Source: Sipunculus nudus
Taxonomy: Eukaryota > Annelida > Sipuncula > Golfingiida > Sipunculidae
DNA: 64,000 nt
Direction of reading: 5' to 3'
Assembly (NCBI GenBank): GCA_026874595.1
Contig: CM049318.1
Location: 48,092,456 to 48,156,455 of the forward strand
Part shown: positions 1-64,000 of the stretch, one piece after another
How the letters are laid out: each line of letters begins with the position of its first letter
How positions within the stretch are numbered: the first letter of the stretch is position 1
The notes under the pieces: generated by a model
Database searches by the model: none
Told to the model about the DNA's origin: nothing
Seen by the model: only the letters and a program-made list of their open reading frames with translations
Program-made: the position numbers and the translations under genes

Positions 1-1089
1 CACTGTCCCCATCCATTACTTAGTGTCTGAAAAGTATACAAATTCTCATTGTCATTTGGGTTGAATTTGCAATGCAAAATCTAATAATCCCTTAAAACTG
101 CACATGAAAGTTTTGTTTATATAGCCACTTATCTTTTAAATGTATGGGGTATGCTGTCCATGTATAATTCAGAGGAATATTTAAATGTTGATAAACAAGT
201 ATGATATCACTGTTAGAAGGAAAGCATACAACATTTCATAATTTACAGTTGGCAGTGCACGGATTAGTGCATTTAGTCAGGACAAGCCTTCCAGCCTGAT
301 CTGATGCCAGGAAGAACCAAATGCATCGCTTTTAGTCCTGGACACTGACTAGAGCCCAGCACTGCCGCTATTTTGGGTTGCCACCAACTGAGTTAAGATC
401 AAACCAAGTTTATCAGGAGCCACTGATTTTGCATTAAGCCTTATTTAGCCAATTTTGTGCAGCTCAGTTTGGCTTGAGAAAAAATTAATACAAAAAGTTG
501 AATCTTTTACAATTAAAAATGCCTGAAACAAATACAGAGAATACAGGCTAATAACAAGGAACCTTTGGGTTGTGCCCTCAGCTGAATTTTTTTAGCAATG
601 CAAGATATAGCTGATTTTTTAGAAAAAATATTTTACCAAATATAAGATACACTTTTTTCTATTTTTTTATATAAATTCGCACTTGAAAAGCTAAGAGGAA
701 ATGGCTGTGCTATCAAATACTAAATATGCTTTTGCCAAAATATGCAGTATGTCTCACGTAATATAGGTAACTTTTTTAAAATAAAATGGGTACTTTGCAA
801 CATCCTCAAATGAACAGGCTTTGAGGCGAGTTTAAGCCAGCCAAAATTTTGCGAGCTGAGTCTAGCTACGAAACTCTTCTTACTACTAAAGTCAGTTGTC
901 CTTTTGCCCAAGCTAGCTACATGTGTGGCTAACATAGCTCCAGGCACTGGCCCTGATAGGTGTTTTTTTTATTTGGGGGGAGGTGGGGAAGGGCATTACT
1001 GAGGCCTGTTAGCTACAAAATAACATCACATACAAGACTATTTTATCATAGCCATGTGTCTGTTGCCAGTGTGGAGTGACAGAGCCAAT
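1..1089. other. Left flank, no gene recognised
   Basis: AT-rich non-coding-looking DNA. I see no convincing exon, RNA gene or promoter. A 17-bp word at 685-701 recurs at 60,786-60,802 and is listed separately. The only long frame, on the minus strand at about 720-947, has no recognisable motif and reads like chance. Confidence 0.5.
685..701 (+). repeat. Fragment of a dispersed repeat (left copy)
   Basis: The 17-bp word GAAAAGCTAAGAGGAAA is present here and again at 60,786-60,802. Both copies are preceded within about 20 bp by a TTTATATAA-like stretch and followed about 20-40 bp later by TAAATAT. An exact 17-mer with similar surroundings 60 kb apart suggests two old copies of the same dispersed element. 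I cannot define its ends. Confidence 0.4.
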
Positions 1090-1090
1090 G

Positions 1091-1241
1091 TTGTTACGTT
1101 TAATTTTGACTAACAGCTCACTGGCCAGGCAACCCTCATGCGTTTTCCACAGAAAGAGAGGCCGGACACCTAGCCAGCACAGGGCCCTGTTAACAAGGGT
1201 TGCAGGGTCGATGAGCTGTCAGTCAAAATAAAATGCAACAT
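1091..1241. mobile_element. MITE-like imperfect hairpin element (~150 bp)
   Basis: The segment folds back on itself. The left arm at 1103-1120 reads ATTTTGACTAACAGCTCA; the reverse complement of the right arm at 1212-1229 differs at one base (G for A after GACT). Similarity continues outward for about 12 bp (TGTTACGTTT against TGTTGCATTTT) and inward to a shared CAACCCT. Small non-autonomous DNA transposons have this architecture, but I could not fix a target-site duplication. A simple inverted repeat without mobility is the alternative. Confidence 0.5.
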
Positions 1242-1489
1242 TTGCTGCCAACAGATACATGGCTACAAAAGTCTTAATGTAATAGTGCACTGATCAAGCG
1301 GGAACAAAGTGGGAGTGTAACATGACCTATTATTTAAAAAGAGTTCCAAGGGCTGAAACAGTCACATGTATAACCAGTGGTCAGCTCACCGAGACAGGCA
1401 CCCAACACACAGGGTCACATCAATTGCTTTATTTGCACTTGTTTTTTTTTTTTTAAATAAAACAAGAGATCAGTGGCTCTAAATATACC

Positions 1490-1632
1490 ACAGTACAGCA
1501 GGGTTGGGGCTAGGTACATGTGACAGTACCTAGGTTCAGGAACTTGTGAAAGGGCCAGGTACAGGTCCAGAATGTTTGTGGAGTATCTAGGTACAGGTAC
1601 ATAAGAAAGTACCAAGGTACATGTTCTTCTTA
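1490..1632. repeat. GGTAC-rich cluster 1
   Basis: A stretch of about 140 bp with many copies of GGTAC or AGGTACAG-like words, mixed with near-reverse-complement words such as AGTACC. A minus-strand open frame through it gives the low-complexity motif YVPVPRYS and is not a credible protein. A similar cluster lies at 2,155-2,268. Confidence 0.45.
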
Positions 1633-1959
1633 AAGCTGTTTGAACTAATCAAAATTGCATAAATATCATCTAGGTATGCAATAATAAGAAGACAGAAGAA
1701 CGACAGATAATATTAAAAAGGTTTAAATGATCACTCCCTATGTCTTCAGAAAATAATACAGGCCATGAATATTGGACAGGCTTTAGTAAAAGTTATAAGT
1801 ATACAAAGTTGAGCTTAACGTTTGGGGATATAATATGTTTATTATTCAATTCATCATTTACTCTTCACCAGTAATCTGTGTTTACTAGACCACTATCTAC
1901 GTGGGGCATGTGAGCAACCCTGTTCATATCCATTTCTGGTTGTCCATTACTTGTGCTGA

Positions 1960-2157
1960 TCATGTCACAATGAACTCCCTGTTTAGAGGCTGTCCAGAGG
2001 TAGACCAGCAACTAGTTTTAGCCCACTCAACTTCAAAGGCAGAAGGGATTTTAGCTTTGTAATTACCCCTGCCTAAGGCAGATACTGTTCCTGACAGGCG
2101 AGACAGCTTTGTACATGCAACTGACCAAAGTCTGGTGTCCATTTTCACGAGTATCAC
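1960..2157 (-). other. Unrecognised open frame, possible terminal exon
   Basis: A 65-codon minus-strand frame whose end reads FEVEWAKTSCWSTSGQPLN and then reaches a stop. An acceptor-like TTTGGTCAG lies just inside its upstream end. Composition is more protein-like than its neighbours, but I recognise no family. It may equally belong to a dispersed repeat. It is on the same strand as the exon pair near 9.6 and 11.6 kb, but nothing ties it to them. Confidence 0.12.
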
Positions 2158-2268
2158 ATATGTACCTGCAGTACCTTATACCATGTACAGGTACTTCCAA
2201 TTCCAGGTACAGCTACCACGTACTTCTTACTCATGAAAACCAGGTACAAGTACAGGTACTCCATGGAT
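2155..2268. repeat. GGTAC-rich cluster 2
   Basis: Second cluster of GTACCTGCAGTACC-, AGGTACAAGTACAGGTAC- and similar words, about 0.5 kb from cluster 1. The words are nearly palindromic (GGTACC core), so the two clusters can pair with each other as direct or inverted repeats. Confidence 0.45.
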
Positions 2269-4535
2269 TCTCAGATTCTTCAGATGTCCCTTCTGCTATG
2301 CATTTACTGGAAGTGCAATGTCCCAGGATTGGAAGGAAACAGTGTAGTATATGTGAGAATGCAAACTAATTAGACATGGTTGTGACATGCCTATAAACAC
2401 ATTTGTGGTGTCATTAGGAAAGTAAGGTACTGTTCTTTTTGTGGAACATGCCATTGCATGGATTTTTTTTTGTTACGACTAAAGTTTTGCGGAAAATCAG
2501 CGAAAATTAAAGTTGTAACATGCGCGCCCGAGTCTGTACCAGATTAAGTTTGTAAACTTGTATTTATATTATACAGAGGCAGTCCCCGGTACTGACCTTC
2601 TATAGGAAATACGCAATTAATTTAATTTCACCTAGGATTTGTGACAGGTGCCTGTGCCCGTGTTCTATAACTTGAGTATACGTCACACGTCTGTGCTGGA
2701 AACCACATGGTTTATAAGGTTGACCGAACTTGACAGGCAGACCTATGCTTGTGCAAATGTTTAAGCATTCGTCTTACTCTTAAATTTTATAATCTTAGCC
2801 CAGTACCTTTCCTCGCAAAAGAACTGAAACAAGTTCTATAATTTGTTCTCTCAAGTTCTCCACAGTAACAACCGAATGAATGAATTCAAAATGGCAAAAT
2901 AGAACACCTCATAGTGATAGTCATCAGGAAAATGACACAATATGAGGCAGTTACTTATATTGTTTCCCCAGCATCTCTCAGCCTCCATTCTGTCGTTGGG
3001 CGACATCTGGTAGAGACTGATTTCACTAAGCAACCGTTATCTGACTTATCAGGGAACCGACAGGGTTGGAATAATTTATGGGAAAGGTTCTAAAACTACT
3101 GGTCTTGTGTGGTGTGATCTTGTTGACAGTAATGCCAATTAATGCCCGGGTTTAAACGTACTCTTTTTCATAACTGTGCAAGGCAACCAGTGGGTGACGA
3201 TGGAATATAAAGGGACATAATCAGGAGCAATATTATGTCTATTCTTTCGTTTCCTTCCAGTTTTGCTTCATAAAAACGTTTCCCAGCAAAACCTCCCATC
3301 ACACAGTACCTCGCATACAGATGTTTAATACTTTTTATGATTTGCGTGTTTGTCAACACAATCCATGTGTGTCTGTTTACCACATCAACCGGAGGTCAAA
3401 TTGTGAGGCGCAAAACGCGATGTTTCAGCCAGCGGGAACATGTATTACATTTTTGTGACCAAGTCGGTCTGGGAATCTCATGATTGGCAGCTGTTGTGGC
3501 TCAGCGATGCACAGAGTTCAACGGGCTGTGTTTATGTGGACATCTGTGATCGCGCCCGGTCCACTGATTTCGGCACTCGTTTACAGGAGTAAGCAAACGG
3601 CTTCAGGGCAATATTTTTGCAGGAACAAAGTTATTTTCAAGGGAGAATCTATTTTTGTGTTCACTCAACATGGTCCCTTTTAAATAACATTTCAGTTGTA
3701 GTCCAACAGGTGGCGCCCTCTGTAGCTTACATCTGAATACAGGTAACATGATCACAAAAGCACGGCTTAACTTAAGGTAGCATCGCTGGCAAATCCCCTT
3801 GAATAAAAAATCAGTCAAAAAGTCATTTAAATTGTGATTAGATCCATGAAGTATATGTCATTTTGAACCTGGTGTAGTGGTCTTTCTGATGGTAAATGTT
3901 TATTTGACATTCATATTCTTTTTCAAATGAAATGTTAACAATTTTGAAAATTTTAAATTTTTTAATGGTACACAATTTTAAGCAACAATTAATAGCAAAC
4001 TACTTTTAGTTGGCTAATATCAAACTACATGACAGTAAATCAAAATCTTTTTTTTGTTTGTTTGTTTTTTTTCCTCTGCTATTACTGTTTTTTTTTATCT
4101 AAAAATTTAAATTTTCAAAAATGTTCAAATTTCATATGAAAATGGATGTTAATTTCATAATACATATAGCATTAGAAAGAGCTCTATACCAGTTTTAAAA
4201 TGATATAAACTTTATGCGTCTAATATTTATTTGAAACGGCTTAAGGGTTTTTGCCAGGGAGGCTAGTAGTTCAACCTAATTTGAATTTCAGAAATAATAT
4301 TTGAAATAATATCTGAATACAGATATTTACATTCACACTTTGATTTTATTTCTATTTTCATCTGTCAAGTTTGCTCGGGTTAGGATATCGAGAGCAGAGC
4401 TTGGGTCCATTCTGGATTAAACTGGAATTGAATTGGAAATAGACGGATTCTGACTGAATGTAGATAGAATTGATAAAAATAAATTAAATGGAAGAAGACT
4501 AGTGGGCACACGGTCAGGGTGGTTGATAATCCGTT
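2269..4535. other. Non-repetitive flank, no gene supported
   Basis: About 2.3 kb of mostly AT-rich sequence. Short open frames near 3168-3383 (minus) and 3480-3683 (plus) lack recognisable motifs. A GTGGCGCC word at about 3,711 belongs to the diffuse GGCGCC repeat family described further right. From 3,900 to 4,330 the sequence is very AT-rich with no structure I can name. Confidence 0.4.
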
Positions 4536-4553
4536 GGGGGGGGGGGGGGGGGG
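4536..4553 (+). repeat. Poly-G tract (G18)
   Basis: Eighteen consecutive G, ending 25 bp before the left end of the long-TIR element. Other homopolymer G/C tracts occur at 4956-4969 (G14), 5493-5503 (C11), 7246-7265 (G20) and 61,709-61,722 (G14). Such tracts can form G-quadruplexes and are prone to sequencing length error. Confidence 0.9.
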
Positions 4554-4577
4554 CTGATAGTCTAACCATAAATGATA

Positions 4578-4836
4578 CTACGGTGGCTGATTTAGGACAC
4601 AGAAAAAAAATTATCTTGAGATCTCCACATAAATTTTCAAAAAAAAATATTTGGCTGCAGAAAAAAAATATATTTATCTTGAGATCTCGTGATGTTAAGT
4701 CGAGATCTAGAGATCAAGTCGAGATATTATCTCGAGATAAAATTTCAATGAAAAAAATAGTCCACGTGGGCGTTGTACGAACCATTCAATGCTTAATTGA
4801 CGTAATGCAAAACCAAGTTAAAGGGACCTACTTCTG
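4578..4836 (+). repeat. Left terminal inverted repeat, TCGAGATC-rich
   Basis: Left arm of the long-TIR element. After the CTACGG end comes an A-run, then ATCTTGAGATCTC words, a CTGCAG, and a cluster of TCGAGATC/GAGATCTCG subrepeats at about 4677-4740, closing with GTACGAACCATTC. The words are themselves palindromic (AGATCT, CTCGAG), so each arm can also fold on itself. Confidence 0.7.
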
Positions 4837-5726
4837 TATCTGACGTCTGTCAAATTAACATAATCTATTGAACCTTTCATAAAAATGAGCCAATCCTACG
4901 GGGTAAAGGTGGTGCCTTTTGTTTTTATACACGTGTTTATAACAGTGCTCGGGGCGGGGGGGGGGGGGGTGCCAAAATGGCCACCGATCGTAAAAGAAAG
5001 ACTTCCGGCAAAGACATCTGGCTTCAATTCAGAGAGTACAGAGTTCTGTAAATGACAAATGTTGCTTTGCTTCACATGCTCTAACGAATATCAACTATGG
5101 ATCTATCAACAACTCGGTTACATGTTTTTATCTATATGTTTTTATACTGGCCCAAGTACCTTGTGTACAAATAGCCTGTAGATAAAATGTTTATACGTCA
5201 AAGTGGCGTTATAAGAACCTTTCCCCAGCAAGGATTACCTTCACTTCTTTAATATGTATATGCAGAGTTAGCCGGTATCACAAAAATTCTATAAATAATA
5301 CAGGTGAATAGTGGCTTAGGACCAAAGCAGAGCATTCTGCTGAAGGAAAATGAGGATGAGAGATGAATGAAATATTAAAACCGTTTATTTATGAATATAA
5401 ATCATTTATGAAGATAGGTGGACTAAAGGTAATCTGAACTATAGTTATAGCTATAGTGGATAAAGACTGGGGCTTTGGGGGCTGAAGCACATCCCCCCCC
5501 CCCAGCCGAAAACAAAGTAATTATGTTTAGCATATTTTCATTTATAATGGTCAAATACATATGCCATAAAACAAATAACATTTCAATCAAAACAAAACCT
5601 GACAAAAATTGTACAAAAGGCGTGTTTCTATGCCAAGCTCATAATTGTTTGTATTTTTTAAATAATTAGGTACCCACAATGCATGAATGCAGACATAAAT
5701 ATTTCTATTTGAGTGATTTCTCAGCC

Positions 5727-5749
5727 ATGGCTTCGAATCCGCCGTTCAG
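5727..5749 (+). other. Possible tiny first coding exon
   Basis: GCCATGG is a very good translation-start context. It is followed by six codons (Ala-Ser-Asn-Pro-Pro-Phe) and then CAG followed by GTAAAA, a plausible splice donor. It lies inside the long-TIR element. With no downstream exon recognised this could easily be chance. Confidence 0.1.
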
Positions 5750-5963
5750 GTAAAATGTTTCAGTTTCTTTTGGCTTTATTATCTTACCTTACGGTATGAA
5801 TAATTAAATATTGAATTTTATATTGAACTTTTCTTCACTTCGCCTTATCTTATAGGGAAATACAAACGTGACTGATTTTAAATGAATTATATTGTATTGC
5901 CGTTCAGTTACACACAGTTTACATGGTCTTTGTTTTTAAAATTGCAATAGTAAGCTTTCTTAA

Positions 5964-6267
5964 CAGAAACTGTCCCTTTTTAACGTTGTTTTGCTTTATG
6001 TCAATTCAGCATCGAATGGTTCGTACAAATGTGAAATTTTAGCTCGAGATCTCGACATAATATCTCGAGATCTCGACTTAACATCTGGAGATTTTGAGAT
6101 AAATTATTTTATTTTTACTGCAGCAAAATTTCTTTTATGTGAAAATTTATGTTGATATCTCGAGCTGTAATGTCGAGATCTCGAAATGTTTTCTCGAGAT
6201 CTCGAAATGTTATCTCGAGATCTTGAGATAAATATTTTTTTTCCATGTCCTAAATCAGCCGCCGTAG
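5964..6267 (-). repeat. Right terminal inverted repeat, TCGAGATC-rich
   Basis: Right arm, reverse-complementary to 4578-4836. It contains more TCGAGATCTCGA words than the left arm (about 6042-6085 and 6160-6232), so the arms have expanded or contracted their subrepeats independently. It ends in CCTAAATCAGCCGCCGTAG. Confidence 0.7.
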
Positions 6268-7245
6268 ATAGCCAGCTTCAAAAGAGATCCAGGAATATTG
6301 TTTCCACATCCCCAGAGTGAGCCCTGTAAACAGTGAGGTCAGTGTGCTATGGCTTGGCACGTAAGAATAGAGAACATTCTGTGTCATCCCTTGAACGCAT
6401 TGGATCTTCAACCTGTACCATAGCTTAAAGGCACACCGAACCGTAACCACTTTACGAATACCCCAGCGTGCCATACGCGGTCATATACGCCTTAGAACTT
6501 CCGAGGAAACATGCATATACGCATGGATAGTTTTTCAATTTTATGGCAGAGACATGCAATCAAGTTGAATGATATGCGGATTTCACAGAAATAATTTCTG
6601 AAACAAGCTCTCAAGTTTGTTCGAATGGTTCCAGTTCAGTAATTTTTGGACGAGTTACACTAAGCAGAATAGTCATTTCGCCAAATAAGCATTCATATGT
6701 TACAATCTCAGAAACGGCAGGAGCTAGTATAATTAAATTTTATGCACATGTTGGTGAAATGACGCATATTTGAAAATAAGGTACTTGCGCCACCTGCATC
6801 GGCTTTTCTTACGGGATTCCCCGTCTTCTCTACGTTGACCCATGATATCTCAGCATCGGTAAGAAATAACATCACCAAATTCTATTCAAAATCAGTCACA
6901 TGTCAAAGGTTGCGTGCGGGATTGAGCTTTTTGTGGCGCCACCTGCATGGACTTACATCTTACGGAAAATGTAGAAAACCATTGTAAATCTCCTCGAAAA
7001 TCATCCTGCCAAATTATTTAATATTTGAAAAAATGATCCCAGAGACGAAATCTCAATTTTGTTCAAATGGTATAGATTCAGTGAATATTGGACGAGATAC
7101 AGGAATTTGAACTTAGTCATTTGACCAAATAAGCATAATAACATAACTATCTGAGAAACGGCCGGACCAAGCATCACCAAATTTTATGCAAATGTTGGTC
7201 AATGTTTTTGTAGGCCACCTGAATTGACATGGTTTTTACGGAGGC
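6268..7245. repeat. Diffuse GGCGCC-family repeat, several degraded copies
   Basis: No gene supported. Copies of a GCGCCACCTGCAT-like word occur at about 6787 and 6939, with a GGCCACCTGAATTGACATGG variant at about 7213. Each is followed by a TTTTTACGG or CTTACGG string and preceded by shared phrases such as ATTTTATGCAAATGTTGG. The same GGCGCC word recurs at 7697, 10,420, 10,574 and 10,916. It looks like an old dispersed family, heavily diverged. Confidence 0.4.
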
Positions 7246-7265
7246 GGGGGGGGGGGGGGGGGGGG
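7246..7265 (+). repeat. Poly-G tract (G20)
   Basis: Twenty consecutive G immediately downstream of a TTTTTACGGAGGC string. It is the longest homopolymer G in the window and a candidate G-quadruplex or replication-slippage site. Confidence 0.9.
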
Positions 7266-7669
7266 ACTAATGAGTTAAGCCTCTTTCAGCCACTATTTTA
7301 AACATCTATTCAGTGGAATATTTTATGCCATATTGTTTAATATTTCAAAATAATGATCCTAGGGTAGGGTTCTCAATTTTATAAGAATCAGATTGGATTC
7401 ATAAATTGTCAGCTTCAAAAAGCATTGTATAAAAAGTTGTTCAGAATTTATGAACAAATTTGGCAACATGTCATGATTTTGACAGTATCTATAAATTCGG
7501 CTGCAGGTGAAGTTTCAGTCTATATGTATAAAGATCATTGTCAGACTGCCAACTGTTACAGACTTGGCAACAGGCAATTTCAGTCTGAATCTGCAAATGG
7601 ATTATATTCCAGGCATGATTTGACAAATCACCTTGAAAGTGTGCATGTCCATACATCTTAGATAGCTTT

Positions 7670-7708
7670 GCCACCAGTTTTATCGTGTACAGGACTGGTG
7701 GCGCCACC
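7670..7708. repeat. Hairpin with perfect GGTGGCGCCACC palindrome
   Basis: A stem is formed by GCCACCAGT (7670-7678) and ACTGGTGGC (7694-7702) with a 15-nt loop. The 3' arm overlaps a perfect 12-bp palindrome at 7697-7708. This copy of the GGCGCC word is the most symmetrical in the window and may mark the tip or terminus of the dispersed family. Confidence 0.55.
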
Positions 7709-9455
7709 TTCAATTGCTTTTGCATTACATGCATCTGTATTAATAACCCAAGAGTGGTTTGAAGTATCTGCCTGAAATTTTGATGTCCATACATCTTCGA
7801 TGGCTTTCTTGTACACAATACTGATGGCTTAACCTACAATCATTTTTGCGTAGTATAATCCATGCCAATCTCTTAGGATTGATGTTAGTAACTGGTGCTT
7901 GTATTCAGGTTCAAATGATCAAACTTTCTTTGTACATATTCATGCCACACATGTACCTGAAAAGAATCAAGTACTTTTCAAATAATGGTCAAATTTGTTA
8001 TCAGGGAAGGATTATACCTGTTTTTCCATTGCACAGGTTAGCACCACTCGTGTAGGCCTTTTTTTAAAAAAAAAAAAAAAACCTGGATGTACCATGATTG
8101 AATATAATGGTGAACATCCATTCTGATTTCCACTCCATTCTGATGTCCATCGAGTGCTATGTGTTTGCTGTAGAAATATTATTCTCTGTTTCTTTTGTTG
8201 TAAACAATGGAATAGCTGTCGGGAAAATCATAACATAAAGAGATATCGAGGTCGTTCATAATAATAAGCTATTTGCTTTAAATTTGAGAAGCGGAGTTTA
8301 ATTGAGATTGCATAAGATTTAAGTATACATGAAATTATACAATCACAATCATATATCTGTGTTGACGTTTAACAACTGCTGATGCTAATATTGTGAATAT
8401 ATAATAATGGTATCTTGTACACTATGATAATAATACCCATTGTTCACCAGTTTGTTGCTCTTTACAGTCTCCTGTGTGATACATCGATATCTAAAGTCAA
8501 TCTTTTGGCTTATGTACAAAAAATAACAATCAACAAATACAGAATATACATTGAGAAAGAAAAGAAAAAAAAAAAAAGAGTCCGAACGAAACACAAATAC
8601 AAACGTCCCGGTACAGTTTGCTGACGCTCATGGCGGATTCTCACGCACGCAACTTGCTGTCTTAAATATGTTGTTTACATCAACAAAATTGTTTACAGTC
8701 AAATGTGACGTGGTTGTTCTTATTCATCGACATTTAAATAATCCAGCACAATGGTTCTCAGTTACATTTCTCGGTGATTTCTGGGTAACCTTAGTAACAT
8801 TCGGAACACCTCGGTCGATCGTTGCCGAATCGAACGGTAAAATTCAAATACTTAAACGTCCAGCAGAGCCAGCTTGCGCACGGCTACCCTGCACTGCCAG
8901 GCCATTTCGTCCGAATTTGTCGAAAATTCGTCTACATGGAAAAGAACTGTCCGACGCCGATCTGTAGCACGACGGTTATATTAACTCAATAATCCGACAA
9001 AACGCATGATTTTTGTCATACGTTAAAATCGGCCTTATATGCACCCGTCTTTGGCCTGACATGCCTCACGCAAATTAAGGCAAGTTAAGTCAAATTTTGG
9101 GTTTAAGGTACATGTAATAGTCACTATGACGTAACAATTATGACATCACAATCGTGCTACTGCCCAAAGATAATATTCTTCACATACTGCACGAATCTGT
9201 TAATAACAGTTTATTCAAAACATTCTTAGTCGGTTAAGTCGTCTTCTTTTGGACACTTTGGATACTTTTGGACAAGCGAAGCTCTTCACTATATATGGTT
9301 TTATTTACATCTATATATTCTCGTATTTTATATGTATAGGCTTACTGAAATATAACATGCTTGTGGATCTCATCACACAAGAGTTCACACTTAAATATCC
9401 AGGAGCGTATACCTTTAAGCCCTCCTTGACATGACCTCATGGCAAACCTTTACAG
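7709..9455. other. No gene supported; A/T homopolymer palindrome at 8059-8082
   Basis: AT-rich DNA. A T7A17 run near 8059-8082 is flanked by near-complementary bases and could form a hairpin. A plus frame at 8551-8967 begins with a Lys/Arg-rich homopolymer and has no recognisable domain. Its GC-richer second half (8,620-8,960) could hold an unannotated exon or 5' region, but I cannot show it. Confidence 0.35.
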
Positions 9456-9517
9456 GTAATATACGAAACAGCACCAGCTACAATACACCTCAATTTAAAT
9501 GCCACGTGACAGTTTCG
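9456..9517 (+). other. Weak plus-strand exon candidate (62 bp)
   Basis: Bounded by CCTTTACAG on the left and a strong donor, CG followed by GTAAGTAGG, on the right. One frame stays open for 20 codons and ends QFKCHVTVS, faintly reminiscent of an immunoglobulin-like strand. It is short, lacks partners and faces opposite to the better-supported minus exons, so chance is likely. Confidence 0.12.
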
Positions 9518-9576
9518 GTAAGTAGGGTGTTGATTAAGGAAGTCCTTATGGCGGGTCCTCCAAAGTATTTATGTAC

Positions 9577-9630
9577 CTGATCCAGGCGGGATTTTGTCTG
9601 CACATCCCCAGTCCTCCATCAAGCTATGGA
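9577..9630 (-). CDS. Candidate internal coding exon, secreted-type Cys protein
   Basis: On the minus strand CTCCACTATTTTACAG is a good 3' splice site (pyrimidine-rich, AG) and the segment ends CAG followed by GTACAT, a usable donor. It has 54 bases: two complete a codon left by the previous exon, 17 are full codons, and one base is left over. The peptide reads HSLMEDWGCADKIPPGS. The entry phase matches the exit phase of the exon at 11,526-11,686, giving a Leu at the junction. The open frame also continues upstream of the acceptor, so a longer exon is possible. I recognise no family. The inference of a shared gene rests on strand, phase and splice signals only. Confidence 0.33.
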
Positions 9631-9980
9631 CTGTAAAATAGTGGAGACAGTCATCAAACACAGCACTGGCAAAGTAAGTTTTTTTACGACAGAAAAAAAC
9701 ACACAACAAAGCCTTATCGAGCTTGGACAAAATAATGCAGAAAACATCTATCAATTCATTCTTATTTAATACTGACAAAACATTCTTTTCATTAGATGAT
9801 TTAGAAAAAAACAGTGTATGATAAAAAAGGATATTAGATTTATTAATATAATGCGAAATTAATATTAAATATACAAATCAAAATTTCATGTATAAAATAA
9901 CGCTTTTTTATATATGTATTTAGTGGTATGCTTAACAATTTTGTGACACTAAGGAATGAAGAATCCGGGGCCTCTAAGAC
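9631..9980. other. Putative intron sequence, no feature
   Basis: AT-rich stretch, very poor in G and C from 9,780 to 9,960. If the two minus-strand exons belong together, this is part of the 1.9-kb intron between them. Nothing else is supported. Confidence 0.35.
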
Positions 9981-11050
9981 CAAGAAATTAATAATTAAAA
10001 CAATGGGGAAAATATATTAAAAACTAGAATACGGGTAGTCGACAAGCGTCTACGTGGTACGGACGAAGCATTGATTGAGTGGTAAGGGGAAAAAGAGTGA
10101 GATGTGTTGCATATTAGCAAGGATGGCTACCACGGAAACATAATTGAAGGTGGCGACACCTTTCATTTGAACGAGAAAGCTGTCAAAGATGTATACATAT
10201 GCAACTTTCAGGTGGATAAGTCAAACCACTGCTGAGATATGAGTGATTTTTACCCTAGGCAGATAAACAGATGGACGCTGTGCAAAAACAGTTGCAGGTG
10301 GAGTCACCAATTTTTTGTATGATAAATAGCTATGTAAGATGTTAACACATGCGACATTTCAGCCCGATACATCAAACCAGACCTAAGATATCAGCATGGA
10401 TGTCTAGCGTAAACGTTAATGTAGGTAGCGCCACCTGTCATTAAATCGAGAAAGCTATCCAAATTTTATACACATGCAAAATTCAGGTGGATAAATCCAA
10501 CCACTGCAGAAATATGAGTGATTTTTACCCAAGGCAGACTAACAGATGGTTGTTGTGCAAAAATGATTGCAGATGGCGCCAACAAGAAATTAATCATTAA
10601 ATCACTGGGGGAAATATAATTAAAAAAAAAAGAATACGGGTAGTTGACAAGCGACTATGTGTATCCGCCGAATCCAGAGGGGTACGGGTGAAGTGAGGTA
10701 TGGATTGAGTGGAAAGAAGAAATAGAGTGAGATGTGTTTCATATTAGCATGGAAGTCTGCCACGTAAAAATGATTGTGGCCCCACCTGTGATTTGAACGA
10801 GAATGTGTATACACATGCAAAATTTTAGGTGGATTGGTCCAACCACTGCAGAGATATGAGTGATTTAAACCAAAGGCAGACGAACAGATGGACGCTGTGC
10901 AAAATGGGTTCAGATGGCGCCACCAGTTTTTCGTATAATATAAAGCTATCCTAGAGTTACACTCATGCAAATTCTAACCCCAACTGCCCGAACGAGTCCC
11001 AAGGTATGTGGGTTTACGTGTGAAAACAGACGCACAGATGGACGCTCTAT
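9981..11050. repeat. Divergent ~600-bp tandem duplication carrying GGCGCC words
   Basis: CAAGAAATTAAT at 9981 recurs at 10,583 (602-bp offset). It is followed in both copies by GAATACGGGTAGT, GACAAGCG, ATTGAGTGG and GAGTGAGATGTGTT. Within each unit are further related modules: ACACATGCAAAATT, AACCACTGCAGA, ATATGAGTGATTT and ACAGATGGACGCTGTGC. Copies differ by substitutions and 10-30-bp indels, so the duplication is old. GGCGCC words at 10,420, 10,574 and 10,916 link it to the family at 6.8-7.7 kb. Confidence 0.65.
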
Positions 11051-11410
11051 AGAGAGAAAGGTCAGAGGTCAACCCGAAATGAGGGTCCTAATTCCGAGGT
11101 TCATAAAATTCCGTCCAGTGCTGAGAGAAAAGTTCACCAGAAACCTATGCGGCGGCGTCCGGCTGAAAAACTCTTTTTTGGCGGATACAATAACGAGTGT
11201 GCTAAAATCCACTTGCTCTTTATTTAGAAGACCTTTCCTGAGAAAATTACTTTCAAATAGTTCCGGAAAACTCAATGATATTCGTGATAAAATTAAAAAA
11301 AAAGAAATTGAAAAAAAAATTGATTAAAGAATTAAATTGAAGTAAATTCCAATTAAAATATCATATCGAAACGTTCTTCCCAATTAAAATACCTAGGTAT
11401 GCCGTTTAGT

Positions 11411-11483
11411 TAACACACTCTTTCTTTCTCTGTTTCTGATTCTCTCTTTCTCTCTGTCTCTGTCTCTCTCTCTCTCTCTCTCT
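11411..11483 (-). repeat. Pyrimidine (TC)n microsatellite
   Basis: Seventy bases of TTTC, TCTG and finally a pure TC run. On the minus strand it is a (GA)n tract starting immediately after the second of two tandem splice donors of the candidate exon. Confidence 0.85.
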
Positions 11484-11485
11484 GA

Positions 11486-11553
11486 ACTTACGTCGGTTGA
11501 CATCATTGCATGCCTTCCTACTTACGTCGGTTGACGTCATCACACGCCTTCTT
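11486..11553 (-). repeat. 34-bp tandem duplication of exon end plus splice donor
   Basis: Two head-to-tail copies at 34-bp spacing, 11,486-11,519 and 11,520-11,553. On the minus strand each contains GTCAACCGAC followed by GTAAGT (ATGTCAACC in the distal copy). The exon therefore has two near-identical donors. Using the distal one adds 34 nt and reads into an in-frame TAG. The proximal copy also holds a perfect CRE-like TGACGTCA at 11,532-11,539, here inside coding sequence. Confidence 0.7.
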
Positions 11554-11686
11554 GGTCATGACGGCGTCATCACGGAGCTGGTAGACCGTCTGAAGAGTCC
11601 CGCCAGGATCTTTTGAGAGTTCCTGACACGAGGTTTCCTTCTCCATTTCGTCCTTGAAACACTGGATGGACGAATTTCCAAACAGA
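11526..11686 (-). CDS. Candidate coding exon, Cys-containing extracellular-type protein
   Basis: On the minus strand GTCTTCTTCAG is a good acceptor and CGAC followed by GTAAGTAG a near-consensus donor. The 161 bases between hold 53 full codons with one base left at each side. There is no stop, third positions are GC-rich unlike the surroundings, and the composition looks like a real protein. Cys codons are 9, 20 and 48 (motifs CFKDEMEKETSCQEL and MTKKACDDVN), with a helix-like LQTVYQLRDD stretch between. The pattern suggests a small disulfide-bonded helical extracellular domain, broadly like DUF19-type invertebrate proteins, but this is only a resemblance. It joins in phase to 9577-9630. The satellite begins 71 bp upstream, so the preceding intron would contain or abut the array. 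Confidence 0.5.
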
Positions 11687-11756
11687 CTGAAGAAGACGTG
11701 TTATCATATATTTCCTGTAAGGCGATTATATTAACGAGGAAAAAACAATTATGCAT

Positions 11757-14700
11757 TTAAAGAACCAAGAGGTATACAATGAATCGATGGCAGTAAAAGA
11801 ACCAAAAGATTACAATAAACCAATGGCAGTTAAAGTACCAACAGGTATACAATGAATCGATGGCAGAAAAAGAACCAAAAGGTAACAATAAACCAATGGC
11901 AGTTAAAGAACCGACAGGTATACAAAAAATCAATGGCAGAAAAAGAGCCAAAAGGTAACAATAAACCAATGGCCGTTAAAGAACCGACAGGTATACAAAA
12001 AATCGATGGCAGAAAAAGAAACAAAGGTAACAATAAACCAATGGCAGTTAAAGAACCGACAGGTATACAAAAAATCGATGGCAGAAAAAGAGCCAAAAGG
12101 TAACAATAAACCAATGGCAGTTAAAGAACCGACAGGTATACAAAAAATCGATGGCAGAAAAAGAAACAAAGGTAACAATAAACCAATGGCAGTTAAAGAA
12201 CCGACAGGTATACAAAAAATCAATGGCAGAAAAAGAGCCAAAAGGTAACAATAAACCAATGGCCGTTAAAGAACCGACAGGTATACAAAAAATCGATGGC
12301 GGAAAAAGAAACAAAGGTAACAATAAACCAATGGCAGTTAAAGAACCGACAGGTAACAATAAACTAATGGCAGTTAAAGAACCGACAGGTATACAATAAA
12401 TCGATGGCAGAAAAAGAACCAAAGGTAACAATAAACCAATGGCCGTTAAAGAACCGACAGGTAAACAAAAAATCGATGGCAGAAAAAGAACCAAAAGGTA
12501 ACAATAAACCAATGGCAGTTAAAGAACCGACAGGTATACAAAAAATCGATGGCAGAAAAAGAACCAAAAGGTAACAATAAACCAATGACCGTTAAAGAAC
12601 CGACAGGTATACAAAAAATCGATGGCAGAAAAAGAGCCAAAAGGTAACAATAAACCAATGGCCGTTAAAGAACCGACAGGTATACAAAAAATCGATGGCA
12701 GAAAAAGAGCCAAAAGGTAACAATAAACCAATGGCCGTTAAAGAACCGACAGGTATACAAAAAATCGATGGCAGAAAAAGAAACAAAGGTAACAATAAAC
12801 CAATGGCCGTTAAAGAACCGACAGGTATACAAAAAATCGATGGCAGAAAAAGAGCCAAAAGGTAACAATAAACCAATGGCCGTTAAAGAACCGACAGGTA
12901 TACAAAAAATCGATGGCAGAAAAAGAGCCAAAAGGTAACAATAAACCAATGGCCGTTAAAGAACCGACAGGTATACAAAAAATCGATGGCAGAAAAAAGG
13001 CTAAAAGGTAACAATAAACCAATGGCCGTTAAAGAACCGACAGGTATACAAAAAATCGATGGAAGAAAAAGAACCAAAGGTAACAATAAACCAATGGCAG
13101 TTAAAGAACCGACAGGTATACAAAAAATCAATGGCAGAAAAAGAACCAAAATCTAACAATAAACCAATGGCAGTTAAAGAACCGACAGGTATACAATAAA
13201 TCGATGGCAGAAAAAGAGCCAAAAGGTAACAATAAACCAATGGCCGTTAAAGAACCGACAGGTATACAAAAAATCGATGGCAGAAAAAGAACCAAAAGGT
13301 AACAATAAACCAATGGCAGTTAAAGAACCGACAGGGATACAAAAAATCGATGGCAGAAAAAGAGCCAAAAGGTAACAATAAACCAATGGCCGTTAAAGAA
13401 CCGACAGGTATACAAAAAATCGATGGCAGAAAAAGAAACAAAGGTAACAATAAACCAAAGGCAGTTAAAGAACCGACAGGTAACAATAAACTAATGGCAG
13501 TTAAAGAACCGACAGGTATACAATAAATCGATGGCAGAAAAAGAGCCAAAAGGTAACAATAAACCAATGGCCGTTAAAGAACCGACAGGTATACAAAAAA
13601 TCGATGGCAGAAAAAGAGCCAAAAGGTAACAATAAACCAATGGCCGTTAAAGAACCGACAGGTATACAATAAATCGATGGCAGAAAAAGAACCAAAAGGT
13701 AACAATAAACTAATGGCAGTTAAAGAACCGACAGGTATACAAAAAATCAATGGCAGAAAAAGAGCCAAAAGGTAACAATAAACCAATGGCCGTTAAAGAA
13801 CCGACAGGTATACAATAAGTCGATGGCAGAAAAAGAGCAAAAAGGTAACAATAAACCAATCGCAGTTAAAGAACCGACAGGTATACAATAAATCGATGGC
13901 AGAAAAAGAGCCAAAAGGTAAAAATATACCAATGGCAGTTAAAGAACCGACAGGTATACAATAAATCGATGGCAGAAAAAGAACCAAAAGGTAACAATAA
14001 ACTAATGGCCGTTAAAGAACCGACAGGTATACAAAAAAACGATGGCAGAAAAAGAGCCAAAAGGTAACAATAAACCAATGGCAGTTAAAGAACCGACAGG
14101 TATACAAAAAATCGATGGCAGAAAAAGAGCCAAAAGGTAACAATAAACCAATGGCAGTTAAAGAACCGACAGGTATACAAAAAATCGATGGCAGAAAAAG
14201 TACCAAAAGGTAACAATAAACCAATGGCCGTTAAAGAACCGACAGGTATACAAAAAATCGATGGCAGAAAAAGAGCCAAAAGGTAACAATAAACCAATGG
14301 CCGTTAAAGAACCGACAGGTATACAAAAAATCGATGGCAGAAAAAGAGCCAAAAGGTAACAATAAACCAATGGCCGTTAAAGAACCGACAGGTATACAAA
14401 AAATCGATGGCAGAAAAAGAGCCAAAAGGTAACAATAAACCAATGGCCGTTAAAGAACCGACAGGGATACAAAAAATCAATGGCAGAAAAAGAACCAAAA
14501 GGTAACAATAAACTAATGGCAGTTAAAAAACCGACAGGGATACAAAAAATCGATGGCAGAAAAAGAACCAAAGGTAACAATAAACTAATGGCAGTTAAAG
14601 AACCGACAGGTATACAATAAATGGATGGCAGAAAAAGAACCAAAAGGTAACAATAAACCAATGGCAGTTAAAGAACCGACAGGTATACAAAAAATCGATG

Positions 14701-17700
14701 GCAGAAGAAGAGCCAAAAGGTAACAATAAACCAATGGCCGTTAAAGAACCGACAGGGATACAAAAAATCGATGGCAGAAAAAGAGCCAAAAGGTGACAAT
14801 AAACCAATGGCCGTTAAAGAACCGACAGGTATACAAAAAATCGATGGCAGAAAAAGAGCCAAAAGGTAACAATAAACCAATGGCCGTTAAAGAACCAACA
14901 GGTATACAAAAAATCGATGGCAGAAAAAGAAACAAAGGTAACAATAAACCAATGGCAGTTAAAGAACCGACAGGTATACAAAAAATCGATGGCAGAAAAA
15001 GAACCAAAAAGTAACAATAAACCAATGGCAGTTAAAGAACCGACAGGTATACACAAATCGATGGCAGAAAAAGAGCCAAAAGGTAACAATAAACAAATGG
15101 CCGTTTAAGAACCGACAGGTAACAATAAACTAATGGCAGTTAAAGAACCGACAGGTATACAATAAATCGATGGCAGAAAAAGAACCAAAAGGTTACAATA
15201 AACCAATGACCGTTAAAGAACCGACAGGTATACAAAAAATCAATGGCAGAAAAAGAACCAAAAGGTAACAATAAACCAATGGCAGTTAAAGAACCGACAG
15301 GTATACAAAAAATCGATGGCAGAAAAAGAACCAAAGGTAACAATAAACCAATGGCAGTTAAAGAACCGACAGGTATACAAAAAATCAATGGCAGAAAAAG
15401 AACCAAAAGGTAACAATAAACCAATTGCAGTTATAGAACCGACAGGTAACAATAAACTAATGGCAGTTAAAGAACCGACAGGTATACAATAAATCGCTGG
15501 CAGAAACCAGCCAAAAGGTAACAATAAACCAATGGCAGTTAAAGAACCGACAGGTATACAAAAAATCGATGGCAGAAAAAGAACCAAAAGGTAACAATAA
15601 ACCAATGGCAGTTAAAGAACCGACAGGGATACAAAAAATCGATGGCAGAAAAAGAGCCAAAAGGTAACAATAAACCAATGGCCGTTAAAGAACCGACAGG
15701 TATACAAAAAATCGATGGCAGAAAAAGAGCCAAAAGGTAAAAATAAACCAATGGCTGTTAAAGAACCGACAGGTATACAAAAAATCGATGGCAGAAAAAG
15801 AAACAAAGGTAACAATAAACCAATGGCAGTTAAAGAACCGACAGGTAACAATAAACCAATGGCAGTTAAAGAACCGACAGGTATACAATAAATCGATGGC
15901 AGAAAAAGAGCCAAAAGGTAACAATAAACCAATGGCCGTTAAAGAAGCGACAGGTATACAAAAAATTGATGGCAGAAAAAGAGCCAAAAGGTAACAATAA
16001 ACCAATGGCCGTTAAAGAACCGACAGGTATACAAAAAATCGATGGCAGAAAAAGAGCCAAAAGGTAACAATAAACCATTGGCCGTTAAAGAACCGACAGG
16101 TATACAAAAAATCGATGGCAGAAAAAGAACCAAAGGTAACAATAAACCAATGGCAGTTGAAGAACCGACAGGTATACAAAAAATCAATGGCAGAAAAAGA
16201 ACCAAAAGGTAACAATAAACAAATGGCAGTTAAAGAACCGACAGGTATACAAAAAATTGATGGCAGAAAAAGAGCCAAAAGGTAACAATAAACCAATGGC
16301 CGTTAAAGAACCGACAGGTATACAATAAATCGATGGCAGAAAAAGAGCCAAAAGGTAACAATAAACCAATGGCAGTTAAAGAACCGACAGGTATACAATA
16401 AATCGATGGCAGAAAAAGAACCAAAAGGTAACAATAAACCAATGGCCGTTAAAGGACCGACAGGTATACAAAAAATCGATGGCAGAAAAAGAGCCAAAAG
16501 GTAACAATAAACCAATGGCCGTTAAAGGACCGACAGGTATACAAAAAATCGATGGCAGAAAAAGAGCCAAAAGGTAACAATAAACCAATGGCCGTTAAAG
16601 GACCGACAGGTATACAAAAAATCGATGGCAGAAAAAGAGCCAAAAGGTAACAATAAACCAATGGCCGTTAAAGAACCGACAGGGATACAAAAAATCAATG
16701 GCAGAAAAAGAACCAAAAGGTAACAATAAACTAATGGCAGTTAAAGAACCGACAGGTATACAAAAAATCGATGGCAGAAAAAGAGCCAAAAGGTAACAAT
16801 TAACCAATGGCCGTTAAAGGACCGACAGGTATACAAAAGATCGATGGCAGAAAAAGAGCCAAAAGGTAACAATAAACCAATGGCCGTTAAAGGACCGACA
16901 GGTATACAAAAAATCGATGGCAGAAAAAGAGCCAAAAGGTAACAATAAACCAATGGCCGTTAAAGAACCGACAGGGATACAAAAAATCAATGGCAGTAAA
17001 AGAACCAAAAGGTAACAATAAACTAATGGCAGTTAAAGAACCGACAGGTATACAAAAAATCGATGGCAGAAAAAGAACCAAAGGTAACAATAAACCAATG
17101 GCAGTTAAAGAACCGACAGGTATACAAAAAATCAATGGCAGAAAAAGAACCAAAAGGTAACAATAAACCAATGGCAGTTAAAGAACCGACAGGTATACAA
17201 AAAATCGATGGCAGAAAAAGAGCCAAAAGGTAACAATAAACCAATAGCCGTTAAAGAACCGACAGGTATACAATAAATCGATGGCAGAAAAAGAGCCAAA
17301 AGGTAACAATAAACCAATGGCCGTTAAAGAACCGACAGGTATACAATAAATCGATGGCAGAAAAAGAACCAAAAGGTAACAATAAACTAATGGCAGTTAA
17401 AGAACCGACAGGTATACAAAAAATCAATGGCAGAAAAAGAGCCAAAAGGTAACAATAAACCAATGGCCGTTAAAGAACCGACAGGTATACAATAAGTCGA
17501 TGGAAGAAAAAGAGCAAAAAGGTAACAATAAACCAATCGCAGTTAAAGAACCGACAGGTATACAATAAATCGATGGCAGAAAAAGAGCCAAAAGGTAAAA
17601 ATATACCAATGGCAGTTAAAGAACCGACAGGTATACAATAAATCGATGGCAGAAAAAGAACCAAAAGGTAACAATAAACTAATGGCCGTTAAAGAACCGA

Positions 17701-18850
17701 CAGGTATACAAAAAATCGATGGCAGAAAAAGAGCCAAAAGGTAACAATAAACCAATGGCAGTTAAAGAACCGACAGGTATACAAAAAATCGATGGCAGAA
17801 AAAGAGCCAAAGGTAACAATAAACCAATGGCAGTTAAAGAACCGACAGGTATACAAAAAATCGATGGCAGAAAAAGTACCAAAAGGTAACAATAAACTAA
17901 TGGCCGTTAAAGAACCGACAGGTATACAAAAAATCGATGGCAGAAAAAGAGCCAAAAGGTAACAATAAACCAATGGCCGTTAAAGAACCGACAGGTATAC
18001 AAAAAATCGATGGCAGAAAAAGAGCCAAAAGGTAACAATAAACCAATGGCAGTTAAAGAACCGACAGGTATACAAAAAATCGATGGCAGAAAAAGAGCCA
18101 AAAGGTAACAATAAACCAATGGCCGTTAAAGAACCGACAGGGATACAAAAAATCAATGGCAGAAAAAGAACCAAAAGGTAACAATAAACTAATGGCAGTT
18201 AAAAAACCGACAGGGATACAAAAAATCGATGGCAGAAAAAGAACCAAAGGTAACAATAAACTAATGGCAGTTAAAGAACCGACAGGTATACAAAAAATCG
18301 ATGGCAGAAGAAGAGCCAAAAGGTAACAATAAACCAATGGCCGTTAAAGAACCGACAGGGATACAAAAAATCGATGGCAGAAAAAGAGCCAAAAGGTAAC
18401 AATAAACCAATGGCCGTTAAAGAACCGACAGGTATACAAAAAATCGATGGCAGAAAAAGAGCCAAAAGGTAACAATAAACCAATGGCCGTTAAAGAACCG
18501 ACAGGTATACAAAAAATCGATGGCAGAAAAAGAAACAAAGGTAACAATAAACCAATGGCAGTTAAAGAACCGACAGGTATACAAAAAATCGATGGCAGAA
18601 AAAGAACCAAAAAGTAACAATAAACCAATGGCAGTTAAAGAACCGACAGGTATACACAAATCGATTGCAGAAAAAGAGCCAAAAGGTAACAATAAACAAA
18701 TGGCCGTTTAAGAACCGACAGGTAACAATAAACTAATGGCAGTTAAAGAACCGACAGGTATACAATAAATCGATGGCAGAAAAAGAAGCAAAAGGTTACA
18801 ATAAACCAATGACCGTTAAAGAACCGACAGGTATACAAAAAATCAATGGC
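11757..18850 (+). repeat. Array domain 1: mainly 73-bp dimers
   Basis: Mostly A+B dimers at 73-bp spacing, with linked variants CCAATGGCCGTT in B and AAAAAGAGCC in A. Occasional dimers lack one A in CCAAAAGG, and occasional A-A insertions use AGGTAACAATAAACTAATGG. A block at about 13.75-14.9 kb recurs at about 17.42-18.6 kb with offsets of 3,677 then 3,603 bp, so one 73-bp dimer was lost or gained after copying. Confidence 0.85.
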
Positions 18851-21800
18851 AGAAAAAGAACCAAAAGGTAACAATAAACCAATGGCAGTTAAAGAACCGA
18901 CAGGTATACAATAAATCGATGGCAGAAAAAGAGCCAAAAGGTAACAATAAACTAATGGCAGTTAAAGAACCGACAGGTATACAAAAAATCGATGGCAGTT
19001 AAAGAACCGACAGGAATACAAAAAATCAATGGCAGAAAAAGAACCAAAAGGTAACAATAAACCAATGGCAGTTAAAGAACCAAAAGGTAACAATAAACTA
19101 ATGGCATTTAAAGAACCGACAGGTATACAAAAAATCAATGGCAGAAAAAGAACCAAAAGGTAACAATAAACCAATGGCAGTTAAAGAACCAAAAGGTAAC
19201 AATAAACTAATGGCAGTTAAAGAACCGACAGGTATACAAAAAATCAATGGCATAAAAAGAACCAAAAGGTAACAATAAACCAATGGCAGTTAAAGAACCA
19301 AAAGGTAACAATAAACAAATGGCAGTTAAAGAACCGACAGGTATACAAAAAATCGATGGCAGTTAAAGAACCGACAGGTATACAATAAATCGATGGCAGA
19401 AAAAGAACCAAAAGGTAACAATAAACAAATGGCCGTTAAAGAACCGACAGGTATACAAAAAATCGATGGCAGAAAAAGAGCCAAAAGGTAACAATAAACC
19501 AATGGCAGTTAAAGAACCAAAAGGTAACAATAAACTAATGGCAGTTAAAGAACCGACAGGTATACAATAAATCGATGGCAGAATAAGAACCAAAAGGTAA
19601 CAATAAACCAATGACCGTTAAAGCACCAAAAGGTAACAATAAACTAATGGCAGTAAAAGAACCGACAGGTATACAATAAATCGATGGCAGAAAAAGAACC
19701 AAAAGTTAACAATAAACCAATGGGAGTTAAAGGACCGACAGGTATACAATAAATCGATGGCAGAAAAAGAGCCAAAAGGTAACAATAAACCAATGACAGT
19801 TAAAGAACCAAAGGGTAACAATAAACTAATGGCAGTGAAAGAACCGACAGGTATACAAAAAATCGATGGCAGAAAAAGAAACAAAGGTAACAATAAACCA
19901 GTGGCAGTTAAAGAACCAAAAGGTAACAATAAACCAATGGCAGTTAAAGGACCGACAGGTATACAATAAATCGATGGCAGAAAAATAGCCAAAAGGTAAC
20001 GATAAACCAATGGCAGTTAAAGAACCAAAAGGTAACAATAAACTAATGGCAGTTAAAGAACCGACAGGTATACAATAAATCGATGGCAGAAAAAGAGCCA
20101 AAAGGTAACAATATACCAATGGCAGTTAAAGAACCAAAAGGTAACAATAAACCAATGGCAGTTAAAGAACCGACAGGTATACAATAAATCGATGGCAGAA
20201 AAAGAGCCAAAAGGTAACAATAAACCAATGGCAGTTAAAGAACCAAAAGGTAACAATAAACCAATGGCAGTTAAAGAACCGACAGGTATACAATAAATCG
20301 ATGGCAGAAAAAGAACCAAAAGGTAACAATAAACCAATGGCAGTTAAAGAACCAAAAGGTAACAATAAACTAATGGCAGTTAAAGAACCGACAGGTATAC
20401 AATAAATCAATGGCAGAAAAAGAGCCAAAAGGTAACAATAAACCAATGGCAGTTAAAGAACCAAAAGGTAACAATAAACCAGTGGCAGTTAAAGAACCAA
20501 AAGGTAACAATAAACCAATGGCAGTTAAAGGACCGACAGGTATACAATAAATCGATGGCAGAAAAATAGCCAAAAGGTAACGATAAACCAATGGCAGTTA
20601 AAGAACCAAAAGGTAACAATAAACTAATGGCAGTTAAAGAACCGACAGGTATACAATAAATCGATGGCAGAAAAAGAGCCAAAAGGTAACAATATACCAA
20701 TGGCAGTTAAAGAACCAAAAGGTAACAATAAACTAATGGCAGTTAAAGAACCGACAGGTATACAATAAATCGATGGCAGAAAAAGAGCCAAAAGGTAACA
20801 ATAAACCAATGGCAGTTAAAGAACCAAAAGGTAACAATAAACCAATGGCAGTTAAAGAACCGACAGGTATACAATAAATCGATGGCAGAAAAAGAACCAA
20901 AAGGTAACAATAAACCAATGGCAGTTAAAGAACCAAAAGGTAACAATAAACTAATGGCAGTTAAAGAACCGACAGGTATACAATAAATCAATGGCAGAAA
21001 AAGAGCCAAAAGGTAACAATAAACCAATGGCAGTTAAAGAACCAAAAGGTAACAATAAACTAATGGCAGTTAAAGAACCGACAGGTATACAATAAATTGA
21101 TGGCAGAAAAAGAGCGAAAAGGTAACAATAAACCAATGGCAGTTAAAGAACCAAAAGGTAACAATAAACTAATGGCAGTTAAAGAACCGACAGGTATACA
21201 ATAAATCGATGGCAGAAAAAGAACCAAAAGGTAACAATAAACTAATGGCAGTTAAAGAACCGACAGGTATACAAAAAATCGATGGCAGAAAAAGAAACAA
21301 AGGTAACAATAAACCAATGGCAGTTAAAGAACCGACAGGTAACAATAAACCAATGGCAGTTAAAGAACCGACAGGTATACAATAAATCGATGGCAGAAAA
21401 AGAGCCAAAAGGTAACAATAAACCAATGGCCGTTAAAGAACCGACAGGTATACAAAAAATTGATGGCAGAAAAAGAGCCAAAAGGTAACAATAAACCAAT
21501 GGCCGTTAAAGAACCGACAGGTATACAAAAAATCGATGGCAGAAAAAGAGCCAAAAGGTAACAATAAACCATTGGCCGTTAAAGAACCGACAGGTATACA
21601 AAAAATCGATGGCAGAAAAAGAACCAAAGGTAACAATAAACCAATGGCAGTTGAAGAACCGACAGGTATACAAAAAATCAATGGCAGAAAAAGAACCAAA
21701 AGGTAACAATAAACCAATGGCAGTTAAAGAACCGACAGGTATACAAAAAATCAATGGCAGAAAAAGAGACAAAAGGTAACAATAAACCAATGGCCGTTAA

Positions 21801-23834
21801 AGAACCGACAGGTATACAATAAATCGATGGCAGAAAAAGAGCCAAAAGGTAACAATAAACCAATGGCAGTTAAAGAACCGACAGGTATACAATAAATCGA
21901 TGGCAGAAAAAGAACCAAAAGGTAACAATAAACCAATGGCCGTTAAAGGACCGACAGGTATACAAAAAATCGATGGCAGAAAAAGAGCCAAAAGGTAACA
22001 ATAAACCAATGGCCGTTAAAGGACCGACAGGTATACAAAAAATCGATGGCAGAAAAAGAGCCAAAAGGTAACAATAAACCAATGGCCGTTAAAGGACCGA
22101 CAGGTATACAAAAAATCGATGGCAGAAAAAGAGCCAAAAGGTAACAATAAACCAATGGCCGTTAAAGAACCGACAGGGATACAAAAAATCAATGGCAGAA
22201 AAAGAACCAAAAGGTAACAATAAACTAATCGCAGTTAAAGAACCGACAGGTATACAAAAAATCGATGGCAGAAAAAGAGCCAAAAGGTAACAATTAACCA
22301 ATGGCCGTTAAAGGACCGACAGGTATACAAAAGATCGATGGCAGAAAAAGAGCCAAAAGGTAACAATAAACCAATGGCCGTTAAAGGACCGACAGGTATA
22401 CAAAAAATCGATGGCAGAAAAAGAGCCAAAAGGTAACAATAAACCAATGGCCGTTAAAGAACCGACAGGGATACAAAAAATCAATGGCAGTAAAAGAACC
22501 AAATGGTAACAATAAACTAATGGCAGTTAAAGAACCGACAGGTATACAAAAAATCGATGGCAGAAAAAGAACCAAAGGTAACAATAAACCAATGGCAGTT
22601 AAAGAACCGACAGGTATACAAAAAATCAATGGCAGAAAAAGAACCAAAAAGTAACAATAAACCAATGGCAGTTAAAGAACCGACAGGTATACAAAAAATC
22701 GATGGCAGAAAAAGAGCCAAAAGGTAACAATAAACCAATGGCCGTTAAAGAACCGACAGGTATACAATAAATCGATGGCAGAAAAAGAGCCAAAAGGTAA
22801 CAATAAACCAATGGCCGTTAAAGAACCGACAGGTATACAATAAATCGATGGCAGAAAAAGAACCAAAAGGTAACAATAAACTAATGGCAGTTAAAGAACC
22901 GACAGGTATACAAAAAATCAATGGCAGAAAAAGAGCCAAAAGGTAACAATAAACCAATGGCCGTTAAAGAACCGACAGGTATACAATAAGTCGATGGCAG
23001 AAAAAGAGCAAAAAGGTAACAATAAACCAATCGCAGTTAAAGAACCGACAGGTATACAATAAATCGATGGCAGAAAAAGAGCCAAAAGGTAAAAATATAC
23101 CAATGGCAGTTAAAGAACCGACAGGTATACAATAAATCGATGGCAGAAAAAGAACCAAAAGGTAACAATAAACTAATGGCCGTTAAAGAACCGACAGGTA
23201 TACAAAAAATCAATGGCAGAAAAAGAACCAAAAGGTAACAATAAACCAATGGCAGTTAAAGAACCGACAGGTATACAAAAATCGATGGCAGAAAAAGAAC
23301 CAAAGGTAACAATAAACCAATGGCAGTTAAAGAACCGACAAGTAACAATAAACTAATGGCAGTGAAAGAACCGACAGGTATACAATAAATCGATGGCAGA
23401 AAAAGAACCAAAAGGTAACAATAAACAAATGGCCGTTAAAGAACTGACAGGTATACAAAAAATCGATGGCAGAAAAAGAGCCAAAAGGTAACAATAAACC
23501 AATGGCAGTTAAAGAACCGACAGGGATACAAAAAATCAATGGCAGAAAAAGAACCAAAAGGTAACAATAAACTAATGGCAGTTAAAGAACCGACAGGTAT
23601 ACAAAAAATCGATGGCAGAAAAAGAGCCAAAAGGTAACAATTAACCAATGGGCGTTAAAGGACCGACAGGTGTACAAAAGATCGATGGCAGAAAAAGAGC
23701 CAAAAGGTAACAATAAACCAATGGCCGTTAAAGGACCGACAGGTATACAAAAAATCGATGGCAGAGAAAGAGCCAAAAGGTAACAATAAACCAATGGCCG
23801 TTAAAGAACCGACAGGGATACAAAAAATCAATGG
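18850..23834 (+). repeat. 5-kb block, copy 1 (4,985-bp period)
   Basis: Starts with 109-bp trimers (about 18.96-21.24 kb, A+A+B with CTAATGG before B) and then switches to 73-bp dimers (21.24-23.5 kb). The whole block repeats at +4,985 bp with only scattered differences, for example AGCCAAAAGG against AGCCGAAAGG at about 19,770 and 24,755. The dimer half is itself a copy of 15.76-17.7 kb at +5,494 bp. Confidence 0.8.
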
Positions 23835-26800
23835 CAGTAAAAGAACCAAAAGGTAACAATAAACCAATGGCAGTTAAAGAACCGACAGGTATACAATAAA
23901 TCGATGGCAGAAAAAGAGCCAAAAGGTAACAATAAACTAATGGCAGTTAAAGAACCGACAGGTATACAAAAAATCGATGGCAGTTAAAGAACCGACAGGA
24001 ATACAAAAAATCAATGGCAGAAAAAGAACCAAAAGGTAACAATAAACCAATGGCAGTTAAAGAACCAAAAGGTAACAATAAACTAATGGCAGTTAAAGAA
24101 CCGACAGGTATACAAAAAATCAATGGCTGAAAAAGAACCAAAAGGTAACAATAAACCAATGGCAGTTAAGGAACCAAAAGGTAACAATAAACTAATGGCA
24201 GTTAAAGAACCGACAGGTATACAAAAAATCAATGGCATAAAAAGAACCAAAAGGTAACAATAAACCAATGGCAGTTAAAGAACCAAAAGGTAACAATAAA
24301 CAAATGGCAGTTAAAGAACCGACAGGTATACAAAAAATCGATGGCAGTTAAAGAACCGACAGGTATACAATAAATCGATGGCAGAAAAAGAACCAAAAGG
24401 TAACAATAAACAAATGGCCGTTAAAGAACCGACAGGTATACAAAAAATCGATGGCAGAAAAAGAGCCAAAAGGTAACAATAAACCAATGGCAGTTAAAGA
24501 ACCAAAAGGTAACAATAAACTAATGGCAGTTAAAGAACCGACAGGTATACAATAAATCGATGGCAGAATAAGAACCAAAAGGTAACAATAAACCAATGAC
24601 CGTTAAAGCACCAAAAGGTAACAATAAACTAATGGCAGTAAAAGAACCGACAGGTATACAATAAATCGATGGCAGAAAAAGAACCAAAAGTTAACAATAA
24701 ACCAATGGGAGTTAAAGGACCGACAGGTATACAATAAATCGATGGCAGAAAAAGAGCCGAAAGGTAACAATAAACCAATGACAGTTAAAGAACCAAAGGG
24801 TAACAATAAACTAATGGCAGTGAAAGAACCGACAGGTATACAAAAAATCGATGGCAGAAAAAGAAACAAAGGTAACAATAAACCAGTGGCAGTTAAAGAA
24901 CCAAAAGGTAACAATAAACCAATGGCAGTTAAAGGACCGACAGGTATACAATAAATCGATGGCAGAAAAATAGCCAAAAGGTAACGATAAACCAATGGCA
25001 GTTAAAGAACCAAAAGGTAACAATAAACTAATGGCAGTTAAAGAACCGACAGGTATACAATAAATCGATGGCAGAAAAAGAGCCAAAAGGTAACAATATA
25101 CCAATGGCAGTTAAAGAACCAAAAGGTAACAATAAACTAATGGCAGTTAAAGAACCGACAGGTATACAATAAATCGATGGCAGAAAAAGAGCCAAAAGGT
25201 AACAATAAACCAATGGCAGTTAAAGAACCAAAAGGTAACAATAAACCAATGGCAGTTAAAGAACCGACAGGTATACAATAAATCGATGGCAGAAAAAGAA
25301 CCAAAAGGTAACAATAAACCAATGGCAGTTAAAGAACCAAAAGGTAACAATAAACTAATGGCAGTTAAAGAACCGACAGGTATACAATAAATCAATGGCA
25401 GAAAAAGAGCCAAAAGGTAACAATAAACCAATGGCAGTTAAAGAACCAAAAGGTAACAATAAACCAGTGGCAGTTAAAGAACCAAAAGGTAACAATAAAC
25501 CAATGGCAGTTAAAGGACCGACAGGTATACAATAAATCGATGGCAGAAAAATAGCCAAAAGGTAACGATAAACCAATGGCAGTTAAAGAACCAAAAGGTA
25601 ACAATAAACTAATGGCAGTTAAAGAACCGACAGGTATACAATAAATCGATGGCAGAAAAAGAGCCAAAAGGTAACAATATACCAATGGCAGTTAAAGAAC
25701 CAAAAGGTAACAATAAACTAATGGCAGTTAAAGAACCGACAGGTATACAATAAATCGATGGCAGAAAAAGAGCCAAAAGGTAACAATAAACCAATGGCAG
25801 TTAAAGAACCAAAAGGTAACAATAAACCAATGGCAGTTAAAGAACCGACAGGTATACAATAAATCGATGGCAGAAAAAGAACCAAAAGGTAACAATAAAC
25901 CAATGGCAGTTAAAGAACCAAAAGGTAACAATAAACTAATGGCAGTTAAAGAACCGACAGGTATACAATAAATCAATGGCAGAAAAAGAGCCAAAAGGTA
26001 ACAATAAACCAATGGCAGTTAAAGAACCAAAAGGTAACAATAAACTAATGGCAGTTAAAGAACCGACAGGTATACAATAAATTGATGGCAGAAAAAGAGC
26101 GAAAAGGTAACAATAAACCAATGGCAGTTAAAGAACCAAAAGGTAACAATAAACTAATGGCAGTTAAAGAACCGACAGGTATACAATAAATCGATGGCAG
26201 AAAAAGAACCAAAAGGTAACAATAAACTAATGGCAGTTAAAGAACCGACAGGTATACAAAAAATCGATGGCAGAAAAAGAAACAAAGGTAACAATAAACC
26301 AATGGCAGTTAAAGAACCGACAGGTAACAATAAACCAATGGCAGTTAAAGAACCGACAGGTATACAATAAATCGATGGCAGAAAAAGAGCCAAAAGGTAA
26401 CAATAAACCAATGGCCGTTAAAGAACCGACAGGTATACAAAAAATTGATGGCAGAAAAAGAGCCAAAAGGTAACAATAAACCAATGGCCGTTAAAGAACC
26501 GACAGGTATACAAAAAATCGATGGCAGAAAAAGAGCCAAAAGGTAACAATAAACCATTGGCCGTTAAAGAACCGACAGGTATACAAAAAATCGATGGCAG
26601 AAAAAGAACCAAAGGTAACAATAAACCAATGGCAGTTGAAGAACCGACAGGTATACAAAAAATCAATGGCAGAAAAAGAACCAAAAGGTAACAATAAACC
26701 AATGGCAGTTAAAGAACCGACAGGTATACAAAAAATCAATGGCAGAAAAAGAGACAAAAGGTAACAATAAACCAATGGCCGTTAAAGAACCGACAGGTAT

Positions 26801-28495
26801 ACAATAAATCGATGGCAGAAAAAGAGCCAAAAGGTAACAATAAACCAATGGCAGTTAAAGAACCGACAGGTATACAATAAATCGATGGCAGAAAAAGAAC
26901 CAAAAGGTAACAATAAACCAATGGCCGTTAAAGGACCGACAGGTATACAAAAAATCGATGGCAGAAAAAGAGCCAAAAGGTAACAATAAACCAATGGCCG
27001 TTAAAGGACCGACAGGTATACAAAAAATCGATGGCAGAAAAAGAGCCAAAAGGTAACAATAAACCAATGGCCGTTAAAGGACCGACAGGTATACAAAAAA
27101 TCGATGGCAGAAAAAGAGCCAAAAGGTAACAATAAACCAATGGCCGTTAAAGAACCGACAGGGATACAAAAAATCAATGGCAGAAAAAGAACCAAAAGGT
27201 AACAATAAACTAATGGCAGTTAAAGAACCGACAGGTATACAAAAAATCGATGGCAGAAAAAGAGCCAAAAGGTAACAATTAACCAATGGCCGTTAAAGGA
27301 CCGACAGGTATACAAAAGATCGATGGCAGAAAAAGAGCCAAAAGGTAACAATAAACCAATGGCCGTTAAAGGACCGACAGGTATACAAAAAATCGATGGC
27401 AGAAAAAGAGCCAAAAGGTAACAATAAACCAATGGCCGTTAAAGAACCGACAGGGATACAAAAAATCAATGGCAGTAAAAGAACCAAAAGGTAACAATAA
27501 ACTAATGGCAGTTAAAGAACCGACAGGTATACAAAAAATCGATGGCAGAAAAAGAACCAAAGGTAACAATAAACCAATGGCAGTTAAAGAACCGACAGGT
27601 ATACAAAAAATCAATGGCAGAAAAAGAACCAAAAAGTAACAATAAACCAATGGCAGTTAAAGAACCGACAGGTATACAAAAAATCGATGGCAGAAAAAGA
27701 GCCAAAAGGTAACAATAAACCAATGGCCGTTAAAGAAACGACAGGTATACAATAAATCGATGGCAGAAAAAGAGCCAAAAGGTAACAATAAACCAATGGC
27801 CGTTAAAGAACCGACAGGTATACAATAAATCGATGGCAGAAAAAGAACCAAAAGGTAACAATAAACTAATGGCAGTTAAAGAACCGACAGGTATACAAAA
27901 AATCAATGGCAGAAAAAGAGCCAAAAGGTAACAATAAACCAATGGCCGTTAAAGAACCGACAGGTATACAATAAGTCGATGGCAGAAAATAGCAAAAAGG
28001 TAACAATAAACCAATCGCAGTTAAAGAACCGACAGGTATACAATAAATCGATGGCAGAAAAAGAGCCAAAAGGTAAAAATATACCAATGGCAGTTAAAGA
28101 ACCGACAGGTATACAATAAATCGATGGCAGAAAAAGAACCAAAAGGTAACAATAAACTAATGGCCGTTAAAGAACCGACAGGTATACAAAAAATCAATGG
28201 CAGAAAAAGAACCAAAAGGTAACAATAAACCAATGGCAGTTAAAGAACCGACAGGTATACAAAAATCGATGGCAGAAAAAGAACCAAAGGTAACAATAAA
28301 CCAATGGCAGTTAAAGAACCGACAAGTAACAATAAACTAATGGCAGTGAAAGAACCGACAGGTATACAATAAATCGATGGCAGAAAAAGAACCAAAAGGT
28401 AACAATAAACAAATGGCCGTTAAAGAACTGACAGGTATACAAAAAATCGATGGCAGAAAAAGAGCCAAAAGGTAACAATAAACCAATGGCAGTTA
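23835..28495 (+). repeat. 5-kb block, copy 2
   Basis: Near-identical to copy 1. One base is lost near 27,985 (AGAAAATAGC for AGAAAAAGAGC), so the offset becomes 4,984. At about 28,495 the sequence jumps by 986 bp relative to copy 1 straight into a third copy, as expected from unequal exchange within the array. Confidence 0.75.
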
Positions 28496-31400
28496 AAGAA
28501 CCAAAAGGTAACAATAAACTAATGGCAGTTAAAGAACCGACAGGTATACAATAAATCGATGGCAGAATAAGAACCAAAAGGTAACAATAAACCAATGACC
28601 GTTAAAGCACCAAAAGGTAACAATAAACTAATGGAAGTAAAAGAACCGACAGGTATACAATAAATCGATGGCAGAAAAAGAACCAAAAGTTAACAATAAA
28701 CCAATGGGAGTTAAAGGACCGACAGGTATACAATAAATCGATGGCAGAGAAAGAGCCAAAAGGTAACAATAAACCAATGACAGTTAAAGAACCAAAGGGT
28801 AACAATAAACTAATGGCAGTTAAAGAACCGACAGGTATACAAAAAATCGATGGCAGAAAAAGAAACAAAGGTAACAATAAACCAGTGGCAGTTAAAGAAC
28901 CAAAAGGTAACAATAAACCAATGGCAGTTAAAGGACCGACAGGTATACAATAAATCGATGGCAGAAAAATAGCAAAAAGGTAACGATAAACCAATGGCAG
29001 TTAAAGAACCAAAAGGTAACAATAAACTAATGGCAGTTAAAGAACCGACAGGTATACAATAAATCGATGGCAGAAAAAGAGCCAAAAGGTAACAATAAAC
29101 CAATGGCAGTTAAAGAACCAAAAGGTAACAATAAACTAATGGCAGTTAAAGAACCGACAGGTATACAATAAATCGATGGCAGAAAAAGAGCCAAAAGGTA
29201 ACAATAAACCAATGGCAGTTAAAGAACCAAAAGGTAACAATAAACCAATGGCAGTTAAAGAACCGACAGGTATACAATAAATCGATGGCAGAAAAAGAAC
29301 CAAAAGGTAACAATAAACCAATGGCAGTTAAAGAACCAAAAGGTAACAATACACTAATGGCAGTTAAAGAACCGACAGGTATACAATAAATCGATGGCAG
29401 AAAAAGAGCCAAAAGGTAACAATAAACCAATGGCAGTTAAAGAACCAAAAGGTAACAATAAACTAATGGCAGTTAAAGAACCGACAGGTATACAATAAAT
29501 TGATGGCAGAAAAAGAGCCAAAAGGTATCAATAAACCAATGGCAGTTAAAGAACCAAAAGCAAACAATAAACTAATGGCAGTTAAAGAACCGACAGGTAT
29601 ACAATAAATCGATGGCAGAAAAAGAACCAAAAGGTAACAATAAACTAATGGCAGTTAAAGAACCGACAGGTATACAAAAAATCGATGGCAGAAAAAGAAA
29701 CAAAGGTAACAATAAACCAATGGCAGTTAAAGAACCGACAGGTAACAATAAACCAATGGCAGTTAAAGAACCGACAGGTATACAATAAATCGATGGCAGA
29801 AAAAGAGCCAAAAGGTAACAATAAACCAATGGCCGTTAAAGAACCGACAGGTATACAAAAAATCGATGGCAGAAAAAGAGCCAAAAGGTAACAATAAACC
29901 ATTGGCCGTTAAAGAACCGACAGGTATACAAAAAATCGATGGCAGAAAAAGAACCAAAGGTAACAATAAACCAATGGCAGTTGAAGAACCGACAGGTATA
30001 CAAAAAATCAATGGCAGAAAAAGAACCAAAAGGTAACAATAAACCAATGGCAGTTAAAGAACCGACAGGTATACAAAAAATCGATGGCAGAAAAAGAGAC
30101 AAAAGGTAACAATAAACCAATGGCCGTTAAAGAACCGACAGGTATACAATAAATCGATGGCAGAAAAAGAGCCAAAAGGTAACAATAAACCAATGGCAGT
30201 TAAAGAACCGACAGGTATACAATAAATCGATGGCAGAAAAAGAACCAAAAGGTAACAATAAACCAATGGCCGTTAAAGGACCGACAGGTATACAAAAAAT
30301 CGATGGCAGAAAAAGAGCCAAAAGGTAACAATAAACCAATGGCCGTTAAAGGACCGACAGGTATACAAAAAATCGATGGCAGAAAAAGAGCCAAAAGGTA
30401 ACAATAAACCAATGGCCGTTAAAGGACCGACAGGAATACAAAAAATCGATGGCAGAAAAAGAGCCAAAAGGTAACAATAAACCAATGGCCGTTAAAGAAC
30501 CGACAGGGATACAAAAAATCAATGGCAGAAAAAGAACCAAAAGGTAACAATAAACTAATGGCAGTTAAAGAACCGACAGGTATACAAAAAATCGATGGCA
30601 GAAAAAGAGCCAAAAGGTAACAATTAACCAATGGCCGTTAAAGGACCGACAGGTGTACAAAAGATCGATGGCAGAAAAAGAGCCAAAAGGTAACAATAAA
30701 CCAATGGCCGTTAAAGGACCGACAGGTATACAAAAAATCGATGGCAGAAAAAGAGCCAAAAGGTAACAATAAACCAATGGCCGTTAAAGAACCGACAGGG
30801 ATACAAAAAATCAATGGCAGTAAAAGAACCAAAAGGTAACAATAAACTAATGGCAGTTAAAGAACCGACAGGTATACAAAAAATCGATGGCAGAAAAAGA
30901 ACCAAAGGTAACAATAAACCAATGGCAGTTAAAGAACCGACAGGTATACAAAAAATCAATGGCAGAAAAAGAACCAAAAGGTAACAATAAACCAATGGCA
31001 GTTAAAGAACCGACAGGTATACAAAAAATCGATGGCAGAAAAAGAGCCAAAAGGTAACAATAAACCAATGGCCGTTAAAGAACCGACAGGTATACAATAA
31101 ATCGATGGCAGAAAAAGAGCCAAAAGGTAACAATAAACCAATGGCCGTTAAAGAACCGACAGGTATACAATAAATCGATGGCAGAAAAAGAACCAAAAGG
31201 TAACAATAAACTAATGGCAGTTAAAGAACCGACAGGTATACAAAAAATCAATGGCAGAAAAAGAGCCAAAAGGTAACAATAAACCAATGGCCGTTAAAGA
31301 ACCGACAGGTATACAATAAGTCGATGGCAGAAAAAGAGCAAAAGGTAACAATAAACCAATCGCAGTTAAAGAACCGACAGGTATACAATAAATCGATGGC

Positions 31401-31770
31401 AGAAAAAGAGCCAAAAGGTAAAAATATACCAATGGCAGTTAAAGAACCGACAGGTATACAATAAATCGATGGCAGAAAAAGAACCAAAAGGTAACAATAA
31501 ACTAATGGCCGTTAAAGAACCGACAGGTATACAAAAAATCAATGGCAGAAAAAGAACCAAAAGGTAACAATAAACCAATGGCAGTTAAAGAACCGACAGG
31601 TATACAAAAATCGATGGCAGAAAAAGAACCAAAGGTAACAATAAACCAATGGCAGTTAAAGAACCGACAAGTAACAATAAACTAATGGCAGTGAAAGAAC
31701 CGACAGGTATACAATAAATCGATGGCAGAAAAAGAACCAAAAGGTAACAATAAACAAATGGCCGTTAAAG
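28495..31770 (+). repeat. 5-kb block, copy 3 (contracted)
   Basis: Matches copy 2 at +3,999 bp, then at +3,418 bp after about 29.45 kb, then +3,345 bp. That is, two further losses of about 581 and 73 bp. The 73-bp step equals one dimer and 581 is close to sixteen monomers, so all losses keep monomer phase. Confidence 0.7.
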
Positions 31771-34700
31771 AACCGACAGGTATACAATAAATCGATGGCA
31801 GAAAAAGAACCAAAAGGTAACAATAAACTAATGGCCGTTAAAGAACCGACAGGTATACAAAAAATCGATGGCAGAAAAAGAGCCAAAAGGTAACAATTAA
31901 CCAATGGCCGTTAAAGAACCGACAGGTATACAAAAAATCGATGGCAGAAAAAGAGCCAAAAGGTAACAATAAACCAATGGCCGTTAAAGAACCGACAGGT
32001 ATACAAAAAATCGATGGCAGAAAAAGAACCAAAAGGTAACAATAAACCAATGGCAGTTAAAGAACCGACAGGTATACAATAAATGGATGGCAGAAAAAGA
32101 ACCAAAAGGTAACAATAAACCAATGGCAGTTAAAGAACCGACAGGTATACAAAAAATCGATGGCAGAAAAAGAGCCAAAAGGTAACAATTAACCAATGGC
32201 CGTTAAAGAACCGACAGGTATACAAAAAATCGATGGCAGAAAAAGAACCAAAAGGTAACAATAAACTAATGGCAGTTAAAAAACCGACAGGTATACAACA
32301 AATCGATGGCAGAAAAAGAACCAAAGGTAACAATAAACTAATGGCAGTTAAAGAACCGACAGGTATACAATAAATGGATGGCAGAAAAAGAACCAAAAGG
32401 TAACAATAAACCAATGGCAGTTAAAGAACCGACAGGTATACAAAAAATCGATGGCAGAAGAAGAGCCAAAAGGTAACAATAAACCAATGGCCGTTAAAGG
32501 ACCGACAGGGATACAAAAAATCGATGGCAGAAAAAGAGGCAAAAGGTAACAATAAACCAATGGCCGTTAAAGAACCGACAGGTATACAAAAAATCGATGG
32601 CAGAAAAAGAGCCAAAAGGTAACAATAAACCAATGGCCGTTAAAGAACCGACAGGTATACAAAAAATCGATGGCAGAAAAAGAAACAAAGGTAACAATAA
32701 ACCAATGGCAGTTAAAGAACCGACAGGTATACAAAAAATCGATGGCAGAAAAAGAACTAAAAAGTAACAATAAACCAATGGCAGTTAAAGAACCGACAGG
32801 TATACACAAATCGATGGCAGAAAAAGAGCCAAAAGGTAACAATAAACAAATGGCCGTTTAAGAACCGACAGGTAACAATAAACTAATGGCAGTTAAAGAA
32901 CCGACAGGTATACAATAAATCGATGGCAGAAAAAGAACCAAAAGGTTACAATAAACCAATGACCGTTAAAGAACCGACAGTTATACAAAAAATCAATGGC
33001 AGAAAAAGAACCAAAAGGTAACAATAAACCAATGGCAGTTAAAGAACCGACAGGTATACAATAAATCGATGGCAGAAAAAGAGCCAAAAGGTAACAATAA
33101 ACTAATGGCAGTTAAAGAACCGACAGGTATACAAAAAATCGATGGCAGTTAAAGAACCGACAGGTATACAGAAAATCAATGGCAGAAAAAGAACCAAAAG
33201 GTAACAATAAACCAATGGCAGTTAAAGAACCAAAAGGTAACAATAAACTAATGGCAGTTAAAGAACCGACAGGTATACAAAAAATCAATGGCAGAAAAAG
33301 AACCAAAAGGTAACAATAAACCAATGGCAGTTAAAGAACCAAAAGGTAACAATAAACTAATGGCAGTTAAAGAACCGACAGGTATACAAAAAATCAATGG
33401 CAGTTAAAGAACCAAAAGGTAACAATAAACCAATGGCAGTTAAAGAACCAAAAGGTAACAATAAACAAATGGCAGTTAAAGAACCGACAGGTATACAAAA
33501 AATCGATGGCAGTTAAAGAACCGACAGGTATACAAAAAATCAATGGCAGAAAAAGAACCAAAAGGTAACAATAAACCAATGGCAGTTAAAGAACCGACAG
33601 GTATACAAAAATCGATGGCAGAAAAAGAACCAAAGGTAACAATAAACCAATGGCAGTTAAAGGACCGACAGGGATACAAAAAATCGATGGCAGAAAAAGA
33701 GGCAAAAGGTAACAATAAACCAATGGCCGTTAAAGAACCGACAGGTATACAAAAAATCGATGGCAGAAAAAGAGCCAAAAGGTAACAATAAACCAATGGC
33801 CGTTAAAGAACCGACAGGTATACAAAAAATCGATGGCAGAAAAAGAGCCAAAAGGTAACAATAAACCAGTGGCCGTTAAAGAACCGACAGGTATACAAAA
33901 AATCGATGGCAGAAAAAGAAACAAAGGTAACAATAAACCAATGGCAGTTAAAGAACCGACAGGTATACAAAAAATCGATGGCAGAAAAAGAACTAAAAAG
34001 TAACAATAAACCAATGGCAGTTAAAGAACCGACAGGTATACACAAATCGATGGCAGAAAAAGAGCCAAAAGGTAACAATAAACAAATGGCCGTTTAAGAA
34101 CCGACAGGTAACAATAAACTAATGGCAGTTAAAGAACCGACAGGTATATAATAAATCGATGGCAGAAAAAGAACCAAAATGTTACAATAAACCAATGACC
34201 GTTAAAGAACCGACAGGTATAAAAAAAATCAATGGCAGAAAAAGAACCAAAAGGTAACAATAAACCAATGGCAGTTAAAGAACCGACAGGTATACAATAA
34301 ATCGATGGCAGAAAAAGAGCCAAAAGGTAACAGTAAACTAATGGCAGTTAAAGAACCGACAGGTATACAAAAAATCGATGGCAGTTAAAGAACCGACAGG
34401 TATACAGAAAATAAATGGCAGAAAAAGAACCAAAAGGTAACAATAAACCAATGGCAGTTAAAGAACCAAAAGGTAACAATAAACTAATGGCAGTTAAAGA
34501 ACCGACAGGTATACAAAAAATCAATGGCAGAAAAAGAACCAAAAGGTAACAATAAACCAATGGCTGTTAAAGAACCAAAAGGTAACAATAAACTAATGGC
34601 AGTTAAAGAACCGACAGGTATACAAAAAATCAATGGCATAAAAAGAACCAAAAGGTAACAATAAACCAATGGCAGTTAAAGAACCAAAAGGTAACAATAA

Positions 34701-37700
34701 ACAAATGGCAGTTAAAGAACCGACAGGTATACAAAAAATCAATGGCAGAAAAAGAACCAAAAGGTAACAATAAACCAATGGCAGTTAAAGAACCGACAGG
34801 TATACAAAAATCGATGGCAGAAAAAGAACCAAAGGTATACAATAAACCAATGGCAGTTAAAGAACCGACAGGAAACAATAAACTAATGGCAGTGAAAGAA
34901 CCGACAGGTATACAATAAATCGATGGCAGAAAAATAACCAAAAGGTAACAATAAACCAATGGCAGTTAAAGAACCAAAAGGTAACAATAAACTAATGGCA
35001 GTTAAAGAACCGACAGGTATACAAAAAATCAATGGCAGAAAAAGAGCCAAAAGGTAACAATAAACCAATGGCAGTTAAAGAACCGACAGGTATACAAAAA
35101 TAGATGGCAGAAAAAGAGCCAAAAGGTAACAATAAACAAATGGCCGTTAAAGAACCGACAGGTATACAAAAAATCGATGGCAGAAAAAGAGCCAAAAGGT
35201 AACAATAAACCAATGGCAGTTAAAGAACCAAAAGGTAACAATAAACTAATGGCAGTTAAAGAACCGACAGGTATACAATAAATCGATGGCAGAATAAGAA
35301 CCAAAAGGTAACAATAAACCAATGACCGTTAAAGCACCAAAAGGTAACAATAAACTAATGGCAGTAAAAGAACCGACAGGTATACAATAAATCGATGGCA
35401 GAAAAAGAACCAACAGTTAACAATAAACCAATGGGAGTTAAAGGACCGACAGGTATACAATAAATCGATGGCAGAAAAAGAGCCAAAAGGTAACAATAAA
35501 CCAATGGCAGTTAAAGAACCAAAAGGTAACAATAAACTAATGGCAGTTAAAGAACCGACAGGTATACAAAAAATCGATGGCAGAAAAAGAAACAAAGGTA
35601 ACAATAAACCAATGGCAGTTAAAGAACCAAAAGGTAACAATAAACCAATGGCAGTTAAAGGACCGACAGGTATACAATAAATCGATGGCAGAAAAATAAC
35701 CAAAAGGTAACGATAAACCAATGGCAGTTAAAGAACCAAAAGGTAACAATAAACTAATGGCAGTTAAAGAACCGACAGGTATACAATAAATCGATGGCAG
35801 AAAAAGAGCCAAAAGGTAACAATAAACCAATGGCAGTTAAAGAACCAAAAGGTAACAATAAACTAATGGCAGTTAAAGAACCGACAGGTATACAATAAAT
35901 CGATGGCAGAAAAAGAGCCAAAAGGTAACAATAAACCAATGGCAGTTAAAGAACCAAAAGGTAACAATAAACCAATGGCAGTTAAAGAACCGACAGGTAT
36001 ACAATAAATCGATGGCAGAAAAAGAACCAAAAGGTAACAATAAACCAATGGCAGTTAAAGAACCAAAAGGTAACAATAAACTAATGGCAGTTAAAGAACC
36101 GACAGGTATACAATAAATCGATGGCAGAAAAAGAGCCAAAAGGTAACAATAAACCAATGGCAGTTAAAGAACCAAAAGGTAACAATAAACTAATGGCAGT
36201 TAAAGAACCGACAGGTATACAATAAATTGATGGCAGAAAAAGAGCCAAAAGGTAACAATAAACCAATGGCAGTTAAAGAACCAAAAGGTAACAATAAACT
36301 AATGGCAGTTAAAGAACCGACAGGTATACAATAAATCGATGGCAGAAAAAGAACCAAAAGGTAACAATAAACTAATGGCAGTTAAAGAACCGACAGGTAT
36401 ACAAAAAATCAATGGCAGAAAAAGAACCAAAAGGTAACAATAAACCAATGGCAGTTAAAGAACCGACAGGTATACAAAAATCGATGGCAGAAAAAGAGCC
36501 AAAAGGTAACAATAAACAAATGGCCGTTAAAGAACCGACAGGTATACAAAAAATCAATGGCAGAAAAAGAGCCAAAAGGTAACAATAAACCAATGGCAGT
36601 TAAAGAACCGAAAGGTAACAATAAACTAATGGCAGTTAAAGAACCGACAGGTAACAATAAACTAATGGCAATTAAAGAACCGACAGGTATACAATAAATC
36701 GATGGCAGAAAAAGAACCAAAAGGTAACAATAAACCAATGGCAGTTAAAGAACCAAAAGGTAACAATAAACTAATGGCAGTTAAAGAACCATAAGGTAAC
36801 AATAAACTAATGGCAGTTAAAGAACCGACAGGTATACAATAAATCGATGGCAGAAAAAGAACCAAAAGGTAACAATAAACTAATGGCAGTTAAAGAACCA
36901 AAAGGTAACAATAAATCGATGGCAGAAAAAGAACCAAAAGGTAACAATAAACTAATGGCAGTTAAAGAACCAAAAGGTATACAAAAAATCAATGGCAGAA
37001 AAAGAACCAAAAGGTAACAATAAACCAATGGCAGTTAAAGAACCAAAAGGTTACAATAAACTAATGGCAGTTAAAGAACCGACAGGTATACAAAAAATCA
37101 ATGGCAGAAAAAGAACCAAAACTAACAATAAACCAATGGCAGTTAAAGAACCAAAAGGTAACAATAAACTAATGGCAGTTAAAGAACCGACAGGTATACA
37201 ATAAATCGATGGCAGAAAAAGAACCAAAAGGTAACAATAAACTAATGGCAGTTAAAGAACCGACAGGTATACAAAAAATCGATGGCAGTTAAAGAACCGA
37301 CAGGTATACAAAAAATCAATGGCAGAAAAAGAACCAAAAGGTAACAATAAACCAATGGCAGTTAAAGAACCGACAGGTATACAAAAATCGATGGCAGAAA
37401 AAGAACCAAAGGTAACAATAAACCAATGGCAGTTAAAGAACCAAAAGGTAACAATAAACTAATGGCAGTAAAAGAACCAAAAGGTATACAAAAAATCAAT
37501 GGCAGAAAAAGAACCAAAAGGTAACAATAAACCAATGGCAGTTAAAGACCCGACAGGTATACAAAAATCGATAGCAGAAAAAGAGCCAAAAGGTAACAAT
37601 AAACCAATGGCAGTTAAAGAACCAAAAGGTAACAATAAACTAATGGCAGTTAAAGAACCGACAGGTATACAATAAATCGATGGCAGAATAAGAACCAAAA

Positions 37701-39055
37701 GGTAACAATGAACCAATGACCGTTAAAGAACCAAAAGGTAACAATAAACTAATGGCAGTAAAAGGACCGACAGGTATACAATAAATCGATGGCAGAAAAA
37801 GAACCAAAAGTTAACAATAAACCAATGGCAGTTAAAGGACCGACAGGTATACAATAAATCGATGGCAGAAAAAGAGCCAAAAGGTAACAATAAACCAATG
37901 GCAGTTAAAGAACCAAAAGGTAACAATAAACTAATGGCAGTTAAAGAACCGACACGTATACAAAAAATCGATGGCAGAAAAAAAAACAAGGGTAACAATA
38001 AACCAATGGCAGTTAAAGAACCAAAAGGTAACAATAAACAAATGGCAATTAAAGGACCGACAGGTATACAATAAATCGATTGCAGAAAAATAGCCAAAAG
38101 GTAACGATAAACCAATGGCAGTTAAAGAACCAAAAGGTAACAATAAACTAATGGCAGTTAAAGAACCGACAGGTATACAATAAATCGATGGCAAAAAGGT
38201 CCAAAAGGTAACAATAAACCAATGGCAGTTAAAGAACCAAAAGGTAACAATAAACTAATGGTAGTTAAAGAACCGACAGGTATACAATAAATCGATGGCA
38301 GAAAAAGAGCCAAAAGGTAACAATAAACCAATGGCAGTTAAAGAACCAAAAGGTAACAATAAACTAATGGCAGTTAAAGAACCGACAGGTATACAATAAA
38401 TCGATGGCAGAAAAAGAACCAAAAGGTAACAATAAACCAATGGCAGTTAAAGAACCGACAGGTATACAAAAATCGATGGCAGAAAAAGAGCCAAAAGGTA
38501 ACAATAAACAAATGGCCGTTAAAGAACCGACAGGTATACAAAAAATCGATGGCAGAAAAAGAGCCAAAAGGTAACAATAAACCAATGGCAGTTAAAGAAC
38601 CAAAAGGTAACAATAAACTAATGGCAGTTAAAGAACCGACAGATAACAATAAACTAATGGCAGTTAAAGAACCGACAGGTATACAAAAAATCAATGGCAG
38701 AAAAAGAACCAAATCTGACAATAAACCAATGGCAGTTAAAGAACCGACAGGTATACAATAAATCGATGGCAGAAAAAGAGCCAAAAGGTAACAATAAACC
38801 AATGGCCGTTAAAGAACCGACAGGTATACAAAAAATCGATGGCAGAAAAAGAACCAAAAGGTAACAATAAACTAATGGCAGTTAAAGAACCAAAAGGTAA
38901 CAATAAACTAATGGCAGTTAAAGAACCAAAAGGTAACAATACACTAATGGCAGTTAAAGAACCGACAGGTATACAATAAATCGATGGCAGAAAAAGAACC
39001 AAAAGGTAACAATAAACTAATGGCAGTTAAAGAACCGACAGGTATACAAAAAATC
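31771..39055 (+). repeat. Mixed domain with a 1.16-1.24-kb duplication
   Basis: 73-bp dimers up to about 33.1 kb, then mostly 109-bp trimers with some 145-bp tetramers. A block from about 32.5 kb recurs with a 1,163-bp offset that becomes 1,236 bp after one extra dimer (to about 34.6 kb). The domain also contains a copy of the 18.35-18.95-kb segment (+14,150 bp), including the distinctive ATGGCCGTTTAAGAACC unit. Confidence 0.75.
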
Positions 39056-39059
39056 AATG

Positions 39060-42000
39060 GCAGAAAAAGAACCAAAAGGTAACAATAAACCAATGGCAGT
39101 TAAAGAACCGACAGGTATACAAAAAATCAATGGCAGAAAAAGAACCAAAAGGTAACAATAAACCAATGGCAGTTAAAGAACCGACAGGTATACAAAAAAT
39201 CAATGGCAGAAAAAGAACCAAAAGGTAACAATAAACCAATGGCCGTTAAAGAACCGACAGGTATACAAAAAATCGATGGCAGAAAAAGAAACAAAGGTAA
39301 CAATAAACCAATGGCAGTTAAAGAACCGACAGGTAACAATAAACTAATGGCAGTTAAAGAACCGACAGGTATACAAAGAATCGATTGCAGAAAAAGAGCC
39401 AAAAGGTAACAATAAACCAATGGCCGTTAAAGAACCGACAGGTATACAAAAAATTGATGGCAGAAAAAGAGCCAAAAGGTAACAATAAACCAATGGCCGT
39501 TAAAGAACCGACAGGTATACAAAAAATCGATGGCAGAAAAAGAGCCAAAAGGTAACAATAAACTAATGGCAGTTAAAGAACCGACAGGTATACAATAAAT
39601 CGATGGCAGAAAAAGAGCCAAAAGGTAACAATAAACTAATGGCAGTTAAAGAACCGACAGGTATACAAAAAATCGATGGCAGTTAAAGAACCGACAGGTA
39701 TACAAAAAATCAATGGCAGAAAAAGAACCAAAAGGTAACAATAAACCAATGGCAGTTAAAGAACCGACAGGTATACAAACATCGATGGCAGAAAAAGAAC
39801 CAAAGGTAACAATAAACCAATGGCAGTTAAAGAACCGACAGGTAACAATAAACTAATGGCAGTTAAAGAACCGACAGGTATACAATAAATCGATGGCAGA
39901 AAAAGAACCAAAAGGTAACAATAAACCAATGGCAGTTAAAGAACCAAAAGGTAACAATAAACTAATGGCAGTTAAAGAACCGACAGGTATACAAAAAATC
40001 AATGGCAGAAAAAGAGCCAAAAGGTAACAATAAACAAATGGCCGTTAAAGAACCGACAGGTATACAAAAAATCGATGGCAGAAAAAGAGCCAAAAGGTAA
40101 CAATAAACCAATGGCAGTTAAAGAACCAAAAGGTAACAATAAACTAATGGCAGTTAAAGAACCGACAGGTATACAATAAATCGATGGCAGAATAAGAACC
40201 AAAAGGTAACAATAAACCAATGACCGTTAAAGAACCAAAAGGTAACAACAAACTAATGGCAGTAAAAGAACCGACAGGTATACAATAAATCGATGGCAGA
40301 AAAAGAACCAAAAGTTAACAATAAACCAATGGCAGTTAAAGGACCGACAGGTATACAATAAATCGATGGCAGAAAAAGAGTCAAAAGGTAACAATAAACC
40401 AATGGCAGTTAAAGAACCAAAAGGTAACAATAAACTAATGGCAGTTAAAGAACCGACAGGTATACAAAAAATCGATGGCAGAAAAAGAAACAAAGGTAAC
40501 AATAAACCAATGGCAGTTAAAGAACCAAAAGGTAACAATAAACCAATGGCAATAAAAGGACCGACAAGTATACAATAAATCGATGGCAGAAAAAGAGCCA
40601 AAAGGTAACAATAAACCAATGGCAGTTAAAGAACCCAAAGGTAACAATAAACTAATGGCAGTTAAAGAACCAAAAGTTAACAATAAACCAATGGCAGTTA
40701 AAGAACCGACAGGTAACAATAAACTAATGGCAGTTAAAGAACCGACAGGTATACAAAGAATCGATGGCAGAAAAAGAGCCAAAAGGTAACAATAAACCAA
40801 TGGCCGTTAAAGAACCGACAGGTATACAAAAAATCGATGGCAGAAAAAGAGCCAAAAGGTAACAATAAACTAATGGCAGTTAAAGAACCGACAGGTATAC
40901 AATAAATCGATGGCAGAAAAAGAGCCAAAAGGTAACAATAAACTAATGGCAGTTAAAGAACCGACAGGTATACAAAAAATCGATGGCAGTTAAAGAACCG
41001 ACAGGTATACAAAAAATCAATGGCAGAAAAAGAACCAAAAGGTAACAATAAACCAATGGCAGTTAAAGAACCGAGAGGTATACAAAAAATCAATGGCAGA
41101 AAAAGAACCAAAAGGTAACAATAAACCAATGGCAGTTAAAGAACCGACAGGTATACAAAAATCGATGGCAGAAAAGGAACCAAAGGTAACAATAAACCAA
41201 TGGCAGTTAAAGAACCAAGAGGTAACAATAAACTAATGGCAGTAAAAGAACCGACAGGTATACAAAAAATCAATGGCAGAAAAAGAACCAAAAGGTAACA
41301 ATAAACCAATGGCAGTTAAAGACCCGACAGGTATACAAAAATCGATGGCAGAAAAAGAGCCAAAAGGTAACAATAAACCAATGGCAGTTAAAGAACCAAA
41401 AGGTAACAATAAACTAATGGCAGTTAAAGAACCGACAGGTATACAATAAATCGATGGCAGAATAAGAACCAAAAGGTAACAATGAATCGATGGCAGAAAA
41501 AGAACCAAAAGGTAACAATAAACCAATGGCAGTTAAAGAACCAAAAGGTAACAATAAACTAATGGCAGTTAAAGAACCAAAAGGTAACAATAAACTAATG
41601 GCAGTTAAAGAACCGACAGGTATACAATAAATCGATGGCAGAAAAAGAACCAAAAGGTAACAATAAACTAATGGCAGTTAAAGAACCAAAAGGTATTAAT
41701 AAACTAATGGCAGTTAAAGAACCAAAATGTAACAATAAACTAATGGCAGTTAAAGAACCGACAGGTATACAATAAATCGATGGCAGAAAAAGAACCAAAA
41801 GGTAACAATAAACTAATGGCAGTTAAAGAACCGATAGGTATACAAAAAATCAATGGCAGAAAAAGAACCAAAAGGTAACAATAAACCAATGGCAGTTAAA
41901 GAACGGACAGGTATACAAAAAATCAATGGCAGAAAAAGAACCAAAAGGTAACAATAAACCAATGGCAGTTAAAGAACCGACAGGTATACAAAAAATCAAT

Positions 42001-45000
42001 GGCAGAAAAAGAACCAAAAGGGAACAATAAACCAATGGCCGTTAAAGAACCGACAGGTATACAAAAAATCAATGGCAGAAAAAGAACCAAAAGGTAACAA
42101 TAAACCAATGGCAGTTAAAGAACCGACAGGTATACAAAAAATCAATGGCAGAAAAAGAACCAAAAGGTAACAATAAACCAATGGCAGTTAAAGAACCGAC
42201 AGGTATACAAAAAATCAATGGCAGAAAAAGAACCAAAAGGTAACAATAAACCAATGGCCGTTAAAGAACCGACAGGTATACAAAAAATCGATGGCAGAAA
42301 AAGAAACAAAGGTAACAATAAACCAATGGCAGTTAAAGAACCGACAGGTAACAATAAACTAATGGCAGTTAAAGAACCGACAGGTATACAAAGAATCGAT
42401 TGCAGAAAAAGAGCCAAAAGGTAACAATAAACCAATGGCCGTTAAAGAACCGACAGGTATACAAAAAATTGATGGCAGAAAAAGAGCCAAAAGGTAACAA
42501 TAAACCAATGGCCGTTAAAGAACCGACAGGTATACAAAAAATCGATGGCAGAAAAAGAGCCAAAAGGTAACAATAAACTAATGGCAGTTAAAGAACCGAC
42601 AGGTATACAATAAATCGATGGCAGAAAAAGAGCCAAAAGGTAACAATAAACTAATGGCAGTTAAAGAACCGACAGGTATACAAAAAATCGATGGCAGTTA
42701 AAGAACCGACAGGTATACAAAAAATCAATGGCAGAAAAAGAACCAAAAGGTAACAATAAACCAATGGCAGTTAAAGAACCGACAGGTATACAAACATCGA
42801 TGGCAGAAAAAGAACCAAAGGTAACAATAAACCAATGGCAGTTAAAGAACCGACAGGTAACAATAAACTAATGGCAGTTAAAGAACCGACAGGTATACAA
42901 TAAATCGATGGCAGAAAAAGAACCAAAAGGTAACAATAAACCAATGGCAGTTAAAGAACCAAAAGGTAACAATAAACTAATGGCAGTTAAAGAACCGACA
43001 GGTATACAAAAAATCAATGGCAGAAAAAGAGCCAAAAGGTAACAATAAACAAATGGCCGTTAAAGAACCGACAGGTATACAAAAAATCGATGGCAGAAAA
43101 AGAGCCAAAAGGTAACAATAAACCAATGGCAGTTAAAGAACCAAAAGGTAACAATAAACTAATGGCAGTTAAAGAACCGACAGGTATACAATAAATCGAT
43201 GGCAGAATAAGAACCAAAAGGTAACAATAAACCAATGACCGTTAAAGAACCAAAAGGTAACAACAAACTAATGGCAGTAAAAGAACCGACAGGTATACAA
43301 TAAATCGATGGCAGAAAAAGAACCAAAAGTTAACAATAAACCAATGGCAGTTAAAGGACCGACAGGTATACAATAAATCGATGGCAGAAAAAGAGTCAAA
43401 AGGTAACAATAAACCAATGGCAGTTAAAGAACCAAAAGGTAACAATAAACTAATGGCAGTTAAAGAACCGACAGGTATACAAAAAATCGATGGCAGAAAA
43501 AGAAACAAAGGTAACAATAAACCAATGGCAGTTAAAGAACCAAAAGGTAACAATAAACCAATGGCAATAAAAGGACCGACAAGTATACAATAAATCGATG
43601 GCAGAAAAAGAGCCAAAAGGTAACAATAAACCAATGGCAGTTAAAGAACCCAAAGGTAACAATAAACTAATGGCAGTTAAAGAACCAAAAGTTAACAATA
43701 AACCAATGGCAGTTAAAGAACCGACAGGTAACAATAAACTAATGGCAGTTAAAGAACCGACAGGTATACAAAGAATCGATGGCAGAAAAAGAGCCAAAAG
43801 GTAACAATAAACCAATGGCCGTTAAAGAACCGACAGGTATACAAAAAATCGATGGCAGAAAAAGAGCCAAAAGGTAACAATAAACTAATGGCAGTTAAAG
43901 AACCGACAGGTATACAATAAATCGATGGCAGAAAAAGAGCCAAAAGGTAACAATAAACTAATGGCAGTTAAAGAACCGACAGGTATACAAAAAATCGATG
44001 GCAGTTAAAGAACCGACAGGTATACAAAAAATCAATGGCAGAAAAAGAACCAAAAGGTAACAATAAACCAATGGCAGTTAAAGAACCGAGAGGTATACAA
44101 AAAATCAATGGCAGAAAAAGAACCAAAAGGTAACAATAAACCAATGGCAGTTAAAGAACCGACAGGTATACAAAAATCGATGGCAGAAAAGGAACCAAAG
44201 GTAACAATAAACCAATGGCAGTTAAAGAACCAAGAGGTAACAATAAACTAATGGCAGTAAAAGAACCGACAGGTATACAAAAAATCAATGGCAGAAAAAG
44301 AACCAAAAGGTAACAATAAACCAATGGCAGTTAAAGACCCGACAGGTATACAAAAATCGATGGCAGAAAAAGAGCCAAAAGGTAACAATAAACCAATGGC
44401 AGTTAAAGAACCAAAAGGTAACAATAAACTAATGGCAGTTAAAGAACCGACAGGTATACAATAAATCGATGGCAGAATAAGAACCAAAAGGTAACAATGA
44501 ATCGATGGCAGAAAAAGAACCAAAAGGTAACAATAAACCAATGGCAGTTAAAGAACCAAAAGGTAACAATAAACTAATGGCAGTTAAAGAACCAAAAGGT
44601 AACAATAAACTAATGGCAGTTAAAGAACCGACAGGTATACAATAAATCGATGGCAGAAAAAGAACCAAAAGGTAACAATAAACTAATGGCAGTTAAAGAA
44701 CCAAAAGGTATTAATAAACTAATGGCAGTTAAAGAACCAAAATGTAACAATAAACTAATGGCAGTTAAAGAACCGACAGGTATACAATAAATCGATGGCA
44801 GAAAAAGAACCAAAAGGTAACAATAAACTAATGGCAGTTAAAGAACCGATAGGTATACAAAAAATCAATGGCAGAAAAAGAACCAAAAGGTAACAATAAA
44901 CCAATGGCAGTTAAAGAACGGACAGGTATACAAAAAATCAATGGCAGAAAAAGAACCAAAAGGTAACAATAAACCAATGGCAGTTAAAGAACCGACAGGT

Positions 45001-45500
45001 ATACAAAAAATCAATGGCAGAAAAAGAACCAAAAGGGAACAATAAACCAATGGCCGTTAAAGAACCGACAGGTATACAAAAAATCGATGGCAGAAAAAGA
45101 AACAAAGGTAACAATAAACCAATGGCAGTTAAAGAACCGACAGGTAATAATAAACTAATGGCAGTTAAAGAACCGACAGGTATACAAAGAATCGATGGCA
45201 GAAAAAGAGCCAAAAGGTAACAATAAACCAATGGCCGTTAAAGAACCGACAGGTATACAAAAAATTGATGGCAGAAAAAGAGCCAAAAGGTAACAATAAA
45301 CCAATGGCCGTTAAAGAACCGACAGGTATACAAAAAATCGATGGCAGAAAAAGAGCCAAAAGGTAACAATAAACTAATGGCAGTTAAAGAACCGACAGGT
45401 ATACAATAAATCGATGGCAGAAAAAGAGCCAAAAGGTAACAATAAACTAATGGCAGTTAAAGAACCGACAGGTATACAAAAAATTGATGGCAGTTAAAGA
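39060..45500 (+). repeat. 3,015-bp tandem duplication
   Basis: 39.06-42.07 kb recurs at +3,015 bp (42.07-45.05 kb). The rare marker AAAAGGGAACAATAAACC is at 42,020 and 45,035 (GGGAAC start). After it, the next partial copy resumes at +2,796 bp, exactly three dimers (219 bp) shorter. A further small 256-bp duplication with the marker AAAATTGATGGCAGTTAAAG lies at about 45.48 and 45.74 kb. Confidence 0.8.
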
Positions 45501-47095
45501 ACCGACAGGTATACAAAAAATCAATGGCAGAAAAAGAACCAAAAGGTAACAATAAACCAATGGCAGTTAAAGAACCGACAGGTATACAAAGAATCGATGG
45601 CAGAAAAAGAGCCAAAAGGTAACAATAAACTAATGGCAGTTAAAGAACCGACAGGTATACAATAAATCGATGGCAGAAAAAGAGCCAAAAGGTAACAATA
45701 AACTAATGGCAGTTAAAGAACCGACAGGTATACAAAAAATTGATGGCAGTTAAAGAACCGACAGGTATACAAAAAATCAATGGCAGAAAAAGAACCAAAA
45801 GGTAACAATAAACCAATGGCAGTTAAAGAACCGACAGGTATACAAAAATCGATGGCAGAAAAAGAACCAAAGGTAACAATAAACCAATGGCAGTTAAAGA
45901 ACCGACAGGTAACAATAAACTAATGGCAGTTAAAGAACCGACAGGTATACAATAAATCGATGGCAGAAAAAGAACCAAAAGGTAACAATAAACCAATGGC
46001 AGTTAAAGAACCAAAAGGTAACAATAAACTAATGGCAGTTAAAGAACCGACAGGTATACAATAAATCGATGGCAGAAAAAGAAACAAAGGTAACAATAAA
46101 CCAATGGCAGTTAAAGAACCAAAAGGTAACAATAAACCAATGGCAATTAAAGGACCGACAGGTATACTATAAATCGATGGCAGAAAAAGAGCCAAAAGGT
46201 AACAATAAACCAATGGCAGTTAAAGAACCAAAAGGTAACAATAAACTAATGGCAGTTAAAGAAACGACAGGTATTCAATAAATCGATGGCAGAAAAAGAG
46301 CCAAAAGGTAACAATAAACCAATGGCAGTTAAAGAACCAAAAGGTAACAATAAACTAATGGCAGTTAAAGAACCGACAGGTATACAAAAATCGATGGCAG
46401 AAAAAGAGCCAAAAGGTAACAATAAACAAATGGCCATTAAAGAACCGACAGGTATACAAAAAATCGATGGCAGAAAAAGAGCCAAAAGGTAACAATAAAC
46501 CAATGGCAGATAAAGAACCAAAAGGTAACAATAAACTAATGGCAGTTAAAGAACCGACAGGTAACAATAAACTAATGGCAGTTAAAGAACCGACAGGTAT
46601 ACAATAAATCGATGGCAGAAAAAGAACCAAAAGGTAACAATAAACCAATGGCAGTTAAAGAACCAAAAGGTAACAATAAACTAATGGCAGTTAAAGAACC
46701 AAAAGGTAACAATAAACTAATGGCAGTTAAAGAACCGACAGGTATACAATAAATCGATGGCAGAAAAAGAACCAAAAGGTAACAATAAACTAATGGCAGT
46801 TAAAGAACCAAAAGGTAACAATAAACTAATGGCAGTTAAAGAACCAAAAGGTAACAATAAACTACTGGCAGTTAAAGAACCGACAGGTATACAATAAATC
46901 GATGGCAGAAAAAGAACCAAAAGGTAACAATAAACTAATGGCAGTTAAAGAACCGACAGGTATACAAAAAATCAATGGCAGAAAAAGAACCAAAAGGTAA
47001 CAATAAACCAATGGCAGTTAAAGAACCGACAGGTATACAAAAAATCAATGGCAGAAAAAGAACCAAAAGGTAACAATAAACCAATGGCAGTTAAA
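45501..47095 (+). repeat. Trimer and tetramer domain
   Basis: Interspersed 109-bp and 145-bp units, for example at 46,572-46,920 where three 36-mers precede each 37-mer. No kilobase-scale duplication is obvious here, apart from similarity to 41.4-41.8 kb. Confidence 0.6.
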
Positions 47096-50000
47096 GAACC
47101 GACAGGTATACAAAAAATCAATGGCAGAAAAAGAACCAAAAGGTAACAATAAACCAATGGCCGTTAAAGAACCGACAGGTATACAAAAAATCGATGGCAG
47201 AAAAAGAAACAAAGGTAACAATAAACCAATGGCAGTTAAAGAACCGACAGGTATACAAAAAAATCGATGGCAGAAAAAGAACCAAAAAGTAACAATAAAC
47301 TAATGGCAGTTAAAGAACCGACAGGTATACACAAATCGATGGCAGAAAAAGAGCCAAAAGGTAACAATAAACAAATGGCCGTTTGAGAAACGACAGGTAA
47401 CAATAAACTAATGGCAGTTAAAGAACCGACAGGTATACAATAAATCGATGACAGAAAAAGAGCCAAAAGGTAACAATAAACCAATGGCAGTTAAAGAACC
47501 AAAAGGTAACAATAAACCAATGGCCGTTAAAGAACCGACAGGTATACAATAAATCGATGGCAGAAAAAGAACCAAAAGGTTACAATAAACTAATGGCAGT
47601 TAAAGAACCAAAAGGTAACAATAAACCAATGACCGTTAAAGAACCGACAGGTATACAAAAAATCAATGGCAGAAAAAGAACCAAAAGGTAACAATAAACC
47701 AATGGCCGTTAAAGAACCGACAGGTATACAATAAATCGATGGCAGAAAAAGAGCCAAAAGGTAACAATAAACCAATGGCAGTTAAAGAACCAAAAGGTAA
47801 CAATAAACTAATGGCAGTTAAAGAACCGACAGGTATACAATAAATTGATGGCAGAAAAAGAGCCAAAAGGTAACAATAAACCAATGGCAGTTAAAGAACC
47901 AAAAGGTGACAATAAACTAATGGCAGTTAAAGAACCGACAGGTATACAATAAATCGATGGCAGAAAAAGAACCAAAAGGTAACAATAAACTAATGGCAGT
48001 TAAAGAACCGACAGGTATACAAAAAATCAATGGCAGAAAAAGAACCAAAAGGTAACAATAAACCAATGGCAGTTAAAGAACCGACAGGTATACAAAAATC
48101 GATGGCAGAAAAAGAGCCAAAAGGTAACAATAAACAAATGGCCGTTAAAGAACCGACAGGTATACAAAAAATCGATGGCAGAAAAAGAGCCAAAAGGTAA
48201 CAATAAACCAATGGCAGTTAAAGAACCAAAAGGTAACAATAAACTAATGGCAGTTAAAGAACCGACAGGTAACAATAAACTAATGGCAGTTAAAGAACCG
48301 ACAGGTATACAATAAATCGATGGCAGAAAAAGAACCAAAAGGTAACAATAAACCAATGGCAGTTAAAGAACCAAAAGGTAACAATAAACTAATGGCAGTT
48401 AAAGAACCAAAAGGTAACAATAAACTAATGGCAGTTAAAGAACCGACAGGTATACAATAAATCGATGGCAGAAAAAGAACCAAAAGGTAACAATAAACCA
48501 ATGGCAGTTAAAGAACCAAAAGGTAACAATAAACCAATGGCAATTAAAGGACCGACAGGTATACAATAAATCGATGGCAGAAAAAGAGCCAAAAGGTAAC
48601 AATAAACCAATGGCAGTTAAAGAACCAAAAGGTAACAATAAACCAATGGCCGTTAAAGAACCGACAGGTATACAATAAATCGATGGCAGAAAAAGAACCA
48701 AAAGGTTACAATAAACTAATGGCAGTTAAAGAACCAAAAGGTAACAATAAACCAATGGCCGTTAAAGAACCGACAGGTATAGAAAAAATCGAGGGCAGAA
48801 AAAGAGCCAAAAGGTAACAATAAACCAATGGCAGTTAAAGAACCAAAAGGTAACAATAAACCAATGGCCGTTAAAGAACCGACAGGTATACAATAAATCG
48901 ATGGCAGAAAAAGAACCAAAAGGTTACAATAAACTAATGGCAGTTAAAGAACCAAAAGGTAACAATAAACCAATGGCCGTTAAAGAACCGACAGGTATAG
49001 AAAAAATCGAGGGCAGAAAAAGAGCCAAAAGGTAACAATAAACCAATGGCAGTTAAAGAACCGACAGGTATATAAAAAATCGATGGCAGAAAAAGAGCCA
49101 AAAGGTAACAATAAACCAATGGCCGTTAAAGAACCGACAGGTATACAAAAAATCGATGGCAGAAAAAGAGCCAAAAGGTAACAATAAACTAATGGCAGTT
49201 AAAGAACCAAAAGGTAACAATAAACTAATGGCAGTTAAAGAACCGACAGGTATACAATAAATCGATGGCAGAAAAAGAACCAAAAGGTAACAATAAACTA
49301 ATGGCAGTTAAAGAACCAAAAGGTAACTATAAACTAATGGCAGTTAAAGAACCAAAAGGTAACAATAAACTAATGGCTGTTAAAGAACCGACAGGTATAC
49401 AAAAAATCAATGGCAGAAAAAGAACCAAAAGGTAACAATAAACCAATGGCCGTTAAAGAACCGACAGGTATACAAAAAATCGATGGCAGAAAAAGAAACA
49501 AAGGTAACAATAAACCAATGGCAGTTAAAGAACCGACAGGTATACAAAAAAATCGATGGCAGAAAAAGAACCAAAAAGTAACAATAAACTAATGGCAGTT
49601 AAAGAACCGACAGGTATACACAAATCGATGGCAGAAAAAGAGCCAAAAGGTAACAATAAACAAATGGCCGTTTAAGAACCGACAGGTAACAATAAACTAA
49701 TGGCAGTTAAAGAACCGACAGGTATACAATAAATCGATGGCAGAAAAAGAGCCAAAAGGTAACAATAAACCAATGGCAGTTAAAGAACCAAAAGGTAACA
49801 ATAAACCAATGGCCGTTAAAGAACCGACAGGTATACAATAAATCGATGGCAGAAAAAGAATCAAAAGGTTACAATAAACTAATGGCAGTTAAAGAACCAA
49901 AAGGTAACAATAAACCAATGACCGTTAAAGAACCGACAGGTATACAAAAAATCAATGGCAGAAAAAGAACCAAAAGGTAACAATAAACCAATGGCCGTTA

Positions 50001-51515
50001 AAGAACCGACAGGTATACAATAAATCGATGGCAGAAAAAGAGCCAAAAGGTAACAATAAACCAATGGCAGTTAAAGAACCAAAAGGTAACAATAAACTAA
50101 TGGCAGTTAAAGAACCGACAGGTATACAATAAATTGATGGCAGAAAAAGAGCCAAAAGGTAACAATAAACCAATGGCAGTTAAAGAACCAAAAGGTGACA
50201 ATAAACTAATGGCAGTTAAAGAACCGACAGGTATACAATAAATCGATGGCAGAAAAAGAACCAAAAGGTAACAATAAACTAATGGCAGTTAAAGAACCGA
50301 CAGGTATACAAAAAATCAATGGCAGAAAAAGAACCAAAAGGTAACAATAAACCAATGGCAGTTAAAGAACCGACAGGTATACAAAAATCGATGGCAGAAA
50401 AAGAGCCAAAAGGTAACAATAAACAAATGGCCGTTAAAGAACCGACAGGTATACAAAAAATCGATGGCAGAAAAAGAGCCAAAAGGTAACAATAAACCAA
50501 TGGCAGTTAAAGAACCAAAAGGTAACAATAAACTAATGGCAGTTAAAGAACCGACAGGTAACAATAAACTAATGGCAGTTAAAGAACCGACAGGTATACA
50601 ATAAATCGATGGCAGAAAAAGAACCAAAAGGTAACAATAAACCAATGGCAGTTAAAGAACCAAAAGGTAACAATAAACTAATGGCAGTTAAAGAACCAAA
50701 AGGTAACAATAAACTAATGGCAGTTAAAGAACCGACAGGTATACAATAAATCGATGGCAGAAAAAGAACCAAAAGGTAACAATAAACCAATGGCAGTTAA
50801 AGAACCAAAAGGTAACAATAAACCAATGGCAATTAAAGGACCGACAGGTATACAATAAATCGATGGCAGAAAAAGAGCCAAAAGGTAACAATAAACCAAT
50901 GGCAGTTAAAGAACCAAAAGGTAACAATAAACCAATGGCCGTTAAAGAACCGACAGGTATACAATAAATCGATGGCAGAAAAAGAACCAAAAGGTTACAA
51001 TAAACTAATGGCAGTTAAAGAACCAAAAGGTAACAATAAACCAATGACCGTTAAAGAACCGACAGGTATACAAAAAATCAATGGCAGAAAAAGAACCAAA
51101 AGGTAACAATAAACCAATGGCCGTTAAAGAACCGACAGGTATACAATAAATCGATGGCAGAAAAAGAGCCAAAAGGTAACAATAAACCAATGGCAGTTAA
51201 AGAACCAAAAGGTATACAATAAATTGATGGCAGAAAAAGAGCCAAAAGGTAACAATAAACCAATGGCAGTTAAAGAACCAAAAGGTGACAATAAACTAAT
51301 GGCAGTTAAAGAACCGACAGGTATACAATAAATCGATGGCAGAAAAAGAACCAAAAGGTAACAATAAACTAATGGCAGTTAAAGAACCGACAGGTATACA
51401 AAAAATCAATGGCAGAAAAAGAGCCAAAAGGTAACAATAAACAAATGGCCGTTAAAGAACCGACAGGTATACAAAAAATCGATGGCAGAAAAAGAGCCAA
51501 AAGGTAACAATAAAC
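47095..51515 (+). repeat. 2,289-bp tandem duplication
   Basis: 47.1-48.77 kb recurs at +2,289 bp as 49.39-51.06 kb. The segment between (48.77-49.38 kb) carries the markers TATAGAAAAAATCGAGGGC and GGTAACTATAAACTAATGG, which become part of the 1,566-bp unit further right. It may therefore resemble the source of that unit. Confidence 0.75.
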
Positions 51516-51519
51516 CAAT

Positions 51520-54500
51520 GGCAGTTAAAGAACCAAAAGGTAACAATAAACTAATGGCAGTTAAAGAACCAAAAGGTAACAATAAACTAATGGCAGTTAA
51601 AGAACCGACAGGTATACAATAAATCGATGGCAGAAAAAGAACCAAAAGGTAACAATAAACTAATGGCAGTTAAAGAACCAAAAGGTAACTATAAACTAAT
51701 GGCAGTTAAAGAACCAAAAGGTAACAATAAACTAATGGCTGTTAAAGAACCGACAGGTATACAATAAATCGATGGCAGAAAAAGAACCAAAAGGTAACAA
51801 TAAACTAATGGCAGTTAAAGAACCGACAGGTATACAAAAAATCAATGGCAGAAAAAGAACCAAAAGGTAACAATAAACCAATGGCAATTAAAGAACCGAC
51901 AGGTATACAAAAAATCAATGGCAGAAAAAGAACCAAAAGGTAACAATAAACCAATGGCCGTTAAAGAACCGACAGGTATACAAAAAATCGATGGCAGAAA
52001 AAGAGCCAAAAGGTAACAATAAACCAACGGCCGTTAAAGGACCGAGAGGTATACAAAAAATCGATGGCAGAAAAAGAGCCAAAAGGTAACAATAAACCGA
52101 TGGCCCTTAAAGGACCGACAGGTATACAAAAAATCGATGGCAGAAAAAGAGCCAAAAGGTAACAATAAACCAATGGCCGTTAAAGGACCGACAGGTATAC
52201 AAAAAATCAATTGCAGAAAAAGAATCAAAAGGTAACAATAAACCAATGGCAGTTAAAGAACCGACAGGTATACAATAAATCGATGGCAGAAAAAGAACCA
52301 AAGGTAACAATAAACCAATGGCAGTTAAAGAACCGACAGGTATACAATAAATCGATGGCAGAAAAAGAACCAAAAGGTAACAATAAACTAATGGCAGTTA
52401 AAGAACCGACAGGTATACAATAAATCGATGGCAGAAAAAGAGCCAAAAGGTAACAATAAACCAATGGCCGTTAAAGGACCGACAGGTATACAAAAAATCG
52501 ATGGCAGAAAAAGAGCCAAAAGGTAACAATAAACCAATGGCCGTTAAAGGACCGACAGGTATACAAAAAATCGATGGCAGAAAAAGAGCCAAAAGGTAAC
52601 AATAAACCAATTGCCGTTAAAGAACCGACAGGGATACAAAAAATCGATGGCAGAAAAAGAGCCAAAAGGTAACAATAAACCAATGACCGTTAAAGAACCG
52701 ACAGGTATACAAAAAATCGATGGCAGAAAAAGAGCCAAAAGGTAACAATAAACCAATGGCCGTTAAAGAACCGACAGGTATAGAAAAAATCGAGGGCAGA
52801 AAAAGAGCCAAAAGGTAACAATAAACCAATGGCAGTTAAAGAACCGACAGGTATATAAAAAATCGATGGCAGAAAAAGAGCCAAAAGGTAACAATAAACC
52901 AATGGCCGTTAAAGAACCGACAGGTATACAAAAAATCGATGGCAGAAAAAGAGCCAAAAGGTAACAATAAACTAATGGCAGTTAAAGAACCGACAGGTAA
53001 CAATAAACTAATGGCAGTTAAAGAACCGACAGGTATACAATAAATCGATGGCAGAAAAAGAACCAAAAGGTAACAATAAACCAATGGCAGTTAAAGAACC
53101 AAAAGGTAACAATAAACTAATGGCAGTTAAAGAACCAAAAGGTAACAATAAACTAATGGCAGTTAAAGAACCGACAGGTATACAATAAATCGATGGCAGA
53201 AAAAGAACCAAAAGGTAACAATAAACTAATGGCAGTTAAAGAACCAAAAGGTAACTATAAACTAATGGCAGTTAAAGAACCAAAAGGTAACAATAAACTA
53301 ATGGCTGTTAAAGAACCGACAGGTATACAATAAATCGATGGCAGAAAAAGAACCAAAAGGTAACAATAAACTAATGGCAGTTAAAGAACCGACAGGTATA
53401 CAAAAAATCAATGGCAGAAAAAGAACCAAAAGGTAACAATAAACCAATGGCAATTAAAGAACCGACAGGTATACAAAAAATCAATGGCAGAAAAAGAACC
53501 AAAAGGTAACAATAAACCAATGGCCGTTAAAGAACCGACAGGTATACAAAAAATCGATGGCAGAAAAAGAGCCAAAAGGTAACAATAAACCAACGGCCGT
53601 TAAAGGACCGAGAGGTATACAAAAAATCGATGGCAGAAAAAGAGCCAAAAGGTAACAATAAACCGATGGCCCTTAAAGGACCGACAGGTATACAAAAAAT
53701 CGATGGCAGAAAAAGAGCCAAAAGGTAACAATAAACCAATGGCCGTTAAAGGACCGACAGGTATACAAAAAATCAATTGCAGAAAAAGAATCAAAAGGTA
53801 ACAATAAACCAATGGCAGTTAAAGAACCGACAGGTATACAATAAATCGATGGCAGAAAAAGAACCAAAGGTAACAATAAACCAATGGCAGTTAAAGAACC
53901 GACAGGTATACAATAAATCGATGGCAGAAAAAGAACCAAAAGGTAACAATAAACTAATGGCAGTTAAAGAACCGACAGGTATACAATAAATCGATGGCAG
54001 AAAAAGAGCCAAAAGGTAACAATAAACCAATGGCCGTTAAAGGACCGACAGGTATACAAAAAATCGATGGCAGAAAAAGAGCCAAAAGGTAACAATAAAC
54101 CAATGGCCGTTAAAGGACCGACAGGTATACAAAAAATCGATGGCAGAAAAAGAGCCAAAAGGTAACAATAAACCAATTGCCGTTAAAGAACCGACAGGGA
54201 TACAAAAAATCGATGGCAGAAAAAGAGCCAAAAGGTAACAATAAACCAATGACCGTTAAAGAACCGACAGGTATACAAAAAATCGATGGCAGAAAAAGAG
54301 CCAAAAGGTAACAATAAACCAATGGCCGTTAAAGAACCGACAGGTATAGAAAAAATCGAGGGCAGAAAAAGAGCCAAAAGGTAACAATAAACCAATGGCA
54401 GTTAAAGAACCGACAGGTATATAAAAAATCGATGGCAGAAAAAGAGCCAAAAGGTAACAATAAACCAATGGCCGTTAAAGAACCGACAGGTATACAAAAA

Positions 54501-57500
54501 ATCGATGGCAGAAAAAGAGCCAAAAGGTAACAATAAACTAATGGCAGTTAAAGAACCGACAGGTAACAATAAACTAATGGCAGTTAAAGAACCGACAGGT
54601 ATACAATAAATCGATGGCAGAAAAAGAACCAAAAGGTAACAATAAACCAATGGCAGTTAAAGAACCAAAAGGTAACAATAAACTAATGGCAGTTAAAGAA
54701 CCAAAAGGTAACAATAAACTAATGGCAGTTAAAGAACCGACAGGTATACAATAAATCGATGGCAGAAAAAGAACCAAAAGGTAACAATAAACTAATGGCA
54801 GTTAAAGAACCAAAAGGTAACTATAAACTAATGGCAGTTAAAGAACCAAAAGGTAACAATAAACTAATGGCTGTTAAAGAACCGACAGGTATACAATAAA
54901 TCGATGGCAGAAAAAGAACCAAAAGGTAACAATAAACTAATGGCAGTTAAAGAACCGACAGGTATACAAAAAATCAATGGCAGAAAAAGAACCAAAAGGT
55001 AACAATAAACCAATGGCAATTAAAGAACCGACAGGTATACAAAAAATCAATGGAAGAAAAAGAACCAAAAGGTAACAATAAACCAATGGCCGTTAAAGAA
55101 CCGACAGGTATACAAAAAATCGATGGCAGAAAAAGAGCCAAAAGGTAACAATAAACCAACGGCCGTTAAAGGACCGAGAGGTATACAAAAAATCGATGGC
55201 AGAAAAAGAGCCAAAAGGTAACAATAAACCGATGGCCATTAAAGGACCGACAGGTATACAAAAAATCGATGGCAGAAAAAGAGCCAAAAGGTAACAATAA
55301 ACCAATGGCCGTTAAAGGACCGACAGGTATACAAAAAATCAATTGCAGAAAAAGAATCAAAAGGTAACAATAAACCAATGGCAGTTAAAGAACCGACAGG
55401 TATACAATAAATCGATGGCAGAAAAAGAACCAAAGGTAACAATAAACCAATGGCAGTTAAAGAACCGACAGGTATACAATAAATCGATGGCAGAAAAAGA
55501 ACCAAAAGGTAACAATAAACTAATGGCAGTTAAAGAACCGACAGGTATACAATAAATCGATGGCAGAAAAAGAGCCAAAAGGTAACAATAAACCAATGGC
55601 CGTTAAAGGACCGACAGGTATACAAAAAATCGATGGCAGAAAAAGAGCCAAAAGGTAACAATAAACCAATGGCCGTTAAAGGACCGACAGGTATACAAAA
55701 AATCGATGGCAGAAAAAGAGCCAAAAGGTAACAATAAACCAATTGCCGTTAAAGAACCGACAGGGATACAAAAAATCGATGGCAGAAAAAGAGCCAAAAG
55801 GTAACAATAAACCAATGACCGTTAAAGAACCGACAGGTATACAAAAAATCGATGGCAGAAAAAGAGCCAAAAGGTAACAATAAACCAATGGCCGTTAAAG
55901 AACCGACAGGTATAGAAAAAATCGAGGGCAGAAAAAGAGCCAAAAGGTAACAATAAACCAATGGCAGTTAAAGAACCGACAGGTATATAAAAAATCGATG
56001 GCAGAAAAAGAGCCAAAAGGTAACAATAAACCAATGGCCGTTAAAGAACCGACAGGTATACAAAAAATCGATGGCAGAAAAAGAGCCAAAAGGTAACAAT
56101 AAACTAATGGCAGTTAAAGAACCGACAGGTAACAATAAACTAATGGCAGTTAAAGAACCGACAGGTATACAATAAATCGATGGCAGAAAAAGAACCAAAA
56201 GGTAACAATAAACCAATGGCAGTTAAAGAACCAAAAGGTAACAATAAACTAATGGCAGTTAAAGAACCAAAAGGTAACAATAAACTAATGGCAGTTAAAG
56301 AACCGACAGGTATACAATAAATCGATGGCAGAAAAAGAACCAAAAGGTAACAATAAACTAATGGCAGTTAAAGAACCAAAAGGTAACTATAAACTAATGG
56401 CAGTTAAAGAACCAAAAGGTAACAATAAACTAATGGCTGTTAAAGAACCGACAGGTATACAATAAATCGATGGCAGAAAAAGAACCAAAAGGTAACAATA
56501 AACTAATGGCAGTTAAAGAACCGACAGGTATACAAAAAATCAATGGCAGAAAAAGAACCAAAAGGTAACAATAAACCAATGGCAATTAAAGAACCGACAG
56601 GTATACAAAAAATCAATGGCAGAAAAAGAACCAAAAGGTAACAATAAACCAATGGCCGTTAAAGAACCGACAGGTATACAAAAAATCGATGGCAGAAAAA
56701 GAGCCAAAAGGTAACAATAAACCAACGGCCGTTAAAGGACCGAGAGGTATACAAAAAATCGATGGCAGAAAAAGAGCCAAAAGGTAACAATAAACCGATG
56801 GCCCTTAAAGGACCGACAGGTATACAAAAAATCGATGGCAGAAAAAGAGCCAAAAGGTAACAATAAACCAATGGCCGTTAAAGGACCGACAGGTATACAA
56901 AAAATCAATTGCAGAAAAAGAATCAAAAGGTAACAATAAACCAATGGCAGTTAAAGAACCGACAGGTATACAATAAATCGATGGCAGAAAAAGAACCAAA
57001 GGTAACAATAAACCAATGGCAGTTAAAGAACCGACAGGTATACAATAAATCGATGGCAGAAAAAGAACCAAAAGGTAACAATAAACTAATGGCAGTTAAA
57101 GAACCGACAGGTATACAATAAATCGATGGCAGAAAAAGAGCCAAAAGGTAACAATAAACCAATGGCCGTTAAAGGACCGACAGGTATACAAAAAATCGAT
57201 GGCAGAAAAAGAGCCAAAAGGTAACAATAAACCAATGGCCGTTAAAGGACCGACAGGTATACAAAAAATCGATGGCAGAAAAAGAGCCAAAAGGTAACAA
57301 TAAACCAATTGCCGTTAAAGAACCGACAGGGATACAAAAAATCGATGGCAGAAAAAGAGCCAAAAGGTAACAATAAACCAATGACCGTTAAAGAACCGAC
57401 AGGTATACAAAAAATCGATGGCAGAAAAAGAGCCAAAAGGTAACAATAAACCAATGGCCGTTAAAGAACCGACAGGTATAGAAAAAATCGAGGGCAGAAA

Positions 57501-59235
57501 AAGAGCCAAAAGGTAACAATAAACCAATGGCAGTTAAAGAACCGACAGGTATATAAAAAATCGATGGCAGAAAAAGAGCCAAAAGGTAACAATAAACCAA
57601 TGGCCGTTAAAGAACCGACAGGTATACAAAAAATCGATGGCAGAAAAAGAGCCAAAAGGTAACAATAAACTAATGGCAGTTAAAGAACCGACAGGTAACA
57701 ATAAACTAATGGCAGTTAAAGAACCGACAGGTATACAATAAATCGATGGCAGAAAAAGAACCAAAAGGTAACAATAAACCAATGGCAGTTAAAGAACCAA
57801 AAGGTAACAATAAACTAATGGCAGTTAAAGAACCAAAAGGTAACAATAAACTAATGGCAGTTAAAGAACCGACAGGTATACAATAAATCGATGGCAGAAA
57901 AAGAACCAAAAGGTAACAATAAACTAATGGCAGTTAAAGAACCAAAAGGTAACTATAAACTAATGGCAGTTAAAGAACCAAAAGGTAACAATAAACTAAT
58001 GGCTGTTAAAGAACCGACAGGTATACAATAAATCGATGGCAGAAAAAGAACCAAAAGGTAACAATAAACTAATGGCAGTTAAAGAACCGACAGGTATACA
58101 AAAAATCAATGGCAGAAAAAGAACCAAAAGGTAACAATAAACCAATGGCAATTAAAGAACCGACAGGTATACAAAAAATCAATGGAAGAAAAAGAACCAA
58201 AAGGTAACAATAAACCAATGGCCGTTAAAGAACCGACAGGTATACAAAAAATCGATGGCAGAAAAAGAGCCAAAAGGTAACAATAAACCAACGGCCGTTA
58301 AAGGACCGAGAGGTATACAAAAAATCGATGGCAGAAAAAGAGCCAAAAGGTAACAATAAACCGATGGCCATTAAAGGACCGACAGGTATACAAAAAATCG
58401 ATGGCAGAAAAAGAGCCAAAAGGTAACAATAAACCAATGGCCGTTAAAGGACCGACAGGTATACAAAAAATCAATTGCAGAAAAAGAATCAAAAGGTAAC
58501 AATAAACCAATGGCAGTTAAAGAACCGACAGGTATACAATAAATCGATGGCAGAAAAAGAACCAAAGGTAACAATAAACCAATGGCAGTTAAAGAACCGA
58601 CAGGTATACAATAAATCGATGGCAGAAAAAGAACCAAAAGGTAACAATAAACTAATGGCAGTTAAAGAACCGACAGGTATACAATAAATCGATGGCAGAA
58701 AAAGAGCCAAAAGGTAACAATAAACCAATGGCCGTTAAAGGACCGACAGGTATACAAAAAATCGATGGCAGAAAAAGAGCCAAAAGGTAACAATAAACCA
58801 ATGGCCGTTAAAGGACCGACAGGTATACAAAAAATCGATGGCAGAAAAAGAGCCAAAAGGTAACAATAAACCAATTGCCGTTAAAGAACCGACAGGGATA
58901 CAAAAAATCGATGGCAGAAAAAGAGCCAAAAGGTAACAATAAACCAATGACCGTTAAAGAACCGACAGGTATACAAAAAATCGATGGCAGAAAAAGAGCC
59001 AAAAGGTAACAATAAACCAATGGCCGTTAAAGAACCGACAGGTATAGAAAAAATCGAGGGCAGAAAAAGAGCCAAAAGGTAACAATAAACCAATGGCAGT
59101 TAAAGAACCGACAGGTATATAAAAAATCGATGGCAGAAAAAGAGCCAAAAGGTAACAATAAACCAATGGCCGTTAAAGAACCGACAGGTATACAAAAAAT
59201 CGATGGCAGAAAAAGAGCCAAAAGGTAACAATAAA
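51520..59235 (+). repeat. 1,566-bp higher-order repeat, ~4.9 copies
   Basis: The marker CAACGGCCGTTAAAGG sits at 52,025, 53,591, 55,157, 56,723 and 58,289, exactly 1,566 bp apart. Two variants exist. Type 1 has CCGATGGCCCTTAAAGG (copies 1, 2 and 4). Type 2 has CCGATGGCCATTAAAGG and TCAATGGAAGAAAAAG (copies 3 and 5). The order 1-1-2-1-2 implies a secondary 3,132-bp duplication of a 1-2 pair. Copies are otherwise almost identical. Confidence 0.92.
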
Positions 59236-60105
59236 CCAATGGCCGTTAAAGAACCGACAGGTATACAAAAAATCGATGGCAGAAAAAGAAACAAAGGTAA
59301 CAATAAACCAATGGCAGTTAAAGAACCGACAGGTATACAAAAAAATCGATGGCAGAAAAAGAACCAAAAAGTAACAATAAACCAATGGCAGTTAAAGAAC
59401 CGACAGGTATACACAAATCGATGGCAGAAAAAGAGCCAAAAGGTAACAATAAACAAATGGCCGTTTAAGAACCGACAGGTAACAATAAACTAATGGCAGT
59501 TAAAGAACCGACAGGTATACAATAAATCGATGGCAGAAAAAGAGCCAAAAGGTAACAATAAACCAATGGCAGTTAAAGAACCAAAAGGTAACAATAAACC
59601 AATGGCCGTTAAAGAACCGACAGGTATACAATAAATCGATGGCAGAAAAAGAACCAAAAGGTTACAATAAACCAATGACCGTTAAAGAACCGACAGGTAT
59701 ACAAAAAATCAATGGCAGAAAAAGAACCAAAAGGTAACAATAAACCAATGGCAGTTAAAGAACCGACAGGTATACAAAAATCGATGACAGTAAAAGAACC
59801 AAAGATAACAATAAACCAATGGCAGTTAAAGAACCGACAGGTATACAAAAAATCAATGGCAGAAAAAGAACCAAAAGGTAACAATAAACCAATGGCAGTT
59901 AAAGAACCGACAGGTATACAATAAATCGATGGCAGAAAAAGAACCAAAAGGTAACAATAAACCAATGGCCGTTAAAGAACCGACAGGTATACAAAAAATC
60001 GATGGCAGAAAAAGAGCCAAAAGGTAACAATAAACCAATGGCAGTTAAAGAACCAAAAGGTATACAATAAATCGATGGCAGTTAAAGAACCGACAGGTAT
60101 ACAAA
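59236..60105 (+). repeat. Right terminal part of main array
   Basis: Dimers and trimers with more private changes (GATGACAGTAAAAGAACC, AAAGATAAC at about 59,780-59,810). It ends inside a B monomer after GGTATACAAA, where the non-satellite segment begins. Confidence 0.75.
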
Positions 60106-60574
60106 CAAGGGACCCATGGGTCACGGTGCTCAGCTGATCGTGATTGGACTATAAATGTTTCTCCACTGTGATACTATATCGAGTCGATAAAGCTTATGAA
60201 TATCATGTACATGTTGGGCTATTATAAAGGAATGTAATGTAATATGTGAGTAAATGATAAATGAAATTACCTGACTGATGGATTAATAGAGTCAAATAAA
60301 GTGGTTTATTTTTTATTTATTTAGGAGGGGTTGAAAATTGTGATATATTTGAGCAAATATGAATGCATTGACAGCAGTAATAAGCAGTAGTAGATGATAA
60401 GGCTATTTGTTGAAGGATCTAAAGTGTATGGTAGTCTGCAAGCGTTCAATTTGACAGATATGATGTTATGATTAACTATGCTGATGAAGTGATTGATGAA
60501 TATGTGACTGTATGACACAATATCTCTTTAGTCTTGACAAGGTACATTATTGTGATGCCCACTATGTCTACATA

Positions 60575-60665
60575 TTACACAATATTGACATAATTTCTGG
60601 CATGTACATAGGTACCTATGGACGAATAGTTATACAAAATATTAAAGTATGAATATATCTGATTC
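60575..60665 (+). repeat. Short fragment of the 0.65-kb internal repeat
   Basis: AATATTGACATAATTTCTGG followed by CATGTACATAGG resembles TACTGACTTAATATCTGG plus CATGTACATAGG at about 62,879-62,908. It is followed in both by an AATA-rich stretch and GATGAG/GATTCA. A third, truncated copy of the repeat that is duplicated at 61.9-63.1 kb. Confidence 0.5.
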
Positions 60666-60785
60666 ATCTTGTTCTTGCTTACTGAGGCTGACTTTGGGAT
60701 GGGGTTCGGAGAAGGGAAAAGTGAGGGCAGCACGAAGGTGGATGTAGAAATATTCTATTGTAATGTTTTTCATTTATATAAGAAT

Positions 60786-60802
60786 ATGAAAAGCTAAGAG
60801 GA
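60786..60802 (+). repeat. Fragment of a dispersed repeat (right copy)
   Basis: Second copy of the 17-bp word found at 685-701, here inside the inserted segment. It shows that the insertion shares repeat families with the far-left flank. Confidence 0.4.
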
Positions 60803-61895
60803 AAGGGGCCCTCCTACTTGGTTATAGTAAAGTTCTAAATATATGATTGCAAACTAATACTCTGACAAGACTGTCATGAAGAAAAACAGTAAAAGTTTTG
60901 AGATACTGTGTTGCATACGAAAATTTACAGATGGACAGGCAAGTGGACAGAATGGACTAATACTTTTATTTCACTTTCAAGAGAATAATGCATTTAAGTT
61001 TATATATAATCCTATTTTTTTAAGCAGATCCACTTTTTCCATTAAGAAGTTTTTATCTGTATCATTTTTTTATTTACAGGTTTATAAATTTTTAATTAAA
61101 AAACCTGAAAATATAAGTTAAAATATTAGAATTGTTGCAAAAGTTGCAATCATTATATATACAGAGTAAAAAACATTGGGTCATATTATGCATACACATA
61201 TATTTTATTATTTTTAAATCATAAATGTTTTAACTGATTTTAAAAGAAAATAATGCCACAACATGGCATCTACAAGAATATTCCTTGAATCACTATTTAA
61301 AAGTTTTGCATATTGGAGTTTTCAGGACATGCTTAATTTTATTCACCAAAATAAAATAAAAGTAAATTTGACAAAATAAAACATCTTTTCAAATAAAGTA
61401 TACACACTGTTGGTTGAATGAGGGACAAACAATATCATTGTGCTAATTACTATCCCAGTTTTAATTAATTACTGGAATTAATAGTCAATTTCACACCTGG
61501 TGAAGTTTTTACTCTTCTGAAGTAAGGAATTACTTATTTCATGAACATCCAGACTTTCACAGCAATACACAACTTTGTGGACACAATTAAATGTACACTT
61601 TAATCATTGTAACCCTTGTGGTTCAATACAAAATCCAAAATGTAGCATGTCCAAGAATAAAATAAAATACAGAAAAATTATAACATTCATCTAGTTTATG
61701 CACCAGCTGGGGGGGGGGGGGGTGAGTGCAGGGCGAGGGGAAGCCTGCTAGTAGTGGCCAAGCTGGGCCAAGGTAAGCTGCCTGGGGTGGGTTACATAAT
61801 GCAAGTGAAGGCTGTACTACTAGGTGGGCTAGATGTAAACAACACTTGACATGGTGTGTGAAAACATGAATAAAAGCTATTCATTCCAATCAATT
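60803..61895. other. AT-rich interior of the insertion; local GC-rich patch
   Basis: No gene supported. A 21-bp near-palindrome (CCAGT, AATTAATT core, ACTGG) lies at 61,455-61,475. A G14 tract at 61,709-61,722 opens a GC-richer patch to about 61,840 with repeated CTGGG/GCCAAG words. Frames at 60,876-61,121 and 61,851-62,072 are AT-rich and low-complexity. Confidence 0.4.
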
Positions 61896-62460
61896 TCTTT
61901 TGAAAGTTCAGATTTTAAAAGATTAAATCCTTATGCATATATGCTGGGAAAATTAAATCAACAGTGCCAAAGTTGGACAAAATTTAAGGTATTGTTTTTT
62001 ATTTATGCTAATAACTTGAAAAATTTGCAAAATTCAGATCTAATTTTGGGTAAACAATTGAATTTTGATTAAATAAAGTTATATTCCTGAAAAAAGGTCT
62101 CTAGGTTCAGCAATTCTCATGTGAGTAAATATATTTCCTGATTTTTAAAAAAAATTGCATTATGTTTTGGCCCATAACTTCAAAATAATACTCAATACTG
62201 ACCTAATTTTTGGTATGTTCATAGAAAATGTATAAAAGAATGTGAATACTAAATACGATCAAAAACAGATCAGTGGTTTTGATATTAGGCAGCCTTGAAG
62301 TGTAACAATGGCTTTTTTCATGGAAAACGGAGTTTTTTTCCTTAATATCTCGAAGGAACAAAGTCCTAATGACCCAATTTACGGTATGGTAGGAGATTTT
62401 GGGGACATCTAAAATTATGTCAACAGCCTGGGGAGCATAGAGATGTGCACTGAATGACCT
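61896..62460 (+). repeat. Divergent 0.65-kb direct repeat, copy 1
   Basis: Begins TTCAGATTTTAAAAGATTAA and ends about GGAGATTTTGGGGACATCTA. It includes CCAAAGTTGGACAAAATTTA, CTGATTTTTAAAAA and TGGTTTTGATATTAGGCAG. The same string of landmarks recurs 653-681 bp downstream. Confidence 0.65.
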
Positions 62461-62549
62461 ACAGTCATCAAAGTGGACTGCTTGACAATGTAAGGGAATA
62501 CAACAAGAGCCTCCAAAAATTCAATAACTAGCCTAATTTTGCAGCTTTT

Positions 62550-63105
62550 ATTTTCAAATTTCAGATTTTAACAGATTAAATCCTTATGTATACATGGTGT
62601 GAAAATTAAATCCACAGTACTTACAGGAAAAAAACGTGCCATGGCCAAAGTTGGGCAAAATTTAAGGTACCAATTTTATATTTTTGCCAATATTTAAAAA
62701 AATTTAACAGATTTTGATCTAATTTTTGGTATACAATTAAATTTTGATTAATTAAAGTTGTATTACTGGAAAAAAGTCCCTACCTTTAACACTTTGGGTC
62801 TTAAGTGACAAAATATCTTCCTGATTTTTTTACAAAGTGCATTATGTTTGGGCCAATAACTTTTTAAAATTATATAATACTGACTTAATATCTGGCATGT
62901 ACATAGGAACTATATAGAGGAATATTTATGGTAAATATGAAGAAAACCAGATGAGTGGTTTTGATATTAGGCAGTCCTGAAGTGTGAAAATAGATTTCTA
63001 ATAAAAAATTGAGGTTTTTCCTTAATATCTCAAAATAAAAGGAAGTCCTATTGACCCAATTTTTGGCATGGTAGGAGATTATGGGGACATCTAACTGTAT
63101 GCCGA
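62550..63105 (+). repeat. Divergent 0.65-kb direct repeat, copy 2
   Basis: Same landmarks in the same order: TCAGATTTTAACAGATTAA, CCAAAGTTGGGCAAAATTTA, TGGTTTTGATATTAGGCAG and GGAGATTATGGGGACATCTA. The growing offset shows accumulated indels. No coding potential is visible. Confidence 0.65.
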
Positions 63106-63151
63106 AATTCAGATTCGTAGGTCCAACGGTGTCGAAACGTGCCAGTCTTAC

Positions 63152-63230
63152 GGACGGACATCCAGACGGACAGACAGACAGACGGACGGACGGACGGACG
63201 GACAGACAGACGGACGGACGACGGACAATG
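63152..63230 (+). repeat. ACGG/AGAC microsatellite at the end of the insertion
   Basis: Interleaved GGAC and AGAC tetramers over about 75 bp, preceded by CAGTCTTACGGACGGACATC. Its position just before the right end suggests it is part of the element's 3' terminus. Confidence 0.85.
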
Positions 63231-63271
63231 GACCATGACTATAGCTCAGATGACTTATAGTCAGCTGAGCT

Positions 63272-63749
63272 AAAAATCGATGGCAGAAAAAGAACCAAAA
63301 GGTAACAATAAACCAATGGCAGTTAAAGAACCGACAGGTATACAAAAAATCGATGGCAGAAAAAGAACCAAAAGGTAACAATAAACCTATGGCAGTTAAA
63401 GAAAAAGAACCAAAAGGTAACAATAAACCAACGGCAGTTAAAGAAAAAGAACCAAAAGGTAAAAATAAACCAATGGCAGTTAAAGAAAAAGAACCAAAAG
63501 GTAACAATAAACCAATGGCAGTTAAAGAACCGACAGGTATACAAAAAATCGATGGCAGTTAAAGAACCAAAATGTAACAATAAACCAATGGCAGTTAAAG
63601 AAAAAGAACCAAAAGGTAACAATAAACCAACGGCAGTTAAAGAAAAAGAACCAAAAGGTAACAATAAACCAATGGCAGTTAAAGAACCAACAGGTATACA
63701 ATAAATTGATGAAAGTTAAAGAACCAACAGGTACACAATAAATCGATGG
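63272..63749 (+). repeat. Detached satellite island with 42-bp units
   Basis: Same family and orientation as the main array, in continuous phase with it. Several units have gained six bases (AAAGAAAAAGAACC instead of AAAGAACC), giving 42-bp monomers at about 63,391-63,520 and 63,590-63,660. The last two units (from 63,690) are degenerate, with GATGAAAGTTAAAG and GGTACACAATAAATCG, marking the true right edge of the satellite. Confidence 0.92.
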
Positions 63750-64000
63750 AACATTTGTAGCAGTATATTTAACGAAGCATTTGTGGCAGTATATTTAACG
63801 GAGCATTTTCAGCACTATATTTAACGGAGCATTTGTAGCAGTATTTATAACGGAGCATTTGTAGTAGCATATTCCAACAGTGGATTTTTAGTAGTATGTT
63901 AAACGGAGCATTTGTTGCAGCATATATAACGCGCCATTTGTAGCAGTATATTTAACCGAGCATTTATAGAAGAATATTTTACTGAGCATTTGTTGCAGTA
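63750..64000 (+). repeat. 26-bp minisatellite, ~9.6 copies, runs off window
   Basis: Unit AGCATTTGTAGCAGTATATT followed by TAACGG, 26 bp with one 27-bp copy. Copies vary by substitution (CCAACAG, TATAACGC). It is unrelated in sequence to the 36/37-bp satellite and begins immediately after its last GATGGA. The array continues beyond position 64,000, so its length is unknown. Confidence 0.9.

Follow-up and report, generated by a model that had tools for sequence, protein, structure and literature searches.

What determines the number of short monomers per higher unit in a tandem array that fills most of this locus? The window, that is the whole stretch of 64,000 nucleotides that was analysed, had been given a first-pass annotation in which the array was spelled with two letters, A monomers of 36 bp and B monomers of 37 bp, and the varying number of A per B was taken as a length code produced by slippage plus unequal exchange. 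We find that the array is satellite DNA with higher-order repeats and that its pattern, though genuine, belongs to a type that has been familiar for a long time. Our overall reading, which we consider probable, is that of a non-coding and probably functionless satellite built from an e-B dimer (the monomer classes are defined below), with chimeras formed by out-of-register copying and larger blocks formed by unequal exchange. The satellite and the sequences at its distal end are as follows.

11751..60104, plus strand: main satellite array, monomer classes e, v, w and B, 571 B-terminated units (dynamic-programming decomposition, TRF and unit table).
60105..63272, minus strand: inserted element of 3,168 bp with HINE-like architecture, which splits a B monomer in an A/T run.
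63273..63745, plus strand: distal remnant of the satellite array, phase-exact with the cut B monomer that precedes the insert.
63748..64000, plus strand: 26-bp tandem repeat that directly adjoins the remnant and continues past the end of the window (TRF).

A dynamic-programming segmentation of positions 11751-60106 was offered six template monomers and made use of four. The 48.4-kb main array resolved into 1,330 monomers, all head-to-tail and, by both the segmentation and TRF, in a single orientation; TRF reported 11753-60104 as a single array with best periods of 73 and 109 bp. The first monomer, at 11751, is degenerate. The constant orientation earlier ascribed to a 48-kb array thus stands for 11751-60104, but the satellite does not stop there, as it continues past the insert at 63273-63745. 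Monomer lengths proved discrete rather than continuous, with 1,262 of the 1,330 at 36 or 37 bp (36 bp, 723; 37 bp, 539; 35 bp, 63; 38 bp, three; 34 bp, one; 32 bp, one). The sole 32-bp monomer is the last one, cut by the array end with the segmentation run to 60106. The proposal of two monomer lengths is therefore right in kind, but it leaks: B has 37 bp in 538/571 copies and 36 bp in 29/571, and e, the commonest A-type class, has 36 bp in 490/555 and 35 bp in 63/555. The other A-type classes, v and w, are 36 bp long throughout (169/169 and 35/35, respectively). The end of a unit is marked by the sequence of B and not by its length alone. The plus strand of 11751-60106 is 69.9% purine, a strong strand asymmetry, and between 12001 and 60000 the AT skew per 2-kb window is about 0.56–0.59. 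An origin of the 36-bp monomer from two 18-bp halves is hinted at by 18-bp rows in the TRF output, and the AA/TT/TA spectrum of the array is dominated by a signal at 18.2 bp; in a shuffle test, 15.9% of 2,000 shuffles scored equally well, which is not significant.

The single letter A does not survive decomposition, since the A monomers separate by sequence into three classes, namely e, whose place is after B, and the extras v and w, found mostly after another A. The class counts are 571 B, 555 e, 169 v and 35 w (n=1,330), and the order in which they occur is strict. The monomer directly after B, when it is an A, is e in 550/555 cases, compared to a mean of 406 and a maximum of 425 in 1,000 shuffles, and only 15 B-B steps were observed against a shuffle mean of 245 and minimum of 213 (2,000 shuffles). 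The 204 A-A steps are made up of 138 ev, 28 ew, 26 vv, seven vw, three ee and two ve. Moreover, bases 8-9 of a monomer depend on its neighbour, being AA in 545/570 monomers after B and TT in 736/759 after an A. This class order and the pattern at bases 8-9 suggest a dimer with two diverged halves, between which v and w are inserted.

Cutting after every B defined 571 units. The great majority of these are eB (384) or evB (106), followed by ewB (28), evvB (21), B alone (16) and evwB (five); rarer strings are vB (four), evvwB and eevvB (two each) and vvB, eveB and eveeB (one each). The rule that B closes a unit after one to four A is therefore the usual case and not a general one, as 16/571 units are a lone B without any A; two of these are the terminal monomers of the array, degenerate at its start and cut at its end. 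The predicted unit lengths were recovered exactly in many units, with 73 bp in 329/571, 109 bp in 107/571, 145 bp in 27/571 and 181 bp in 4/571, and 88 units are shorter by one or two bases (72 bp, 59; 108 bp, 27; 107 bp, one; 180 bp, one). Unit lengths are clustered along the array (lag-1 correlation 0.42).

The best reading takes the 73-bp e-B dimer as the basic unit and the 109-, 145- and 181-bp units as its derivatives. In comparisons of 400 random pairs each, identity was 0.755 between e and B, 0.952 between e monomers and 0.937 between B monomers. Across the whole array, ungapped identity was 0.770 at an offset of 73 bp, compared to 0.615 and 0.528 at offsets of 36 and 37 bp, respectively, so that copies one higher unit (73 bp) apart are more alike than adjacent monomers. 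Since e-B identity is low and identity at offset 73 is the highest, the dimer register is favoured.

Where, then, do the extra monomers come from? Three diagnostic sites (left, middle and right) tell e from B and define four main haplotypes. The e monomers are E/A/o in 541/555 cases and B monomers are V/G/t in 507/571; v is V/A/o in 158/169 and w is V/G/o in 35/35. Hence v has the left site of B and the middle and right sites of e, and w has the left and middle sites of B and the right site of e. Both look like chimeras in which a B-type left part is joined to an e-type right part, and from the diagnostic sites they would differ in whether the switch falls before or after the middle hexamer. 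The mirror arrangement, with an e-type left and a B-type right part, was found in one clear case and in one with an unclear left site, compared to 204 v or w. Neutral simulations with a three-site monomer and parameters of our own choosing, run as a sanity check and not as a fit, seldom gave such an outcome: none of 360 symmetric runs produced at least 5% v/w with less than 0.5% other chimeras; a further 800 runs yielded 16 with at least 5% v/w, in two of which the mirror type stayed at or below 0.2%, and 11 with at least 5% of the mirror type, in three of which v/w stayed at or below 0.2%. Since symmetric neutral simulation rarely reproduced one-sided chimerism, a bias or a founder effect is needed. 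Should all v and w descend from just one or two original events, no special cause need be invoked for the one-sidedness. It is also conceivable, but in our view unlikely, that the one-sidedness reflects a directional process, either a preferred breakpoint in the middle part that the monomers share or the loss of units with two successive 37-bp junctions; were this true, the array would grow almost solely by 36-bp steps.

These observations bear directly on replication slippage that repeats A beside itself, the source of the varying A count in the first-pass annotation. The uniform 36-bp length of all v and w and the 26 v-v steps speak for such slippage. However, e-e steps number just three of the 204 A-A steps, and the extra A carry the left part of B, so that we give this explanation only a small chance. 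Slippage in a shifted phase, running from mid-e to mid-B, and a crossover would have one and the same outcome, and unequal crossover or such shifted slippage is the simplest reading. In the origin that we propose, exchange in the dimer register would preserve the alternation of e and B, and a rare out-of-register exchange, or slippage within the dimer, would copy a 36-bp piece consisting of the right part of e and the left part of B. Duplication of this 36-bp stretch, from mid-e to mid-B, with further copying of what it yielded, may thus have created a chimeric v or w and with it e-v-B, e-v-v-B and so forth. Subsequent unequal exchange would multiply the units bearing v or w as kilobase blocks, and the HINE-like element would have split the distal end of the array afterwards. 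Of the two processes originally invoked, unequal exchange is borne out by near-exact kilobase copies, and slippage in the form of simple A repetition is not. These copies lie in three parts of the array.

51497..59236, plus strand: 1,566-bp higher-order block in tandem (exact-match runs at offsets 1566, 3132, 4698 and 6264; unit strings).
39026..45085, plus strand: tandem duplication of 3,015 bp, mismatch-free across 3,045 bp.
15751..31250 (approximate extent), plus strand: long duplicated blocks at offsets 4985, 5494, 3345, 10479 and 13824.

In the first of these, an identical string of 19 units occurs in four 1,566-bp copies starting at 52107, 53673, 55239 and 56805, and comparison at offset 1,566 from 51497 gave 47 mismatches in a fixed ungapped span of 6,264 bp. 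Within 15751-31250, six of eight sampled 1.5-kb windows have a copy that is 99.1–99.9% identical, and the best sampled windows at the offsets of 4,985, 5,494, 3,345, 10,479 and 13,824 are 99.3–99.9% identical; the two sampled windows lacking such a copy reach 92.7% (17751) and 81.5% (27751) at best. Other comparisons over fixed ungapped spans gave 247 mismatches in 4,200 bp (offset 4,985 from 19186) and 116 in 1,500 bp (offset 2,289 from 47573). Kilobase blocks at 99–100% identity in part of the array lend good support to unequal exchange. Of the 24 windows of 1.5 kb sampled along the array, 11 have another, ungapped copy of at least 99% identity. The best ungapped identity of the remaining 13 is 0.78–0.96, values which indels lower, and as these 13 are without a 99% copy, recent block copying is not array-wide.

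The exact kilobase copies could in part be assembly artefacts. If the exact blocks were assembly duplications, the dimer pattern would stand and recent expansion would be overstated. At offset 3,015 the 3,045 bp compared hold no mismatch, which is in keeping with this; however, there are also blocks of graded identity (best windows of, for example, 99.9, 99.3, 95.2 and 90.7%), and we regard assembly duplication as an unlikely source of the blocks. Unequal exchange remains our preferred explanation for them. Just 211 of the 571 units are distinct in sequence, and 152/571 are not copies, at 97% or more, of an earlier three-unit context of the same lengths; the unit-length string is therefore largely a copying history, and the idea of a length code finds no support. 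Among those 152 units, the fraction of adjacent units equal in length is 0.536 compared to 0.405 when shuffled, a value reached by 0 of 2,000 shuffles.

That the count of A per B serves as a functional code or a spacing device, for a protein or for nucleosome phasing, we consider very improbable. Unit lengths are indeed clustered non-randomly, but clustering is what block copying would bring about; AA/TT/TA periodicity near 10.4 bp is weak, at 2.6 times mean power compared to 818 times at 18.2 bp; the window has 0 CENP-B-box-like matches; and units without A and one-base changes of length occur. A protein-coding repeat is scarcely credible and was rejected, for although 36 bp would make 12 codons and many array frames have at least 90 aa, units of 73, 109, 145 and 181 bp each shift the frame by one, the longest stop-to-stop frame within the array is 156 aa and the two array frames tested had no Pfam match at E up to 0.1.

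The e-B dimer satellite may be likened to alpha satellite by organisation rather than by alignment, and in its logic it appears closest to alphoid A/B dimers. Alpha satellite has dimeric families, SF1 and SF2, according to PMC4585704, and as there two diverged monomer types alternate as a dimer, here in 384/571 units. The same paper describes a platyrrhine trimer, S4-S5-S3 of Chiropotes and Pithecia, which is said to have come from an S3-S4 dimer by unequal crossover between its two monomers, S5 being chimeric; a chimeric third monomer made by unequal crossover is the logic that we infer for e-v-B. In the S5 case, a 25-bp shift and a duplication inside the monomer are involved, which are not seen here. 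Alpha satellite monomers are 171 bp long as against 36/37 bp, and there are 0 exact matches to the CENP-B-box core on either strand of the 64 kb, so the array is not classed as alpha satellite. For mollusc satellites, PMC5874043 describes subrepeats from which unequal crossing-over and/or slippage make new higher-order units, and those of Adamussium colbecki, Donax trunculus, P. maximus and Nuttallochiton mirandus, compared by that description, resemble the present array in having subrepeats and higher-order units. In the present array, a compact example of known sequence, a dimer satellite would have given trimers and tetramers via chimeric monomers, with block duplications of several ages within a single 48 kb. 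It leaves existing knowledge of satellites unchanged and offers a ready data set on which models of satellite evolution can be tested.

Searches for relatives covered several collections. One A-type and one B-type pattern had 0 exact matches in viral and prokaryote contig collections. Strings of the satellite sequence retrieved no relative from open-licence literature, one 13-base string matching unrelated subjects only, and neither a 73 bp satellite in the bivalve literature nor 36/37-bp satellites were found in open-licence literature. Phage blastn returned three weak matches of 23–35 bp (E 1 to 4) that we judged to be chance. A structured RNA or tRNA origin was also discarded, as the window gave neither an Rfam match at the gathering threshold nor a tRNA. 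Four probe strings, allowing up to 2 mismatches, detected no satellite seeds in 1-11750, 60107-63270 or 63746-64000.

At the distal end, B is cut after 30 bp by the insert and its remaining 7 bp lie beyond 3,168 bp (30 + 7 = 37 bp). The insertion site is the T run of B (minus strand), and the ambiguity of this run masks the exact ends, leaving the insert boundaries uncertain by a few A/T. The remnant at 63273-63745 contains e, B and v together with five 42-bp monomers (63389-63671) that carry an extra AAAGAA and of which none was assigned in the main array. As far as the window shows, the insert arrived after the array and did not give rise to the satellite.

By its architecture the insert is a putative HINE-like non-autonomous Helentron (DINE-1/Pearl-like). 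The substructures listed for HINEs in PMC7492417 and PMC4067079 are a subterminal inverted repeat, an adjacent inverted repeat, a GTCC-type microsatellite and a 3' palindrome; the last three have counterparts in the insert, together with a shorter candidate for the first. On the minus strand it has an exact 10-bp subterminal inverted repeat pair, one member 2 nt from the 5' end and the other beginning 33 nt before the 3' end; a near-complementary copy next to the 5' repeat at element position 19 (9/10 complementary by eye); a GTCC-type microsatellite at element positions 53-109 by a loose pattern (TRF row ACGG, 63150-63226); and, beginning 18 nt before the 3' end, a perfect palindrome of 12 bp. 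The end-to-end score was reached by 26 of 1,000 shuffles. The 5' end forms a predicted hairpin of −12.5 kcal/mol (z −5.66), and the longer sequence at the 3' end shows no more stable a fold than its shuffles (z 0.16). There are differences from the elements of those papers: the subterminal pair is one base under the published 11–13 bp, the 3' copy of mite HINEs lies about 38–60 nt from the end, the internal repeats of Pearl are about 160 bp and thus shorter than the insert's internal segments, which repeat some 682 bp apart in degenerate form (74–88% in four segment pairs), and the satellite here lies outside the element and not between its ends. The two papers place HINEs with GTCC-type microsatellites in oysters, and such elements also in insects, mites and sea urchin; the satellite is probably that of an invertebrate, perhaps a bivalve. 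An insert end pattern had 0 exact matches in the viral contig collection, and Pfam applied to eight flank or insert frames gave two weak sub-threshold matches (E 0.025 and 0.0019).

The upstream flank holds repeats of other kinds. At 4578-6266 there is a probable foldback or terminal-inverted-repeat element, whose ends are inverted repeats (20/22 by eye) and whose inner arms, 4773-4822 and 5979-6028, are 88% complementary; it contains repeated CTCGAGATCTCGA motifs. Degenerate repeats at 9981-10904 and 6670-7202 recur at spacings of 275, 342, about 602–630 and 444 bp; they are mostly 78–86% alike, with one family at 67–73%, and GGCGCC-type motifs occur nearby.
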